The position numbers and the translations under genes were made by a program. A stretch of DNA of 64,000 nt from Maribellus sp. YY47 (GTDB lineage: Bacteria; Bacteroidota; Bacteroidia; Bacteroidales; Prolixibacteraceae): the NCBI RefSeq assembly GCF_023111095.1, contig NZ_JALGYW010000003.1, forward strand, positions 69,446 to 133,445, in the 5' to 3' direction. Shown piece by piece: positions 1 through 64,000 of the stretch (its first letter is position 1; each line of letters opens with the position of its first letter). Below the pieces are notes generated by a model that worked only from the letters and a program-made list of their open reading frames with translations, was not told the DNA's origin and did not search any database.

Positions 1-1745
1 GTAATTTCGATCCAGATACTGATTTTAGCAAATTGCCTATTTCATATGCTTGTGTTGCAGCAGATATGGAAACAGGTGAAGAGGTAATAATGAAGAATGG
101 ATTTCTCCCTACCGCATTATTTGCAAGTATGGCCATCCCCGGAGTATTTCAACCTATAAGTCGTGATGGATTACTTTTGGTTGATGGAGGTATTGTAAAC
201 AATTTTCCGACGGATGTGGCTAAGGAAATGGGAGCTGACATCATTATTGGCGTTGATCTTCGAGGAGACTTTAAATCTCAGGATCAGCTTAATTCAATTG
301 ATGAAATAGCCAGTCAAATTATTGGGTTCATGGGCAAGGAAAAGAATGCAGTGAATAAAAGCTTATGTGATATTTCTATTCGACCAAATATAACTGGGTA
401 CTCTGTTGGAAGCTTCTCAGGAGATGCGGCTGATACATTAATTTTAAGAGGAGAAGAAGCTACGAGAAACGTTATAGAGCAAATTCACACTTTAAAAAAG
501 GAATATAATCTAAAACCCCGAGAATACAATAGGCAGTTTGTAGTTATAAGCAAATGGTTGGTTTCAGAAGTAAAGTTCCATAGCGATTGCTTTCTTAACG
601 AGACTTTTCTAATGGATAAGCTTAATATGGATATTCCAGGAGACTATTCTTACGAGCAAATAAAAGATGCAATCGACCATCTGTATGGTTATGGCGGCTT
701 TGAACTCATTTATTTCTATTTGACAGATAGTGAAAACGGTAAAATTTTGCACTTAAATATTAATCCACAAAAAGAATTTGTGCAGCGTATCGGTTTTAAG
801 GTGAATACTAATGATGCTGCAGCAATCCAACTTAATTTTACTAGGAAGAATTTTGAAAAACCCTTTGACTATCTGTCAGCTAGTATTGAATTGTCTGCAA
901 ATCCTGGGGGAAATATTGTAGCGGAAACGAATCGAGGTGATTTTCCCAGGCTGGGAATTGAATTGAAAGGAAAATATCAAGAATATAGTATTTACGAAGA
1001 AGGAAAGAAGCTGTATAGTGCGGATTTCTTTTATACGGCACTCGATTGTTATATCTACAAATCGTTTTTGAATACGCTTAATCTTGGAGTCGGTATTCAG
1101 GAAGAGTATTTTGATGGTGATGTATTTTCAAGGAATAGCAGTTCTTTAATCTCCTCTATTGAAACCAATGAATTAATAACTGCGACTTACGCGTATTTTA
1201 CTTTTGATGATTGGGATGATTTTTATTTTCCCAGCAAGGGTACTCGCCTAGATGTGCGGGTTTCGGCATATACAAAAACTAAAAATTTTAGTCGAATGCA
1301 TCCTGCTTTACTGTTTAAGTTAAATAAAATTATTCCGCTTAAGCAAAATGTGGCTGTCCTTTTTGATTACTATAGTCGAATGCACCTAACCGAAGATTTT
1401 CCTCTTTTGAAAACCACGTTTGTAGGAGGTGAATCTTATTCGCAATATTTTGATTATCATCTACCTTTTGTTGGTCTTCCACCTGTGACTGTTGGCGATC
1501 GTTATGTAAATATTGCATTGTTGGGTGTTCGCACAAGGATAAACAAAAACCAGTATGTTTCACTGCTATATAATATGATGGCACAGGGTGAAGATATTAA
1601 TAGCTTAGATGACTTTGAAACTACAGGAGGAGGAGGCATAAAATATTCTATAAAAACAGTAATAGGGCCTATTGATATAGAAGTTGGATACGCACAAAAA
1701 TATGAGAAGCCAACATTTTCAGCAAATGTTGGACTTTGGTTTTGA
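1..1745 (+). CDS. patatin-like phospholipase with C-terminal outer-membrane barrel (5' truncated)
   Basis: The reading frame is open to the left edge of the window (codons from base 3), so the N-terminus with the patatin GxSxG serine lies outside. What remains begins in the second half of a patatin domain: SMAIPGVFQPI followed by DGGIVNNFP, the DG[GA] motif that carries the catalytic aspartate of the Ser-Asp dyad. About 150 residues later comes a POTRA-like segment and then a long stretch of alternating hydrophobic strands ending in GLWF, the terminal aromatic typical of an outer-membrane beta barrel. This patatin plus surface-antigen (BamA/TamA-like) architecture is common in Bacteroidota and is expected to place a lipid acyl hydrolase at the outer membrane. 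Substrate is not deducible. The next gene starts 20 bp downstream. Confidence 0.85.
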   Translation, partial: NFDPDTDFSKLPISYACVAADMETGEEVIMKNGFLPTALFASMAIPGVFQPISRDGLLLVDGGIVNNFPTDVAKEMGADIIIGVDLRGDFKSQDQLNSIDEIASQIIGFMGKEKNAVNKSLCDISIRPNITGYSVGSFSGDAADTLILRGEEATRNVIEQIHTLKKEYNLKPREYNRQFVVISKWLVSEVKFHSDCFLNETFLMDKLNMDIPGDYSYEQIKDAIDHLYGYGGFELIYFYLTDSENGKILHLNINPQKEFVQRIGFKVNTNDAAAIQLNFTRKNFEKPFDYLSASIELSANPGGNIVAETNRGDFPRLGIELKGKYQEYSIYEEGKKLYSADFFYTALDCYIYKSFLNTLNLGVGIQEEYFDGDVFSRNSSSLISSIETNELITATYAYFTFDDWDDFYFPSKGTRLDVRVSAYTKTKNFSRMHPALLFKLNKIIPLKQNVAVLFDYYSRMHLTEDFPLLKTTFVGGESYSQYFDYHLPFVGLPPVTVGDRYVNIALLGVRTRINKNQYVSLLYNMMAQGEDINSLDDFETTGGGGIKYSIKTVIGPIDIEVGYAQKYEKPTFSANVGLWF

Positions 1746-1765
1746 AAGTCTAAAAACCTGACATT

Positions 1766-3349
1766 ATGTTTAAGTCAAAAATCAAAATATTAAGAGATTC
1801 ATCTGGTGTTGTTTTACTTAAAAACAATTTCGCGAAAAAGAACATTTTAGTTGAATCACCCATTATAATCCTCTCATTAATCAATGTTGCGATATTACTT
1901 TTTCACTTTATCGACATACTTAACACGCCGATTCCGCTTAATAGTGAAGAAACACAGTACTGGCTCTGGTCGAAACATCTCGATTGGTCTTACTATTCAA
2001 AACCGCCTCTTATTGCGTGGATGAATTATTTGTCGACAATGGTGCTCGGAGATACAGTTATCGGTATCAGGATTAATTCTCTGATAGTAGGATTTATATT
2101 ACCGTTTATCAATTATCTGCTGGCAAAGCATTTGTTTAAGGATAAAAGAATAGCTTTCTGGTCAACAATAGTTCTCTTTGTATTGCCTCACTACAACTAC
2201 ATATATAAAGTTTTTACTACAGATGCCCTTCTTTTGTTGTTTTGGTCAGCCAATATGCTGTTTTGTCTATATGCGTTTCAACGGAACAAATTAAAATACT
2301 GGATATTTTCAGGGATTACCTTAGGATTAGGAATTATCAGTAAATATGTGATGATACTATGGATTCCTATTTGGTTGTTGATTGCGAGATCGCAAAAAAA
2401 GAACTTGCTGAAAATGCGAGAGTTTTATATTACACTGGTTATCGCTTCTTTAATTTGTTTACCTGTTTTATTATGGAATGTATCTCAGGATTTTGTAGGA
2501 GCTAAACATATATTTGGCCTGGCAGGTGCCTATAAATCGCATGGGAACTGGCAACGTTCCATCGAACGGATTTTCGAATTTTTAGGTGGACAGTTGCTCT
2601 GTGTATCCCCCTTTTTCCTCCCTGCATTGGCTAAATTATACAGGAGCTGGAAAAATAAGGAACTTGGCAAACACCACAATGCGGTTACATATTTATTGTT
2701 GCCGTTGCTATTTGTTTGGGGATTTTTCTTGATTCTTTCTATTCAAAAAAATGAAATTAACTGGACATTCTTTGCCTTCTCTTCATTACCAATTTTAATC
2801 GCTTACTCAATCGTTAATTATTTTAATACAAAACAAGGCATGTTTTATATCGGAATTACCTCCTTATTAGTTTTTCTGGTTATGCAACCTAAAATTTTTG
2901 ATAAAATGGGCTTAACAGCATTGTATTCCCCTTCTATTGATATGTATAGCAAACAGGCTGGACTAGACAAGCTTGGCGAAAGTGTAACCAACATACTAAA
3001 TAAAACGGATTCAGCCCCAATTTTTATTTTCAGCGATAGTTACCAGATGGCATCCTCTTTGGCTTTTTATGTTAATGGAAATCCCCAAACATACTGTGTA
3101 AATGTGGGACGGAGAATGAATCAGTTTGATCTCTGGCCCGGAATAGAACAGTTTGAAAATAAAGGGTATGATGCTATATATGTAACTAAAAAGCCACTTC
3201 CAGCAGCAATAGTTAATTCTGCCGATAGTATCCGGTTAATTAAAACTCAGGAACGAATTTACAGGAGTGTGGATGTGGGCAGAAAGATTAACATCTATTA
3301 CCTGAAGCATTTTAATGCTATTGCCGAAATAGATCCGAAGCAGTTTTAG
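1766..3349 (+). CDS. GT39/ArnT-like integral membrane glycosyltransferase
   Basis: 527 residues with about ten hydrophobic segments. The N-terminal loop NSEETQYWLWSKHLDWSYYS followed by KPPLIAWMN is the hallmark of the PMT/ArnT (GT39, GT-C fold) family, in which an acidic residue in the first periplasmic loop is catalytic. Such enzymes transfer a sugar from a polyprenyl-phosphate donor to a lipid or protein on the outer face of the inner membrane. The C-terminal ~130 residues form a soluble domain. Acceptor and donor cannot be told from sequence; lipid A or protein O-glycosylation are both possible. It lies 20 bp behind the patatin gene and may be cotranscribed. Confidence 0.85.
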   Translation: MFKSKIKILRDSSGVVLLKNNFAKKNILVESPIIILSLINVAILLFHFIDILNTPIPLNSEETQYWLWSKHLDWSYYSKPPLIAWMNYLSTMVLGDTVIGIRINSLIVGFILPFINYLLAKHLFKDKRIAFWSTIVLFVLPHYNYIYKVFTTDALLLLFWSANMLFCLYAFQRNKLKYWIFSGITLGLGIISKYVMILWIPIWLLIARSQKKNLLKMREFYITLVIASLICLPVLLWNVSQDFVGAKHIFGLAGAYKSHGNWQRSIERIFEFLGGQLLCVSPFFLPALAKLYRSWKNKELGKHHNAVTYLLLPLLFVWGFFLILSIQKNEINWTFFAFSSLPILIAYSIVNYFNTKQGMFYIGITSLLVFLVMQPKIFDKMGLTALYSPSIDMYSKQAGLDKLGESVTNILNKTDSAPIFIFSDSYQMASSLAFYVNGNPQTYCVNVGRRMNQFDLWPGIEQFENKGYDAIYVTKKPLPAAIVNSADSIRLIKTQERIYRSVDVGRKINIYYLKHFNAIAEIDPKQF

Positions 3350-3445
3350 AATGACTGATTATTGCTGTCAGCATTTCTTTCTTGCTATGAAAGAAAATAG
3401 TTAACGCGAATTTTGTTCACAAAGTCATGAAAATATAATAGAACA

Positions 3446-3673
3446 ATGTATAAACAGGATATTAAAATTAATTCAGACCTCATATGGAATCTGCTATCAG
3501 ATGTAAATGCTTTAAGTATTGAGGAAATAGAAGAGCTTACCGGCTATAACGAAAAGTTCATTTACATGGCGCTGGGATGGCTATTAAAAGAAAACAAGAT
3601 ACTTCTTACAGAAAAACATGGTATTCTGTATGTTGAATCATTGAAAAGTGACTACTCTGAAATGTATTTTTAA
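3446..3673 (+). CDS. small winged-helix protein (DUF2582-like), copy 1
   Basis: 75 residues forming a single compact winged helix: helix around SIEEIEELTGYNEKFIYMAL, recognition helix GWLLKENKI and a beta wing ILLTEKHGILYVE. This matches the small Bacteroidota family DUF2582 (winged helix-turn-helix). A close paralogue lies at 16782-16982, sharing the ELTGYNEK / EFTGYNEK core and the LRWLMNNEKI / LGWLLKENKI segment. Whether it binds DNA is unknown; it lacks any sensor domain. It is followed by a large hairpin at 3714-3784, as is the paralogue. Confidence 0.75.
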   Translation: MYKQDIKINSDLIWNLLSDVNALSIEEIEELTGYNEKFIYMALGWLLKENKILLTEKHGILYVESLKSDYSEMYF

Positions 3674-3713
3674 ATGAGATACTTAATGACATCAGTTTAA
3701 TATTTGTGGGGAA

Positions 3714-3784
3714 GGACAGAGAGAAGCCTTTACCGGTTTTCAGGAAATTTTGGATTTTCTGTTTAACCGGTAAGGCTAATGTCC
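3714..3784 (+). other. large imperfect hairpin, copy 1 of a paired structured element
   Basis: Seen directly: GGAC (3714-3717) pairs with GTCC (3781-3784), AGCCTT (3725-3730) with AAGGCT (3772-3777), ACCGGTT (3732-3738) with AACCGGT (3765-3771), and CAG (3741-3743) with CTG (3759-3761). The 3' side AACCGGTAAGGC is repeated in the element at 17055-17112. There is no run of T after the stem, so it does not look like a plain intrinsic terminator. It sits between the winged-helix gene and the hypothetical gene at 3826. Function unknown: structured RNA, processing site or protein-binding DNA are all possible. Confidence 0.55.
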
Positions 3785-3825
3785 TACTGCTCTAAAATAT
3801 TTTTATAATTTTTAAACTAAAAGCC

Positions 3826-4071
3826 ATGATGACATTGCTAATACGAAATATTACAGATTTAAAATACCATATAGGAATGCGACTAGAAAACATAAATCAA
3901 TCCAGGCGAATACATCATACTCCGGAAGTAATCGTAGCGGTTTTGGATTTACTACATGATAAATACTTTACTAAAAAAGAGTTGTGCAGGATGGTGAGCC
4001 AATTTGCTCGCAAAGATAAGGACTACTTACAAATTGATGAAAATGCTGGTTGGAGCATGGTATTTTTTTAA
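3826..4071 (+). CDS. hypothetical protein, 81 aa
   Basis: Not recognised. 81 residues, charged, predicted mostly helical, with no signal peptide or membrane segment. The stretch TPEVIVAVLDLLHDKYFTKKELCRMVSQFA could be a helix-turn-helix-like fold, but no family is evident. It is downstream of the hairpin at 3714-3784 and 102 bp upstream of the radical SAM gene. The ATG at 3826 follows an AT-rich leader. It may not be translated. Confidence 0.45.
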   Translation: MMTLLIRNITDLKYHIGMRLENINQSRRIHHTPEVIVAVLDLLHDKYFTKKELCRMVSQFARKDKDYLQIDENAGWSMVFF

Positions 4072-4173
4072 TGTCGAAGCATGGAAGCATAAAGAGCCTA
4101 AATTATCACTAAAGCATAGTAAATCAGGGTATAAAGACAGAAAAACAGAAAAACAACAAAATTTTGATTAGTT

Positions 4174-5634
4174 ATGAAAAGTTTAGTTCAAAATCTCATT
4201 CCCGAAGTGATCAATCAGGCAATCTCAAATAAAACAGTTAGAAAACTGGCTGTTCGACAACTGGACAAAAAAATCCACGATTCAATCTTAGAAGACAATT
4301 CTCTTCTTTTTGAAGAAGAGAAACTGGATCGCTATTATTTTGTTAGCAACGTGGTTAAACAGGTCAGTAATTGTATTGACAAAGGTTATATTAGTAAGAA
4401 TGTAGCCCGCAGAATGCTTAAGGTATTTATGAGCGATTCGTTTAAAGTTAACAGGGAAGCTCACCTGACCGATGTAAAATGTGAATATAAGGAAAAATAT
4501 AACGAATATCCGCCCAAGTTCCTGGTACTCTCCCCGGAAAAAGCCTGCAATCTTGAATGTGTAGGGTGTTATGCTTCCTGTACGCCTGGAAAGGGAACCC
4601 ATCTTGATTTTACGTTGACACAACGAATCGTTCGGGAAGCACACGACATACTTGGAAGCCGATTTATTACTATCAGTGGTGGCGAACCCCTTATGTACAG
4701 CAGTCAGGGAAAAACTATACTGGATATTTTTGAGGAATTCAGCGATATGTTTTTCCTGATGTACACCAACGGTACATTAATCAATAAGCAAATTGCGTCC
4801 AGGCTCGCCGAATTAGGTAATGTGGTACCCTTAATTTCGGTAGAAGGTTATGAAAAAGAAACGGATGAACGACGGGGAAAAGGAGTGCATAAAAAAATTA
4901 GAGAGGCTATGTCCAATCTTCGTGAGGTTGGAGTGCCCTTTGGAATTTCGGTAACAGCTACAACTAAAAATTACGAAATCCTCCTTACTGATGATTTCTA
5001 CAAATACTATTTTGATGAAATGGGGGCTACTCATATGTGGCAGTTTCAGCTGATGCCCATCGGTAAGGGGAAAGATGTGATGGAACTGATGATAACTCCG
5101 CAACAACGGGTTGAATTTTATAAAAAGGGGGAATATGTAACACGGGAATTACGGTATCCAATGGCAGATTTCTGGAACTCGTCTTCGCTTTGTACCGGAT
5201 GTATTGCCTATGGTAGATGGAATGGATATTTCTATATTGATTTCGACGGGAAAGTGGCACCTTGTGTGTTTGTTCCGTATTACGTAGATAAAATACAGGA
5301 TATTTACGACAATGGTGGAAATCTGGCTGATGCCATTCAATCTCAATTCTTCAAGAATGGAAGAAATTGGCAAAGAGAGAGAGGATTCGACCAGAAAGAA
5401 CACAAGGGCGACTATCTGATGATACCTTGTTCCATCCGCGACAATTATGCAAATTTTAGAAAAAATATCCTCACCCCTGAAGCAAAAGGGATAGATCGGG
5501 AAGCTAAGGAATCTCTACACGACAAAGAATACAAGAAGATCATGATCGATTATGGGCAGGAGCTCGATGAACTGACTAAGAAAATCTATGATAGAAAATA
5601 CCGGAAATCTCTGGCCATGCATACCACGAAATAA
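4174..5634 (+). CDS. radical SAM enzyme with SPASM-like C-terminal domain
   Basis: 486 residues. The cluster motif CNLECVGC gives C125, C129 and C132 (CX3CX2C) for the S-adenosylmethionine-bound 4Fe-4S cluster, followed by ISGGEPLM (the GGE SAM-binding motif). The C-terminal part has SSLCTGC and DGKVAPCVF, resembling the SPASM/twitch region that holds auxiliary clusters in peptide-modifying and anaerobic sulfatase-maturing enzymes. About 110 N-terminal residues precede the radical SAM barrel and are predicted helical. No small peptide substrate or sulfatase is adjacent, so the reaction is unknown. Neighbours are a hypothetical gene and a stringent-response synthetase. Confidence 0.8.
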   Translation: MKSLVQNLIPEVINQAISNKTVRKLAVRQLDKKIHDSILEDNSLLFEEEKLDRYYFVSNVVKQVSNCIDKGYISKNVARRMLKVFMSDSFKVNREAHLTDVKCEYKEKYNEYPPKFLVLSPEKACNLECVGCYASCTPGKGTHLDFTLTQRIVREAHDILGSRFITISGGEPLMYSSQGKTILDIFEEFSDMFFLMYTNGTLINKQIASRLAELGNVVPLISVEGYEKETDERRGKGVHKKIREAMSNLREVGVPFGISVTATTKNYEILLTDDFYKYYFDEMGATHMWQFQLMPIGKGKDVMELMITPQQRVEFYKKGEYVTRELRYPMADFWNSSSLCTGCIAYGRWNGYFYIDFDGKVAPCVFVPYYVDKIQDIYDNGGNLADAIQSQFFKNGRNWQRERGFDQKEHKGDYLMIPCSIRDNYANFRKNILTPEAKGIDREAKESLHDKEYKKIMIDYGQELDELTKKIYDRKYRKSLAMHTTK

Positions 5635-5669
5635 CACAATTGCTGGATAAGTCAGGCCATTAGATAAAC

Positions 5670-5714
5670 CCGGAATATGTGTTATCATTTTAAGAAGAGT
5701 AAAGCGTATTCCGG
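5670..5714 (+). other. inverted repeat downstream of the radical SAM gene
   Basis: CCGGAATATG (5670-5679) can pair with CGTATTCCGG (5705-5714), a 10-bp stem including one G-T pair, with a 25-nt loop. It starts 36 bp after the stop codon. No T-tract follows, so it is at best a weak terminator or an mRNA 3'-end stabiliser. Confidence 0.35.
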
Positions 5715-5805
5715 CATTAAACATGGAGCAGTTAAATTTTCACGGCGAATAAATTCTATCCAATTTGGGTTTAGGGTAACCGGCAGACTGTCTTGTTCAT
5801 TTTTA

Positions 5806-5819
5806 GTACACTTGTGTAC
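5806..5819. promoter_or_regulatory. 14-bp dyad upstream of the small alarmone synthetase
   Basis: GTACACTTGTGTAC is a perfect 6-bp inverted repeat with a 2-nt centre, located about 80 bp upstream of the start at 5901. The size suits a dimeric repressor operator. No candidate regulator is adjacent, so this is a sequence-only suggestion. Confidence 0.3.
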
Positions 5820-5900
5820 AACGTTTATTAAAGGCTGAATCCAATTTGTATTTACTCGCCTAACATTTCAATACTATAGTGACGAACATAAAGGAAAGCT

Positions 5901-6599
5901 ATGAAAAGAACAACAAAAAGGGATAGGAAAACTATAGAAACATCATATATCGTGCAGGATTATAGATTAATAGATATACCCGAAGATTTAATTGAGGTTA
6001 TGAATACTTTCCTGAAAACGGAGAATCTGTACATGGCAGCAACAAGAGTAATCCGAACAAGGCTTGAAAATCTAAACGATGATTTTACGTATAATAGGCA
6101 ACATAATCCAATTCATCAGATACGAACAAGAGTTAAATCTCCCCTAAGCATTATAGAAAAATTAGTTAGAAGAGGATATGAACCCACCATTCGTTCAGCA
6201 AGACTCTATCTTACTGATATTGCTGGCGTACGTGTTATCTGTTCGTATATCGAGGATATCTATCTTATAGCCAGCCTACTTACGTCTGACGAGGATATAA
6301 AAGTTGTCCGCATATCGGACTATATTAAAGAACCCAAATCGAATGGCTATCGCAGTTATCATTTAATTGTGGCGATTCCTGTTTTTCTTTCAACAGGGAT
6401 AGAATATGTGAATGTTGAGATTCAGCTTAGAACCATCGCGATGGATTTTTGGGCGTCTTTGGAACACCATTTGAATTATAAACAGGTTAGCAGGAAAAAC
6501 CAAAAAATTGCGCAAGAATTAAAAGATTGCGCCCAAATTATTGCCGAGACTGATTTGCGGATGCAACGCCTCTATAATCAGTCGAAATTTGAAGAATGA
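5901..6599 (+). CDS. small alarmone synthetase (RelQ/YjbM-type GTP pyrophosphokinase)
   Basis: 232 residues comprising only a RelA/SpoT-type nucleotidyltransferase domain, the size of Bacillus YjbM/RelQ enzymes. Recognisable motifs: PIHQIRTRVKSPLSIIEKL (substrate loop), YLTDIAGVRVICSY (synthetase core with catalytic Asp), KSNGYRSYHL (G-loop region) and VEIQLRTIAMDFWASLEHHL. There is no hydrolase, TGS or ACT domain. It should make (p)ppGpp from ATP and GDP/GTP in the cytosol under stress. Adjacent genes (V-ATPase) have no direct functional link. Confidence 0.9.
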   Translation: MKRTTKRDRKTIETSYIVQDYRLIDIPEDLIEVMNTFLKTENLYMAATRVIRTRLENLNDDFTYNRQHNPIHQIRTRVKSPLSIIEKLVRRGYEPTIRSARLYLTDIAGVRVICSYIEDIYLIASLLTSDEDIKVVRISDYIKEPKSNGYRSYHLIVAIPVFLSTGIEYVNVEIQLRTIAMDFWASLEHHLNYKQVSRKNQKIAQELKDCAQIIAETDLRMQRLYNQSKFEE

Positions 6600-6670
6600 A
6601 CAAGGATACATGTGAAATATTTAACTTATGATAAAATCAATCAGGCTATAAAACAGATAAAATAAGAAAG

Positions 6671-8446
6671 ATGAATATTCGGAATAAAGAGAGAACAGGA
6701 AATCTCATAAGCATCCAGGACTCGCTGGTTAAAGTCCGCTTTAAAGATGATGTGATTATGGGAGAAACGGCCGAAATTTCGGTGGAAGGTAAACTTCTGC
6801 AAGGCGAAGTACTGCAGATTAGCCCCGACTTTAAAAATCCGGGCTGCGGCATCGCCGAGATGCAGGTTTTTGAGGACTTAACCGGTGCGAGAATTGGCGA
6901 TTCAGTCGAATTTAAAGGCACTCCTTTGTCGGTATTGGTTGGCCCGGGTTTGCTCACCAGTATTTGGGACGGGCTGCAAAATCCACTCTACAAACTTAGT
7001 GAACAGGATCCGTACCTGCGACCGGGTATGCATGCTCCGGCGCTGGACGAAACAAAGCTGTGGGATTTCACCCCCGCCGTTTCGGTGGGCGATGTGCTCA
7101 AAGGTGGCGATACGATTGGCTCGGTTCCCGAAGGACATTTCGAGCATAAAATATTGGTACCGTTCGGAATTAAAAAATGTACCGTCAACGAAATAATCGG
7201 TCAAAAATCAGTCAATATCACTGAAGTGGTGGCGATTGTGACCGATGAGAATAATCAAAAACAGGAATTGAAACTGGCTTTCCGCCATCCGGTGAAGCAG
7301 CCGATTCCATTTAAAGAGCGTTCTATCCCACGAAAAACCATCTCGACAGGTGTGCGGGTAATCGACCTGTTAGCGCCGGTTAGTTACGGGGGTACTGTGG
7401 GAAACCCGGGACCGTTCGGAGCCGGAAAAACAGTGATGCAACACACGCTGTGTAAATACGCTATTGCCGATGTGATTATCATGGCAGCTTGTGGTGAACG
7501 TGCCGGTGAAGCCGTGGAAGTATTCAAAGATTTTGCCGAGCTGGAAGATCCATCAACTGGCGAATCGCTGATGAACCGGATGTGTATTTTCGGAAATACC
7601 AGTTCCATGCCTGTAGCTGCGCGTGAGGCCAGTGTGTTTATTGCGCTGACTGTTGGCGAATACTACCGCTACCAGGGCTACAACGTCATTCTGTTGGCCG
7701 ACTCTACGTCGAGATGGGCGCAGGCGCTCCGCGAGCGTAGCGGACGGCAGGGCGATATTCCAGGCCCCGAAGCCTTCCCAATGGATATTCCGGACCAAAT
7801 TAAAGGGATGTATCAACGTGCCGGTGCCGACAGTGGCTCGGGTGGTTCATTGACTTTTATCGGAACCGTGTCGCCGGCAGGTGGTAACTTCCAGGAGCCG
7901 GTAACACAGGCAACCATGGATGCAACCGGTGGTTTCTGGGGCTTGTCCCAGGATCGTGCCGATGCGAAAAAATACCCGGCCATTGATCCATTGGCTTACA
8001 CGACTTCGGTTTACGATAGCTTCATTCCGTGGAAAGACCGGGAACAAATCCTGTCGACCCTGCACGAGGCCAATGGTATCGATCAAACAATCAGCACCAT
8101 CGGGTTGAAAAAAGTGCCGATTGAGAAGTACATCCTGTTTCAAAAAGGACAAACCATCGACTTCTGTGTCTTGCAGCAAAATGCTTTCCACGATCTGGAT
8201 GCCTGTACGCGTCCGGAACGTTTGAATGTGATTAACGAAGCGGTTCAAAAGCTGATTAACAGTGAAATTGCCATTCCTGATCCGAATATGGACGACGATG
8301 AACTGAAGGAAGTGATCCGTGCGAAATTTGATGAGCTTCGGCAATGGTGGCGCGATTGGAACATGAGCGCCGAAACCGAAGAGCAAATCGCTGCGCTACC
8401 AAGCCATATTGACCAATTTGTATTTGAAGGAGAACCTGTTTTATGA
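6671..8446 (+). CDS. atpA: V-type ATPase catalytic subunit A
   Basis: 591 residues, the usual length for a V/A-ATPase A subunit. The Walker A motif is G247-PFGAGK-T254, followed by ERAGEAVEVFKDF and the long non-homologous insert (about residues 110-200) that distinguishes V-type A subunits from F-type beta. It binds and hydrolyses ATP in the cytosolic V1 head together with subunit B. Its stop overlaps the start of the B gene by 4 bp (ATGA). It is unusual here that A leads the operon; the E and DUF2764 genes more often come first in Bacteroidota. Confidence 0.97.
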   Translation: MNIRNKERTGNLISIQDSLVKVRFKDDVIMGETAEISVEGKLLQGEVLQISPDFKNPGCGIAEMQVFEDLTGARIGDSVEFKGTPLSVLVGPGLLTSIWDGLQNPLYKLSEQDPYLRPGMHAPALDETKLWDFTPAVSVGDVLKGGDTIGSVPEGHFEHKILVPFGIKKCTVNEIIGQKSVNITEVVAIVTDENNQKQELKLAFRHPVKQPIPFKERSIPRKTISTGVRVIDLLAPVSYGGTVGNPGPFGAGKTVMQHTLCKYAIADVIIMAACGERAGEAVEVFKDFAELEDPSTGESLMNRMCIFGNTSSMPVAAREASVFIALTVGEYYRYQGYNVILLADSTSRWAQALRERSGRQGDIPGPEAFPMDIPDQIKGMYQRAGADSGSGGSLTFIGTVSPAGGNFQEPVTQATMDATGGFWGLSQDRADAKKYPAIDPLAYTTSVYDSFIPWKDREQILSTLHEANGIDQTISTIGLKKVPIEKYILFQKGQTIDFCVLQQNAFHDLDACTRPERLNVINEAVQKLINSEIAIPDPNMDDDELKEVIRAKFDELRQWWRDWNMSAETEEQIAALPSHIDQFVFEGEPVL

Positions 8447-9756
8447 TTAAAAAAGAGATAAACAGAATCAGCGAAGTCGGGAAAGCACTGATCTCGGTAG
8501 AAGGGAATCCAGGCGTAGCGCTTAACCACGTGGTCGAGTTGCTCGACACTGATACCAACCAAAGTCTTTCGTTCGCGAAAGCTATTAACATTAGCGAAAA
8601 TTCAACACGCTTCCAGGTATTTAACGGTACCGGGGGCCTTTCAACAAAAACCAAGCTTCGCATGCACGAAGTGCCGCTCACGGCTGGTTTTTCATACAAC
8701 ATGCTGGGCCGTACCTTCGACGGTATTGGCCAGGTAGCCGACAATGGTCCGGAAGTTATTTTCGAAAAACAACTGGAAACCAGTTTGGATACCCTGAACC
8801 CAACCGTACGTTTGGTGCCTAAGCAACCGCTTTGGACGGGGATTCCGATGATCGACGTGTTTAATACGCTGGTGAAGTCGCAGAAGATTCCAATTTTCGC
8901 TTCGCCAACAGAGCCGTACAACCGCTTGTTGTCGCAAATTGCGATGGGAGCACAGGCCGACGTGATCATCTTTGCCGGTATTGGGTTGAAATTCGACGAG
9001 TACCACTACTTCAAAGATCAGTTGTCGCAATCGGGAAATATCGACAAAACCATCATGTTTGTTCACCTGGCGGGTGAGTCGCAGATTAAAGGTTTGACGT
9101 TGCCGGATGTAGCCCTGAGTGTGGCCCGCGAATTTGCCGACCAGGGAAAAGATGCGCTGGTGCTGTTGACCGACATGACCAACTGGTCGAACATTCTGCG
9201 GAATGTGGCCAACTACCAGGATATGATTCCATCGCTGCAAGGTTACCCGGGGTCGCTTTACTCCGAACTGGCTCGTCGTTACGAGGTGGCTGCCGATATT
9301 GAGGGCGCCGGTTCCATTACCATTATTGGGGCTACCACGCTCGAGTCGCTGGAAGATCCTGTGCCGGATAACACCGGTTATATTACCGAAGGACAGTTCT
9401 TCCTGGAAAACGGAAAACTGAAGCTGGCTCGTTCGCTGTCGCGCTTGAAGCAACAGGTGAATGGCAATACCCGTAGTGACCACCGTCCGATTATGACCGC
9501 CATGGCCTCTTTGCTGGCCGATGCAGAGAAAGCGTATGAAGCCGCCGAAGTAGGTGCCGCCAACGATGCCTTCTCGCAAAAGTTGCTCGCTTATCGCAGT
9601 GATTTTATTGCGAACATGGAAGAGCCCTTTGGAGACCCACTTGAATTGGATGCCGCTTTAGACCGGTGTTGGGAAATTCTGAAAAGACATTTCGAACCAA
9701 CCGAAACCGGGTTGAGTAAAAAGTTGATCGAGGAGTATTGGGACAATCAAAACTAA
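8443..9756 (+). CDS. atpB: V-type ATPase regulatory subunit B
   Basis: 437 residues. It contains the B-subunit signatures GRTFDGIGQ, PIFASPTEPYNRLLSQIAMGAQAD in place of a canonical P-loop, and SLQGYPGSLYSELARRYE. B alternates with A in the V1 hexamer and contributes non-catalytic nucleotide sites. It overlaps A by 4 bp and is followed by the E gene after 12 bp, so translation is probably coupled. Confidence 0.97.
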   Translation: MIKKEINRISEVGKALISVEGNPGVALNHVVELLDTDTNQSLSFAKAINISENSTRFQVFNGTGGLSTKTKLRMHEVPLTAGFSYNMLGRTFDGIGQVADNGPEVIFEKQLETSLDTLNPTVRLVPKQPLWTGIPMIDVFNTLVKSQKIPIFASPTEPYNRLLSQIAMGAQADVIIFAGIGLKFDEYHYFKDQLSQSGNIDKTIMFVHLAGESQIKGLTLPDVALSVAREFADQGKDALVLLTDMTNWSNILRNVANYQDMIPSLQGYPGSLYSELARRYEVAADIEGAGSITIIGATTLESLEDPVPDNTGYITEGQFFLENGKLKLARSLSRLKQQVNGNTRSDHRPIMTAMASLLADAEKAYEAAEVGAANDAFSQKLLAYRSDFIANMEEPFGDPLELDAALDRCWEILKRHFEPTETGLSKKLIEEYWDNQN

Positions 9757-9768
9757 AAACAAAGAGTT

Positions 9769-10374
9769 ATGAATAATCATAAAGAAAACCTGGAGAATAT
9801 TGTTTCGAAGCTGAAGCAGGACGGTATTCAGGCCGGCGAAGCTGAAAAGCAACGCATTATAGAAGACGCTAAAAAGCAAGCTGAAGTTCTTCTGGCGGAG
9901 GCCCGCAAACAAGCGAAAGATATTATTGACGAGGCCAAAGCAAAAACGGAGCAGTTGGGAAACAACGCCCGCACCGCTCTGGCACAGGCTTCGCGCGATA
10001 TCACCGAAGCCACAAAAGTGGCGATCATCAAACATCTGCAGTCGGTGTTTGGCGAGCAAGGTAAAAATCTGTTCACACAGAAAGAATACATGGAGGTATT
10101 GCTAAAAACGACTCTGGAGAGTATTTCCGGTCAGAAAAAAGTAACTGTACCTGAGCCTATTATGAAGGATATGCAGGAATTCCTGATCAGTGAGTCGCTG
10201 AACAAGGAAGTAGAGCTGAAACCGTTGGCAGGATCGCATCCCACCATCATTATTGAACCAACCGGGAATAACGGGCTGCAGTTTGTACTGAGCTCGGATG
10301 ATGTGGAGAAAGGCCTGTTCTCGCTGGTTAACAAGGATCTTGTAAAACGAATTACTCAAACCACGGAGAATTAG
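9769..10374 (+). CDS. atpE: V-type ATPase peripheral stalk subunit E
   Basis: 201 residues. The first ~90 are a highly charged coiled coil rich in Ala/Glu/Lys (for example AEKQRIIEDAKKQAEVLLAE), followed by a globular C-terminal domain, the layout of the E stalk subunit that holds the A3B3 head against rotation. It has no membrane segment. It lies 12 bp after B and 3 bp before the DUF2764 gene. Confidence 0.88.
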   Translation: MNNHKENLENIVSKLKQDGIQAGEAEKQRIIEDAKKQAEVLLAEARKQAKDIIDEAKAKTEQLGNNARTALAQASRDITEATKVAIIKHLQSVFGEQGKNLFTQKEYMEVLLKTTLESISGQKKVTVPEPIMKDMQEFLISESLNKEVELKPLAGSHPTIIIEPTGNNGLQFVLSSDDVEKGLFSLVNKDLVKRITQTTEN

Positions 10375-10377
10375 CCT

Positions 10378-10875
10378 ATGTCGAATATGGTATACCTACT
10401 TTGCAGTTTACCATCATTGAATTTCGCACAGGTGCCACCCATTTCGTTTGACGAGTTCTACCAGGATTCAGAGAAACAGCTGTCGAAGAAAGATTTTGGC
10501 ATGCTGGAAACGGTAGATCTCCGGAAAATGGACTCTGATGAACACGGTAAATTGAAACACTTTGCCCGCCTTTATGCTGATTTGCTCGGCGACATGACGG
10601 AACTGAGAACGGCCAAAACGGAGAAACGTCCGGTGCGGCTGGCTCATTTGCCCAAATCGCTGGCCGACGGGAATCCGCTGGAACGCGAAAAGCAAATCAT
10701 GCGCTGGCAATGGGATAGACTGGATGATCTGGAAGCAGGGAACACATTTTCCCTGGTGAATGTACTCGTTTACAAACTGAAACTGCAGATTCTGCATCGT
10801 CTTCAGTCGATGGAGACGGAAAGCGGGAAACAAGTTTTTGAATCGGTGATAAACGATGCCAAAAGGAAAGGTTAA
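10378..10875 (+). CDS. DUF2764 protein of the V-ATPase operon
   Basis: 165 residues beginning MSNMVYLLCSLPSLNFAQVPPISFDEF, the typical N-terminus of DUF2764. This family occurs almost only inside V-ATPase operons of Bacteroidota, spirochaetes and chlamydiae. It is likely a peripheral subunit or assembly factor and may stand in for subunit C, since no recognisable C, F or G gene is present in this operon. That role is inferred from context, not from motifs. Spacing to neighbours is 3 bp on each side. Confidence 0.85.
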   Translation: MSNMVYLLCSLPSLNFAQVPPISFDEFYQDSEKQLSKKDFGMLETVDLRKMDSDEHGKLKHFARLYADLLGDMTELRTAKTEKRPVRLAHLPKSLADGNPLEREKQIMRWQWDRLDDLEAGNTFSLVNVLVYKLKLQILHRLQSMETESGKQVFESVINDAKRKG

Positions 10876-10878
10876 AAA

Positions 10879-11493
10879 ATGGCAGGAATAAAAATTAAAT
10901 ACACCAAAACCGAGCGGGCAAAGCAAAAGAAGATTCTGAAGGTTTCGCAACGGATGCTGCCGCTTTTCGAAGCGATGGAGAAATCGTTGATGTCGACGAT
11001 TAATACCATTGCTGAGCGGATTGACGACATTCGGCAAACCATCGAGAAGAACCGGGAAGCTTCCAAATCCTGGCTCGCTGTGATGGGCGACTCCTGGGGA
11101 TCGCTGGCGGAGTTTATTTCGGTGAATGAAGTGATCACGAAGCCTGTGGATGTAGCGGGTGTTCGGGTGCAACAGTTCGAGCGTGTCGATTTCAATATCG
11201 TGGAACCCTCGGCCAACACGCCGCTTTGGGTCGACGACGCCATTGAGCTGGTAGCCGAGCAGCTGCAACTGGAGGCCGAAATTAAATGCTTGCTGGATCA
11301 GATTGAGCTGCTCGAGGAAGAACTGCTCGATGTTCGTGCCCGGGTGAAACTGTTTGAAAACCGGCGCATTCCGAACGCGAAAATCGCGATCCGAAAAATC
11401 GGGCAAAAACTGCAGGATGATGATCGCCTGACGATCGCGACCGCCAAAGTTGTAAAAACAGATAAACAAATGGAGGTGGCGTATGATTACTAA
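10879..11493 (+). CDS. atpD: V-type ATPase central shaft subunit D
   Basis: 204 residues, mostly long N- and C-terminal helices that would form the antiparallel coiled coil of the rotor shaft. Features include the basic N-terminus IKIKYTKTERAKQKKILKVSQ and the conserved segment RVNALENRRIPN-like (VKLFENRRIPNAK). It turns inside the A3B3 head and couples to the K ring. Its 3' end overlaps the I gene by 11 bp. Confidence 0.92.
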   Translation: MAGIKIKYTKTERAKQKKILKVSQRMLPLFEAMEKSLMSTINTIAERIDDIRQTIEKNREASKSWLAVMGDSWGSLAEFISVNEVITKPVDVAGVRVQQFERVDFNIVEPSANTPLWVDDAIELVAEQLQLEAEIKCLLDQIELLEEELLDVRARVKLFENRRIPNAKIAIRKIGQKLQDDDRLTIATAKVVKTDKQMEVAYDY

Positions 11494-13300
11494 AATGAAA
11501 AAACTGTTGCTCTTTATGGCAGGCCCGGATGGAGAGGTGGATGCCAATCTTTCTGTTTTAGGGCAACTGGGGGTGCTGCATGTCACACCGTTTCAAACGC
11601 CCAAAGATAGTTCTATTGAGCGCGTTGATGCCCGGATTGGGCAGCTGAGAAAAGCAATTTCAATTCTGGATAAGGATGACGATCAACAATCGGCCTCGGC
11701 TGATTTTGTGGATTACCGAACCATCGACCGGGGCGAAATTGTGCTGATGGACAAGGTTCTCGAACTGGATAAAAAATGTGCTCAACTTGAAAAACGCAAG
11801 GCCGAACTAAATGCAGCCTTGGCGAGTTACGCCAATTGGGGGCAGGTTTCGGCCGGCGACATCGACGAACTTCGTCAAGCCGGGGTATTTGTGAAACTCT
11901 ACCTGCTTAGCGAACAGGAATTAAAAAATATCAACAAACGCGATGATATTCATATTGTTGGCAAAATAAACAATTTGACGCAGGCAGTGCTGGTATCTAC
12001 CGACAGCGATAACCGGTTAAATTGTACGGAAGTCTCGCTGCCGCAGGCGGAATTGCATGAACTACGGTCGGACTTGGCAAAAGCGATAGACGGGCACCGG
12101 GAATGCGAAAACCAGTTAACGCAACTTTGCGCCCAAAAAAGCTTGTTGCAGGAAGCGCTCGATGAACGCATCCGGCGCCTTAACGTTCGAAATATTCAAT
12201 ATAGTGGCGTTTCGATCGACAAGCAGCTACGTTGCTGGAAAGGTTTTATCCCTGAAGATGCCGTTGAAAAGCTTATCAAGGAAGCCGAAAAGAATAGCTG
12301 GGGCTACATTATTGAAGAGCCCTCAGCCGAGGAAACAGATGAAGTGCCAACGCTTCTGCGCACATCACGATGGGTTGAACGTATCCGCCCGGTGATGAAT
12401 TTCATGGGGCTTGTACCGGGTTACAAAGAGCTGGATGTGTCGCTGGTGTTTATGATTTTCTTCACCTTTTTCACCGGGATTCTTGTTGGCGATGCCGGCT
12501 ACGGGCTTATCTTCCTGGTAATTACCTTTTTTGTACATCGAAAAACGGGCTTTGCCAGGAAAACCGAATTCCAGTTAATGTACACACTTTCAGCATCCAT
12601 TCTTTTTTGGGGAATCCTTACCGGAACCTATTTTGGCGCTGAATCGATCGCCAACATTTCGTTCCTGAATAAATTGAAGGTTGAAAAACTGGCCAGCTTT
12701 GGGGGCGATAATGTATTTGTGCAGAAATTTATGTTCCTGGTTGGCGCCATTCATCTAACCATTGGGCATTTGCAAGTGGCCTGGCGATATAGTAACAGTG
12801 TGAAAGCCATGGGCCAGCAGGGCTGGGTTGCCATTATCTGGGGCTTATATCTGGTTGTCAATCAAATGCTCCTGGGCATTGCAGCCCCGGGAATAATGAG
12901 TTGGCTGTTTATTGGCGGCATCTTGCTCGTTGGCTTATTTTCGAACCCGGGAGCCAGCTTTTTGAAAGGCATGCTCTCCTCGCTGGGAAATTTGCCGCTG
13001 AGTATCATCAACGGATTCTCCGATATTATCTCTTATATCCGGCTCTATGCCGTCGGTCTTTCCACCGTTTTAATGGCTTCCAGCTTCAATCAGATGGCTA
13101 TCGGCGACGGCATTACCACGCTGGTTTCCGGAATTGGTGCCGCTTTGATCCTGTTTTTGGGACACGGCTTGAACATGGTTTTGGCTGCCATGGCGGTTTT
13201 GGTCCATGGGGTGCGCCTAAATATGCTTGAATATGCAGGGCACGCGGGAGTCGAATTTTCAGGAAATGAATACAAACCCTTCAAACTAACAAAACAATAA
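11483..13300 (+). CDS. atpI: V-type ATPase membrane subunit I (a-subunit homologue)
   Basis: 605 residues: a cytosolic N-terminal half with coiled coils (to about 310) and a C-terminal half with seven or eight membrane helices. The segment FSDIISYIRLYAVGLS includes R520, the conserved arginine that faces the ion-carrying glutamate of the K ring. It forms the ion half-channels of the stator. It overlaps subunit D by 11 bp. After it, the expected K gene is displaced by a glycogen phosphorylase gene. Confidence 0.95.
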   Translation: MITKMKKLLLFMAGPDGEVDANLSVLGQLGVLHVTPFQTPKDSSIERVDARIGQLRKAISILDKDDDQQSASADFVDYRTIDRGEIVLMDKVLELDKKCAQLEKRKAELNAALASYANWGQVSAGDIDELRQAGVFVKLYLLSEQELKNINKRDDIHIVGKINNLTQAVLVSTDSDNRLNCTEVSLPQAELHELRSDLAKAIDGHRECENQLTQLCAQKSLLQEALDERIRRLNVRNIQYSGVSIDKQLRCWKGFIPEDAVEKLIKEAEKNSWGYIIEEPSAEETDEVPTLLRTSRWVERIRPVMNFMGLVPGYKELDVSLVFMIFFTFFTGILVGDAGYGLIFLVITFFVHRKTGFARKTEFQLMYTLSASILFWGILTGTYFGAESIANISFLNKLKVEKLASFGGDNVFVQKFMFLVGAIHLTIGHLQVAWRYSNSVKAMGQQGWVAIIWGLYLVVNQMLLGIAAPGIMSWLFIGGILLVGLFSNPGASFLKGMLSSLGNLPLSIINGFSDIISYIRLYAVGLSTVLMASSFNQMAIGDGITTLVSGIGAALILFLGHGLNMVLAAMAVLVHGVRLNMLEYAGHAGVEFSGNEYKPFKLTKQ

Positions 13301-13368
13301 ACAGTAAAATTGATTAAACAACAATGGCTTCAAACAACAACTTCAACGGCTAAAACAGGCACGTTACC

Positions 13369-13388
13369 GCTTTACGAAGTCGTAAAGC
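13369..13388. repeat. near-perfect palindrome between atpI and glgP
   Basis: GCTTTACGAAGTCGTAAAGC has 9-bp perfect arms and a 2-nt centre. It lies 69 bp after the atpI stop and about 110 bp before the glgP start. No T-run follows, so it is more like an operator or cruciform than an intrinsic terminator. The rest of the ~197-bp gap shows no gene. Confidence 0.4.
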
Positions 13389-13497
13389 ACCGATTTGTAA
13401 GCAATCTTTTTAACCGGGAAACAACTCAAAAATAGCGAAAATAAAATGGCTATTAATTTTCAAGAGCGTTCAAGTGTTTCACAAAAGACAACAAATT

Positions 13498-15993
13498 ATG
13501 GCAAAAAATAATCAAACAGTTCAAGGTTCCCGTCCCAACATTTCAATATTAGAAAATAAAGTGCGGACCGGAATGGATGTTCAATCCCTGAAGACCCACA
13601 TTGCTGAAATTTTATTCTACCAGCAGGGGCGAAAAATAGAAGATGCCTCGCTGAATGACGTTTATCTGGCTGTTGCGTTAGCCATCCGCGACCGGCTTAA
13701 GCTGCGGGAGCTGATCACCATGGAATCGGTATTGATGAAAGGTGATGCCCGCCTGGTAAGCTACCTGTCGGCCGAATTTTTGATGGGACCGCAACTGGGC
13801 GCCAACCTGATTGACCTGGATATTTACGACCAAACGAAACAGGCCGTCACCGAGCTGGGCTTCGATTTTGATAAAGTGATTAGCCAGGAAGTGGAGCCCG
13901 GGCTGGGCAACGGCGGATTAGGCCGGCTGGCCGCTTGCTATATCGATTCGATGGCCTCCCTTGGCATACCGGCCATTGGCTATGGAATCCGTTACGAGTT
14001 TGGTATTTTCGACCAGGAAATTAGCGATGGCTGGCAGGTTGAAAAAACAGACAAATGGTTGCGTAAAGGCAACCCCTGGGCGATCGAGCGGCCCGAGCTT
14101 TCGGTAAATGTCAACTTTGGCGGCCACACCGAACCATACACCGATGACGAAGGCCGGACATGTTACCGCTGGATTCCCGACTATGAGGTCAAAGGAATTC
14201 CTTGCGACACCCCCGAAATGGGATACAAAGTATCATCCTGTAACTTTCTACGCTTGTGGAAATCTGAGGCTGTTGAATCATTCGATTTTTCGTCATTCAA
14301 CCGGGGCGACTATTATAAAGCGGTGGAAAACAATGTGAAGTCTGAGAATATCAGCAAGGTTTTATATCCGAATGATGAAATGATCGACGGGAAAAAGTTG
14401 CGCCTGAAACAGCAATATTTCTTCGTGTCGTGCTCGCTTCAGGATATGATGCGGATGCACCTGCGCTATGGCGGCAAACCGGAAACATTTGATCAACGCT
14501 TTGCCATACAGCTCAACGATACGCATCCGAGTATTGCCGTGGCCGAGCTTATGCGGCGGCTGCTGGATGAATATAAACTGGACTGGGATACGGCCTGGAG
14601 TACCACCCGTAAAACCTTTAGCTACACCAATCATACGCTTCTGCCCGAAGCGCTCGAAAAATGGTCGGTTGGGCTTATGCAATATTTAGTGCCCCGCATA
14701 CTGGAAATCATCTACGAAATCAACTTCCACTTTCTTCAGGAAGTCGGACGGCAGTTCCCGAACGATACGGAAAAACTGTCGAGGCTGTCTCTCATTGAGG
14801 AGTCGGGCGAAAAATATGTTCGCATGGCCAACCTGGCCTGTGTGGGCAGCTACGCCATCAACGGGGTGGCCGCCTTGCATACCGAACTTTTGAAAAAGCT
14901 GGTCCTGCCCGACTGGGTCGATATGTACCCCGCACGATTTTTCAATGTTACCAACGGGGTTACCCCGCGCCGGTTTATGGTTTTAAGTAATCCGGGCTTA
15001 AGCCAGCTCATCACCGAAACTATTGGTGACCAATGGCCCGGAAAACTCGACGAACTACGCAAACTGGAGACTTTTGCCGGCGATGCAGCATTCCGCGAAC
15101 AGTTCCGAAAGGTAAAACTGGAAAACAAAAAACAGCTGTCAGCCCTCATACTAGAACGCACCGGCATCCTAACCGATCCGTCCTCCCTGTTCGATGTGCA
15201 GGTTAAACGCATACACGAATACAAGCGCCAGCACCTGAATATATTGCACATCCTTACCCTGTATTTGCGCATTAAGGCCAATCCGGCTATCGATATGGTT
15301 CCCCGCACCTTTGTGTTTGGCGGTAAAGCCGCGCCCGGGTACTACATGGCCAAGCTTATCATCAAGTTAATTAATGCGGTAGGCGAATTGGTGAATAACG
15401 ATCCGGATGTAAACGGCAGGCTCAAGGTGGTTTTCTTTCCAAACTTCAATGTGGCCAATGCCCAAAATATTTATCCCGCCGCCGACCTTTCTGAGCAAAT
15501 TTCGACAGCAGGAATGGAGGCCAGCGGAACAGGCAACATGAAATTTGCCATGAATGGCGCCCTGACGATCGGCACGCTTGACGGCGCCAATATTGAAATA
15601 AGAAACGAAGTGGGCGAAGATAATTTCTTCCTGTTTGGTCTCACCGCCGATCAGGTGGAAGAAACCAAACGCAACGGGTATAGTCCTTACTTTATCTACT
15701 CGCACAATGAAGAGTTGGGCAAAGTCATCGACTTTATTTATTCCGGGCAATTGTCGCATGGCGATACCAACTTGTTCCGCCCCCTTGTCGATAATCTGCT
15801 GTGGAACGATCCTTATCTGCTGCTGGCTGACTACCCGCTGTATGTGGCTTGTCAGGAAATCGTATCTCAAACCTGGAGAAATACTTCCGTGTGGGATGAA
15901 AAAGCGATCCTGAACGTGGCGCGGATGGGGAAATTCTCTAGCGACCGTTCCATTAGCGACTATTGCGAGAAAATATGGAAACTGAAGCGATGA
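13498..15993 (+). CDS. glgP: glycogen/maltodextrin phosphorylase
   Basis: 831 residues from the ATG at 13498 (a GTG at 13474 would add 8 residues; the ATG gives the better N-terminus MAKNNQTVQ). The family signature EASGTGNMKFAMNGALTIG carries K682, the pyridoxal-5'-phosphate lysine. Other conserved pieces are GLGNGGLGRLAACYIDS and AIQLNDTHPSIAVAEL. It releases glucose-1-phosphate from alpha-1,4-glucans in the cytosol. Length is that of the E. coli-type GlgP/MalP family. It sits between subunits I and K of the V-ATPase, which is an uncommon position; it may simply be a read-through neighbour or may be coregulated with ion pumping. Confidence 0.95.
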   Translation: MAKNNQTVQGSRPNISILENKVRTGMDVQSLKTHIAEILFYQQGRKIEDASLNDVYLAVALAIRDRLKLRELITMESVLMKGDARLVSYLSAEFLMGPQLGANLIDLDIYDQTKQAVTELGFDFDKVISQEVEPGLGNGGLGRLAACYIDSMASLGIPAIGYGIRYEFGIFDQEISDGWQVEKTDKWLRKGNPWAIERPELSVNVNFGGHTEPYTDDEGRTCYRWIPDYEVKGIPCDTPEMGYKVSSCNFLRLWKSEAVESFDFSSFNRGDYYKAVENNVKSENISKVLYPNDEMIDGKKLRLKQQYFFVSCSLQDMMRMHLRYGGKPETFDQRFAIQLNDTHPSIAVAELMRRLLDEYKLDWDTAWSTTRKTFSYTNHTLLPEALEKWSVGLMQYLVPRILEIIYEINFHFLQEVGRQFPNDTEKLSRLSLIEESGEKYVRMANLACVGSYAINGVAALHTELLKKLVLPDWVDMYPARFFNVTNGVTPRRFMVLSNPGLSQLITETIGDQWPGKLDELRKLETFAGDAAFREQFRKVKLENKKQLSALILERTGILTDPSSLFDVQVKRIHEYKRQHLNILHILTLYLRIKANPAIDMVPRTFVFGGKAAPGYYMAKLIIKLINAVGELVNNDPDVNGRLKVVFFPNFNVANAQNIYPAADLSEQISTAGMEASGTGNMKFAMNGALTIGTLDGANIEIRNEVGEDNFFLFGLTADQVEETKRNGYSPYFIYSHNEELGKVIDFIYSGQLSHGDTNLFRPLVDNLLWNDPYLLLADYPLYVACQEIVSQTWRNTSVWDEKAILNVARMGKFSSDRSISDYCEKIWKLKR

Positions 15994-16144
15994 GCCAATA
16001 ACAGTACAGCATGCAATTTCGTGTCAACCATCGGCAAAAAGCATTGGTTTGTTCCTGTGCAAAGGGACCATCACGAAACCGGGTATGTTTTTGAAATACA
16101 ATGAATTTGAAAATGAATAATAAAAAGATTTAAAGCGTTTAAAA

Positions 16145-16615
16145 ATGACATTAACTACAATTTTAGCAACAACAGTTACAGGCTTTGGCGGACATGCCAT
16201 CGCCTTAGGTATGGCAGGAGTCGGTTCTGCCATCGGAACAGGAATCGCCGGAATGGGAGCTTTAGGGCTTTGGAAACAGTCGTTGAAAGAGAAAAAGAAG
16301 CTTCCGTCGTTGGCGCTGGCCATGGTTGGTATGCCGTTAAGCCAGGTTATTTACGGGATGATTTTTATGAACTCGTTAAAAGGGGCTGAACTGAACCCGG
16401 ACAGTTATCTGAACCAAATGATTTTCGCCCTTTTTGTTGGGGTTGCCATAGCTGCCTCGGCGATCATGCAGGGAAAAGTTGGTGCAGCTGCCTGTTCAAA
16501 CTTAGCGGTAGATGACAAACAAGGAGCAGGTATGTACATTGCAGCCATGGGCGTTATCGAAACCGTTGCGCTGCTTACCATGGTGTTCGGCATGGGGGCT
16601 ACTCCGGGCGCATAA
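16145..16615 (+). CDS. atpK: V-type ATPase proteolipid subunit K (c-ring), probable Na+ type
   Basis: 156 residues with four membrane helices in two hairpins, as in Enterococcus hirae NtpK. The ion-site residues can be matched: S66 and Q67 (in MPLSQVIYG) for NtpK T64/Q65, Q109 (in MQGKVGAA) for Q110, and E139 (in GVIETVALL) for E139; M63 replaces L61. The presence of both glutamines and the hydroxyl residue is what is expected of a Na+-translocating ring, though this is inference from homology. The gene is separated from subunit I by glgP and has its own 150-bp upstream gap. Confidence 0.93.
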   Translation: MTLTTILATTVTGFGGHAIALGMAGVGSAIGTGIAGMGALGLWKQSLKEKKKLPSLALAMVGMPLSQVIYGMIFMNSLKGAELNPDSYLNQMIFALFVGVAIAASAIMQGKVGAAACSNLAVDDKQGAGMYIAAMGVIETVALLTMVFGMGATPGA

Positions 16616-16781
16616 CCCCGGATGGAGAGTCTCAAAACATATTAAGGAGTTCATCGTTCATTTTTTTCGATTGTCATAAGAAACATCGAAATAATAGTAA
16701 CGGCGATGCTCAGAGTCCGATTTTGTATAAAACGATATTTGCATAACATGTATTCACAACTAACTCATAAAACAAAAGGAT

Positions 16782-16982
16782 ATGTGCGAGGAAGATATCA
16801 AGAATAGCGCAGATGTAATTTGCTTGACACTTTCGACCAATGGATTAATGACTTTTGGGAAACTTGAAGAATTTACAGGTTACAATGAAAAGCAAGTTTT
16901 CAAGGCCCTGAGGTGGCTGATGAATAACGAAAAAATAGGATTTATTGAAAAGAACGGGTTGATATATGTTGAAGCCAGATAA
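16782..16982 (+). CDS. small winged-helix protein (DUF2582-like), copy 2
   Basis: 66 residues and a paralogue of the protein at 3446-3673: both have an N-terminal acidic segment, a helix ending in the E[LF]TGYNEK core, a second helix with [LR]WL and a wing ending in GLIYVE / GILYVE. Like copy 1 it has no sensor domain and is followed by a hairpin element (17055-17112). A TATTTG-containing -7-like sequence is present near 16737. Possible role in local transcription control; not demonstrated. Confidence 0.72.
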   Translation: MCEEDIKNSADVICLTLSTNGLMTFGKLEEFTGYNEKQVFKALRWLMNNEKIGFIEKNGLIYVEAR

Positions 16983-17054
16983 ATGATTTTTACAACAAGT
17001 GCCTGTTAGTAGGGCGTGTAATTTTGAAAAGTTCAGGGAAGAACCTAGATAAAC

Positions 17055-17112
17055 GCCAATATCGGTTAATTCAGTAAGCTTCGTACTTACTGCTTTAACC
17101 GGTAAGGCCAAT
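17055..17112 (+). other. large hairpin, copy 2 of the paired structured element
   Basis: CGGTTAA (17063-17069) pairs with TTAACCG (17095-17101) and CAGTAAG (17072-17078) with CTTACTG (17086-17092) around a 7-nt loop; outer GCC (17055-17057) can pair with GGC (17106-17108). The 3' side AACCGGTAAGGC is shared with the element at 3714-3784, while the inner stem has changed on both sides and kept its pairing, as expected if the structure matters. It ends about 24 bp before the phospholipase gene, so it would lie in that gene's leader. Confidence 0.55.
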
Positions 17113-17135
17113 CTTTTGCAAGAGAAGGAAGGACA

Positions 17136-18032
17136 ATGAGAAAGAGAAACTACATAATTTCACTTTTTTTGGTTTCAATTTATTCGGTGAGCAATTTGCA
17201 TGCACAGGATAAGGAAGTAGAGGAACTTTGGAAAAATCAAATCGATACCGGAAGAGTTGTTTTTACAAAGTCGATGTACCTGGAGATTAACGAGCAGCAG
17301 GTATTGGATTTATTGGACCGGCAACCCAGTTTTGGTATGTACAAGGATAATTACTTTACCACTGGGGTTCCGACCAATAAAAAGATAGACCAATATTCGG
17401 CTGATGCCAAGTTTCAGATCAGTATCCGTCAGCGGTTAACCAAAACCGTACTGCCGTTTAATTCTCTTTTAATGCTGACTTATACTCAAAAGTCGTTCTG
17501 GGATATTTATCAGGATTCTTATCCGTTTGCCGATAACAACTATAATCCGGGACTGGCTCTGGCAAAACCTATAGTTGTCAATAACAAATTGGGAGGTATT
17601 GGGATATTAGCCTTTGAACATGAATCTAACGGTATAGGAGACAGCTTGAAATCCCGCAGTTGGAACTATTTTGTGTTTACAGGCACCTATTTCTATAATA
17701 TGTATTTTACTGTTCAGGCAAAAGTGTGGGCTGGGGGGGTTAGTGACGATAATCCGGACTTACTGGCCTATCGGGGCTATGGACTGGTAGCAGTTAACTA
17801 TCGTAGCAAGAGTGACCGCTTGTGGATTTCAGCCATCGTCAATCCGTTAAATAATCTTACCAGCTTTAATACGCAGCTAGAACTCAATTTTAAAATCGCT
17901 CCTAAATTCAATCAGTACCTATTTGTGCAATGGTATAACGGATATGGAGAAAGACTCTTGGAGTACAATCAGTATACCTCTATGATAAGAATAGGTATCT
18001 GTATAAAACCACCATTGCGGAACATCTATTAG
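17136..18032 (+). CDS. pldA: outer-membrane phospholipase A (OMPLA/PldA family)
   Basis: 298 residues with an N-terminal signal peptide (YIISLFLVSIYSVSNLHAQ). The catalytic segment HESNGIGDSLKSRSWN supplies H162, S164 and N177, matching the His-Ser-Asn triad of E. coli OMPLA (H142, S144, N156), with one extra residue between Ser and Asn. The rest is predicted to be a 12-strand barrel. It should hydrolyse phospholipids that reach the outer leaflet. It lies just downstream of the hairpin element and is monocistronic as far as can be seen. Confidence 0.85.
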   Translation: MRKRNYIISLFLVSIYSVSNLHAQDKEVEELWKNQIDTGRVVFTKSMYLEINEQQVLDLLDRQPSFGMYKDNYFTTGVPTNKKIDQYSADAKFQISIRQRLTKTVLPFNSLLMLTYTQKSFWDIYQDSYPFADNNYNPGLALAKPIVVNNKLGGIGILAFEHESNGIGDSLKSRSWNYFVFTGTYFYNMYFTVQAKVWAGGVSDDNPDLLAYRGYGLVAVNYRSKSDRLWISAIVNPLNNLTSFNTQLELNFKIAPKFNQYLFVQWYNGYGERLLEYNQYTSMIRIGICIKPPLRNIY

Positions 18033-18056
18033 CAAAAGCCATTTAAAGCGTGAGCC

Positions 18057-18287
18057 ATTACCGAAAAATCATACCCAAAGAACAAGATTAAAATTGTTTT
18101 GATTGATCCACTTAATCCAGACGGAACGATTCATCAGCAAATGACTGATCTTGTAAGCTCGGTTAATAACAATTTAGGAAACAAGGTGGCTATTAAAAAA
18201 CATTTTAATATAAATGAAGGTAGTGTACCTAAAGACAGTTTAAAAGATTGTCTAGCTTATTTCATCGAATCCAACATCTCCCAGTAA
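18057..18287 (+). pseudogene. short orphan reading frame, possible gene remnant
   Basis: An open frame follows the stop codon at 18051-18053 but contains no ATG near its start; the first usable codons are ATT (18057) or TTG (18099). The 62-77 residue product (core VLIDPLNPDGTIHQQMTDLV) matches no family I know. Its 3' end is next to an imperfect direct repeat whose partner is at 27261. It may be the decayed edge of a gene interrupted when the siderophore region inserted. Confidence 0.3.
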
Positions 18288-18326
18288 CTTTAATTCTGTT
18301 ATTAAATGGTTCGAATTTTGTACCGT
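18277..18326 (+). repeat. imperfect direct repeat, left copy
   Basis: This ~50-bp segment starts with TCTCCCA and ends with a 27-bp core (18300-18326) made of TATTAAATG, then GTTCGAA, then TTTTGTACCGT. The right copy at 27261-27312 has the same blocks (TATTAAATG, ATTCGAA, GTTTTGTACAGT) with about three changes in the core. The two copies flank only the siderophore operon and its upstream gap. Confidence 0.5.
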
Positions 18327-18346
18327 AGGGGTCACGTTAAGAAATC

Positions 18347-18383
18347 AAAAGCCTCGTAATTATAGATATTGCGGGGCTTTTTT
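18347..18383 (+). terminator. intrinsic terminator
   Basis: AAAAGCCTCG (18347-18356) pairs with CGGGGCTTTT (one T-G pair) across an AT-rich loop, and the stem runs into TTTTTT at 18378-18383. The A-run on the left side means it could work in both directions, ending both the phospholipase-side transcript and the minus-strand siderophore operon. Confidence 0.7.
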
Positions 18384-18517
18384 GTGTTCGAACTAAAACG
18401 AAACACTTCTCAACAAAAAAACACCAATCAACAATAAAACAGCTATGTACAAAACACGAGTCCCGTCGGGAATTTTGAATGATATAATACCTTATTGTAA
18501 CTATTGACCAAAATATT

Positions 18518-20713
18518 TCAATAACAATCCATCTTAATCTGATTGCGATTCTGATAGTGGCTCAGGTCTTTTTTCAGATAGGTATTGCAAATGTTTTTTA
18601 GTTCCTGCATTACTTCACGCTGCATAGCAATCGATCCGCAAATCATTACACACCCTCCCCTGCTTAAAACATCGGCAATTTTGCCTCCGTCTTTTTTAAT
18701 CAGATGTTGTACATATATTTTTTCCGCTTGCACACGGGAGTACGCAGGAGTAAACTGATGAAGCCTTTTCTGAAAGAGTGCTTCGTTGATGTAGGTTTTG
18801 TAAAGCTCAAGAGATTTTGGTGTTCTACCGCCCCAGTATAGGTAGATTTTTCTTCGGGAAGTGTTGGTTGCCGTCATTCCCAAAAAAGGCCCGATGCCCG
18901 TTCCTGTGGCAATAAGTACAACATCCTTTTTATTTTTGGGAAGATGAAAATGCCGGTTTTGGGCTATCCCGGCAGATAGTATTTTCCCTTTTTCCAGTTG
19001 TCCCAGCATATTTGAACAAATCCCGTTAGGATGTTTTTTTACGCTTATGGCCAGTGTGTTGTTCGCTAAGTTTCCGATAGAATATAACCGCTCGCATCCG
19101 TCTTCAGCGGAAATAACCGACAAGAGGTCACCTGAAACGACACTTGTTCCATTCGTATTTTTTAGTGTGAGTAAAAAAGTATCTTCTTTTTCAATATCAA
19201 CCCGGTCCAACACTTCAAAATCAGAAATATGACTTTTAGTAAGGGCCATTTTGGGTTTCTCAAGCTGAAGGTTTAGTCCCGTCGCCTGCGCCCAGGTATT
19301 GGCCCAATTCGAAAAAGCTTCAAAAGACTGGTTGTTTACCGTGTGAACTTCTCCCTGGCTTTCGGCATTTGGAAGTTCCTTTAACCGCTCGGAAACCGCG
19401 TAGGCAAACTGGCAATAATTTGGATATGCAGTAGAACCAAATCCGACAACCGAATAGGAAAATAGCTGAAGTTGACGATGTTTTGTTATCAGTTCCTGAA
19501 ACCGGTTGGCGCTGGCAGGCGATTCTCCCTGTCCGTAGGTGGCAGTAAAAATCATGAGTTGTTCCATCTTCCTAAACCGGCCATAATCATTCATCAGCCC
19601 TAAATAACTTTTTATACCCAGTTTTTGCAGCTGGCAATGAAATTCCCGGGCATATTGCAGGGTGCTAGCTCCCTCGGTACCCACCAAAATAATATGAGTG
19701 CATTCATTTGGGGAGTATTTATTTTGGATACGAATCCGTGGTCTTCTAAAATAAATAACAAAGCCCGTAAGCATTAAAAAAAGAATGGCCAAGCTTCCGG
19801 CTGCCAAAATTACACTCCAAACAATACTTCCTTCGCCGGTATGTAATACCGTTGCCCAGGATGAGGCAAGAGTTACTAAAGGATATTCTTTTTCTGTAAT
19901 AATATCCCCATTAAACTGATTCAACAAAACTTCCCTGTTTTTCAGGCGAATGGTGTAGTAATCTTCCGCAAATTCTGAAAAAGGATATTCCAATTCCCGC
20001 AATTCTCCCAACCTGGTATTATTGAGGAATTCAAAGTTGTGTAGAGGTATTTTCGGTTCGTCTGTTAATGAATCGTAATCCACTTCGTGGACAATCTGTT
20101 TTTCAGGAATCAGGCCAAAACGCAGCAGCGACAGATATACTCCAGTTAATGACAACACAATAATGGGCAATAAAGTAATGCGGGAGTACGCTACGTGGTT
20201 GAACTGCGAAAAGTTTTCGCGAACCACAGGCGCAAAAAAATATTTAAAGCCGCCCTGCCGTTTAGCAATCAGTACAACACCCGATACCGCAATTAAAAAT
20301 AGCAATAAAGAAACAAGGCCAATAAGAAAACGCCCCGGTGTTTTAAGAAACAACGAACGGTGCAAATTGGTGCTGAACTGAAAAACCGGCGCTTTTTCAA
20401 TCAGTGCCGCTAACTTCTCGCCGGTAAAAGGATTCACATAAAACTGCTCGTTTTTTCCGTTAACAATTGCAGAGACACTAACAAATCCGTCGCGGTTGTT
20501 TGATACCGAAAGAATTTCGTCGTATCTCGCGTTCAAATTTGTTAATGTCTCGCTTAACCGAAGTTCGTTTGCATGCTTAATGCTGTAGGGGCGCACCTTG
20601 TTCGATATAGGCTCAACAGCCAAAATCGCCCCCGTAACCGATGCGACCAACAAGAACAAGGAGGAAACTACTGCAAGAATTAAATGGCTGTAACGCCATA
20701 TCGAAAGAACCAT
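18518..20713 (-). CDS. PepSY-TM / flavodoxin / NADPH flavoprotein reductase fusion
   Basis: 731 residues. The N-terminal ~330 residues are a PepSY-associated membrane module with four transmembrane helices (about 10-35, 135-160, 185-207, 305-328) and periplasmic loops. A flavodoxin-like domain follows (~340-480, with MIFTATYGQGESPASA), then a ferredoxin-NADP reductase module (~500-731) with the FAD motif ERLYSIGN and the NADPH motif ATGTGIGPFLG. It can carry electrons from NADPH to the periplasm or inner membrane. As the last gene of the TonB receptor/DUF4374 operon it is a good candidate ferric-siderophore reductase; in Bacteroides the XusABC xenosiderophore system includes a PepSY membrane protein. 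Confidence 0.88.
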   Translation of the reverse strand: MVLSIWRYSHLILAVVSSLFLLVASVTGAILAVEPISNKVRPYSIKHANELRLSETLTNLNARYDEILSVSNNRDGFVSVSAIVNGKNEQFYVNPFTGEKLAALIEKAPVFQFSTNLHRSLFLKTPGRFLIGLVSLLLFLIAVSGVVLIAKRQGGFKYFFAPVVRENFSQFNHVAYSRITLLPIIVLSLTGVYLSLLRFGLIPEKQIVHEVDYDSLTDEPKIPLHNFEFLNNTRLGELRELEYPFSEFAEDYYTIRLKNREVLLNQFNGDIITEKEYPLVTLASSWATVLHTGEGSIVWSVILAAGSLAILFLMLTGFVIYFRRPRIRIQNKYSPNECTHIILVGTEGASTLQYAREFHCQLQKLGIKSYLGLMNDYGRFRKMEQLMIFTATYGQGESPASANRFQELITKHRQLQLFSYSVVGFGSTAYPNYCQFAYAVSERLKELPNAESQGEVHTVNNQSFEAFSNWANTWAQATGLNLQLEKPKMALTKSHISDFEVLDRVDIEKEDTFLLTLKNTNGTSVVSGDLLSVISAEDGCERLYSIGNLANNTLAISVKKHPNGICSNMLGQLEKGKILSAGIAQNRHFHLPKNKKDVVLIATGTGIGPFLGMTATNTSRRKIYLYWGGRTPKSLELYKTYINEALFQKRLHQFTPAYSRVQAEKIYVQHLIKKDGGKIADVLSRGGCVMICGSIAMQREVMQELKNICNTYLKKDLSHYQNRNQIKMDCY

Positions 20714-20719
20714 GTTTTA

Positions 20720-21217
20720 CTAATTGGGTATCATTCGGATATACCGGACATATCCTTTTCCGTCAACTTTATTACTGATAGTGGCTGAGTTCAGCTCAAG
20801 CTCTGCATCAACAGAGTAGTATTTCTGATTTTCGACAGCAGATTCGAAACGTATTTTATAGCCTTTGTCAATTTGTGAAGAATCAAACACCAGCGAAATA
20901 ATGTTTCTTTCCCCATTTCCAACTGTTGCGCCGGTAAGCGCATCAATGTCCTCTTTTTTACCATGGCTGAAAGCCCACCAGTTTTTTAAATCCGGAAACC
21001 ATTCGGGGTCATTTCCCTGCACATACAGGGTTTTTACATAATTACCGCTGGCATCCATCAAAGAAACAGCCACATAGGCTTTTTCTCCTGAATAGTTGGC
21101 CATTTGTATCATACACTTGTAGGACACGGTTGAAGGTGTTTGCACAAAAGAAGAGGTGCAAAAAAGAACCAGGATAAGGCCAAAAATTGAAGCTGTCCGT
21201 TTTATTATTCTGTTCAT
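20720..21217 (-). CDS. DUF2271 periplasmic protein
   Basis: 165 residues with a signal peptide (ASIFGLILVLFCTSSFVQ). The body, with YVQGNDPEWFPDLKNWWAF and GATVGNGERNI, matches DUF2271, a family frequently placed beside PepSY membrane proteins. Biochemical role unknown; position between the ankyrin protein and the PepSY reductase suggests a periplasmic partner in iron release. It ends 6 bp before the reductase start. Confidence 0.78.
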   Translation of the reverse strand: MNRIIKRTASIFGLILVLFCTSSFVQTPSTVSYKCMIQMANYSGEKAYVAVSLMDASGNYVKTLYVQGNDPEWFPDLKNWWAFSHGKKEDIDALTGATVGNGERNIISLVFDSSQIDKGYKIRFESAVENQKYYSVDAELELNSATISNKVDGKGYVRYIRMIPN

Positions 21218-21223
21218 TGGGCT

Positions 21224-22732
21224 TTATTTTAGAAAGTCTAAATTCACGTTGTTTTGGATTAAAAGTTCATTCTCCTGCGCCAAGTCGTAAGCGGTTTCAC
21301 CAAATTCAGTAGTTGATTTGATGTCGGCGCCGTTGGCAATCAGAAATTTAAGGGCTTCCGCATTGCTCGATTTCATGGCAGTGTAGTGCAAAACAGTATT
21401 TCCCTGCTTGTCTTTTGCGTTGATATCGGCCCCAAAATCCAGAACTTTTTTAAGCAGTTCCAAATTGTTTTTGGCAATGGCCAAATGCCAGATGGTGCTA
21501 TTGTCGGGCTGTTTTGTCTTGAAATTAAAACCAGCCGCAAGCAATGCTTTTACCTTCTCATCAAAATCGCGGGGATTGCCACGTGTGTCAAAAAGATAAT
21601 AAGCCAGGTTATTTCCCTTTTTATCCAGAATATTCGTTTGGGCGCCTTCTGATATCAGGTAATTTACCACATTTCCGTTGTTGTTCTGAATAGCAAGAGT
21701 TAATGCTGAGTGTCCTTCGTTATTGGTATGGTTGATGTTCTCTGTTTTTTCGGCCAAATATTTTACAACCTCCTGTTTGTTGCGCGATGCGGCATTTAAA
21801 AGAGGCGTATTCCCTTCTTTGTCAACCGAATTTGGATTTACCCCTTTATCGATAAAATACTGGAAAATTGCCAAATCGTTGGTAGAGCGCGAAAGATTGT
21901 GCAGCGGCGTTACTCCATCGTTTGAAGTAATATTCGGCTCAAGTCCTAATCCTTCCAAATATTGAAAAACCTCCAAACTATTGCTGCTGCCTCTTCCTCC
22001 TCTGCTGGCAAAAAGAACGGCATTTTCGTTGGTGTTGGTGTTTTTCTTGGTAGAAACCCCTCTGGCGGCCAAAGCTTTCAGTACTTCAATATTTCCTCCC
22101 TGGGCTGCAATATTAAATATGCCGTTGCCATGGTCGTCAGTAGCATTTAAACTAAGCCCTTTGCTGATGAAATAATCAATTAACCCGAGGTTTTTTACCC
22201 TTGGGGCAGCTGCTAAAAGCACATTACGGCCATCGTGGTCTTTCTCATTCTTTAAGTCGGCTCCGTTTTCAATAAAGAAATCGTAAATTTTTGTGTTATC
22301 CTGCCCCGATGCAGCAGTAAACTGGGTTAACGAATTTCCGTGAGAATCTCTTAAATCGGTTCTGGCGCCTTTTTTTACCAAAAGCTTTACAACTTCAAGG
22401 TTTCCCCGCGACGCTGCCCAAAAGATATAGGTTCTTGAATCGTGTGTACGTTTGTTCACATCGTTTCCTTTTTCAATAAGATAATCGATGGTGGCTGCCG
22501 GGTTTTCGCTAAAAATAGCAAAGGTAACGGCATCGTACCCGGCCCCGTTGGATTCTGTTATGGAATGCCCTTCGGCAATTCTGGCGTCAATTTCCTCAAG
22601 GCTGGGGTGTGAAGCCCAATATTGCCTGTCCAGAAACGGATTTTCACTGTTTTCCGGTTGTGCCATACTTGTTACAGAAACGAGTGCGGCAACCACAAAG
22701 AGAAAGATAAATTTTATGGTCTGTGTTTTCAT
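21224..22732 (-). CDS. exported ankyrin-repeat protein of the siderophore operon
   Basis: 502 residues: signal peptide (FIFLFVVAALVSVTSMAQ), then roughly a dozen ankyrin repeats from about residue 60 to the end, with typical units such as NTPLLNAASRNKQEVVKYL and NTVLHYTAMKSSNAEALKFL. Ankyrin solenoids bind proteins and have no enzymatic role. Being exported and cotranscribed with the TonB receptor, DUF4374, DUF2271 and PepSY genes, it is probably a periplasmic scaffold or binding partner of this uptake system. The gap to the DUF2271 gene is 6 bp. Confidence 0.88.
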   Translation of the reverse strand: MKTQTIKFIFLFVVAALVSVTSMAQPENSENPFLDRQYWASHPSLEEIDARIAEGHSITESNGAGYDAVTFAIFSENPAATIDYLIEKGNDVNKRTHDSRTYIFWAASRGNLEVVKLLVKKGARTDLRDSHGNSLTQFTAASGQDNTKIYDFFIENGADLKNEKDHDGRNVLLAAAPRVKNLGLIDYFISKGLSLNATDDHGNGIFNIAAQGGNIEVLKALAARGVSTKKNTNTNENAVLFASRGGRGSSNSLEVFQYLEGLGLEPNITSNDGVTPLHNLSRSTNDLAIFQYFIDKGVNPNSVDKEGNTPLLNAASRNKQEVVKYLAEKTENINHTNNEGHSALTLAIQNNNGNVVNYLISEGAQTNILDKKGNNLAYYLFDTRGNPRDFDEKVKALLAAGFNFKTKQPDNSTIWHLAIAKNNLELLKKVLDFGADINAKDKQGNTVLHYTAMKSSNAEALKFLIANGADIKSTTEFGETAYDLAQENELLIQNNVNLDFLK

Positions 22733-22836
22733 TTTTAATTCTGTTGAATTTCCTGAATAAAATCTTCTTACAGTAGTAAACTCTGTGAGAGAAAATTTCC
22801 CACAGAGTTTACTTCATATCATCATTTTTCAAAGGG

Positions 22837-24174
22837 TTAGAATGTCCCTATGAAATGACTTCCTGCCACGTTCACCAATTCGGCGCCTTTGGTAACTTTT
22901 CCGGTTTCGGTATCAATTACATAGATATTTCCGTTTTCGCCCACAGGAGCCTGGGTTACATAGATTTCTGTTCCATCAACGGCAAAACCCTGGTATTGGA
23001 ACAAATAAAAATCGGGGTCATACGGAATTTCGTCAATACGCACTGCAGTTTTGGCTTCCAGGTCCACCAAAGCAAAAAAGCCCTGAGCTCCTGCTGCTCC
23101 TTCTTCAGAACCGGCATGGCGGTATGCTAAAACGGCTTTCCCGTTTGCTGCAGGCCTCCAGGCCAAAACGTAAGCACCTTCTACACCTAAAGCATCGTCC
23201 AGGTTAAAGTCATAGGAATTGTCGTATTCGTTGTCCGCATCAATTTTAAGGATGTGTGAACCTTCCGGATCGTCCTGGTTGGCCTGATAAACACTACCGT
23301 TATAAAGAAAAGCATTGATGCTGCGGTAACCGTTAGTGTTACCATGTCCTGCGGTTGAAGTGATTACATAAGGGTTCAACAACGATGGATAATCCAGGAT
23401 GATGGTCTTTGAACCCAGGATTTCATAGCCTTTGTCGCTTTCTGCAGTTGCTGGATTTACCTTGCTTAAACGGGCCCCGATATACAATTTATCGCCGGCA
23501 GCGTTCAACACGGGCATATCGATTCTGGAAATATAATAACCTTTGGCTTCTTCCTCTTCGCTTAAAGCAATGCTGTGCTCCTGAAATTCTTTAATTTGTG
23601 AATTCACCAAATCTAAGGTTAGTACCCCCATGGTAGCTTCGGTACGAATATAGTTGTTGTTTTCATCAAACTCGTGTTCTGTAGAAACATATACCGCGGC
23701 GCCTGTTTTGTCTCCGTCAAATAGTTTAATCCATCTGGGAGCAGCTCCTACGTAGGGAGCAATACTGATTTCGGTACCTGTTTTCGTGAAGGTTTGTCCA
23801 CCTTCTACGGTATATTTGGTATAGTTACCGCCTGTATCCCCGGCATAACTTATATTAAAGATTGTTTTACCGTCTTCAGAAGCCTGCAAGCGGGCTGTTC
23901 TGTTTGAAGGAACGATAAAACCATTATCAAAAGGAGCGATAGACACTGTCGGGTCTTTTGCTTTTTCGCTGTCAATTGCATAAATTAATGTTCCCCCGTT
24001 TCCATCTCCGGGATCTTCACCCATTCTGGCTGCAGCCACGGTAATCCATCGTGTTTCTGCCGGTTCAGGCGGTAAAATTATATCATCGTCATCGCTACTA
24101 CTGCAAGAGGCCAGTAGTCCGGCAATCATAAACACGGAGGATAAAATTCGAATATTTAAGAAGTTACTTTTCAT
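22837..24174 (-). CDS. DUF4374 surface lipoprotein, XusB-like siderophore-binding propeller
   Basis: 445 residues. A lipoprotein signal (MIAGLLASC) is followed directly by SSSDDDD, an acidic stretch like the Bacteroidota lipoprotein export signal, so the protein is likely displayed on the cell surface. The body matches DUF4374, predicted to be a beta propeller. In Bacteroides thetaiotaomicron the surface lipoprotein XusB, encoded next to the TonB receptor XusA, captures ferric enterobactin; I recall it as a DUF4374-type protein. The gene lies 20 bp downstream of the receptor gene. Ligand here is inferred, not shown. Confidence 0.82.
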   Translation of the reverse strand: MKSNFLNIRILSSVFMIAGLLASCSSSDDDDIILPPEPAETRWITVAAARMGEDPGDGNGGTLIYAIDSEKAKDPTVSIAPFDNGFIVPSNRTARLQASEDGKTIFNISYAGDTGGNYTKYTVEGGQTFTKTGTEISIAPYVGAAPRWIKLFDGDKTGAAVYVSTEHEFDENNNYIRTEATMGVLTLDLVNSQIKEFQEHSIALSEEEEAKGYYISRIDMPVLNAAGDKLYIGARLSKVNPATAESDKGYEILGSKTIILDYPSLLNPYVITSTAGHGNTNGYRSINAFLYNGSVYQANQDDPEGSHILKIDADNEYDNSYDFNLDDALGVEGAYVLAWRPAANGKAVLAYRHAGSEEGAAGAQGFFALVDLEAKTAVRIDEIPYDPDFYLFQYQGFAVDGTEIYVTQAPVGENGNIYVIDTETGKVTKGAELVNVAGSHFIGTF

Positions 24175-24194
24175 GTTATAAAATATTTAAGTAA

Positions 24195-26612
24195 TTAAAA
24201 TGTATTTATTCTGTAATTCAATTTCAGGTAAACGGCCCGCCCTGCTTTTTGTACCGATAAATTGTCGTAAACCGGTTTATCGAATATATTTTTGACATCA
24301 AAGCTCATGGTAAACGTGTTGCCGGGGAAGGTATAACTCAGCCCGATATCCTGTGTTAATTGTTCGGGCACTTTAAAAAAGTCGTCGCCTACGGTGTTCG
24401 ACCCCTGCGGAACCAGGTATGAAAACTCCTCTGTAAAATACATGGTATAGAAGAGGTTCATTCTCGCATTTTTTTGTATCAAATCTTTGAAAGAATACCT
24501 CAGGCTACCATTCATGGTGAAAAATGGCGTGTTGGGAACATCAATTTGCACGCCTCTGTTTTCGATGGTTAAGTCGAAGCGCGAGATGTTAAAATTAAGG
24601 CCGAGGTTGTTGTTGTAGGAATAATCCAACTGCGCATCCACGCCTTTTGACGTGCCACTTCCCTGGTTCACATACAGAATGAGTTCGTCATTAATATTAA
24701 GCGATGTTTCAATGGGCAGGCCAATCCTATCTTTAATATTTCGTGTGAAAAAGTTGGTTGAAACACTAAAATTGTGCTTTCTGAAAGTAAAAGTTCCCAG
24801 CCGAAAGCCAAGGTTGTAGTTGTTGCTTTGTTCCGGGTTAATGCTTGAGTTGGCAACTACGTTATCCCCGTCGTTACCGAACACTTCGGTTTCATTCGGA
24901 AGCCGTATCGCTTTTTCTGCCGATGTTAACAGCGTAAGGTTTGAAAAAGGGGCAAACGACAAAGCAAAACCATATCCGTTGTGTTCCTTATTGCTGCTTA
25001 CCACTTCATTTATTATTTTATTGTTTCCATCAGTATCCGTTTCAATGGCCGGGTCAACACTAATTGTTTTTTGCTGGTAGTGTTTTCCAAATACACTGGT
25101 TTTTAGCCTATTGTCAAAAGCATTAAATTCATACGTCAAAGAATAGATGTTTTTACGCAGATCTCTTGTTCCACTAAATGTATTCTCCAGTACCGATCTC
25201 ATTTCATCACTATCTTCCCTGTCTACTCTGCTGAAAACGTGGTTCAGCAAAATCCGGTGATTATTGTTGATGGCGTATGATAAACCCGTACGAACAGACG
25301 ATACGTTCCTGTTAATTTTAGACAGTGTAGGGCCTCCTTCCTGTTGCGAGCCCCAGGAATACTTGTACTCATTACCTCTGAAATCAACCGCTCTCTGTCC
25401 ATTCCAGCTATATGCCCAGGCCAGGGTATCTGTTACGGCACGGTTACGATTTCCGAACAAGCCGTGCACATCCATTTCCAGTCCTTTCATAAAAAGATCT
25501 GTTTTTTTATAGGTGAGGCTGGCCAGCAAGGCATCCGATTCCATAAACCTGTCCTTGTAGGGGGTAATGGTCATAAAAGCACCGTGCTGAATTTCTTTGT
25601 AATCGTCAGATCCTGTTACGCCAATAAAAAACTGATCGGCCCATTTTACATCGGTAAAACCAATTTGTGCCATGCCGCCGGAAGATCTGTAAGCATCGTT
25701 AAACCTTCGGGCGGTAATGGGTGTTTGCACTCCGCCAATGCCGGTAACCACAACACTTCTGCCCGAAACCTTATAGTCGTTATCAGAATAATTATGAAAA
25801 AAGGAGGTTTTAAAAGTAAGTCCTGATTTATCAGAGCGATAGGTACCGTTTACACTTGCCTGAAAAGTGTTGAAAGACCCGTAGGAAACAGAAGCATTAA
25901 AATTGTTTTTTGCCTCTTTATGAAGCTGAATATTAATGGCGCCTCCCAGCGCGTCGTCTGCCAGATGCCCGGGTACCACTCCTTTGTACACTTCAATTTG
26001 CTTAATCATCGACGGGGGAATACTGTTTAAGTTGAATGAAGATCCGTAGGTTGAAATGGGAATGCCGTCGATAAAAATACGAACAGCGCTTCCGGATAAC
26101 CCGTTCAATGAATATTCAACGCTTGATCCCAGTCCCCCGCTCTGACGAATTTTAACACCCACAGTAGTGTTTAATAACTCGTTTGCCTGTATGCTGCGCA
26201 GGCTCGCTTCTTTTGTTTTCACAGCATTTACGGCAAACCCCTGTGTTTCAAGCTCCGTTTTTTTTGTTTTCCCTTTTACTGTTACTTCATTCAGGTTTTC
26301 GGTGTTTTCTTTTAAAACAATATCAAGTTTTACCCTGTTATTGGCGGGGTTTGTTTTAATGGTTTTCGAAGTTTTGGCATACCCAACAAACGAAACAGAA
26401 ATTGTATGTTCGCCAAAGGGAGCGCTAATTTCAAACTTTCCTTGTTCGTCGGTTAGTGTTCCAAGTTTTGTTCCGTTTATTACTACCGAAGCAAATACCA
26501 ACGGACTACCATCTTCTGCTACAATTTTGCCAAAAACCGAACTGTTTTTCGTGTTCTGGCCGTATGCCGATACTACAGCCAAAAAGAATAAGATCAGGGA
26601 ATATTTGCCCAT
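24195..26612 (-). CDS. TonB-dependent outer-membrane receptor (siderophore type, XusA-like)
   Basis: 805 residues: signal peptide, a carboxypeptidase-regulatory-like domain (~23-95, GKIVAEDGSPLVFASVVING), a plug (~120-225, with SLNGLSGSAVRIFIDGIPIS and LGGAINI), then a 22-strand barrel ending in LKLNYRINTF. It is much shorter than SusC proteins and has no SusD partner, consistent with siderophore rather than glycan import. It heads a five-gene minus-strand operon with DUF4374, ankyrin, DUF2271 and PepSY-reductase genes. A TTAAGATTAAGTCTAA dyad 27-42 bp upstream may be a Fur-type site. Confidence 0.9.
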   Translation of the reverse strand: MGKYSLILFFLAVVSAYGQNTKNSSVFGKIVAEDGSPLVFASVVINGTKLGTLTDEQGKFEISAPFGEHTISVSFVGYAKTSKTIKTNPANNRVKLDIVLKENTENLNEVTVKGKTKKTELETQGFAVNAVKTKEASLRSIQANELLNTTVGVKIRQSGGLGSSVEYSLNGLSGSAVRIFIDGIPISTYGSSFNLNSIPPSMIKQIEVYKGVVPGHLADDALGGAINIQLHKEAKNNFNASVSYGSFNTFQASVNGTYRSDKSGLTFKTSFFHNYSDNDYKVSGRSVVVTGIGGVQTPITARRFNDAYRSSGGMAQIGFTDVKWADQFFIGVTGSDDYKEIQHGAFMTITPYKDRFMESDALLASLTYKKTDLFMKGLEMDVHGLFGNRNRAVTDTLAWAYSWNGQRAVDFRGNEYKYSWGSQQEGGPTLSKINRNVSSVRTGLSYAINNNHRILLNHVFSRVDREDSDEMRSVLENTFSGTRDLRKNIYSLTYEFNAFDNRLKTSVFGKHYQQKTISVDPAIETDTDGNNKIINEVVSSNKEHNGYGFALSFAPFSNLTLLTSAEKAIRLPNETEVFGNDGDNVVANSSINPEQSNNYNLGFRLGTFTFRKHNFSVSTNFFTRNIKDRIGLPIETSLNINDELILYVNQGSGTSKGVDAQLDYSYNNNLGLNFNISRFDLTIENRGVQIDVPNTPFFTMNGSLRYSFKDLIQKNARMNLFYTMYFTEEFSYLVPQGSNTVGDDFFKVPEQLTQDIGLSYTFPGNTFTMSFDVKNIFDKPVYDNLSVQKAGRAVYLKLNYRINTF

Positions 26613-26638
26613 TCAAAATATTTTTAATATTATATTAA

Positions 26639-26654
26639 TTAAGATTAAGTCTAA
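26639..26654. promoter_or_regulatory. putative iron-responsive operator upstream of the TonB receptor
   Basis: TTAAGATTAAGTCTAA is an imperfect dyad (TTA, TTAA and TAA blocks are symmetric) 27 bp from the receptor start. Its size and position fit a Fur-like repressor site, and iron control is expected for this operon. The match to any defined Bacteroidota Fur consensus has not been tested. Confidence 0.25.
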
Positions 26655-26917
26655 GAGACTGGGGATAGAAATACCTTCTTTTCAACGATGGTTTAGGAAT
26701 GATTACTATTCATTTTTAATCCGGTTAACCTTGAAGTTTCGCATTGGTATCATTCGTGTTCCGCCAGGTTTCATTGTAGTTGTCGTCTTTCTTTTTTGGG
26801 TACATATTTTTATGAACATTTACTGTCCTCCAGGTTTTTTGCTTTGGTTTTTAAGCAACAGCTTCTTTTATTATTGTTTTCTGAAGGCAAAAATAGATCT
26901 TCACTTACTGAGGACTA

Positions 26918-26933
26918 TCCCCATAAATGGGGA
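26918..26933 (+). other. short hairpin
   Basis: TCCCCATAAATGGGGA: 6-bp perfect stem with a 4-nt loop, followed by TTTTCATTTTCC. Could be a weak terminator on the plus strand, but no plus-strand gene lies immediately upstream. Confidence 0.3.
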
Positions 26934-27260
26934 TTTTCATTTTCCGGCATAGTTACTTCGCAAAGGATTTTTCGCTCATTCAACCCCGAAATCAATTAAC
27001 TTCTAAACACTCGTTGAGCAAATTTTAATACGATTGACTTTTATATTATTGATATTTCTGTTGAACATGACCTTTCTTATGTATTGAATTTCAGCTCAAA
27101 CTGTAATTCCGGAAGGCTGCTGATTTTGAATGGGTCACATAGCTGAAAAAACAAGTCTCTATGCGCTGTCAATATGATTCATCAGTACAATAACTATCCT
27201 GATAACTGGCAATTGGGGTCAATTTCTTTCCTAATCACACTGGCTTATAAAACTGAAAGG

Positions 27261-27312
27261 TCTCCCAAAAGCGTTAACTTCAACTATTAAATGATTCGAA
27301 GTTTTGTACAGT
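27261..27312 (+). repeat. imperfect direct repeat, right copy
   Basis: Partner of 18277-18326. It begins TCTCCCA and contains TATTAAATG (27285-27293), ATTCGAA and GTTTTGTACAGT. The copy spacing is about 9 kb, and the interval holds only the minus-strand siderophore operon and its upstream region. Confidence 0.5.
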
Positions 27313-27452
27313 GGACAGCTAAAAAGGCCACAAATCCAGCGGCTTTTCGTATTACCGGAAACGAATTGGGCAGCGAAAATGCAAAAACCCCGGATCGATC
27401 AAACGATAACCCGAAAAATAAGCTTAAATTGCCGCATCTGACGGATACGCAT

Positions 27453-28190
27453 ATGGCAGAAATGAATAATATTTTTCAAAAGATTGGCACTACGCAAACG
27501 CTTAGTCAAAAGATTGAGCGAAACATTGAACGTGCCATCAGGGAGAAGAAACTACCTGTAGGTTCGAAATTACCTTCGGAACGTGAACTTTGCGAGATGT
27601 TTGCCGTAAGCCGTACAGCCTTACGCGAAGCGCTTCGCCGGCTGAGCGCCCGCGGATTGATCGAGATCCGTAAAGGAAGCGGCATGATCGTTAAAAAGAT
27701 CAACATGAAAGATGCGATCGACTCGCTGAATCTTTATTACGACCTGAAGTTTGATATGGATCTGATTACCCAGATCATTGAACTGCGTTTGGCGTTTGAA
27801 CCGGAAATTGCCCGAATGGCTGCTGTGAACCGTACCGAAGACGATCTGAAAAATCTGACCACAAACCTGACCGAATTTGCGGCCTGTGATCCCGACAACA
27901 CCCAGTTGGAATCTGACCTGGATAACAAATTCCATTTAACCGTGGCGCGTGCTACCGGCAATCCTTTTGTAATTGTTACGATGGAACCCGTGCACAATTT
28001 GTTGCCACGTATGCGTAATTATATTTATGCCAACGTTGAAGGTGAAAAGGAAATCACTTTGGGTTACCACAAAGAAATTGTGAATGCCATTCGCGAAAAA
28101 GATGCCGACCGTGCCTACGAAAAGATGCAGGCCCACATCGGACGTAACATGCAGGTATACAATAAATTTCTTAAAAATTCAAATACGTAA
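27453..28190 (+). CDS. FadR-subfamily GntR transcriptional regulator
   Basis: 246 residues from the ATG at 27453 (MAEMNNIFQKI). The winged helix is canonical: GSKLPSERELCEMFAVSRTALREALRRLSARGLIEIRKGSGMIV. The C-terminal ~150 residues form the all-helical FCD effector domain, with a candidate metal or ligand site in DNKFHLTVARATGNP. It is convergent with murQ (8-bp gap) at the left end of the peptidoglycan locus and is the only transcription factor in it, so it probably controls the locus, perhaps responding to MurNAc-6-P, GlcNAc-6-P or gluconate-like acids. The recurrent TGTAA-N6-TTACA dyads are candidate binding sites. An earlier in-frame start at 27291 is less likely. Confidence 0.88.
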   Translation: MAEMNNIFQKIGTTQTLSQKIERNIERAIREKKLPVGSKLPSERELCEMFAVSRTALREALRRLSARGLIEIRKGSGMIVKKINMKDAIDSLNLYYDLKFDMDLITQIIELRLAFEPEIARMAAVNRTEDDLKNLTTNLTEFAACDPDNTQLESDLDNKFHLTVARATGNPFVIVTMEPVHNLLPRMRNYIYANVEGEKEITLGYHKEIVNAIREKDADRAYEKMQAHIGRNMQVYNKFLKNSNT

Positions 28191-28197
28191 GCCTTAC

Positions 28198-29010
28198 TTA
28201 CTTCTTGTAATTTTCCAGGACTTTGTTCACCGAACCGTGAACGAGCAGTAAGCGTCTTGACATTTCTTCATCGAAGCCGAGTTCTTCCATGATCATTCGC
28301 GTGCCCCGTTGAACCAGCTTCTGGTTGGTAAGCTGCATGTTTACCATCCGGTTGCCTTTTACCCTGCCCAATTTAATCATCAAAGTGGTAGTGATCATGT
28401 TGAGAATTAGTTTTTGCGACGTTCCCGATTTCATTCGCGTACTCCCCGACACGAACTCGGGTCCCACAATGGCTTCAATGGCAATATCCACATTTTGAGC
28501 CAATTCACTCTCCGGATTATTGGTAATACATCCGGTGAGAATCCCATGTGCTCTGGCCTGGCGCACCACGCCAACAACATAAGGCGTTCTGCCCGACGCA
28601 GCAATCCCAACTACGGTATCCAATTCATTGATATCAAATGCCTGAAGTTCCTGCCAGCCCAGTTCAACATTGTCTTCAGCGGCTTCCACCGCTTTTCGGA
28701 TGGCCTGGTCTCCACCGGCTATCAAACCAATTACCACGTCGTAACCAACGCCATAAGTAGGCGGAATTTCAGAAGCATCCAAAATACCCAAACGCCCGCT
28801 GGTACCGGCGCCTACATAAAAAAGCCGTCCTCCTTTTTTTATCCGTTCAACCGTTTTCAACACCAACTCTTCAATCTGCGGAATGGTTTTATAAACGGCA
28901 GGCAATACCTTTTTATCTTCTTCATGAATTCCTTCCAACAGCTCCCTGACAGACATTTGGTCAAGGTCATTATATAACGATTCCGACTCGGTTATGCTTT
29001 GATTGGTCAT
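28198..29010 (-). CDS. murQ: N-acetylmuramic acid 6-phosphate etherase
   Basis: 270 residues from the ATG at 29010; a longer frame to 29061 overlaps the kinase gene and adds residues absent from MurQ. The SIS domain is clear: FYVGAGTSGRLGILDASEIPPTYG and EFVSGSTRMKSGTSQKLILNM. MurQ cleaves the lactyl ether of MurNAc-6-phosphate to GlcNAc-6-phosphate and D-lactate in the cytosol. It follows the amino-sugar kinase by 10 bp, the same kinase-etherase pairing seen in the Tannerella forsythia murTKQ cluster. It is convergent with the GntR regulator. Confidence 0.95.
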   Translation of the reverse strand: MTNQSITESESLYNDLDQMSVRELLEGIHEEDKKVLPAVYKTIPQIEELVLKTVERIKKGGRLFYVGAGTSGRLGILDASEIPPTYGVGYDVVIGLIAGGDQAIRKAVEAAEDNVELGWQELQAFDINELDTVVGIAASGRTPYVVGVVRQARAHGILTGCITNNPESELAQNVDIAIEAIVGPEFVSGSTRMKSGTSQKLILNMITTTLMIKLGRVKGNRMVNMQLTNQKLVQRGTRMIMEELGFDEEMSRRLLLVHGSVNKVLENYKK

Positions 29011-29020
29011 TTCTGTAAAA

Positions 29021-29866
29021 TTATTTTTTGGGATTAGTATGGTAATCGTGTAAATGCTCAATTGGTTTTTGCAGAATTACGGTAGCCTGAAATCCGTATT
29101 CCCTGGCCGTGCTTTCAATGATTGCCCTGAAATTCCAGGCAATCGATCCTGAAAAACCGATAGGGTATTGTGTCGCATCCGGAATTTGTAATACATTTCG
29201 ATCCACAAACTCACAAAAGCTAGCTTTCACCAAATCTTCACAGTATTTCTCTGAAATATTTTCGGAAACAAATGGTGCAAATCCGGCCAAATATTTATTG
29301 GGGCGTTCGGTACGGTAAACTTTGTCCAACACCTCTGCCTGCGTTACTTTATATTTTTGTTGAAAGCGTTCCTTCAGGTCCTCCGGCATTACATTTTTAA
29401 AATAATCGCCCAGCAACTTTTTACCTAATGCCGAACCACTGCACTCATCCCCCAGAATAAATCCAAGTGGAGGAACTCCATATTCGATATTCTCGCCATT
29501 ATATAAACTGGCATTCGATCCGGTGCCTAAAATACAGGCGATTCCTTTCGAATGTTGGAACAAGGCTCTTGCAGCTGCCAGCAAATCACTGTTTGTTTCA
29601 ACTTTCGCATCAGGATATAAAGGAGCCAGCGCGGCTTTTATTACATCGCCACGTTCGGCATTGATGACACCCGCGCCATAAAAAAACACTTTGTCAACTT
29701 CAGGTACTTTTGAAAACAATGTGCCTTTAAGTTCCTGATAAATATCGTCGCTCGATCTAAAAAACGGATTTAATCCTTTGGTTTGAATCAACAAGGAATT
29801 ACCTTCAGCATCGGTATACAACCAATCTGTTTTTGTAGATCCGCTATCAGCAATTAAAATTGTCAT
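29021..29866 (-). CDS. murK: BadF/BadG-type amino-sugar kinase, MurK-like
   Basis: 281 residues of the ASKHA kinase fold. The first phosphate loop is ADSGSTKTDW and the second is CILGTGSNASLYNG; GFILGDECSGSALGKKLL follows. Members phosphorylate GlcNAc and/or MurNAc at the 6-hydroxyl. Its position directly upstream of murQ argues for MurNAc as a substrate, as with MurK of Tannerella. The start codon is only 4 nt after a TATATTTG -7 box (29871-29878), so the mRNA is predicted to be leaderless. It is divergent from the GH9-CE4 gene with an operator-like dyad between them. Confidence 0.88.
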   Translation of the reverse strand: MTILIADSGSTKTDWLYTDAEGNSLLIQTKGLNPFFRSSDDIYQELKGTLFSKVPEVDKVFFYGAGVINAERGDVIKAALAPLYPDAKVETNSDLLAAARALFQHSKGIACILGTGSNASLYNGENIEYGVPPLGFILGDECSGSALGKKLLGDYFKNVMPEDLKERFQQKYKVTQAEVLDKVYRTERPNKYLAGFAPFVSENISEKYCEDLVKASFCEFVDRNVLQIPDATQYPIGFSGSIAWNFRAIIESTAREYGFQATVILQKPIEHLHDYHTNPKK

Positions 29867-29870
29867 ACCA

Positions 29871-29878
29871 CAAATATA
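29871..29878 (-). promoter_or_regulatory. -7 box of murK, leaderless geometry
   Basis: On the minus strand the sequence is TATATTTG, a match to the Bacteroidota TAnnTTTG element. It ends 4 nt before the ATG at 29866, so transcription would start at or beside the start codon. Confidence 0.6.
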
Positions 29879-29897
29879 ATATTTTCACTGCACAAGA

Positions 29898-29913
29898 TGT
29901 AACATGTATTACA
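29898..29913. promoter_or_regulatory. operator-like dyad, site 1 (murKQ / GH9-CE4)
   Basis: TGTAACATGTATTACA: perfect TGTAA/TTACA arms with a 6-bp spacer, in the divergent promoter region. It overlaps the expected -33 region of murK and lies just upstream of the GH9-CE4 promoter. Related sites occur at 32576, 36691 and 36898. Confidence 0.6.
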
Positions 29914-29917
29914 AATA

Positions 29918-29948
29918 TTGTTTTTCTCTTTTCTAAAAGTTAATTTTG
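29918..29948 (+). promoter_or_regulatory. promoter of the GH9-CE4 gene
   Basis: TTG (29918-29920), 20 bp, then TAATTTTG (29941-29948) fits the Bacteroidota TTTG/TTG-N19-21-TAnnTTTG promoter. The start codon is at 29972, giving a leader of about 20 nt. Confidence 0.6.
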
Positions 29949-29971
29949 AGGAGCCTAATAACATCTATTTT

Positions 29972-32449
29972 ATGAAAATATCGATCATTTCCTTCGTAAT
30001 TCTGAGTTTCTTTTGCAGCTTTTTTCAAGCTAACGCTGAAAATACGATCCGCATCAACCAACTGGGATATCTCCCCGAAGCAGCTAAAACAGCCGTATTC
30101 CTCAGTGATGAAAAAGAGAACATTCAAACCTTCAAGATCTATCATGCATTGTCCAACGAGGTGGTCTTTGAAGGGAAAGCAATCGCCGCTAACGCTGAGC
30201 TATGGGGAAAACAAACCGCTTACCAACTTGACTTCTCCGATTTCAAAAAAACGGGAGGTTATTACATTGTAGCGGGTTCCACACAATCACCGTCGTTCAG
30301 GATCGCCAACGACATTTACAGAGGAACAGCAGACTATATATTAAATTATATGCGCCAGCAACGGTGTGGCTTTAATCCCTTTTTCAACGATTCATGCCAT
30401 GTACACGACGGAGTTATTGTTGACCATCCAACGCGAAGCGGTGAACAAATTGATGTAACAGGAGGCTGGCACGATGCTTCTGATTATCTTCAATACGTCA
30501 CCACATCGGCAAATGCCACTTACCAAATGCTTTTCGCCTACCGGCAGAATCCAGGCGTTTTTGGTGATTTCTACAATTCCAACGGCTTACCCGGCAAAAA
30601 CGGAATCCCTGACATTCTTGACGAAGCACGCTGGGGGTTGGAGTGGCTCGTAAAAATGAATCCGGCAAAAAATGAAATGTACAACCAGATAGCCGACGAC
30701 CGTGACCACCGGGGATATCGCCTTCCGACCAAAGACACCGTTTCGTACGGACTGGGAAAGGCCCGCCCGGTTTATTTCGTAACAGGGAAACCACAGGGGC
30801 TTGGAAAACACAAGAACCGCAGTACCGGGGTAGCCTCCACTGCCGCTAAATATGCTTCGGCTTTTGCTTTAGGTTCTGAACTTTTCAAAAACATTGATTC
30901 CGGTTTTGCAGAAAAATTAGACACCAAAGCCACCGATGCCTGGGAATTTGCCATGTCAGATCCGGGAGAATGCCAAACCGCCTGTGTTGTTTCGCCCTAT
31001 TTTTATGAAGAAGGAAACTACATCGACGACATGGAGCTGGCTGCTGCCTCGCTTTACAACCAATCGGGAGATAAAACCTTCCGCCGGCAGGCAGATTACT
31101 GGGGCGAACTGGAACCGGTAACCCCATGGATGGAGTTGCACAGAGCCCGGCATTATCAGTATTACCCCTTTGTCAACCTGGGACATTATCTGCTGGCCCA
31201 ATCCGAAGATTCGGCTGTTGCAAAAAAATACCAGGCTTTAATGAAACAGGGACTGGAGGATATCAAACGGTACGCCGGCAATGATCCTTTTCAGATGGGG
31301 ATTCCGTTCGTGTGGTGCTCCAATAATTTTGTTGTGGCAGCAGCCACGCAGGCACGCCTTTACCGCCAACTAACCGGCGACAGGTCGTTCGAAAAAATGG
31401 AAGCGGCGCTTATCGACTGGCTTTGGGGCTGTAATCCGTGGGGCACGAGTATGATCTGTGGCTTCCCCGAAGGAGGCGATAATCCGCAGAATCCCCATTC
31501 ATCCATCACCGTGCTAATGCACCAAACAACTACCGGCGGCTTAGTTGACGGACCAGTATATCGCTACATATTCGAAAATCTGCGGGGAATAGAACTGACC
31601 CAAGAAGACGTGTATGCCAATTACCAAAAGGGTAAAGCCGTTTATCACGACGACATCGGAGACTATTCAACCAATGAACCTACAATGGATGGAACCGCCA
31701 GTTTGAGTTTTCTGCTTTCATCGCTGGAAAAGGATGGCCAAAACCAGGAATCGCTATCGAATGGCGTGAAAGACAGTGAAGGGGCCATCATACAAATGAA
31801 TACAAATCAGCCGAATGTATACCTCATCTTTTCGGCGCACGATTACAACGACGGAGGCGAAATCATCGCCAAAACATTGGATAGGCACAAGGTAAAAGCC
31901 TCGTTTTTTTTCACCGGAACTTTTTATGAAAATCCAGCCAACCGGAAGCTGATTCAAAAATTAATCAACGACGGCCATTACCTGGGCGCACATTCCGATA
32001 AACATTTACTGTATGCCGACTGGACCAAACGCGATTCGCTTTTGGTTAGCCGCAACGAATTTGAATCGGACTTAAAGGCCAACTACAGCAAAATGAAAGA
32101 CGCGGGAATAGAGATAACTTCAGCCAACTACTTTTTACCGCCTTACGAGTGGCATAACCAAAGTATTACCGATTGGTCGGCACAACTGGGCTTGTCGCTT
32201 GTAAATTTTACCCCGGGAATCAGAACCAATGCCGATTATACTACACCAGATATGAAGAATTACAAATCATCGGAGTGGATCCTGAACGATCTGAAAGAAA
32301 AAGAAAATACCCATCCGGGAAAACTAAACGGAAGCCTGATTCTGGTTCATCTCGGAACCAGCGAGAAACGTACCGATAAGTTATACAACCGCCTCGATGA
32401 CCTCATCAATTTTCTGGAAAACAAAGGATACCAACTCAAGCGATTGTAA
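29972..32449 (+). CDS. GH9 glycoside hydrolase fused to a CE4 (NodB) deacetylase domain
   Basis: 825 residues from the ATG at 29972, which gives a proper signal peptide (MKISIISFVILSFFCSFFQANA). Domains: cellulase N-terminal Ig-like (~25-110, IRINQLGYLPEAAKTAVF), GH9 (alpha/alpha)6 catalytic domain (~120-590) with GGWHDASDY (D168, D171) and the general acid E569 in TNEPTMDG, then a NodB-like polysaccharide deacetylase (~605-825) with SAHD in place of TFDD, HSDKH (H674/H678) and LPPYEW. GH9 includes exo-glucosaminidases as well as cellulases; the murein-locus context favours amino-sugar substrates. The deacetylase motif 1 is atypical but a metal-binding Asp and the HxxxH are kept. Periplasmic or secreted. 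Confidence 0.88.
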   Translation: MKISIISFVILSFFCSFFQANAENTIRINQLGYLPEAAKTAVFLSDEKENIQTFKIYHALSNEVVFEGKAIAANAELWGKQTAYQLDFSDFKKTGGYYIVAGSTQSPSFRIANDIYRGTADYILNYMRQQRCGFNPFFNDSCHVHDGVIVDHPTRSGEQIDVTGGWHDASDYLQYVTTSANATYQMLFAYRQNPGVFGDFYNSNGLPGKNGIPDILDEARWGLEWLVKMNPAKNEMYNQIADDRDHRGYRLPTKDTVSYGLGKARPVYFVTGKPQGLGKHKNRSTGVASTAAKYASAFALGSELFKNIDSGFAEKLDTKATDAWEFAMSDPGECQTACVVSPYFYEEGNYIDDMELAAASLYNQSGDKTFRRQADYWGELEPVTPWMELHRARHYQYYPFVNLGHYLLAQSEDSAVAKKYQALMKQGLEDIKRYAGNDPFQMGIPFVWCSNNFVVAAATQARLYRQLTGDRSFEKMEAALIDWLWGCNPWGTSMICGFPEGGDNPQNPHSSITVLMHQTTTGGLVDGPVYRYIFENLRGIELTQEDVYANYQKGKAVYHDDIGDYSTNEPTMDGTASLSFLLSSLEKDGQNQESLSNGVKDSEGAIIQMNTNQPNVYLIFSAHDYNDGGEIIAKTLDRHKVKASFFFTGTFYENPANRKLIQKLINDGHYLGAHSDKHLLYADWTKRDSLLVSRNEFESDLKANYSKMKDAGIEITSANYFLPPYEWHNQSITDWSAQLGLSLVNFTPGIRTNADYTTPDMKNYKSSEWILNDLKEKENTHPGKLNGSLILVHLGTSEKRTDKLYNRLDDLINFLENKGYQLKRL

Positions 32450-32477
32450 TTCATGAGTGAAAACACATCATCAAAAC

Positions 32478-32526
32478 CTCATCGCTTGGTTGATCTCGGC
32501 ATAAAAAACCTGATGAGCATTTTTTT
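32478..32526 (+). terminator. weak candidate terminator after the GH9-CE4 gene
   Basis: CTCATC (32478-32483) can pair with GATGAG (32512-32517), followed by CATTTTTTT. The stem is short and the loop long (28 nt), so this is only a possibility. Confidence 0.3.
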
Positions 32527-32569
32527 GATCATTATTTAATTTTATTTCGTTGAAAGTAAACCGAATTTA

Positions 32570-32577
32570 TATATTTG
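32570..32577 (+). promoter_or_regulatory. -7 box of the transglutaminase-like gene, leaderless geometry
   Basis: TATATTTG ends 4 nt before the ATG at 32582. A TTG at 32550 is 17 bp upstream, slightly close for a -33 element. The operator-like dyad at 32576-32591 overlaps both the box and the start codon. Confidence 0.55.
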
Positions 32578-32591
32578 TAACATGTCATACA
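32576..32591. promoter_or_regulatory. operator-like dyad, site 2 (transglutaminase-like gene)
   Basis: TGTAACATGTCATACA, identical to site 1 in its first 10 bases and differing at three of the last six. It covers the end of the -7 box and the first codons, an ideal place to block initiation. Confidence 0.55.
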
Positions 32592-34033
32592 AATCAAACC
32601 AATATAACAAACTGAGCCTTCTTTTAATCGTGGTGCTTGCAACGATTATCTGTTCTTGTTCTTCGCGGGTTGACGAGATTTCATTTGAACAATACCTGAA
32701 TGATGGAAATTTCACCCAGCTTCAGACAAAGATCGATTCGCTAAAAAAATCGGGATCACCTCAGTGGACCAATTTTGAGCTGGATTCTTTAGAGTTATTA
32801 ATCCACGCCATCCGCCGTGATTTTTCGCGAAGCGAACAGGAAATTAAAAAGCAACTCCAGATTGACTTCCCGTTGGCTACCGATTCAGACATCATCAACT
32901 GGGAAAAATCGGGCCAACTTGAAATGCGTGTAATCGACGGAGAAAAGCGTTACTTCAGAAATGCAGTACCCAACTTACAGCGTTTACTTACGTTCGATGA
33001 GTTGAAAGCCCAAAAGGATACCCTATTTACTGTCGAGCCAAATTCGCTCACTGCTTTTCGTCTGGCGCATACGAAACAGGTTATCGAAGCCTGTAACGAA
33101 AATACCAACACGGTTCTTCCGCAACGCGTTACGTTTGCCTACACCCTTACTGTAAGACCCAATGCTGTACCTGATGGAGAAACGGTTCGTTGCTGGTTGC
33201 CTGCACCACGCGAAGGAAATCCGCGGCAAATTAATTTTCAACTGTTGGAATCCAATCCTGAAGCCTGCACGCTGGCTCCAAACAACTACCTGCAACGTAC
33301 TTTTTACATGGAGAAAAAAGCGGTAAAAGATGAGCCAACGGAATTTTCGGTTAAATTTTCGATGGAAACCCGGGCACAGTATTTCGATCTGAAACCCGAA
33401 AATATTCAGCCTTACGACACTACAAGTGAAGTTTATAGGAATAATACGGCCGAACGCCCACCGCATATTGTTTTCTCACCTGAGATGGTCGGGCTCGCCG
33501 GGCAAATCGTTGGCAATGAAACCAATCCACTAAAAAAGGCAGAGGCGATTTATACCTGGATCAGCAATTCCATTCCCTGGGCAAGTGCATTGGAATACGG
33601 AACTATTCCGAACATTCCGCACTATGTGTTAAGCAACCGTCATGGCGATTGCGGAATGCATACCCTCCTTTTTATGACTTTGGCCCGATCACAGGGTATT
33701 CCGGTAAAATGGCAAAGCGGTTTTATGCTTCATCCCGGGTTCGAGAATTTGCACGACTGGGCCGAAGTATATTACGAAGGAATTGGTTGGGTGCCGCTCG
33801 ATCAGTCGTTTAAACTGCAGCCAACAGACGACCCACAAGTTCACAATTTTTATTTTCATGGAATCGATGCCTATCGCCTGATAGTCAACGACGATTACGG
33901 AAGAAAACTATATCCGGAGAAAAAACATCCGCGCAGCGAACCTTATGATTTTCAACGCGGCGAAATGGAATGGAACGGAGGAAACCTATATTTTGACCAA
34001 TGGAGTTGGGACATGGATGTTACTTATCAATAA
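32582..34033 (+). CDS. transglutaminase-like lipoprotein
   Basis: 483 residues. N-terminal signal with a lipobox (VLATIICSC), so probably lipid-anchored. The C-terminal transglutaminase-core domain has C357 (HGDCGMHT), H391 (LHDWAEVYY) and D407 (PLDQSF), the cysteine-protease-like triad. Residues ~60-330 are of unknown fold. Bacterial members usually act as peptidases or amidases rather than cross-linkers. Located between GH9-CE4 and the symporter in the murein locus, it may cut muropeptide stems, but substrate is not known. The gap to the symporter gene is 54 bp. Confidence 0.82.
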   Translation: MSYKSNQYNKLSLLLIVVLATIICSCSSRVDEISFEQYLNDGNFTQLQTKIDSLKKSGSPQWTNFELDSLELLIHAIRRDFSRSEQEIKKQLQIDFPLATDSDIINWEKSGQLEMRVIDGEKRYFRNAVPNLQRLLTFDELKAQKDTLFTVEPNSLTAFRLAHTKQVIEACNENTNTVLPQRVTFAYTLTVRPNAVPDGETVRCWLPAPREGNPRQINFQLLESNPEACTLAPNNYLQRTFYMEKKAVKDEPTEFSVKFSMETRAQYFDLKPENIQPYDTTSEVYRNNTAERPPHIVFSPEMVGLAGQIVGNETNPLKKAEAIYTWISNSIPWASALEYGTIPNIPHYVLSNRHGDCGMHTLLFMTLARSQGIPVKWQSGFMLHPGFENLHDWAEVYYEGIGWVPLDQSFKLQPTDDPQVHNFYFHGIDAYRLIVNDDYGRKLYPEKKHPRSEPYDFQRGEMEWNGGNLYFDQWSWDMDVTYQ

Positions 34034-34087
34034 ATTATTCACTTAAGTTTTACATCTTTACGAACGCTTCTGAAAACTGATTTTGAA

Positions 34088-35536
34088 ATGAGTACATTGC
34101 TGATTGCTATCATTATTTTGTCGTTTTTTGCAGTATTAATGGGTGTGTCGTGGTTTACTTCGCGAAACGCCGACAGTGAAACTTTTTTTACCGGCAACCG
34201 TCGCTCTCCGTGGTACCTCGTGGCGTTCGGGATGATCGGATCGACCATTTCGGGTGTTACCTTTATTTCGGTACCCGGCGAGGTGGGCACTTCGGCCTGG
34301 ACTTACCTCCAATTCCTTCTCGGAAACTTTGTGGGTTACTGGGTGATTGCACTCGTACTTATTCCGCTTTACTACCGGTTGAACCTGGTTTCCATTTACA
34401 CCTATCTCGATCAGCGCTTTGGGCTGCGTTCTTACAAAACAGGAGCTTTCTTTTTCCTGGTTTCTCAAACCATCGGAGCTTCATTCAGATTATACCTTGC
34501 AGCCGGAGTTTTACAAATCGCCTTTTTTAATGATTTTGGAATCCCGTTTTGGCTCACCGTTTTGATTACTCTTTTCCTGATCTGGATTTACACCTATCGT
34601 GCGGGAATTAAAACCGTGGTTTGGACCGATTCTCTGCAAACGTTTTTTATTCTGGGAGCTGTCGGTATTACCATTTGGGTGATTTTAAACCAACTCGATT
34701 TAAACTTTGCCGACATGGTTACGGTGATTGACCATCATCCGTTTAGCCGCATTTTTGACTGGGACTGGAAATCAAAAACAAATTTCTTTAAACAATTTAT
34801 GGCAGGTGTCGGAATTGTACTGACCATGAACGGACTGGATCAGAACATGATGCAGAAGAACCTGACCTGTAAAACAAGAAAAGATGCACAAAAGAATATT
34901 TTCTGGTTTAGTTTTGCCTTTATTATTGCCAACATTTTCTTCCTTTCGCTGGGAGTGATGCTGTATTACTACGCAGCGCTAAAAGGCGTGGACCTGCCTT
35001 CGCGCACCGATGATCTTTTCCCGCTGCTTGCTATTAAATATTTCGGACCATTTGCAGGAGCTTTGTTTCTGTTGGGAATTTTATCAGCTGCATACTCCAG
35101 CGCCGATTCAGCATTAACTGCACTAACAACATCTTTCTGCATCGATTTTCTGAACCTCGATCCGGCGGCGCCCAAAAGCAAAAGAACCCGCATGCTGGTG
35201 CATGTAGGTTTTTCATTGCTGATGTTTCTGGTAATTGTTGTATTCCGAATTATCAATAACGAAAGCGTAGTTTCGGCTGTTTTCAGAGTGGCCGGTTATA
35301 CTTATGGCCCACTGCTGGGCTTGTTTGCATTCGGTATTCTTACCAAGCGACTGGTAAAAGACCGCTTTGTTCCGTTAGTTGGACTCATGTCGCCGGTACT
35401 GACCTACATTATTAATGCGTATTCAGAAGTGTTGTTTGGCGGCTACAAATTTGGGTTCGAACTTTTGCTTCTGAATGGAATGATCATGTTCACCGGCCTG
35501 TTAATTCTGTCGCATAAAAAAACGGACAGTAATTAA
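34088..35536 (+). CDS. sodium:solute symporter (SSS family)
   Basis: 482 residues with about 13 membrane helices of the LeuT-like SSS fold; the segment GWSRNADSETFFTGNRRSPW-like N-terminus (SRNADSETFFTGNRRSPWYL) and SAAYSSADSALTALTTSF are typical. Substrates of the family include sugars, sialic acid and amino acids. Here it is flanked by the transglutaminase-like gene and anmK, so MurNAc, anhydroMurNAc or a muropeptide is a sensible guess. Its stop codon overlaps that of the convergent anmK gene by 4 bp. Confidence 0.88.
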   Translation: MSTLLIAIIILSFFAVLMGVSWFTSRNADSETFFTGNRRSPWYLVAFGMIGSTISGVTFISVPGEVGTSAWTYLQFLLGNFVGYWVIALVLIPLYYRLNLVSIYTYLDQRFGLRSYKTGAFFFLVSQTIGASFRLYLAAGVLQIAFFNDFGIPFWLTVLITLFLIWIYTYRAGIKTVVWTDSLQTFFILGAVGITIWVILNQLDLNFADMVTVIDHHPFSRIFDWDWKSKTNFFKQFMAGVGIVLTMNGLDQNMMQKNLTCKTRKDAQKNIFWFSFAFIIANIFFLSLGVMLYYYAALKGVDLPSRTDDLFPLLAIKYFGPFAGALFLLGILSAAYSSADSALTALTTSFCIDFLNLDPAAPKSKRTRMLVHVGFSLLMFLVIVVFRIINNESVVSAVFRVAGYTYGPLLGLFAFGILTKRLVKDRFVPLVGLMSPVLTYIINAYSEVLFGGYKFGFELLLLNGMIMFTGLLILSHKKTDSN

Positions 35537-36645
35537 AATGTTTTCGGATCGTAAATAGTACCCAGCAAAACCTTTTTACGAGCGCCGGTAACCTGAGGAA
35601 GATTTCCCGGTAAATTTTTGACCCTGCGCATGGCCAGCCAGGCAAAGGCAATGGCTTCAACTTGTTGTGGAGGCATTCCGATATCATCTGTACCTGCAAC
35701 CCGGACATTAGATAAATGGGTCTCCAGTCTTTTCATCAGATATGTATTAAAAGCGCCACCTCCGCAAACATACATGGCCTCAGTTTCGGGTGCATATTTC
35801 TGAACCGCTTCTGCAACACTCACAGCGGTTAGTTCCAACAAAGTCGCCTGTACATCTTCGTTTTTGAACTCCTTTGTAGTATTGAGATGCTTTTTTATCC
35901 ATTCCGGATGAAACAATTCACGCCCCGTACTTTTCGGGGCCGGCAAGCTAAAATAATTATCGCCAAGCATTTCATCCAACAAAGCAGGAATTACTTTTCC
36001 GGAAGCAGCCCAGTCTCCGTTACGGTCGAACTTTTCACCTTTTACCCGTTGAATCCATGAATCCATCAGGCAGTTGGCCGGACCGGTATCAAAGCCAAGA
36101 ACTTTTTCATCATCATCGGCAAGAATCGTAATATTCGCAATTCCCCCAAGGTTAAGAATCACACGCTTTTCCTGTTCACTATGGAAAAAAGCCTGATGAA
36201 AGGCAGGAACCAACGGCGCCCCCTGCCCGCCAAAAGCCATATCCATCCGCCGAAAATCGGCCACTGTAGGTATTCCTGTTTTTGATGCGAGTAAATTACC
36301 ATCGCCCAGTTGCATGGTAAAGGGATATCGGGAAACCGGAGCATGAAACATCGTTTGTCCGTGACAGCCAATGGCTGCAATCCTCTCCTTTTCTATTCCT
36401 GCTTTCCGGATAAGTTGCTGTACTGCTTCCGCATAACACAAAGCAAGCCGATGATCAATCTCCCCTATCTTCTCAATATTTGTGTGGTATCCATTTATTA
36501 ATCCTGTCAAATCTGCTTTGAGGTCCTCAGGGAAATCCATAGAATTCATCTGAACGCTATTAATTTGTTCCTTACCAAAGTCAACTACAACGGCATCAAC
36601 ACCATCCATGCTTGTCCCCGACATGATTCCAATATATAACTCCAT
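35533..36645 (-). CDS. anmK: anhydro-N-acetylmuramic acid kinase
   Basis: 370 residues, normal for AnmK. The N-terminus MELYIGIMSGTSMDGVDAV and the phosphate-2 segment NLGGIANIT plus GFDTGPANCLMD are diagnostic. AnmK cleaves the 1,6-anhydro ring and phosphorylates the sugar to MurNAc-6-phosphate, the MurQ substrate. It is transcribed toward the symporter gene and shares a 4-bp stop-codon overlap (35533-35536). An operator-like dyad lies at 36691-36706, about 46 bp upstream of its start. Confidence 0.96.
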   Translation of the reverse strand: MELYIGIMSGTSMDGVDAVVVDFGKEQINSVQMNSMDFPEDLKADLTGLINGYHTNIEKIGEIDHRLALCYAEAVQQLIRKAGIEKERIAAIGCHGQTMFHAPVSRYPFTMQLGDGNLLASKTGIPTVADFRRMDMAFGGQGAPLVPAFHQAFFHSEQEKRVILNLGGIANITILADDDEKVLGFDTGPANCLMDSWIQRVKGEKFDRNGDWAASGKVIPALLDEMLGDNYFSLPAPKSTGRELFHPEWIKKHLNTTKEFKNEDVQATLLELTAVSVAEAVQKYAPETEAMYVCGGGAFNTYLMKRLETHLSNVRVAGTDDIGMPPQQVEAIAFAWLAMRRVKNLPGNLPQVTGARKKVLLGTIYDPKTF

Positions 36646-36690
36646 TTGCTGTGTTTAATTCCAGTTTTTTTTGTAAATATCTCCCAAATT

Positions 36691-36706
36691 TGTAATACAT
36701 CTTACT
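36691..36706. promoter_or_regulatory. operator-like dyad, site 3 (anmK)
   Basis: TGTAATACATCTTACT; the arms TGTAA/TTAC(T) and the ACAT core match the other sites read on the opposite strand. It is 46-61 bp upstream of the anmK ATG. Confidence 0.5.
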
Positions 36707-36897
36707 TTTTATTCTGTACAACATATGATTCTCCTCTAAAACAAAACCTATCATACAAATTCATATTGATTTTTTATTGGCTATATTTCGATAACTAATC
36801 TATAATTACAACCATAAATAGATCATCCTGCATATATTTTATCTGTTTTAATGTAATTATGAAAAGAATATTAAAAAGAAACATTATCAACTAAAGA

Positions 36898-36913
36898 TGT
36901 CATACATCTTACA
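36898..36913. promoter_or_regulatory. operator-like dyad, site 4 (NagX-like gene)
   Basis: TGTCATACATCTTACA, 12-13 of 16 positions shared with site 3. It ends 9 bp before the -7 box at 36923 and would cover the -33 region, consistent with repression. Confidence 0.55.
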
Positions 36914-36922
36914 AAAATACTT

Positions 36923-36930
36923 TATATTTG
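36923..36930 (+). promoter_or_regulatory. -7 box of the NagX-like gene
   Basis: TATATTTG, a match to TAnnTTTG, 72 bp before the ATG at 37003. Confidence 0.55.
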
Positions 36931-37002
36931 GAAGTGTGCTTTTTACATTGAAACTGACAAATTCGATTATAACCGAGAATCACAGAGAAAACTTAAAAAC
37001 GA

Positions 37003-38112
37003 ATGAAAACAGCGAATCGATACCTGGCACTTGATGTTCTTCGCGGACTTACGATTGTCGCCATGATTACGGTGAATAACCCGGGCAGTTGGTCGCATAT
37101 CTATGCACCGTTTAAACATTCTGCCTGGCACGGATGCACCCCCACCGACCTTGTATTTCCGTTTTTTCTGTTTGTTGTTGGTGTTTCCATGTTTTTCTCG
37201 TTTTCAAAATACGGAAATGTTTTGAATCGTGAATCATTTATTCGGCTGGCAAAACGAACGATTTTGATTTTTGCCATTGGTCTTTTCCTGAATTCTTTTC
37301 CTCAATGGGCTAAGGATTTTTCAAAATTACGGATACTTGGCGTGCTTCAGCGCATTGCTATTGTATATGGTATTGCTTCGCTGATTGTTTTATCGGTAAG
37401 AAAAACATGGTTACCGTACATCTCTGCTGCTATACTATTATTATACTGGGGTATTCTCGCCTATTTTGGTTCCGACGATCCCTACAGCCTGAACGGAAAT
37501 GCCACCGTCGCTTTCGACCGGATGATACTGGGAGAAAACCATATGTACAAAGGATTTGGAATTCCGTTCGAACCGGAAGGTTTATTGAGTACAATTCCTG
37601 CCATTGTTACTGCTTTGCTCGGTTACATGGCCGGCGCGATGATCAAAGAAATGGAAAAACAAAAAATTCCCCAAAGACTTTTAGTTGGGGGGATTGCCGC
37701 CATCGCCGCCGGATTTATATGGGGGCTGTTTTTTCCCATCAACAAACCTTTGTGGACCAGTTCATACGTATTATACAGCGCAGGCTGGGCCTCGGTTGTA
37801 TTAGCTGCTTTAATCTGGATAATCGATATTAAATTGTATAAAAAGTGGACCTCGTTTTTTGTCGTGTTTGGGATGAATCCACTTTTCATATTTGCCTTAT
37901 CCGGTTTATGGGCAATCACGATCTCGCGTATTATCCGATTCCACAACGGTGAAGGAGAAATGACCAATGGTTACAGTTGGCTTTACCACCATATATTTGA
38001 ACCGATCGCGGGTCCGCTAAATGGGTCCCTTCTTTTCGCAGTGGCACACGTATGCCTGTTTTGGCTGATTGGCTGGATTTTATACCGCAAAAAAATATTT
38101 ATAAAAGTTTAA
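37003..38112 (+). CDS. NagX/YeiB-like membrane protein (heparan-glucosaminide N-acetyltransferase family)
   Basis: 369 residues with about ten membrane helices. The N-terminus RYLALDVLRGLTIVAMITVNNPG followed by FKHSAWHGCTPTDLVFPFFLFVVG is typical of the DUF5009/DUF1624 group related to human HGSNAT. Members recur in GlcNAc and MurNAc catabolic loci, where they have been called NagX and proposed as amino-sugar transporters or transacetylases. Here it precedes nagZ and is divergent from anmK. Whether it transports MurNAc or acetylates glucosamine residues is open; with a CE4 deacetylase in the same locus both are plausible. Confidence 0.82.
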   Translation: MKTANRYLALDVLRGLTIVAMITVNNPGSWSHIYAPFKHSAWHGCTPTDLVFPFFLFVVGVSMFFSFSKYGNVLNRESFIRLAKRTILIFAIGLFLNSFPQWAKDFSKLRILGVLQRIAIVYGIASLIVLSVRKTWLPYISAAILLLYWGILAYFGSDDPYSLNGNATVAFDRMILGENHMYKGFGIPFEPEGLLSTIPAIVTALLGYMAGAMIKEMEKQKIPQRLLVGGIAAIAAGFIWGLFFPINKPLWTSSYVLYSAGWASVVLAALIWIIDIKLYKKWTSFFVVFGMNPLFIFALSGLWAITISRIIRFHNGEGEMTNGYSWLYHHIFEPIAGPLNGSLLFAVAHVCLFWLIGWILYRKKIFIKV

Positions 38113-38262
38113 AATTTAATTCATCCCTTTTCGATCTCATTAAACGAATTATTGTAATGACAAGTAGTATGAAACGAGCATGTAAAATATTTACACCTAA
38201 GAGGATAATTAAAATTCATGCGAGTTCCATACGATGCCTTATAAATAAACAATTTTAATCGT

Positions 38263-41200
38263 ATGAAAAAAGCGTTCCTCTTTCTATTTATATTTTTGGC
38301 TTCGTGGGGAAAATCTATGGCTCAGTTCAGGATGGATGAGTTCATTCAAAATCCCTGGGTTGACTCTGTATTTCAGTCTTTAACCCCCGATCAACGTATT
38401 GCCCAGCTGGTTTGGGTCAACACAGCAGCCAACAACGATCTTGCCGGTCAGCTGAAAGTGACCGAGCTGATCAAAAAGTATAACCTCGGAGGAGTAATTT
38501 TCTTTACCGGCGACCCCGAAAAACAGGTCGATCTTACCAACATTTACCAGGCTGCTGCTCAAACACCGCTATTTGTGGCTATGGATGCAGAATGGGGCGT
38601 TGGCATGCGACTACCGGGAGTCATTTCCTTTCCATATAATATGATGATGGGAGCTTCATACAATCCTGAGCTGATTAAACAAACCACCCGCGAAATGGCC
38701 CTTCAAATGAAACGATTGGGGGTTCAGGTAAGCCTCGGGCCAGTGGTCGACATTAACACGCAGCCATTAAATCCGATCATTGGGATGCGTTCGTTTGGCG
38801 AATCCCCGGAGTGGGTTACCCAATGCGGACTGGCCTACATGCAGGGCTTACAGGAAAATAATATATTGGCAGTTGCCAAACATTTTCCGGGACATGGTGA
38901 CACACAAACGGATTCGCATCACACTTTGCCGATTGTCCCCTATTCAATCGAACGACTTGAATCTGTTGAACTTTATCCCTTTAAGAAACTAACTGAAAAA
39001 GGAATTGCCGGAGTAATGAGCGCGCACCTCAATGTCCCGGAGCTGGACGACCAGGAAGGTATTCCTTCCAGTCTTTCGTCAAAAATACTTAACGGGATAT
39101 TGCGCGACAAATGGAATTACGACGGGCTAATCATAACCGATGCCATGAACATGGCCGGCGCCAAATCGTTTGGCGAACCGGGAGAAATTGAAGCTTTGGC
39201 CTTAAAAGCCGGTAACGATGTGGTTGAATTTCCCAAAGACGTGGAAAAAGCCATTGCCGGAATCAAGAATGCCGTGGAATCCGGATTCCTTTCACAGAAC
39301 GAGATCGATATCAAATGTAAAAAAGTTCTTGCGGCAAAATATTGGGCGGGCTTGAATCAAATTAAGCCGCTTTCGCGTACTAACCTCAAACAGGACCTGA
39401 ATAATCCTCAGGCAGAACTTGTAAAACGAAAAATGATAGAAGCCTCTCTAACATTACTTGAGAACAAAAACGAATTAATCCCTCTTCAAAGACTGGATAC
39501 CTTGAAAGTGGCTTGTCTGGCTGTTGGTCGCACTGAAACAACACCTTTTCAGTCGATGCTTTCAAAATATACACCAACCGATAACTTCTTCCTTCCGGAA
39601 CAATTTACGGCTGATGAACTTAATGAAATCAAAATAAAACTCAAGGACTACAACCTTGTAGTAACCGGCCTTCATTTGTACGAAAGTAAAACAAGGCATT
39701 CGATGCAGGTAGGCAACATGCAGAAAGTCAGACCTCAGAGGCCCTATGGTTTAACCCATGAGACCGAGAATTTATTGGATTACCTGGCAAAAGAGAACAG
39801 ATCAATAGTAGTGTTTTTCTCTAGTCCGTACGCATTGGCTGAAGTGAACAATTTTACACCATCTGCGGGTTTGATCATGGCTTATCAAAACGATTCGCTG
39901 GTGCAGGAACTATCGGCTCAGCTCATCTGCGGCGGAGTGGGCGCATCCGGAAAATTACCTGTGAGTATTGGCAATTACTATAAAATTGGCGACGGGCTAA
40001 AAATCGATGGAAATGTTCGTATGAAATACACCATTCCGGAAGAAGTGGGGATGAACGGTCAGCGTTTGAATCAAAAGATTGATTCAATTGTGTCGGATGC
40101 CATCCATCAAAAAGCCACACCCGGATGCAGTGTTCTGGCTGCAAAAGACGGGAAAATTATATTCAGAAAAACCTATGGCTACCATACGTACGATCAACGA
40201 ATTCCGGTCTCGGAAGACGATTTATACGACCTGGCATCGGTCACCAAAGTTTCCGGTGCTTTGGCTGCTGTCCTTAAATTGACCGACGAAGGAAAAATTA
40301 ATCTTGATAACAAATTTTCAGCAAACTGGCCCGACTGGAAAAAGGGATTGTTTCATCCCTCAGACAAAGAAGAAATAGGCTGGCGCGAAATTTTGGCCCA
40401 TCAGTCTGGATTGATTCCTTACCTCAATTACTGGACAGAAACCGTAAAAGACGGAAAATTGGAAGACCGTTGGTATTCTGTTCAAAAAACAGATGATTAC
40501 CCGTTGGAAGTAGCGCCCGGGCTTTTCCTCAAGAATAAATTCAAAAACAGAATATACAAAGACATCCGGAAATCAAAATTAAATCCTCCCGGAAAATATG
40601 TGTACAGCGGGCTTTCCTTCCTGCTCATTCCACAAATCACCGAGAATCTTTCCGGACAGTCGTACACTGAGTTTCTGGACAATAATTTCTACCGCTCTCT
40701 CGGAGCATCCAAAATCACCTACAATCCGCTCAACAAATTTTCCAAAGACCAGATTGTTCCTACCGAATATGATTCCTACTACCGGAAGCGGCAAATTCAG
40801 GGAACGGTACACGACGAAGCGGCGGCTGTTTTTGGCGGTGTTGCAGGCAATGCCGGACTTTTTGCCAATGCCAACGATCTGGCTAAGCTGATTCAGATGT
40901 ACATGCAAATGGGATCTTACGGCGGGATGCAATACCTGAGCAGGGAAACCATGGAAGAATTTACGCGTGTTCAGTTCCCCGACAACAACAACCGAAGGGG
41001 ACTGGGCTTTGATAAACCTCTACTGAATAACAACGAAATAAGCCCGGCACAAAGTTATCCGTGTCCGGGGGCGAGCCCCGAAAGTTTCGGGCATTCCGGT
41101 TTTACCGGAACATTTGTTTGGGCCGATCCCTCTCACAACCTCATTTACATCTTCCTGAGTAATCGTGTTTATCCAACGCGTGAAAGCAATATGCTTGGGA

Positions 41201-41271
41201 AACTAAATGTTCGCACCAACATTCTACAGGTGTTTTATGATGAAATAGGAAAGAGAACGCCACTGCATTAA
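38263..41271 (+). CDS. nagZ: GH3 beta-N-acetylglucosaminidase (NagZ type) fused to a serine beta-lactamase-like domain
   Basis: 1002 residues with a signal peptide (FLFLFIFLASWGKSMAQ). GH3 domain (~25-370): KHFPGHGDTQTDSHHTLP with H207 and the D217/H219 dyad specific to NagZ, and nucleophile D293 in ITDAMNMAG. A GH3 C-terminal alpha/beta domain follows (~380-590). The last ~390 residues are a class C beta-lactamase/DD-peptidase-like domain with S659-VT-K662, a YSG motif (VYSGLSF) and HSGFTG in the KTG position. GH3 removes non-reducing GlcNAc from murein fragments; the serine hydrolase could trim the D-amino acids of stem peptides. It is periplasmic, unlike cytosolic E. coli NagZ. Confidence 0.92.
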   Translation: MKKAFLFLFIFLASWGKSMAQFRMDEFIQNPWVDSVFQSLTPDQRIAQLVWVNTAANNDLAGQLKVTELIKKYNLGGVIFFTGDPEKQVDLTNIYQAAAQTPLFVAMDAEWGVGMRLPGVISFPYNMMMGASYNPELIKQTTREMALQMKRLGVQVSLGPVVDINTQPLNPIIGMRSFGESPEWVTQCGLAYMQGLQENNILAVAKHFPGHGDTQTDSHHTLPIVPYSIERLESVELYPFKKLTEKGIAGVMSAHLNVPELDDQEGIPSSLSSKILNGILRDKWNYDGLIITDAMNMAGAKSFGEPGEIEALALKAGNDVVEFPKDVEKAIAGIKNAVESGFLSQNEIDIKCKKVLAAKYWAGLNQIKPLSRTNLKQDLNNPQAELVKRKMIEASLTLLENKNELIPLQRLDTLKVACLAVGRTETTPFQSMLSKYTPTDNFFLPEQFTADELNEIKIKLKDYNLVVTGLHLYESKTRHSMQVGNMQKVRPQRPYGLTHETENLLDYLAKENRSIVVFFSSPYALAEVNNFTPSAGLIMAYQNDSLVQELSAQLICGGVGASGKLPVSIGNYYKIGDGLKIDGNVRMKYTIPEEVGMNGQRLNQKIDSIVSDAIHQKATPGCSVLAAKDGKIIFRKTYGYHTYDQRIPVSEDDLYDLASVTKVSGALAAVLKLTDEGKINLDNKFSANWPDWKKGLFHPSDKEEIGWREILAHQSGLIPYLNYWTETVKDGKLEDRWYSVQKTDDYPLEVAPGLFLKNKFKNRIYKDIRKSKLNPPGKYVYSGLSFLLIPQITENLSGQSYTEFLDNNFYRSLGASKITYNPLNKFSKDQIVPTEYDSYYRKRQIQGTVHDEAAAVFGGVAGNAGLFANANDLAKLIQMYMQMGSYGGMQYLSRETMEEFTRVQFPDNNNRRGLGFDKPLLNNNEISPAQSYPCPGASPESFGHSGFTGTFVWADPSHNLIYIFLSNRVYPTRESNMLGKLNVRTNILQVFYDEIGKRTPLH

Positions 41272-41414
41272 AAACTTTAATATGCAATTAATAATTGTAT
41301 ACAAATAGAAATACGTCTACAAACAGGAGATGTAGCTCGACTTGTACACTCAGTAAACTAAAGTATTATGAATTCAAACGTAAAATTAGATTAATTTTCT
41401 AAACCTCATCTATT

Positions 41415-44400
41415 ATGAAAAAAGGCTTATTACTTATTTTCTTTCTGTGCTTGGGCTTAAACATGGTTTTTGCACAGGAACGTCAAGTTTCCGGCACTAT
41501 CCGGGAAAAGTCGACAAATGAACCGTTGCCGGGGGTATCAGTACTTGAAAAAGGAACCACTAATGGAACGGTTACCGACATTGATGGTAAGTTCACTATT
41601 ACTGTCAAAGCCAATGCTACTTTATTGGTCAGTTTCATCGGAATGGAGTCTCAGGAGGTTGTTGTAGGCAGTTCATCTAACTACAATATCTTATTAGAAT
41701 CGACTTCTGCGGAATTGAATGAGGTAGTTGTAGTTGGTTACGGAACCCAGAAAAAGACTAACTTAACAGGAGCTGTTGCTTCTGTTGATACGAAAGAACT
41801 GGAAGCCCGTCCAATTCCGGACGTTGGTCGTGGACTGCAAGGTTTGACACCCGGGTTGAACGTTGTTGTTCCCAGTGGTGAAATCGGATCAGATCCCATT
41901 CTGAAAATTCGTGGACAGTTGGCTTCGATCGAAGGAGGAAGTGCACCTCTGATTTTGATGGACAACGTGGAAATTCCGTCAATACAGCTGGTTAACCCTG
42001 ACGATATTGCATCTATCTCTATTTTAAAAGATGCAGCTTCTGCTTCAATTTACGGCGCAAAAGGTGCTTTCGGGGTAATCCTTATCACCACTAAAAAAGG
42101 TGCTTCTACTGAAAGCGTAAATGTTTCCTACTCCGCCAACCTCTCTTTCCAGAACATCTCCAAAAAAATTGAAATGGGAGGAGTTGACGCTTTGGAATAT
42201 TCTATTCTGGCTGCTGAAAGAGTCGGTTCCACTTCAATCGGTGCATTCTGGAAAGTTACTCGTGATAGCTATGAAAAAGCTGTCCAATGGGAAGAGCAAT
42301 ATGGCGACGTGGTAAAACCAAATGATCCGATGGTTTACGGACGTGACTGGTACGTTGATGCCAACAATTTCAAACTGGGTTTGCGTACTTATGATCCGTA
42401 CGAATACATGATCAAAGAATGGACTCCAACACATCAACACAACCTGTCAGTTAGCGGAAAATCAGGAAAGACAGATTATAACATCGGTTTTGGATATCTG
42501 GATCAGACTGGTATGATGAAAACAGCAAAAGAAGACGATTTCAGACGCTACAATGGTTCAATCAGAGTTGGAACAGAAGTGAACAGCTGGTTGAGAGTTC
42601 ATGCCGGATCCATCTTTTCAAAAAGGATAAAAAGATATCCGTACGCAACATCATCAACAACTGCCGACCCTTGGTTGTATTTGTACCGTTGGGCACCAAT
42701 TTATCCGTTAACGACTGAAGATGGTGATCCTGTACGAAGCCCCGTTTCTGAAACTTCCCAGGCAAACACAGCTTCTCAGGAAACCAACTATACCAGTATG
42801 AACGGTGGATTCGTGATTACTCCGGTTGAAGACTGGGATATCAACTTTGATTATACCTATGCCAATCAGGAATATATGAATAAAAGACCAGGGACACGCT
42901 ATACCGCGCGTAACAGCTGGGGTGCAGCTTTACCAAAATACGATGAGAACGGGGATAGAATTTACGTTAACAGTGCAGGAGAACAGGTATCTTCAACAGC
43001 GGCGGGAGCAATGGAGGCATATCAGCTTGACTTGCTAACCTATACCGGGGTAGGATCAAACCCCGACCATATTTATCGTATTGCTCAGAACAAAAAATGG
43101 TCTACAATCAACCTAAACACTACTTATGCGCTTACTCTCGATGAGATTCATAAGTTTAATTTCATGGCAGGGATGAACAGGGTAACCTACGATTTGGCAG
43201 AAAATGAATCAACTAAGACTACGTTGATTGACTACAGTAACCCTCAATTTGATTTGGCTACTGGAGTTCAAACATCCGGAGGCGACGAATACTGGGAATC
43301 TCAACTCGGCTTTTTTGGTCGTGTAAACTACAGCCTGAAAGAAAAATACCTTTTGGAAGCCAACATTCGTTACGACGGAACATCAAAATTTCCATCAGAC
43401 CTTCAATGGCGCTGGTTCCCATCGTTCTCTGCAGGATGGAGAGTTAGTGAAGAAGAATGGATGCAAAACTTGCAACCCGTACTCGGCTCTTTAAAAATAA
43501 GAGGTTCATGGGGTACAATCGGAGACCAGACCGTTGATAACTCGCTATATGTTCCAACCATGAGCGGAGCATACAATAACTGGATCATCGGAGGGGCAAA
43601 ACCTTATCAATTTGGAACTCCTGCATCGGTAGCAGCTTCTATCACCTGGCAGGATATTACCACCCTTGACTTAGGATTCGACGCCCGTTTTGTAGACAAT
43701 AAACTGGGACTTACATTCGACTGGTACCAACGTGATACTGAAAACATGATCGTTCCACAGGAAGGATTACCCACTACATATGGAACTTTAGCACCTAAAG
43801 GAAACTTTGGTTCGTTGCGCACCAACGGTTATGAAGTTCAACTGGATTTCAACCACCGCTTCAGAAATGGTATCGGAATTAACATAGTGGCTACATTGGC
43901 CGACGCAAAAACAAAAATTACCAAATATGGAACTACTCAAATTGTTAGCGAAAACTATGTTGGTAAAATATATGGTGATATCTGGGGCTACGAAACCGAT
44001 CGCTTGTACCAAAAAGAGGATTTTGTATATGAAAACGGAGAGTTGGTAAAAACAACTTCGCCCGAAGGACGGGAAATTTATAAGCTTTCTGATCCCAAAG
44101 CCGCAACTCAGGGATACCTGCAGTCAGGCAATTTCACATTTGGCCCCGGCGATGTAAAATTCAAAGATCTGGATGGAAATGGGGTTATTAATGACGGAAA
44201 AAGATCATTGGATGACCATGGTGATTTAAAAATAATCGGGAACAGCACCCCTCGCTACGAATATAGTTTTAGAGTTGGATCGGATTATAAAGGTTTTGAT
44301 CTATCTGTATTTATTCAGGGTGTTGGAAAACGAGATGTTTGGGGTAGTGGATTCCTGGCAATTCCAGGTTTTCAAGCCTCTGATGGTGCAATGCCGGAAG

Positions 44401-44783
44401 CAATGGCCAGCGATTTCTGGAAGGAAGACCGTACCGACGCTTTCTACCCCCGTCCATATAACCTGGCAGGAAGCAATACAACCCTCAATATGGTACCTCA
44501 ATCAAGATATTTGCTTGATATGTCTTACCTGAGAATCAAGAATATCACATTTGGCTATACCCTTCCAACAGAACTCGTTAAAAAAGCCAGCTTAAGCAGC
44601 TTACGGGTTTATGTATCGCTTGAGAACTTCTTTACGTTTGATCATTTGCGCGACCTGCCAATCGATCCCGAAGAAATTGCCGGTTACTCCATGTGGAACA
44701 GCAGTAACTATAATTTAAGCCGCACAGGGGTTGGAACTCCTACCTTCAAAAGTGCTTCAATCGGCCTACAGTTAAATTTCTAA
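41415..44783 (+). CDS. susC: SusC/RagA-family TonB-linked outer-membrane transporter
   Basis: 1122 residues: signal peptide, carboxypeptidase-regulatory-like domain (~22-100, VSGTIREKSTNEPLPGVSVL), plug (~110-225, with VVVGYGTQKKTNLTGAV), and a large barrel ending SIGLQLNF. With SusD it forms a pedal-bin importer for oligomers. In this locus the cargo is expected to be muropeptides or glycan strands of peptidoglycan. It lies 143 bp after nagZ, with a TTGTATACAA palindrome at 41295-41304 in the gap, and 13 bp before susD. Confidence 0.96.
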   Translation: MKKGLLLIFFLCLGLNMVFAQERQVSGTIREKSTNEPLPGVSVLEKGTTNGTVTDIDGKFTITVKANATLLVSFIGMESQEVVVGSSSNYNILLESTSAELNEVVVVGYGTQKKTNLTGAVASVDTKELEARPIPDVGRGLQGLTPGLNVVVPSGEIGSDPILKIRGQLASIEGGSAPLILMDNVEIPSIQLVNPDDIASISILKDAASASIYGAKGAFGVILITTKKGASTESVNVSYSANLSFQNISKKIEMGGVDALEYSILAAERVGSTSIGAFWKVTRDSYEKAVQWEEQYGDVVKPNDPMVYGRDWYVDANNFKLGLRTYDPYEYMIKEWTPTHQHNLSVSGKSGKTDYNIGFGYLDQTGMMKTAKEDDFRRYNGSIRVGTEVNSWLRVHAGSIFSKRIKRYPYATSSTTADPWLYLYRWAPIYPLTTEDGDPVRSPVSETSQANTASQETNYTSMNGGFVITPVEDWDINFDYTYANQEYMNKRPGTRYTARNSWGAALPKYDENGDRIYVNSAGEQVSSTAAGAMEAYQLDLLTYTGVGSNPDHIYRIAQNKKWSTINLNTTYALTLDEIHKFNFMAGMNRVTYDLAENESTKTTLIDYSNPQFDLATGVQTSGGDEYWESQLGFFGRVNYSLKEKYLLEANIRYDGTSKFPSDLQWRWFPSFSAGWRVSEEEWMQNLQPVLGSLKIRGSWGTIGDQTVDNSLYVPTMSGAYNNWIIGGAKPYQFGTPASVAASITWQDITTLDLGFDARFVDNKLGLTFDWYQRDTENMIVPQEGLPTTYGTLAPKGNFGSLRTNGYEVQLDFNHRFRNGIGINIVATLADAKTKITKYGTTQIVSENYVGKIYGDIWGYETDRLYQKEDFVYENGELVKTTSPEGREIYKLSDPKAATQGYLQSGNFTFGPGDVKFKDLDGNGVINDGKRSLDDHGDLKIIGNSTPRYEYSFRVGSDYKGFDLSVFIQGVGKRDVWGSGFLAIPGFQASDGAMPEAMASDFWKEDRTDAFYPRPYNLAGSNTTLNMVPQSRYLLDMSYLRIKNITFGYTLPTELVKKASLSSLRVYVSLENFFTFDHLRDLPIDPEEIAGYSMWNSSNYNLSRTGVGTPTFKSASIGLQLNF

Positions 44784-44796
44784 AATCGACACAATC

Positions 44797-46629
44797 ATGA
44801 AAAAGTATAATTTAATTTTAATGACCTTGGTCCTGCTTGTATTTATTGGCTGCGACGATTTTCTGGACAGGCCATCGCTGACCGAGATGAACGACGAGAA
44901 CTACTGGACTTCAGAAAATAACCTACGCCTGTTCTCTCATGGTTTTTACGAAAATTATTTTGTCGGATATAATTCAGCCTGGGGAACTGCTTATGCTCCC
45001 CTACGCGGATATTATTTCTCTGACGATTTTACCTCAAGAGGAAAACAAAGTGGTTTCGAAACTCAAGCACCAGCTACAAGAGCAAGTACCAGCACAACTC
45101 CCTATATGGAAACAACCTATGCTGGTCCGAGCTGGAATTTTTCCTGGGTTAGAAAGTCAAACCTGTATCTCGACCGTATAGATGGAATGAATGGAAGTGT
45201 TCTGGATGAAGAGTCTTACAATCACTGGAGCGCAGTTGCTCGTTTCTTCAGAGGATACGAATACAGTCGTTTGGTTAGTGTTTTCGGAGACGTTCCTTAT
45301 TACGGCAGGGTAATTGAAGACTCAGAACTGGATACATTGTACAAAGACAGGGACGATCGTACCATGGTGATGGACAAGGTATACGAAGACTTTGAATACG
45401 TATTGGAGAATATGAGAACTTCGGACGGCAATGCGCAGTACCTCAACCGTTACATCGCTGCGGGTTTTATTTCTCGTTTCATGTTATTTGAAGGAACCTG
45501 GCAAAAATATCACCTGAATAACACCACAAAAGCCAACAAATACCTGCAACAAGCAGTGAAAGCTGCCAATATTGTAATGAGCTCCGGTAAATACTCTTTT
45601 ACCAGTGATTTCCGCTCTCTTTTCGGATCTCAGGACTTGGCAAGCAACAAAGAAGTGATTATGTACCGGCACTACGATGGAGCCCTTGGAGTTACACACC
45701 ATGTTGCTTCTTATTCAAACTTAACTGAAGGCCAGGCTACTGCTCCGAACCTTTCGCTGGCAAAAGCCTTTATTTGCATCGACGGGAAGCCATATAAACT
45801 TTCAACCGTTACAGATGCTGATAAATTAGACATTCAAAATATGGTTGCCACCCGCGACCCGCGTTTTGAAGCTACTTTCTGGGATGCTCCAATGAAAGAG
45901 TCTGCTACTTTGCTGTATGCAGACAAATTTATAGACAGATTTGGTCCGACCCTTTATGGATCAAGCTACCCTGCGATGTATGGATCGAATACAAATACCA
46001 ATGACGCTCCTGTTATGCGTTTGGCAGAAGTCGTTCTCAACTGGATTGAGGCCAAGGCAGAAATGGCGACCATGGGTGGGACTGCGATAACACAGGCCGA
46101 CCTCGATGCTTCCATTAATGCCATTCGCCAACGTCCGCTCGATGCTGTTGCCACTGAAAAAGGTATCACTCCAACAGATCCATTAATGATCAATGCTATT
46201 CCTGACGACCCTGATCGCGACACCGACGTACCTGCATTGATATGGGAAATCAGACGTGAACGCAGAATGGAATTTGTGTTTGAACACACCCGTTTGCTTG
46301 ATATTAAGCGTTGGAATAAAATAGACTACATGAAAGCATCGGAAAACCCGGATATCTTGCGTGGTCTTTGGATTGATTTCCCAACCGAATTCCCTGCCTG
46401 GTTGGTCGAAGAAAAAGAGGGTGTACTAAAAGTGGAAAATGAAAACGGAACAATTGTAACCTACAATGGCACCAACGGTGCTGAAATGGTGGGTTATTAT
46501 GTTCCGGAAAGTATTGCAGAACGTGATAACTTTACCGAGCGCGTTTATCTGGCCCCAATTGGAAATGCTCAAATTAATGAATACCTGGATAAAGGATATA
46601 CATTAACTCAATCTCCGGATTGGAACTAA
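44797..46629 (+). CDS. susD: SusD/RagB-family nutrient-binding lipoprotein
   Basis: 610 residues. Lipobox LLVFIGC directly followed by DDFLDRPS, the classic SusD start with the export signal. The TPR-rich fold is supported by helical N-terminal repeats and the terminal signature WEIRRERRMEFVFEHTRLLDIKRW. It is the surface lid of the SusC channel. A strong terminator follows at 46657-46698, so the SusCD transcript ends here. Confidence 0.95.
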   Translation: MKKYNLILMTLVLLVFIGCDDFLDRPSLTEMNDENYWTSENNLRLFSHGFYENYFVGYNSAWGTAYAPLRGYYFSDDFTSRGKQSGFETQAPATRASTSTTPYMETTYAGPSWNFSWVRKSNLYLDRIDGMNGSVLDEESYNHWSAVARFFRGYEYSRLVSVFGDVPYYGRVIEDSELDTLYKDRDDRTMVMDKVYEDFEYVLENMRTSDGNAQYLNRYIAAGFISRFMLFEGTWQKYHLNNTTKANKYLQQAVKAANIVMSSGKYSFTSDFRSLFGSQDLASNKEVIMYRHYDGALGVTHHVASYSNLTEGQATAPNLSLAKAFICIDGKPYKLSTVTDADKLDIQNMVATRDPRFEATFWDAPMKESATLLYADKFIDRFGPTLYGSSYPAMYGSNTNTNDAPVMRLAEVVLNWIEAKAEMATMGGTAITQADLDASINAIRQRPLDAVATEKGITPTDPLMINAIPDDPDRDTDVPALIWEIRRERRMEFVFEHTRLLDIKRWNKIDYMKASENPDILRGLWIDFPTEFPAWLVEEKEGVLKVENENGTIVTYNGTNGAEMVGYYVPESIAERDNFTERVYLAPIGNAQINEYLDKGYTLTQSPDWN

Positions 46630-46656
46630 TTAAAAACGTTAGATTATAATCCATAA

Positions 46657-46698
46657 AAGAGAGGCTGCTGGTATAGCATGGCAGCCTCTCTTAATTTT
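46657..46698 (+). terminator. intrinsic terminator after susD
   Basis: AAGAGAGGCTGC (46657-46668) and GCAGCCTCTCTT (46681-46692) form a perfect 12-bp stem with a 12-nt loop, followed by AATTTT. Confidence 0.85.
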
Positions 46699-46731
46699 AA
46701 TCCAATATTTTTCGCTTTTCAACAATACAAA

Positions 46732-46739
46732 TAAATTTG
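46732..46739 (+). promoter_or_regulatory. -7 box of namZ, leaderless geometry
   Basis: TAAATTTG matches TAnnTTTG and ends 4 nt before the ATG at 46744, the same spacing as for murK and the transglutaminase-like gene. Confidence 0.55.
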
Positions 46740-46743
46740 ACAT

Positions 46744-47958
46744 ATGAAACTGAGTTTAACTTTCTGTTCATTACTTCTGGCTTATATTTTAACAAGCGGA
46801 TGCAGCAGTTCAACTGAACGTTCAGAACCAAAATTAAAAGTTGGTGCTGAACGCTCTGAGATTTATCTTCCGATGCTTGCAGGGAAAAAAGTCGGGTTGG
46901 TAGTCAATCAAAGTTCAATGGTTGATTCAGTTCACTTAATCAATTTTCTGGTTAGTAAAGGCGTTGATGTAAGAGGTATTTACGCCCCTGAACATGGATA
47001 TAAAGGCAATGTTGAAAGAGGCGAACATGTTGATGGAACAACCGATCCTGAAACCGGAATTCCGGTATACTCTTTATACGGGAAGAACCATAAACCTTCG
47101 CCTGAAATACTCAAGGATATTGACGTGATGGTTTTTGATATGCAGGATGTTGGTGTTCGATTCTTTACTTATATCTATACAATGACCAGGGTAATGGAAG
47201 CTTCTGCCGAAAATGGCATAAAAGTTCTGGTTCTCGATCGTCCTAACCCTATTGGTTATTACGTCGATGGACCAATGCTAAAGCCAGGATTTGAAAGCGG
47301 CATAGGCTTATATCCCATTCCGGTAGTGCACGGCTTAACCGTTGGTGAGTTTGCAATGATGGTGAATGGCGAACGCTGGTTAAAGGATAGTATTCAATGC
47401 GATCTTGAAGTTATTAAAATTGAAAACTATACGCATGAAACCAAGTACCAGCTGCCTGTCTTCCCGTCGCCAAACCTGGCAGAAATGAAATCGATTTATC
47501 TTTATCCGTCTATTTGTTTGTTCGAAGGTGCCGATGTGAACGAAGGTCGCGGAACCTACAAACCTTTTCAACAGTTTGGGGCGCCGTATTATACGCCACA
47601 GGATTTTTCCTATGTTCCAAAGTCAATACCGGTACTTGCACTTCATCCAAAATTCGAAGGTGAAACCTGTTACGGTTACGACTTATCAGGAATGTCGTTA
47701 AAAGAACTTCAGGACATCAAACAGCTCGAAATAAAATACGTAATCGATTTCTACAATAAATGCGACGACAAAGAGAATTTCTTCACCTCGTTTTTTGATA
47801 AACTTGCGGGAACTGACCAGTTACGTTTACAAATCATCGAAGGAAAAACAGAAGAACAAATCAGGGCCAGTTGGCAGAAAGATCTGGACAAGTATAAACT
47901 AATGCGTAAAAATTATCTTTTATACGATGAAAGGAGCATAGCCACGCAAACACAATAG
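46744..47958 (+). CDS. namZ: DUF1343/GH171 exo-beta-N-acetylmuramidase lipoprotein
   Basis: 404 residues with a lipoprotein signal (LLAYILTSGC). It matches DUF1343, now GH171, whose founding member Bacillus NamZ removes MurNAc from the non-reducing ends of peptidoglycan chains. Conserved segments: YAPEHGYKGN (with the putative catalytic Glu), DMQDVGVRFFTYIYTM and LDRPNPIGYYVDGPML. Working alternately with NagZ it would peel glycan strands to free GlcNAc and MurNAc. It begins a new transcript after the susD terminator. Confidence 0.93.
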   Translation: MKLSLTFCSLLLAYILTSGCSSSTERSEPKLKVGAERSEIYLPMLAGKKVGLVVNQSSMVDSVHLINFLVSKGVDVRGIYAPEHGYKGNVERGEHVDGTTDPETGIPVYSLYGKNHKPSPEILKDIDVMVFDMQDVGVRFFTYIYTMTRVMEASAENGIKVLVLDRPNPIGYYVDGPMLKPGFESGIGLYPIPVVHGLTVGEFAMMVNGERWLKDSIQCDLEVIKIENYTHETKYQLPVFPSPNLAEMKSIYLYPSICLFEGADVNEGRGTYKPFQQFGAPYYTPQDFSYVPKSIPVLALHPKFEGETCYGYDLSGMSLKELQDIKQLEIKYVIDFYNKCDDKENFFTSFFDKLAGTDQLRLQIIEGKTEEQIRASWQKDLDKYKLMRKNYLLYDERSIATQTQ

Positions 47959-47974
47959 ATACGAATAATTTATC

Positions 47975-47988
47975 CATGCGAGTTCCAT
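47975..47988 (+). repeat. 14-bp dispersed repeat
   Basis: CATGCGAGTTCCAT occurs here and, exactly, at 38217-38230, each time in a gap just upstream of a murein-hydrolase gene. Too short to name; chance is possible. Confidence 0.3.
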
Positions 47989-48062
47989 GGGCATCAAGGC
48001 ACAAAATTAAGACTTACACTATAGTTGTTTGAATTACAAAATATTAGCTAAAATATATTCAA

Positions 48063-49250
48063 GTGAAATTTAGATTCTTATTCCTCATTGGTATTTATTG
48101 CTTTTCGGGGCTACATGCACAAACCGACAGTGTTCAAACAAACAATAATAACCTTGTTCTGAAAGGTACAAGCATTGGAGATTTGCCCTACCTTAAATAT
48201 GGCCCCGGGGCTGACCGTCTGGGCGGGGCAAAGATGACTTATCTGGATACTGCGGTTGTTTTACAGGTTATTGATAGTCTTGGTGATGACTATATTGTAC
48301 AACTATCAAAAAATCATAAAGCGCTTATACCAAAAGAAAATGTTCAACTTTCGGGGATGGAATCCAAACCTTCGTACTACCTTACATCTTCCTGGAATGT
48401 TGGTGGAGACGATAAAAATGACGTTGTAGCGATACGACTGGACGAAAGGCTCCCCTACAAAAGTATCCAGATGATTAATCCCTCGCGGATAGTTGTAGAT
48501 ATTTACGGCGCAACCAACAACTCGAACTGGATAACGCAACACCAAACCGCAACTGAAATAAAAAATGTGTTTTACGAACAGATAGAAGACGATGTTTTCC
48601 GCGTTATTATCGAACTAAAACATCAACAAATCTGGGGATATTCGATCGCCTATAAAGATAAATCCTTACGAATTTCGATAAAGCGCCAACCGGTTCGCCT
48701 TGCATTAAAAAACATGAAAATTGCGATAGATGCCGGGCATGGTGGCTCAAGCACCGGTGCGGTTGGAATAAAAACCGGTATTAAAGAAAAAGATTGTAAC
48801 CTCCAGGTAGCCAAAGAACTTGAAAACTATTTGAAACGCCGCGGAACAGATGTTTTTATGACCCGGGATAAAGATGAAGATATAAGCATGACGGATCGAA
48901 CATTAATGTTACGGGAAGAAAATCCGGATCTCTTAATCAGCATTCATCACAATGCCTCTTCCAATCCAACGATAAGCGGGGCAAGCACCTACTACCGTTA
49001 TATCGGATTTAGGCCACTTACAGTAACCATTTTGAACAGAATGCTTGAGCTCGGGCTAAATGACTTCGGCAATATTGGCAGTTTTAACTTTTCGTTGAAC
49101 GGCCCTACGGAATTTCCCAATTGCCTGGTTGAAGTGGCTTTTATGAGCAACGAGGCGGATGAAGAACGAATAAGCGATCCACATTTTCAAAAGAAAGCTG
49201 CGAAAAAAATTCGTAAAGGAATAATCGACTGGCTAAAAGAAAACCGGTAA
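48063..49250 (+). CDS. N-acetylmuramoyl-L-alanine amidase (Amidase_3) with SH3-like and AMIN-like domains
   Basis: 395 residues, starting at a GTG. Signal peptide (LFLIGIYCFSGLHAQ), an SH3-like segment (~35-100), an AMIN-like beta domain (~115-205, SIQMINPSRIVVDIYG) and a C-terminal zinc amidase (~215-395) with ligands H226 (DAGHGG), E242 and H295 (SIHHNAS) and catalytic E357 (VEVAF). It cleaves the bond between MurNAc and L-Ala, releasing stem peptides. Periplasmic or surface-directed. The next gene starts 4 bp downstream or at its internal ATG 43 bp on. Confidence 0.92.
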   Translation: MKFRFLFLIGIYCFSGLHAQTDSVQTNNNNLVLKGTSIGDLPYLKYGPGADRLGGAKMTYLDTAVVLQVIDSLGDDYIVQLSKNHKALIPKENVQLSGMESKPSYYLTSSWNVGGDDKNDVVAIRLDERLPYKSIQMINPSRIVVDIYGATNNSNWITQHQTATEIKNVFYEQIEDDVFRVIIELKHQQIWGYSIAYKDKSLRISIKRQPVRLALKNMKIAIDAGHGGSSTGAVGIKTGIKEKDCNLQVAKELENYLKRRGTDVFMTRDKDEDISMTDRTLMLREENPDLLISIHHNASSNPTISGASTYYRYIGFRPLTVTILNRMLELGLNDFGNIGSFNFSLNGPTEFPNCLVEVAFMSNEADEERISDPHFQKKAAKKIRKGIIDWLKENR

Positions 49251-49293
49251 ACCAATGAAACACGATCATAAACATTTCTATTTTATTCAATCG

Positions 49294-51132
49294 ATGAGAA
49301 AAATTGCAATCCTCTTCCTCCTGTGTTTTCAAATAGGAATACTTTCAGCACAAACATTTCGTTTTGCGCATGTTACCGATACTCATGTGGGAGGAAGCAC
49401 CGGTGCCGAAGACCTGACAATCACCGTGAACGATATCAATGCGCAGGACGACATCGACTTTGTAATTCTTTCGGGAGACATTACGGAATTCGGTTCTGAT
49501 GAAGAGCTAAACGAAGCGAAATCAATCATTTCAAAACTCAATAAACCATGGTACATTGTGCCGGGGAATCACGATTCCAAATGGTCGGAAAGCGGGAACA
49601 ACAGTTTTGTCCGCATTTTCGGGTGCGAAGAATTTACCTTCGAAGCCGGCGGCTATCTGTTTATCGGAACTGCCAGCGGCCCCAACATGCGAATGGCTCC
49701 GGGCCTGGTTCCGCACGAACAAATCGTTTACCTCGACTCGGTTCTAAACAACATGAAAGATCCCGATCAGCCGATCATTTTTGTGAATCATTACCCGCTC
49801 GACAATTCACTATCCAATTGGTACAAAATCATCGATCTGCTTAAGACCCGCAACATTCAGGCTGACCTTTTGGGACATGGGCACAGTAACAAGGTATTTG
49901 ATTTTGAAGGAATCCCCGGAGTAATGGGACGTTCCAATCTGCGGGCAAAAAAAGAAATTGGCGGGTACAACCTTGTTACCATTCAACAGGACACCATGTT
50001 TTATGCAGAACGAACTCCGGGCATAAAAACCAACGAAGTTTGGTGCAAAATACCTCTGGTTAATCACCATTTTGCTACTGACCAAACAGAATACCCTCGT
50101 CCGGATTATTCGATAAATGACAAATATCCCGACGTTTCTAAAGTTTGGGAGGTTCAGGATGTTAGCGATATCGGAACCGGACTTACTGCCGAAGGGAATA
50201 TCGCGGTTTACGGGAATGCTGCCGGAGCCATTGTCGCTCTCGACAAGAACACGGGCAAAACCATTTGGCAATTCCAGACTGCAGGAAAAATCTATTCAAC
50301 ACCGGCGATTACAAAAAACAAAGTAGTTTGCGCTTCTACCGACAATAATATTTACTGTGTTGACCTGAAAAGCGGTAAAAAACGTTGGAGTTTCGCCACC
50401 GGGAAATCAATCGTAGCTTCACCAGCAATCGATAAAAATTCGTTTTTTATCGGATCATCTGAAGGAATCTTCCGTTCCCTTAACCTGAAAACAGGCAAAC
50501 TTAACTGGGAATTCAATGAAGTAAACAACTTTGTGGAAAGTAAACCGCTGGTTTATGAAGGCAAAGTTTATTTCGGATCGTGGGGTAACACTTTTTATGC
50601 GTTGGATGCCAAAACAGGAAAGCTGAAGTGGAAGCGTGAAAAATACAGCAACCGGATGTTGTCGCCTGCCGCGGTTTGGCCGGTGGCTGCCAACGGAAAA
50701 ATATTTATTGTAGCGCCCGATCAGCGCATGACCGCACTGGATGCCCAAACCGGAAAGGAAATCTGGGATTCAAAAGAATATTCCTGCCGCGAATCGATTG
50801 GTATTTCAAAAGACGGTGAACTGGTGTACATCAAGAACATGCACGAAGGAAATGTGGATGCCTTTTATACTTCGGCTGATGAACAAAAACTGGCGTGGGA
50901 ATGCAAAGCCGAACTGGGCTATGAAATTGCCCCCTCTCCGATTACCGAGGCCGGAAATTTCGTGTTTGTGCCAACCACTGAAGGAATTGTGTGTGCGGTT
51001 GACAAAACAACACACGAAGTGGCCTGGAAATACAAAGCATCAAATGCGCTGGTAAATTACATTCTTCCGATCGAAAATAACCAGGTGTTGGTTTCGCTGC
51101 TGGATGGAAAAATCGTGTGTTTAAAATATTGA
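49294..51132 (+). CDS. calcineurin-like metallophosphoesterase fused to a PQQ-type beta propeller
   Basis: 612 residues from the ATG at 49294, which starts a clean signal peptide (MRKIAILFLLCFQIGILSAQ); an upstream ATG at 49255 is possible. N-terminal phosphoesterase (~22-245) has all metal motifs: HVTDTH, LSGDITEFG, PGNHDSKW, VNHYP and LLGHGHSNK. The C-terminal ~370 residues contain PQQ/quinoprotein-like repeats (for example NTGKTIWQFQTAGKIYSTPA, SGKKRWSFATGKSIVASPA). Substrate unknown; in a cell-wall locus a phosphorylated sugar, teichoic-acid-like polymer or lipid carrier is conceivable. Confidence 0.86.
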   Translation: MRKIAILFLLCFQIGILSAQTFRFAHVTDTHVGGSTGAEDLTITVNDINAQDDIDFVILSGDITEFGSDEELNEAKSIISKLNKPWYIVPGNHDSKWSESGNNSFVRIFGCEEFTFEAGGYLFIGTASGPNMRMAPGLVPHEQIVYLDSVLNNMKDPDQPIIFVNHYPLDNSLSNWYKIIDLLKTRNIQADLLGHGHSNKVFDFEGIPGVMGRSNLRAKKEIGGYNLVTIQQDTMFYAERTPGIKTNEVWCKIPLVNHHFATDQTEYPRPDYSINDKYPDVSKVWEVQDVSDIGTGLTAEGNIAVYGNAAGAIVALDKNTGKTIWQFQTAGKIYSTPAITKNKVVCASTDNNIYCVDLKSGKKRWSFATGKSIVASPAIDKNSFFIGSSEGIFRSLNLKTGKLNWEFNEVNNFVESKPLVYEGKVYFGSWGNTFYALDAKTGKLKWKREKYSNRMLSPAAVWPVAANGKIFIVAPDQRMTALDAQTGKEIWDSKEYSCRESIGISKDGELVYIKNMHEGNVDAFYTSADEQKLAWECKAELGYEIAPSPITEAGNFVFVPTTEGIVCAVDKTTHEVAWKYKASNALVNYILPIENNQVLVSLLDGKIVCLKY

Positions 51133-51176
51133 TCTGATAATTAAATAATTTTGGTATTGATCCAAACGAAAAAAAG

Positions 51177-52370
51177 ATGAATCACAAGTTTTCAAAAAAA
51201 TGCAATTTCTTAAGCCTGGCGTCTTTTATTGCATGGCTAAGCCTGATTGTTTTTTCCTGCCAATCTCCGCAGCAAAAAGAATCATTTGATACCTTAGTGA
51301 ACGAAACATCCACCCAATTTGCACCAGACAAGCGAGTGGCGGTTTTAAATCTTGAAATTGAAACGCCGAAACAGGGAACAGTTATTCTGAAAGGAGAAAC
51401 AAACCTGCAGGAAGCGCACACATTTTTGCTTGATAAACTTGCTTCGATGAATGTTTCGGTGACCGACTCAATCCGGCTGCTTCCCGATGCCAAACTGGGA
51501 GATAAAACCTGGGGCCTGGTCACGCTTTCGGTCATTCCGATGCGCAAAAACCATGCATATTCAGCTGAGATGGTTTCGCAAACCATTATGGGAACACCCA
51601 TAAAATTGCTGGATAAAAAAGGTGGCTGGTACCTGGTTCAAACTCCCGATCAATACATTGGCTGGGTATACAGTAGCGGAATTGTTGCATTGACCGAATC
51701 AGAATTGAATGCATGGAAATCCTCCAACCGGTATATTTTTATTTCCATGAACGGATCAGCAGTGGAAGCTCCGCAAAACGATGCAACAGTGGTTTCAGAC
51801 CTTGTCCTTGGGAATATCTTTGAAGCAGAACAAACTGCCAACGGTTTTCTGAAAATAACGCTTCCGGACGGGCGTAAAGGCTTTGTTCGCTCTGCTGATT
51901 GTATGGATTTTGACCTATGGAAAACCAGAATACCGGAAGCGAACAATATCATCGAAACAGCTAAGAAAATGTTGGGAAGTCCTTACCTGTGGGGAGGAAC
52001 TTCCACCAAAGGAATTGACTGTTCCGGCTTTACCAAAACAGCTTACTTCTCGCAAGGGGTTATGCTGGCGCGCGATGCGTCGCAGCAGGCACTTTATGGC
52101 GAACAGCTCAACGTGAGCAACTTTCAGTTTCAACCGGGCGATTTATTGTTTTTTGGCCGAAGCAAGGACCGAATCACGCACGTGGGATTGTACATCGGCG
52201 ACGATCACTTTATTCACTCATCGGGACGCGTTCGAATCAACAGCTTCAATCCGAATGATGAAGATTACGAGGAGGGACGAAAAAAGAGCCTGGTGGCAGC
52301 ATGCCGCGTTCTGAATTCATTAAATACCGGGCACATTATCCCGATAAAAGATCACCCCTGGTACAATTAG
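51177..52370 (+). CDS. NlpC/P60 (C40) endopeptidase with SH3 domains, YkfC-like
   Basis: 397 residues. The N-terminus has a hydrophobic signal ending SLIVFSC, a probable lipobox. Two SH3-like domains (~120-190 and ~200-255) precede the papain-like NlpC/P60 domain (~260-385) with C282 (GIDCSGF), H335 (ITHVGLYIG) and H347 (HFIHSSG). The layout equals YkfC-type gamma-D-glutamyl-L-diamino acid endopeptidases, which release L-Ala-D-Glu from murein tripeptides. This fits the adjacent epimerase gene, 41 bp downstream, whose substrate is that dipeptide. Confidence 0.92.
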   Translation: MNHKFSKKCNFLSLASFIAWLSLIVFSCQSPQQKESFDTLVNETSTQFAPDKRVAVLNLEIETPKQGTVILKGETNLQEAHTFLLDKLASMNVSVTDSIRLLPDAKLGDKTWGLVTLSVIPMRKNHAYSAEMVSQTIMGTPIKLLDKKGGWYLVQTPDQYIGWVYSSGIVALTESELNAWKSSNRYIFISMNGSAVEAPQNDATVVSDLVLGNIFEAEQTANGFLKITLPDGRKGFVRSADCMDFDLWKTRIPEANNIIETAKKMLGSPYLWGGTSTKGIDCSGFTKTAYFSQGVMLARDASQQALYGEQLNVSNFQFQPGDLLFFGRSKDRITHVGLYIGDDHFIHSSGRVRINSFNPNDEDYEEGRKKSLVAACRVLNSLNTGHIIPIKDHPWYN

Positions 52371-52411
52371 ATTATTCATAAAGAAAACCGAGCTAAAACT
52401 TTAATTTTATC

Positions 52412-53548
52412 ATGGAACAATCGAGAAGGACATTTATTCGTTCAGCCGGTTTATTATCGGTTGCCGGAATGACAGGAGTTAATACATTTGCAGCAATGAG
52501 CAAAAATCAGTCAAAAGCAATAAAAAGTGGGTTGAAACTTCGGTTTAAACCTTACGATCTGCAACTGAAACACACTTTCACGCTTGCCGGAAGTTCGCGT
52601 ACCACCACAGCGGTGATGTTAACTGAAATTGAGTACGACGGTATTGTTGGTTACGGAGAAGCTTCGATGCCGCCCTATTTGGGTGAAAGCCATGCAACGG
52701 CTACAAAATTTCTGAGTTCACTCGATTTAAGCCAGTTTAACGATCCTTTCCGTTTGGATGAAATACTCGAATACGTCGATCAGAAAGCCGAAGGCAACTG
52801 CGCTGCCAAGGCTTCGGTAGACATTGCGTTGCACGACCTGCTCGGGAAAATTATGGGCCAACCGTGGTACAAAATCTGGGGTTTTAATGCTGAAGACACA
52901 CCAAATACTTCGTTCACCATTGGAATTGATACCGATGAAGTGATTCGCCAGAAAGTAAAAGAAGCCGCAGGTTTTAAAATCCTGAAAGTAAAACTTGGAC
53001 GTGACAACGACAAACAGATGATCGAAACCATTCGCTCGGTGACCGATGTGCCGATGTGTGTGGATGTAAACCAGGGCTGGACCGACAAAAAACACGCGCT
53101 GGAAATGACGCAGTGGCTGAAAGAAAAAGGGATCGAATTTGTGGAGCAACCCATGCCCAAAACCGCCATCGACGATATTGCCTGGCTAACGCAACACAGT
53201 CCGCTGCCGATTATTGCTGACGAAGCTTTGCAACGTTTACCCGATGTAAAAAAAGCCCACGGAATTTATTCCGGGATCAATATTAAACTGATGAAATGCA
53301 CAGGTATGCGCGAGGCTCATAAAATGATTACCCTGGCCCGCGCACTCGACATGAAAGTAATGATCGGTTGTATGACCGAGACGTCGTGCGCAGTTTCTGC
53401 CGCGGCACAACTCGCTCCAAAAGTAGACTGGGCCGATCTTGACGGTAATCTGCTCATCAGTAACGACGTATTTAGCGGCGTTCAGGTGGTTGATGGAAAA
53501 ATCACCTTGATCGACCAGCCCGGAATTGGTATCACACCAATTTCCTAA
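52412..53548 (+). CDS. L-Ala-D/L-Glu dipeptide epimerase with a Tat signal
   Basis: 378 residues of the enolase superfamily. Catalytic residues align with known Ala-Glu epimerases: K192/K194 (LKVKLG), metal ligands D218 (VDVNQG), E245 (VEQPMP) and D270 (ADEAL), and K292 (NIKLMK). The N-terminus MEQSRRTFIRSAGLLSVAGM has a twin-arginine motif and hydrophobic stretch, so the folded enzyme is predicted to go to the periplasm by the Tat route, whereas E. coli YcjG is cytosolic. It converts L-Ala-D-Glu to L-Ala-L-Glu, which can be used as an ordinary dipeptide. It follows the YkfC-like gene. Confidence 0.92.
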   Translation: MEQSRRTFIRSAGLLSVAGMTGVNTFAAMSKNQSKAIKSGLKLRFKPYDLQLKHTFTLAGSSRTTTAVMLTEIEYDGIVGYGEASMPPYLGESHATATKFLSSLDLSQFNDPFRLDEILEYVDQKAEGNCAAKASVDIALHDLLGKIMGQPWYKIWGFNAEDTPNTSFTIGIDTDEVIRQKVKEAAGFKILKVKLGRDNDKQMIETIRSVTDVPMCVDVNQGWTDKKHALEMTQWLKEKGIEFVEQPMPKTAIDDIAWLTQHSPLPIIADEALQRLPDVKKAHGIYSGINIKLMKCTGMREAHKMITLARALDMKVMIGCMTETSCAVSAAAQLAPKVDWADLDGNLLISNDVFSGVQVVDGKITLIDQPGIGITPIS

Positions 53549-53578
53549 AAGCCTCAATTTTTAGTTGAAATAATTACC

Positions 53579-53626
53579 AAAGTGAAACAACCTGTTTAAA
53601 ACGCAGTTTGTTTCACTTTTTCTTTT
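53579..53626. terminator. bidirectional terminator between the epimerase and cstA genes
   Basis: AAAGTGAAACAA (53579-53590 from the preceding A's) pairs with TTGTTTCACTTT (53608-53619), followed by a T-rich tract. The right arm encodes the last residues of the minus-strand cstA gene, whose stop codon is in the loop at 53596-53598. Confidence 0.75.
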
Positions 53627-55044
53627 TTAAGCGCTCGCAGGTAAACAAAAAACGCAGCCAAACTAATTACTGAGATGGACATTCCAACCGAATAGGAGAT
53701 TTCTTTTGAAAGCGAAAATCCTTCCGGAGCAAACATCAGGTAAGTCGTAATTACTGCGGTCATGAAAACGGCAGGGATCAAGGTCATCCAGTAGAATTTC
53801 TGTTCTTTTGCCAGATAAACGGTTATGGTCCAAAGCACCACTGTTGCCAGCGTTTGGTTCGACCATGCAAAATACCGCCAGATAATACTGAAATCGATTT
53901 GAGTCAGCAAAAAGCCGATTAGAAATAAGGGAATACTGATCAGCAAGCGATTCCCGATCGATTTCTGTTTAAGATTCAGGAAGTCGGCAACAATCAAACG
54001 CGCACTTCTGAACGCTGTATCTCCCGAGGTGATAGGAGCTGCCACTACGCCTAACAAAGCCAGCACTCCACCCAAAGTACCGAGCAGCGAATTGGATATT
54101 TCGTTCACCACAAAAGCAGCATTACCGTTATTGGCATTCATAACATCGTTGAGCTCCCTGATTCCTCCAAAGAAACTCATACCAATGGCAGCCCAGATTA
54201 AGGCAACAACTCCCTCGGTGATCATTGCCCCGTAAAAAACCCTTCTTCCGTATTTTTCGTTGGTAAGACATCGAGCCATCAATGGCGACTGGGTTGCATG
54301 AAATCCGGAGATCGCACCACAGGCTATGGTTATGAACAACATTGGGAAAATCGGAAATTTATCCGATTCCGAATGAAAATTGGTAATACTCGCCAGGTTC
54401 AATTCCGGAATATGATAGCCTTTCACAAAAAGTGCAATGATTAATCCCAGCGCCATAAATACAAGGGCAAAACCAAAGATCGGGTAAAGCCGGCCAATAA
54501 TCTTATCGATAGGTAACATCGTGGCCAGCAAGTAATACACAAATACCACCCACACCCAGAATGTCATGGAAAGCACACCGGGAGTTAACCCTGCCAGGAT
54601 TTTTGCCGGCCCCATAATAAATACAGCGCCTACAATAATCATCAGAATCACGGTAAATCCGCGCATGAATTGTTTCGCTCCTGTTCCCAGATAAATTCCG
54701 ACAATCTCGGTAATACTCAATCCCCGGTGTTTGATCGACAACATTCCTGAGAAATAATCGTGCACAGCTCCGGCAAATACCGATCCCAACACAATCCAAA
54801 GGAAGGCAACCGGTCCCCACATGGCGCCTGCAATGGCTCCGAAAATGGGCCCCAAACCTGCAATATTCAGAAACTGGATCAGGAAGATACGCCACCACGG
54901 AAGCGGAAGGTAATCCACCCCGTCTTTCATCGAATAAGCAGGAGTTTCCCTGGCCGGATCAATGCCGCCTATTCTTTCGACAATTCGGGAATATAAAATG
55001 TATCCAAGGATTAAAATTATCAGAGAAACAGAAAATGTAATCAT
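53596..55044 (-). CDS. cstA: CstA-family peptide/pyruvate carrier
   Basis: 482 residues with about a dozen membrane helices, shorter than E. coli CstA (~700) but the usual size in Bacteroidota. Diagnostic segments: PWWRIFLIQFLNIAGLGPIF, AGAVHDYFSGMLSIKHRG and SGFHATQSPLMARC. Family members move peptides or pyruvate. Convergent with the dipeptide epimerase gene, it is a natural inner-membrane importer for L-Ala-L-Glu or other stem-peptide fragments; this is inference from context. A weak operator-like sequence lies at 55114-55129. Confidence 0.93.
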   Translation of the reverse strand: MITFSVSLIILILGYILYSRIVERIGGIDPARETPAYSMKDGVDYLPLPWWRIFLIQFLNIAGLGPIFGAIAGAMWGPVAFLWIVLGSVFAGAVHDYFSGMLSIKHRGLSITEIVGIYLGTGAKQFMRGFTVILMIIVGAVFIMGPAKILAGLTPGVLSMTFWVWVVFVYYLLATMLPIDKIIGRLYPIFGFALVFMALGLIIALFVKGYHIPELNLASITNFHSESDKFPIFPMLFITIACGAISGFHATQSPLMARCLTNEKYGRRVFYGAMITEGVVALIWAAIGMSFFGGIRELNDVMNANNGNAAFVVNEISNSLLGTLGGVLALLGVVAAPITSGDTAFRSARLIVADFLNLKQKSIGNRLLISIPLFLIGFLLTQIDFSIIWRYFAWSNQTLATVVLWTITVYLAKEQKFYWMTLIPAVFMTAVITTYLMFAPEGFSLSKEISYSVGMSISVISLAAFFVYLRALKKEKVKQTAF

Positions 55045-55253
55045 AGTAGTTTTAGCTTATCAATCCGCAAATTCAGCGTTCTTCATCAACAGAATCAGAC
55101 TAAAAACTGCAGCTCCTATACATGTAACACGAGCGTCAAGTCCGTCGGATTAGGTATCAGATATTCGTTTAAATTGCGATTCGAAAAATAATAAAAAATC
55201 TGTGGCGCCTGATTCAAACGCTATGTAATTAAAGCCAATTAACCTGAATTGAT

Positions 55254-55283
55254 AAAAAAGCTGTCGGAAATACACCGACAGCC
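55254..55283 (-). terminator. intrinsic terminator of the propeller-phosphoesterase gene
   Basis: On the minus strand GCTGTCGG and CCGACAGC form an 8-bp stem with a 7-nt loop (stem arms at 55260-55267 and 55275-55282), followed by TTTTTT. Confidence 0.85.
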
Positions 55284-55301
55284 TTTCTTCTATAATTCGT
55301 T

Positions 55302-58100
55302 TTACTTTTTCGTCTCCCGGTTTTCGAGCCGGTATTCATCGCGTTCTTTGCTTTCGCGGATCATGTCTTCCTTGTTGTCCATTTCCGGCGATTCTTCCAA
55401 AGCTTTCCAGTCGAAATTCTCATCAAACGGATCGAGCGCTTTTTGTGGCACAAAAAAGCGCGAATCCACCGGAAGCGCATTGTACGGAGTAAAGTCGGGT
55501 GTTTCGGTAAAGAACTCAGCCAGATCGTTGGCGCCCGCATCGTACTGATTCAGGTAGGGTAAATCCAGAATATTCCAGAAAGTTTTAAAGATGCTTCCAA
55601 AGCTGTAATGCACATGGCTCACATGATCGCGTTTTACCCAGGGCGATACCAGCATTAAAACACTCCGGTGAGCATCCACATGATCCACGCCATTTTGCGC
55701 GTCATCTTCGGTAATTACGATCAGCATATTTTCCCAATACGGTGTGTGCGATAAAAACTCAACAATCCGACCCACTGCCAGATCGTTGTCGGCCATGTAA
55801 CTTTCGCGGAACGGATACCCGGCATCGGGACGCTCCCCTGCTCCATGATCGTTCGGAATAATTACCGTGATCAACGAAGGCATTGTATCCTGTCCGTTCA
55901 TCCATTTCTCGTTAAATTCTTTTTGAAACTGATCGATTCTGAATTGATCGGGAATAGCAGTGTTGTATGTTGGGTAGCGTTTCGAAGTGCGTTCCCAGAT
56001 GGGTTGTGGTAACGGATAATTGATGTAATGTCTGATTCCTTCGTATTTGTATTTCTGCTCGTAAAGCCCGGGCTCAAACATAATGCTAAAGCCAAAATTG
56101 TAGAAGTCGATATCGTTCCGTTCCAGGTGATCCCACATCGAGCCGGCTTCGTTGTAATCCTCCGGATAAATGGCGCCGGCAGCGCCGTTCATGGCATAAA
56201 CACCGGGAGCTTTTGAATCGAACTTAAAGCTGCGGTTTCCGCCATAGCTGGCTGCAGTGCAGGTTTCGGTCCATTCGTTTGGATAGGTATTCACCAGCCA
56301 GCGGTGTCCGTCGGCCGAAACATCCGAGTCGACATAGAAATTATCTGAAATTGCAAAATCGCTGGCTAATTTCAGATGATTCACCATCACGTCCGCATTC
56401 TCAACCTCCGCACTTTTATCGCGGTTATGAAAAGAAACACCTTTGCCGTAACGCGCCAAAGTGGGATCTCCTTTTCCCTTTTCAACCTGTCCGAAAATTT
56501 CATCGTAGGTTCGGTTTTCTTTCGAGATAAAAACGATATGTTTTATCGGGCTTTCTTTTTCTCCCGGATACAACGGAACCGGGTTATTTTTTCGCCACGC
56601 AAATTTTTCGGAAGACGCTTTTTCAAAGTCAAAATTGTTTGCAACAACTTGTTCGGTCATTGACTTTAACTCTTCATCGTTGGGAATATCAAGCACCTGC
56701 ACTGTACCTTTCATCAGCGAACCAATGTAACTTCCTTCGGGACCACGTTGAAAATCGGCTCCCCCGTTCGGACCGCTTCCGAATCCTTTGGCATTGGTAA
56801 CAATCAGTTTTTTGCCGTCGTTACTCACTTTCAATTTTGCCGGGAACCATCCGGTGGGAATATAACCTGCCACTTTCAGCCTTTTGACATCAATTACGGC
56901 TACTGCATTGATTCCGGAACAGGCCACAAAAAGCTTTTGCTGATCGGGCGACAATACCAGTCCAAAGGGAATTACCCCCCTGAATTGTTTCATTCGCGGA
57001 TCGGGCTTCAGGTAAATAGTGCTGACAACCGTATCTTTTTCCATCGAAATCACCGAAATATTGTCGTTGGTCCCGTTGGTCACAAACACATAATCGTCGG
57101 TTGCCACCAGCGAATTGGGACTTGCGCCGCCTACTGCCGGAATATCTTCAACCATCGCTCCTACCAAATGGCCTGTTTTCGTTTTGGCTGTTACCTCAGC
57201 TTGTTCAGGATTCTCAAGACTGACCGTAAAAACCGAAAAAGCTTCGGGCGAATTCATCTCTCCCAGACCCGGGATTTCCATGCTGTCCACTGTGGTTCCT
57301 TTTATCATCTCTTCGCTTCCATAGCCAAAAGCCGGATATTTTATGGCTTTCTCAATGGCATTTTCTCCGGTAATCCCTTTGATCATGCGGTATTGAAACA
57401 TCCCCACATTGGCGACATACACTTTCTTTTCATCGGGAGAAAGACAAATGCCAAACGGATACCGGCCTACCGGAACATTTTGCTCCAGCTCACCCGTTTC
57501 TGTATCCAGAATTACCATTCTGAAACCGATCTGATCGACTGCATACAATTTTTTGCCATCGCTGGAAAGCACCAGGTCGCCAATGTATCCGTGCGAGTAA
57601 TCAACCGAATCGTTCACAAAAGAACAATTGAATTCTCCTTTTTTATCGCCCGTTTTCAGATCGAAAATAAATACTTTGTTTTCCTGTCCGCCGGCAACAT
57701 ACACTACGCTGTTATCTTTCGAAACCGCCAGCCCCATAAAAACAGAGGCCAGTACTCCCCGGTCGGTGGCCGGTCCGGGCGGAATTTGCTGAACCTCGGG
57801 ATTTTCCGACAAAACATCCCGGATAATCGTGATCGACAAAGGACTGATTCCTGAGTTGGCTGTTACCACGGTATTTCCATCGGGACTTAAGGTCAGTCCA
57901 AACGGATGCGGCGCCACTACAATACTTTTGCCTGTCGGCGTCAGGATTCTTCCGTTTGGAATTACAGTTTCTCCCTGTTGATTGATTTCCACAAAACGAC
58001 TTCCTGCAGGTGAAATTGCCACCCAGGGATCGAAATTTTTTTCATTCTTGCATGAAAACACGATCAAAGCAAGAACACACAAAAGAAACAGATTTTTCAT
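55302..58100 (-). CDS. YncE-like beta propeller fused to a phosphoesterase (PF04185-like) lipoprotein
   Basis: 932 residues. Lipoprotein signal LLCVLALIVFSC. The first ~500 residues contain YVTN/YncE-type propeller repeats (VAPHPFGLTLSPDGNTVV, LVLSSDGKKLYAVD, VGRYPFGICLSPDEKKVYVA). The C-terminal ~400 residues are an alkaline-phosphatase-superfamily phosphoesterase: IVFISKENRTYDEIFG at its start and VITEDDAQNGVDHVDAHRS near the end supply metal-binding residues. Family members include phospholipase C and acid phosphatases; substrate here is unknown. It is a separate unit from cstA, with its own terminator at 55254-55283. Confidence 0.88.
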   Translation of the reverse strand: MKNLFLLCVLALIVFSCKNEKNFDPWVAISPAGSRFVEINQQGETVIPNGRILTPTGKSIVVAPHPFGLTLSPDGNTVVTANSGISPLSITIIRDVLSENPEVQQIPPGPATDRGVLASVFMGLAVSKDNSVVYVAGGQENKVFIFDLKTGDKKGEFNCSFVNDSVDYSHGYIGDLVLSSDGKKLYAVDQIGFRMVILDTETGELEQNVPVGRYPFGICLSPDEKKVYVANVGMFQYRMIKGITGENAIEKAIKYPAFGYGSEEMIKGTTVDSMEIPGLGEMNSPEAFSVFTVSLENPEQAEVTAKTKTGHLVGAMVEDIPAVGGASPNSLVATDDYVFVTNGTNDNISVISMEKDTVVSTIYLKPDPRMKQFRGVIPFGLVLSPDQQKLFVACSGINAVAVIDVKRLKVAGYIPTGWFPAKLKVSNDGKKLIVTNAKGFGSGPNGGADFQRGPEGSYIGSLMKGTVQVLDIPNDEELKSMTEQVVANNFDFEKASSEKFAWRKNNPVPLYPGEKESPIKHIVFISKENRTYDEIFGQVEKGKGDPTLARYGKGVSFHNRDKSAEVENADVMVNHLKLASDFAISDNFYVDSDVSADGHRWLVNTYPNEWTETCTAASYGGNRSFKFDSKAPGVYAMNGAAGAIYPEDYNEAGSMWDHLERNDIDFYNFGFSIMFEPGLYEQKYKYEGIRHYINYPLPQPIWERTSKRYPTYNTAIPDQFRIDQFQKEFNEKWMNGQDTMPSLITVIIPNDHGAGERPDAGYPFRESYMADNDLAVGRIVEFLSHTPYWENMLIVITEDDAQNGVDHVDAHRSVLMLVSPWVKRDHVSHVHYSFGSIFKTFWNILDLPYLNQYDAGANDLAEFFTETPDFTPYNALPVDSRFFVPQKALDPFDENFDWKALEESPEMDNKEDMIRESKERDEYRLENRETKK

Positions 58101-58272
58101 ACAGTTTAGTTATCTCATTTAGTATCTGAATATTTCAAAAACGAATGAATTAAGCTCTTTTGATTCGCAGCTAATCAAGCCAATAATATCACTTCACAAT
58201 TTAGAATAATAAAGGTATAAGTTAAATGGACGTATAAAATTATTCGCGGGGCACTTTTTATCCGGAAGCTAT

Positions 58273-58307
58273 AAAAAAAGACGATGTACTTTAAAAGCCA
58301 TCGTCTT
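58273..58307 (-). terminator. intrinsic terminator of the sulfate/epimerase operon
   Basis: On the minus strand AAGACGATG and CATCGTCTT form a 9-bp stem with a 14-nt loop, followed by TTTTTAT. It ends the operon that runs from the SLC13 gene to the epimerase gene. Confidence 0.85.
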
Positions 58308-58366
58308 CGGTATAATAAAATTATGTTTTTCTGAAAACTTCTATTTGAAGATCAGAATTCAAATCG

Positions 58367-59368
58367 TTAACGGTAGTAGTCCACGTACCACTTTACAAAC
58401 TGGCCAATACCCTTTTCGAGCGGTGTATCGGGCGCGTAGCCAAAGTCGTTCTCCAGGTCGCTAACATCGGCAAAAGTCTTGTACACATCGCCGGGTTGCA
58501 TCTCCACGTATTCTTTAGCAGCTTCCTTCCCCAACGCCGTTTCAATGGTCCCGATAAAATCCACCAGTTTCACCGGAGTCGAGTTTCCAATGTTGTATAC
58601 TTTATAGGGAGTTTTTGGCTTTGAATTCAGAATTTTAATGATCCCATCCACAATATCGTCGATGTAGGTAAAATCGCGGTAGAGTTCCCCCTGGTTAAAT
58701 ACCTTTATGGGTTTCCCATCCAGAATATTTTTTGTGAATGAAAAATAGGCCATATCAGGTCTTCCCCACGGTCCATACACCGTAAAAAAGCGCAATCCGG
58801 TGGTTGCAAAACCGTACAAGTGACTGTAAGTATGCGCCATCAGCTCGTTGCTTTTTTTGGTAGCAGCGTAAAGACTGACAGGATTATCCACCGCATCGGT
58901 AGTTGAAAGCGGCATTTTGGAACTGTTGCCGTAAACACTCGAAGAACTGGCATACACCAGATGCTGAATGTTATGGTGCCGACAAGCTTCCAGTATATTG
59001 GCAAAACCAACAATGTTGCTATCGATATAAGCCTGCGGATTTTCAATGCTGTAACGCACTCCAGCCTGAGCAGCCAGATTACAAACCAGGTCAAACTTTT
59101 CGGTTTCAAAAAGCCGGTTAAGCTGCTCGCGGTCCTCCAGCTTCATTCGAACAAACGAATAATTGGGATACCTTGAACTGGCGACCTTTTTATTCCAGGC
59201 AGCTGCTTCATCAGAAACACCGGCTTCAGCCAACCGTGCGAATTTCAGGTCTGGAGAGTAGTAATCGTTGATATTATCGATTCCCACCACTTCTACATCC
59301 TGTCTCACCAGTTGATTAACCAGATGAAATCCAATAAATCCTGCAGTACCTGTTACCAGTATCTTCAT
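58367..59368 (-). CDS. NAD-dependent sugar epimerase, UDP-glucuronate 4-epimerase-like
   Basis: 333 residues, extended SDR fold. NAD motif VTGTAGFIGFHL (TGxxGFIG), catalytic SSSVYG and YAATKKSNE (YxxxK). The GVRYSIENPQAYIDSN and GPWGRPDMAYFSFTKNIL segments are those of UDP-glucuronate 4-epimerases (CapI/LspL group), which make UDP-galacturonate for surface polysaccharides. It is 8 bp after cysN, suggesting that PAPS and uronic acid serve the same glycan pathway. Confidence 0.9.
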   Translation of the reverse strand: MKILVTGTAGFIGFHLVNQLVRQDVEVVGIDNINDYYSPDLKFARLAEAGVSDEAAAWNKKVASSRYPNYSFVRMKLEDREQLNRLFETEKFDLVCNLAAQAGVRYSIENPQAYIDSNIVGFANILEACRHHNIQHLVYASSSSVYGNSSKMPLSTTDAVDNPVSLYAATKKSNELMAHTYSHLYGFATTGLRFFTVYGPWGRPDMAYFSFTKNILDGKPIKVFNQGELYRDFTYIDDIVDGIIKILNSKPKTPYKVYNIGNSTPVKLVDFIGTIETALGKEAAKEYVEMQPGDVYKTFADVSDLENDFGYAPDTPLEKGIGQFVKWYVDYYR

Positions 59369-59376
59369 TTTCTATT

Positions 59377-61296
59377 TTAATGAATAGGGAAAACTTTATT
59401 ATTGGCCAGGTAATCGAGGATCGCGTCGAGGTTATTCTCGTTTTCTTCGGGTTTGAATACCAGTTTTGCATTTTGCGGAACTTCGTATTCCAGGTCAACA
59501 CCCGGCAGGTTTTCAACCTCACCGTTTTCTGCTTTCACATACAGCTCCGGTTTATTTTCTTTACAGAATTCGAGCGAAGCATCCATGTAAAACAGGTGGA
59601 AACGATCTTTGCCAATCACCTCGGCAACCTGCTCGCGCAGCGATTCATTACGCGAAATAAACGAACAGATGGTGATCACGCCCTGGTCGTTCAGCATTTT
59701 ACAAATGTGTGCCACCCTGCGCAAATGCTCAGCTCTGTCTGCCGGAGAATAATCCAGCTCGCGACTCAATCCTGAACGCAGCGAACTTCCATCGATCAAT
59801 ACCGCCGATGCGCCTTCATCAAACAGTTTACGTTCGAGACTGAAAGCCAGCTCGTTTTTGCCCGATCCGTGCAAGCCTGTGATCCAGATGGTTTCACCTT
59901 TCTGGTTAAGTTTCTGCTGGCGTTCGTCTGATTTGATCAGCGATTTTCCGGCTGCGATCCGCTCCTTGTCCGTATCGGTGATACGCGAAGGCAAGTTCTT
60001 GCTGCTCAGTTTGTCGATGATCATCCCCACCGCGCAGGTATTGTGAGTAACCGGGTCGATCAGAATAAACGAACCGGTTTGTTTGTTCTTTTTATAAGGA
60101 TCGAAGAAAAGCGGCTTGGTAGTGGTAATAACCACCCGGCCAATTTCATTCAGCTTAAATTTCTCGATGTTCGATTTTTCAAGCGTATTTACATCCACTT
60201 TGTAACGGATATCGTCGATACGCGCTTTCGTGGTGTTGTTGGCGTGTTTGATGTAAAACTGTGTGGAAAGGTTCATGTCTTTCTCGTCCATCCAAACCAG
60301 CATCGCCTCGAACTGACGTTCCACTCGCGGAAGGTTATCGGGATGAACCAACATGTCTCCCCGCGAAATATCGATCTCGTGTTCCAAAGTAACCGTCACC
60401 GACTGCGGAGGGAAAGCATAATCCAACTCTCCGTCGTAGGTGATGATTGATTTTACCTTCGACTTTTTCAACGACGGTAACACCATCACTTCGTCACCTT
60501 TTTTGATGATACCTGAAGCTACCGAAGTGGAGAATCCACGGAATTTAGTGTCGGGACGCAACACATACTGAACAGGATAACGCAAATCGTCAAAGTTCCG
60601 GTCGGAACTTACATGCACGTTTTCCAGGAACTCCAGCAAACTTGGACCATGATACCAGGGCATTTTATCAGATGTTTCCACCACATTATCGCCTTTTAAG
60701 GCAGACAATGGAATGAAATTTACATCCGGCACATCAAGCTGCGTAACAAAAGCAGCATATTCATTTTTAATTTCTTCAAAACGTTTCTGGCTGAAATCCA
60801 CCAGGTCCATTTTATTGATAGCCACCACTACGTGCTTAATTCCGAGCAGATTAGCCAGGTAAGTATGCCGTCTGGTTTGGGTAATCACCCCATGACGCGC
60901 ATCAATCAAAATAATAGCCAGGTTTGCCGTTGATCCCCCGGTGATCATGTTACGGGTGTACTGCTCGTGTCCGGGCGTATCGGCAATAATAAACTTACGT
61001 TTGGCGGTCGAAAAGTAACGGTAAGCCACATCGATGGTGATTCCCTGCTCGCGTTCGGCTTTCAAGCCATCGAGTAAAAGGGCATAGTCGATGTCTTCTC
61101 CGGCATGCCCCACACGTTTACTGTCGCGTTCAAGCGCTGCCAGCTGATCTTCGTACAACATTTTACTGTCGAACATCAAACGGCCTATCAGGGTCGATTT
61201 ACCATCGTCCACCGAACCGGCAGTCAATAAGCGCAGTAAGTCTTTCTTTTGGTCCTGATCCAGGAATTCCTGTATGTTTAATTTATCTGTTGTCAT
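59377..61296 (-). CDS. cysN: CysN sulfate adenylyltransferase GTPase fused to a degenerate APS-kinase domain
   Basis: 639 residues. Residues ~1-440 are the EF-Tu-like CysN GTPase: [14 protein letters not shown] (G1), [13 protein letters not shown] (G3) and INKMDLVDF (G4). It drives ATP sulfurylase with CysD. The C-terminal ~170 residues look like CysC (APS kinase), but key positions are changed: the P-loop ends GSGKN481 instead of GK[ST], the DGDN-R motif is D502-GSSL-R507, and FISPxR is FISRNE. It may be inactive as a kinase or have a changed role. It sits between cysD (78-bp gap) and the epimerase gene (8 bp). Confidence 0.9.
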
Positions 61297-61374
61297 CTTT
61301 TTTTGATACTTGATGTTTGATACCTGATCCCCGATACTTCATGGCTCGGGAATCAAACGTCCAAAACCGGGATT

Positions 61375-62283
61375 CTAGAAATATCCCTCTCTTTTCTTTT
61401 GCTCCATCGAGGCTTCCTGGTCAAAGTCGATCACACGTGTGGTACGTTCCGACACGGTCACGGTCATCATTTCTTCAACGATCTTTTCGATGGTATCCGC
61501 ATCAGAATCGATGGCTCCGGTTAAAGGATAACAGCCCAGGGTACGGAAACGAACTTTGCGCATTTTGGCTTTATCACGAAGTTCCTGAGGCATGCGTTCG
61601 TCATCTACCATGATCAGACTTCCGTCCATTTCAACAATCGGACGTTCTTTTGCATAATAGAGCGGAACAATTGGGATATTCTCTAAACGAATGTACTGCC
61701 AGATGTCTAGTTCAGTCCAGTTCGAAATAGGAAATACACGAATGGACTCACCTTTGTGAACTTTCGCATTGTAGATGTTCCAAAGCTCGGGACGCTGGTT
61801 TTTGGGGTCCCACTGGTGATACCGGTCGCGGAAAGAAAAGATACGTTCTTTTGCTCTCGATTTTTCTTCATCGCGGCGTGCACCACCAAATGCAGCATCA
61901 AATTTGTATTTGTTCAGGCCTTGCAAAAGGGCCTGTGTTTTCATGATATCGGTGTGCACTTTACTTCCGTGCGTAAAAGGTCCCACACCACTTTCGAATC
62001 CTTCCTGATTGTAATGAACGATCAGATCCCAGTTGTTCTCTTTGGCGTAATTGTCGCGAAACTCAATCATTTCTTTGAACTTCCACTTGGAATCGATGTG
62101 CATCAGCGGAAAGGGAACTTTGCCCGGATAAAAGGCTTTTTCTGCGAGACGAACCATCACCGAAGAGTCTTTTCCAATGGAATATAACATTACGGGATTT
62201 TCGAATTCGGCAGCAACTTCGCGAATAATATGAATGGCTTCAGCTTCCAGTTCACGAAGGTTGGTCAACGAATATTCATTCAT
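61375..62283 (-). CDS. cysD: sulfate adenylyltransferase small subunit
   Basis: 302 residues, the normal CysD length. PP-loop ATP-pyrophosphatase motif [10 protein letters not shown] (SxGKDS), plus [22 protein letters not shown] and [15 protein letters not shown]. With CysN it makes adenosine-5'-phosphosulfate from sulfate and ATP. Upstream is the SLC13 permease, so uptake and activation are co-encoded. Confidence 0.96.
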
Positions 62284-62442
62284 GTCAATAATCTTATTTC
62301 AGCAGCTACCAAGGCATACCACGAAGATGGAATGGTTATGTAGCTGTTCGTTTTTTTTGCTATAAACTTTCAATAGTGTGGCAAAGATAGAATTTTATTC
62401 CGTTCACCGATTTGTAGCTTCGAGGAACCCAAAAATAAAGGA

Positions 62443-64000
62443 CTAAAAACTCCAGAAATAAGGAATTAATAACATTGAAAGCAGGAAAGCAATCATGTTA
62501 AGCGGAAGGCCAATTTTAACATAATCGATGAACTTATAGTTTCCAATCGCCTGTACAATAAGGTTTGTCTGATAACCGACAGGAGTAGAAAAGCTGGCTG
62601 AAGCTGCAATGGCAATGGCAACAAAAAAAGGTTTTGGATCGATCCCCATTTGTTGTGCCGCCGACAATGCAATCGGAAAGACCAGAGCAGCGGCGGCATT
62701 GTTGGTTATAATTTCGGTAAAAATAGTGGTGATAATGTACAGGGCTGCCAGCACCCCCACCGGGCCAAAGCTTTTGGAAAATTCGATGGTGGTGCGCGCA
62801 ATTCCTTCTGCAGCTCCGGAACTTTGCATCGCTTTGCTAATGGTAAAGGCACAGGCGATGGTGATCAACACATCCCAACTGATGGCCTTTGTGTATTTTT
62901 GGTGGGGCATAATTTTCATCCAAACCAGTAATACGGCAGCTATCGAAGCAAAATAGAACATATCGGGTTCAATCCTGCCCGGTTTTTGCAAAAAATCGCC
63001 AAACGTAGTTCCCAATATCATCAGCAAAAGGATGATAAAAGCTAACCACTTTTTCCAGAAAGACCCCGTAGTTCTGTAATCCCGGATATAGGATGTAAGA
63101 TAAAAGATCTTTGATTCGCCCCAGTTCTGTGCAAATTTTTCGGTGGTAAGCAACACCAGATTATCCCCGGCTTTCAGCTTTAGGTTATCCATATTCGAGG
63201 TGATACGTTCCCCATTTCGATGTATGGCCAAAACTACAGCCTGGTAATGCTCATAGAAATTAAATTCGTGGATCGTTTTCCCAACTGCAGGAAAACGCGG
63301 AGCAATAACCGCCTCGTATTGCTTTAACTTATCTTTTGAGATTCCCTTTAACAGATCTATTCCACTTAACTTGATACTATCGCTGCCAAGAATGTAGGTT
63401 AGACGATCGGATTTACCGGCCACCAAAAGCTTATCGTTGGCTTCCAGCTCAAACGTTCCTTTGCGGGCCTCAATCACCTTTCCCCCACGATTTATGCACT
63501 GAATAAAAAGTCCCTTCAGCTCTTTGATTCGCCCGTTTTTAATCTCCTGCCCGACAAGACTGCTGTTTTCAGTAACAATCACATCGTAATAGTAATCTTT
63601 GTATTCCGTCGAACTTTTGGAGTTGAAAACAATTTTTTCACCCGGCAGAAGCAGATTCCCAAAGAGTATGATATAAATGGTACCTGCTACCGTAATAAAA
63701 CCACCCACTTTAGCCAACTCAAACATACTGAAACCTTCATAGCCATTTTCGAGAATCAATCCGTGCACCACAAGATTGGTCGATGTGCCGATTAAGGTGC
63801 ACATCCCTCCAAAAATTGTAGCGTACGATAGCGGAATCAGAAATTTCTTCGAAGATAGATTCAGGTTCTCCGACCATTTTTTGATAATGGGAGCAAAAAT
63901 GATCACCACAGGAGTGTTGTTCAAAAAGCCTGACATAATGGAAACCGGCACCATAATCTGTGGAATCATCGACACCATCTTTCGTCTTTTTCGCGGGAGA
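62443..64000 (-). CDS. SLC13/DASS-family permease with two RCK-C domains (5' truncated)
   Basis: The frame is open to the right edge of the window, so the N-terminus is missing; the visible part has at least 511 residues (from an internal ATG at 63978) plus 7 upstream codons. SGFLNNTPVVIIFAPII and SFSTPVGYQTNLIVQAIG are the two NTP/T-type signature motifs of the anion transporter fold. Two TrkA-C/RCK-C domains (about residues 120-185 and 205-275 of the visible part) sit in the central loop, as in bacterial sulfate permeases of the SLC13 type. Next to cysD, sulfate is the likely substrate. Confidence 0.92.
   Translation of the reverse strand, partial: LPRKRRKMVSMIPQIMVPVSIMSGFLNNTPVVIIFAPIIKKWSENLNLSSKKFLIPLSYATIFGGMCTLIGTSTNLVVHGLILENGYEGFSMFELAKVGGFITVAGTIYIILFGNLLLPGEKIVFNSKSSTEYKDYYYDVIVTENSSLVGQEIKNGRIKELKGLFIQCINRGGKVIEARKGTFELEANDKLLVAGKSDRLTYILGSDSIKLSGIDLLKGISKDKLKQYEAVIAPRFPAVGKTIHEFNFYEHYQAVVLAIHRNGERITSNMDNLKLKAGDNLVLLTTEKFAQNWGESKIFYLTSYIRDYRTTGSFWKKWLAFIILLLMILGTTFGDFLQKPGRIEPDMFYFASIAAVLLVWMKIMPHQKYTKAISWDVLITIACAFTISKAMQSSGAAEGIARTTIEFSKSFGPVGVLAALYIITTIFTEIITNNAAAALVFPIALSAAQQMGIDPKPFFVAIAIAASASFSTPVGYQTNLIVQAIGNYKFIDYVKIGLPLNMIAFLLSMLLIPYFWSF

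Follow-up and report, generated by a model that had tools for sequence, protein, structure and literature searches.

Known polysaccharide utilization loci (PULs) target the glycans of plants, algae, fungi and hosts. A murein PUL was reported in 2023 from a Urechidicola genome (PMC10199937); it is the only earlier SusCD murein cluster found in the open-licence PMC literature, and an earlier note on the DNA analyzed here, which held that a peptidoglycan PUL is not a standard described system, was to this extent too strong. In the available portion of that report, the symbiont's ~27-kb locus shares SusCD, murQ, a sodium co-transporter, an L-Ala-D/L-Glu epimerase, an amidase, GH3 and GH171 with the present locus and adds deoR, ampG, nagB, dacA, ampD, GH18, GH10 and two SusCD pairs, whereas the Maribellus locus has GntR, AnmK, MurK, NagX, a GH9-deacetylase, NlpC/P60 and CstA and is without AmpG and NagB. 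Two of the four Urechidicola SusCD pairs are highly transcribed; whether these are the murein-PUL pairs is not stated in that portion, which also describes no assay of the substrate (PMC10199937).

Two further systems bear comparison, as described in excerpts of the published accounts. The Bacillus subtilis cluster murQ-murR-murP-amiE-nagZ-ybbC likewise places MurQ with two enzymes that act on muropeptides, an amidase and an extracellular NagZ, but it relies on PTS import and a MurR regulator where the Maribellus locus has TonB/SusCD, SSF and a kinase (PMC5061867). Among Bacteroidetes, the murT-murK-murQ operon of Tannerella forsythia combines a MurNAc kinase and an etherase with a membrane protein, and unlike the Maribellus locus it is described there with SusCD, NamZ and a peptide arm unmentioned (PMC5790795); no AnmK ortholog is predicted in T. 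forsythia (PMC7670621).

The window analyzed here, a 64,000-nucleotide stretch of the genome of Maribellus sp. YY47, contains one 28-kb stretch in which an outer-membrane importer of its own lies among enzymes that degrade and use the cell wall. Pfam and NCBIfam assignment of the window's open reading frames gives 17 genes on both strands, the first encoding a GntR/FadR regulator and the last CstA (27291/27453 to 55044); coordinates below refer to the forward strand unless marked as reverse. The clustering of murein genes in the earlier note is therefore confirmed, with 17 members in place of about 14, the five absent from its list being the SSF symporter, NagX, the GH9-deacetylase, a transglutaminase-like protein and a phosphoesterase-propeller protein. 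SusC (41415–44783; Pfam CarbopepD_reg_2, Plug and TonB_dep_Rec_b-barrel) and the lipoprotein SusD (44797–46629; Pfam SusD_RagB, 8.2e-27) are adjacent with 13 bases between them, and alongside stand the GntR regulator and the glycan-active GH3, GH171 and GH9 proteins. There is good reason to think, judging from gene content and conserved linkage, that the locus is a convincing peptidoglycan PUL, one likely to serve soluble peptidoglycan fragments. No endo-acting murein glycosidase that might cut polymeric murein glycans at the surface was recognized by Pfam family among the 17 genes, while matches to NagA, AmpG and GHL10 (the best of the last on contig C43) sit on other contigs of the genome. 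It follows that "complete" was too strong a word for the locus, and the proposed intake of intact wall fragments from the surface finds no support.

The enzymes support a reading in which both a sugar arm and a peptide arm are present. MurQ (SIS/GKRP; 28198–29061, reverse) matches Pfam GKRP_SIS_N at 1.3e-19 and TIGR00274 at 2.8e-88, the latter with 296.5 bits, slightly below the cut-off of 302, and the sole other match in the genome stands at 1e-7. Its true start is probably internal, giving a form of 270 aa, and its motifs DASEIPPT and E.AED are conserved across the aligned cluster members. Beside this etherase lies a relative of MurNAc kinases, as a MurNAc catabolic pathway would have it: the MurK-like, NagK-like MurNAc/GlcNAc kinase (29021–29866, reverse) has no Pfam match, and its nearest solved chains by phmmer are 1zxo (2.1e-73) and 8ow9 (7.2e-66), the latter titled "putative novel MurNAc kinase". 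The anhydro-MurNAc kinase AnmK (35533–36645, reverse; Pfam 1e-154, NF007139 above its cut-off) has a single match in the genome. NamZ, an exo-beta-N-acetylmuramidase of GH171 (46744–47958; Pfam NamZ_N 2.1e-76, NamZ_C 9.7e-33; 4jja 1.7e-118), is a probable lipoprotein; we take ybbC of the B. subtilis cluster to be NamZ as well. The NagZ-type GH3 beta-N-acetylglucosaminidase (38263–41271; Pfam GH3 3.9e-80, Beta-lactamase 8.2e-46) was correctly placed by family in the earlier note and is in fact fused to a beta-lactamase-like serine hydrolase. Its GH3 domain aligns with YbbD (3bmx, 1.4e-61), KHFPGHGDT..DSH being common to both, and the second domain, which among solved chains comes closest to Flp and a PBP-related beta-lactamase, may be an AmiE-like amidase. 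The same pairing of a GH3 beta-N-acetylglucosaminidase with a beta-lactamase domain occurs in RmNag3 of Rhodothermus marinus, which its authors tie to peptidoglycan turnover and whose neighbors, in the portion of the account available, are described without SusCD, unlike those of the Maribellus fusion (PMC6987092).

The peptide arm comprises an N-acetylmuramoyl-L-alanine amidase (Amidase_3 and AMIN; 48063–49250; Pfam 1.5e-42 and 4.2e-8), an NlpC/P60 and SH3 endopeptidase of the dipeptidyl-peptidase VI type, a lipoprotein by its lipobox pattern (51177–52370; 3pvq 3.3e-64, 3npf 6.3e-63), and an L-Ala-D/L-Glu type dipeptide epimerase (MR_MLE; 52412–53548; 3iji 1.2e-153). NCBIfam racemase/epimerase models score this last protein under their cut-offs, and its N-terminus is twin-arginine-like, with RRTFIRS within the first 15 residues. 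The B. subtilis ykf operon also joins a dipeptide epimerase to a gamma-D-Glu endopeptidase; in Maribellus, by contrast, the two are linked to the sugar arm and appear, by their N-termini, to be exported.

From the gene families, key motifs and conserved linkage that are observed, we infer substrate, localization, regulation and an order of steps. Capture and import of muropeptides or peptide-free murein glycans would fall to SusD and SusC. Stem peptides would be stripped in the periplasm by the amidase, perhaps with help from the beta-lactamase-like domain, while the GH3 domain and NamZ would alternately remove GlcNAc and MurNAc from the non-reducing end. NlpC/P60 would act on the peptides to free L-Ala-D-Glu, which the exported epimerase would convert to L-Ala-L-Glu. 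Amino sugars may cross the inner membrane by way of the SSF sodium:solute symporter (34088–35536; Pfam SSF 1.9e-24), a candidate amino-sugar importer whose relatives adjoin NamZ elsewhere in the genus and in further families, and peptides by way of the CstA-family transporter for peptides or pyruvate (53596–55044, reverse; Pfam CstA 8.1e-63), which holds the same border position in G004. Cytoplasmic MurNAc-6-P would come from the MurK-type kinase and AnmK, MurQ would yield GlcNAc-6-P and D-lactate, and NagA, encoded elsewhere in the genome, would complete the route.

It might instead be supposed that these enzymes recover fragments of the cell's own wall turnover, with SusCD merely recapturing leakage. 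AnmK acts on the anhydro-sugars released by lytic transglycosylases, typical of Gram-negative wall turnover, and since the genome encodes just one AnmK and one strong MurQ, housekeeping recycling has to rely on these. Yet a dedicated SusCD, NlpC/P60 and an epimerase that, judged by its N-terminus, is exported are more than recycling needs, and in several genus members with the MurQ/MurK block (G008 and G014, for example) screening for NamZ turned up no second copy of the window type; we consider self-recycling unlikely.

A role in nutrition was approached through relatives of the importer. The SusD model adopts the SusD fold (predicted structure, pLDDT 85.6), and a structure search gave general SusD relatives only, at 12–20% identity among the 50 matches listed, with no clue to the ligand. 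Genes of the locus recur around SusD relatives in other families. Six murein markers (NamZ, MurQ, MurK, AnmK, AmpG and GHL10) were scored, a locus counting when at least one lay nearby, and this was so at 13/19 other loci within the order, at 8/10 outside it and at 2/20 control SusD loci; the neighborhood co-occurrence with murein genes that the earlier note had proposed as a check is thus borne out. Pooled, 21/29 clade loci against 2/20 controls give an odds ratio of 23.6 (Fisher p = 2.4e-5), with loci treated as independent though they are not phylogenetically so and with marker queries taken from the window and from the counted loci. The 21 marker-bearing loci span nine families by the tool's labels, so that SusCD accompanies murein genes across lineages, as expected of a peptidoglycan-specific PUL. 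NamZ alone lies near SusD at 9/19, 5/10 and 2/20 loci, respectively, and GHL10 at 7/19, 5/10 and 0/20. We take GHL10 to be the Pfam family of E. coli DigH, and a search with the family gives a match in E. coli. DigH breaks down peptide-free murein glycans, according to the excerpted report (PMC12288456).

The marker set was fixed after inspection of the in-order loci, and the 10 outside-order loci are therefore the cleaner test; these came from 10 of the 16 non-order genomes with a match, chosen by score with one neighborhood each. SusD searches scored three candidates per genome, and the counts omit the in-order places G129, G281 and G043:C62 as well as L060 and L061. The controls were the 14 highest- and 6 second-scoring Pfam matches among those listed for 14 in-order genomes, and so not random; 8/20 had a flank below 20 kb, and two, both in G375:C14, overlap. 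No marker was found at 6/19 in-order loci (G253, G352, G328, G247, G413 and G283) or at 2/10 outside the order (G725 and G745), G352, G328, G413 and G283 being located close to the end of a contig or on a short one; among all clade loci G352, G413 and G283 were short, and G253, G303_C6, G331, G328 and G663 were short on one side. Because relatives of the importer often adjoin wall-recycling genes, the cluster of importer and wall enzymes is probably a real and hardly studied nutrient system.

Within the genus the window and Maribellus sp. CM-23 have the importer block joined to the MurQ/MurK/peptide block, whereas in the five other members having both the two lie apart, so the full gene set is not ancient. 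That separation would also fit unrelated genes brought together by chance, which is scarcely credible given how strongly the markers are enriched relative to the control SusD loci (p = 2.4e-5) and given the whole cluster, gene order included, kept in G004. The order NagX-GH3/beta-lactamase-SusC-SusD-NamZ-phosphoesterase is kept by five further members of the genus at 77–86% identity, and MurQ, MurK, epimerase, NlpC and GntR also cluster in other members, apart from the clade SusCD. In M. luteus (L052) the flanking genes are kept around a different SusCD, and the import step is therefore exchangeable at that place.

The regulator (27453–28190; Pfam GntR 1.2e-20, FCD 2.2e-25) opens at 27291 as a reading frame and likely starts at Met55 (27453), giving 245 aa against 239–246 aa in relatives; these adjoin SusCD and the phosphoesterase in G096 and MurQ/NlpC/epimerase in other genus members. 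That the locus forms one regulon, as had been claimed, is unsupported: genes run on both strands, a forward-strand hairpin of 14 pairs, 7 of them G-C, lies between SusD and NamZ (46657–46692), and the FadR-type operator TNGTNNNACNA has 12 matches in the window versus 14.6 expected. The hairpin may be an attenuator; terminator-like sites overall show no enrichment there (23 found versus 20.0 expected). The Bacteroidota promoter pattern TTTG-N18-22-TANNTTTG occurred 0 times in 12 intergenic regions, and Rfam at gathering scores gave no match within the window.

NagX (37003–38112), a transmembrane protein of the glucosamine N-acetyltransferase family related to HGSNAT (NF046061 3.7e-46; HGSNAT 1.9e-25), reaches 157.9 bits against the curated NF046061 cut-off of 480. 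Its His39 aligns with the histidine of HGSNAT KHASW, the acetyl-carrying residue of such enzymes, and is kept in 13/13 aligned sequences, the window included; in our reading it would be the conserved catalytic histidine mentioned in the excerpted NagX account (PMC9007349). NagX is a neighbor of the clade SusCD at 8/19 in-order and 5/10 other loci and at 0/20 controls, directly adjoining MurK at 7 of the 8 in-order loci that bear it. We tentatively propose, as a combined claim more doubtful than not, that the clade SusCD is a class-wide Bacteroidia importer of murein glycans and that NagX, in the manner of human HGSNAT, re-acetylates de-N-acetylated, lysozyme-resistant GlcN or MurN ends in the periplasm, letting the N-acetyl-requiring exo-enzymes NagZ and NamZ run through the chemically masked walls of other bacteria. 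If the importer is indeed conserved for the walls of other bacteria, Bacteroidia would feed on the murein of dead neighbors by a dedicated route, which would help explain the fate of necromass murein and of immune-active muropeptides; a defined SusCD clade is now available for testing.

The GH9 protein, with CelD_N and a C-terminal polysaccharide-deacetylase domain (29918–32449; Pfam 1.8e-72 and 2.4e-11), likely starts at the ATG at 29972; it retains HSDKH, and its first motif differs from the usual TFDDG. Together with NagX it would fit a PUL for chitin, chitosan or another GlcNAc-glycan adjoining murein genes, as would the GH3 beta-N-acetylglucosaminidase, and NagX is frequent in chitin operons in the part of the account at hand (PMC9007349). 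Such a substrate is nonetheless highly improbable: the locus has no Pfam match to GH18, GH19 or GH20, NamZ, MurQ, AnmK, the amidase and NlpC would be useless for chitin, and the SusD clade keeps company with murein genes in nine families. Two further proteins accompany the peptidoglycan enzymes. One is exported, with a transglutaminase-like core (32582–34033; Pfam Transglut_core 2.1e-20), and by eye is a probable lipoprotein; the other is a calcineurin-like phosphoesterase (Metallophos) with a BamB-like beta-propeller (PQQ; 49255–51132; Pfam), whose model is modest (pLDDT 74.6 from four sequences) and matches, among the hits listed, BamB through the propeller only. This phosphoesterase lies near the clade SusCD at 7/19 loci within the order, 5/10 outside it and 0/20 controls.

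Seventeen genes lie between 27453 and 55044 of the window, which lies inside contig C23 of a 5.04 Mb genome in 55 contigs. They run in the order GntR, MurQ, MurK-type kinase, GH9-deacetylase, transglutaminase-like protein, SSF symporter, AnmK, NagX, GH3-beta-lactamase, SusC, SusD, NamZ, Amidase_3, phosphoesterase-propeller, NlpC/P60, epimerase and CstA, and the nine from NagX to the epimerase form a plus-strand run with intergenic gaps of at most 150 bases. A 14-pair hairpin with a weak T tail (46657-46692) separates SusD from NamZ and would possibly reduce enzyme expression relative to SusCD. All 17 genes are present in Maribellus sp. CM-23 (G004) at 69-95% identity (GntR 92% over 90% of its length), and GntR and CstA are the outermost genes common to the two clusters; the window's flanking genes, a TonB receptor on one side and a phosphoesterase/lactonase-like gene on the other, were not found within 20 kb past GntR or 7.5 kb past CstA in that genome. 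The group at 18518-26612 (PepSY_TM-flavodoxin reductase, DUF2271, an ankyrin protein and a TonB receptor) looks like an iron-uptake cluster.

The earlier note had proposed searching other Bacteroidota for SusC beside murein genes, and relatives of the window's SusD bear the association out. The SusD query returned 21 places in 18 of 393 Bacteroidales genomes (E <= 1e-60) and 22 of 395 genomes of the class Bacteroidia (E <= 1e-40); neighbouring sequence was examined to at most 20 kb at the in-order places (19 loci, the window excluded and two places sharing one locus) and in 10 of the 16 non-order genomes. Of these, 13/19 in-order and 8/10 non-order loci had one or more of NamZ, MurQ, MurK, AnmK, AmpG and GHL10 nearby, versus 2/20 other SusD loci (Fisher p = 2.4e-5, loci treated as independent), and the 21 marker-positive loci belong, by taxonomy labels, to six Bacteroidales families and three others. 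The G157 locus holds SusC, SusD, GHL10, NamZ, SSF, GT2, DUF4922, AmpG, NamZ, NagX, MurK, MurQ, phosphoesterase and GH9, while the non-order genomes G514 and G630 carry NagX, GH3-BLA, SSF, MurQ, NamZ, SusD and SusC; Bacteroides sp. MI.10_1 (L061) is a further example outside the counts. Eight clade loci lacked markers (G253, G352, G328, G247, G413, G283, G725 and G745), those of G352, G328, G413 and G283 being on short contigs or at contig ends. Because NamZ occurs at control loci in G157 and G247 (the latter with AmpG and others), other SusDs can be near murein genes as well. The phosphoesterase with a BamB-like propeller (49255-51132), for which we know of no murein role, has counterparts near clade SusCD at 12/29 loci versus 0/20 controls.

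Within the genus, the importer block (NagX, GH3-BLA, SusC, SusD, NamZ, phosphoesterase) keeps its order in 6 of 24 other members searched for NamZ (G002, G004, G005, G006, G010, G024), G004 also sharing the window's inserted amidase; neighbourhoods in the remaining members were read in part. Around MurQ, examined in 17 members besides G004, seven (G002, G005, G006, G008, G010, G014, G024) have MurQ, MurK, epimerase, NlpC, transglutaminase-like gene and GntR as one block, G003, G009 and G013 have part of it, and the rest have MurK/MurQ alone, except G022 with GntR and NagX too. The blocks stand apart in five members having both and are united in the window and G004; the joined form is partly present in Maribellus luteus (L052, 21 kb read).

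M. luteus also bears on the reading of the locus as a PUL for soluble peptidoglycan fragments, as one of the points against it. Its NagX, GH3-BLA, NamZ, amidase and phosphoesterase are retained at 83-90% identity and NlpC at 70%, and the place of SusCD (L052 3929-9794) is taken by a 277-aa protein, a SusD-like protein distinct from the window's and a distant SusC, which matches 38% of the query at 28% identity; this would be a natural importer swap. A second SusCD lies between phosphoesterase and NlpC in G004 (L043 11478-16466) and M. luteus (L052 14678-19666) and is absent from the window, and a relative of its SusD adjoins clade SusCD in G375. The GH9-deacetylase and NagX could serve chitin; the deacetylase domain retains HSDKH and lacks the usual first motif, which makes its activity doubtful.

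NagX scores below the NCBIfam cut-off and aligns with human HGSNAT, the histidine of KHASW being retained in 13/13 aligned sequences. PMC9007349 implicates NagX in glucosamine use from fitness data in five bacteria, proposes transmembrane acetylation and places it distantly akin to TfMurT, the reported MurNAc transporter, which PMC5790795 assigns instead to the sodium symporter superfamily. NagX may be either an acetyltransferase or a MurNAc transporter; the former would underlie the more novel reading, re-acetylation of de-N-acetylated murein ends.

Under the peptidoglycan reading, GH3 (KHFPGHGDT and DSH retained) and NamZ (both domains present) would open a sugar arm continued by the kinase and MurQ. 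For the peptide arm, the nearest structures are dipeptidyl-peptidase VI for NlpC/P60 and 3iji, a Bacteroides dipeptide epimerase, for the epimerase, whose twin-arginine-like start would locate it in the periplasm. Cys-Asp-Asp after the SusD lipobox fits surface display; the NlpC lipobox has no acidic stretch of this type, and on visual inspection NamZ and the transglutaminase-like protein resemble lipoproteins, but neither matched the lipobox pattern. These enzymes would sit inside the outer membrane. No endo-acting murein glycosidase was recognised among the locus's genes; the locus would need fragments from others or an enzyme encoded elsewhere, for which a GHL10 protein on contig C43 is a candidate; NagA (two matches above cut-off) and AmpG relatives also lie elsewhere in the genome. 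GHL10 and a DUF4623 protein adjoin clade SusCD at L093 12693-15839 and likewise in G331, G083_C8, G303_C6, G454 and L061. The pair are candidates for a surface endo-enzyme and a glycan-binding protein acting on peptide-free murein.

A peptidoglycan PUL with its own SusCD, to the earlier note's knowledge not a standard described system, had already been described from a genome in PMC10199937. Among the open-licence papers listed by literature searches, we noticed no experimental study of one. What is added here is the enrichment test, the finding that the clade spans nine families, a two-block history and the link to NagX.

NamZ also occurs in two MAGs labelled Helicobacteraceae (L057, L058), 49-50% identical to the window's and accompanied by a distant SSF match and AnmK, through either gene transfer or mis-binning. 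In Parapedobacter luteus (L059 10001-14709), three consecutive NamZ matches are followed by MurQ and SSF.
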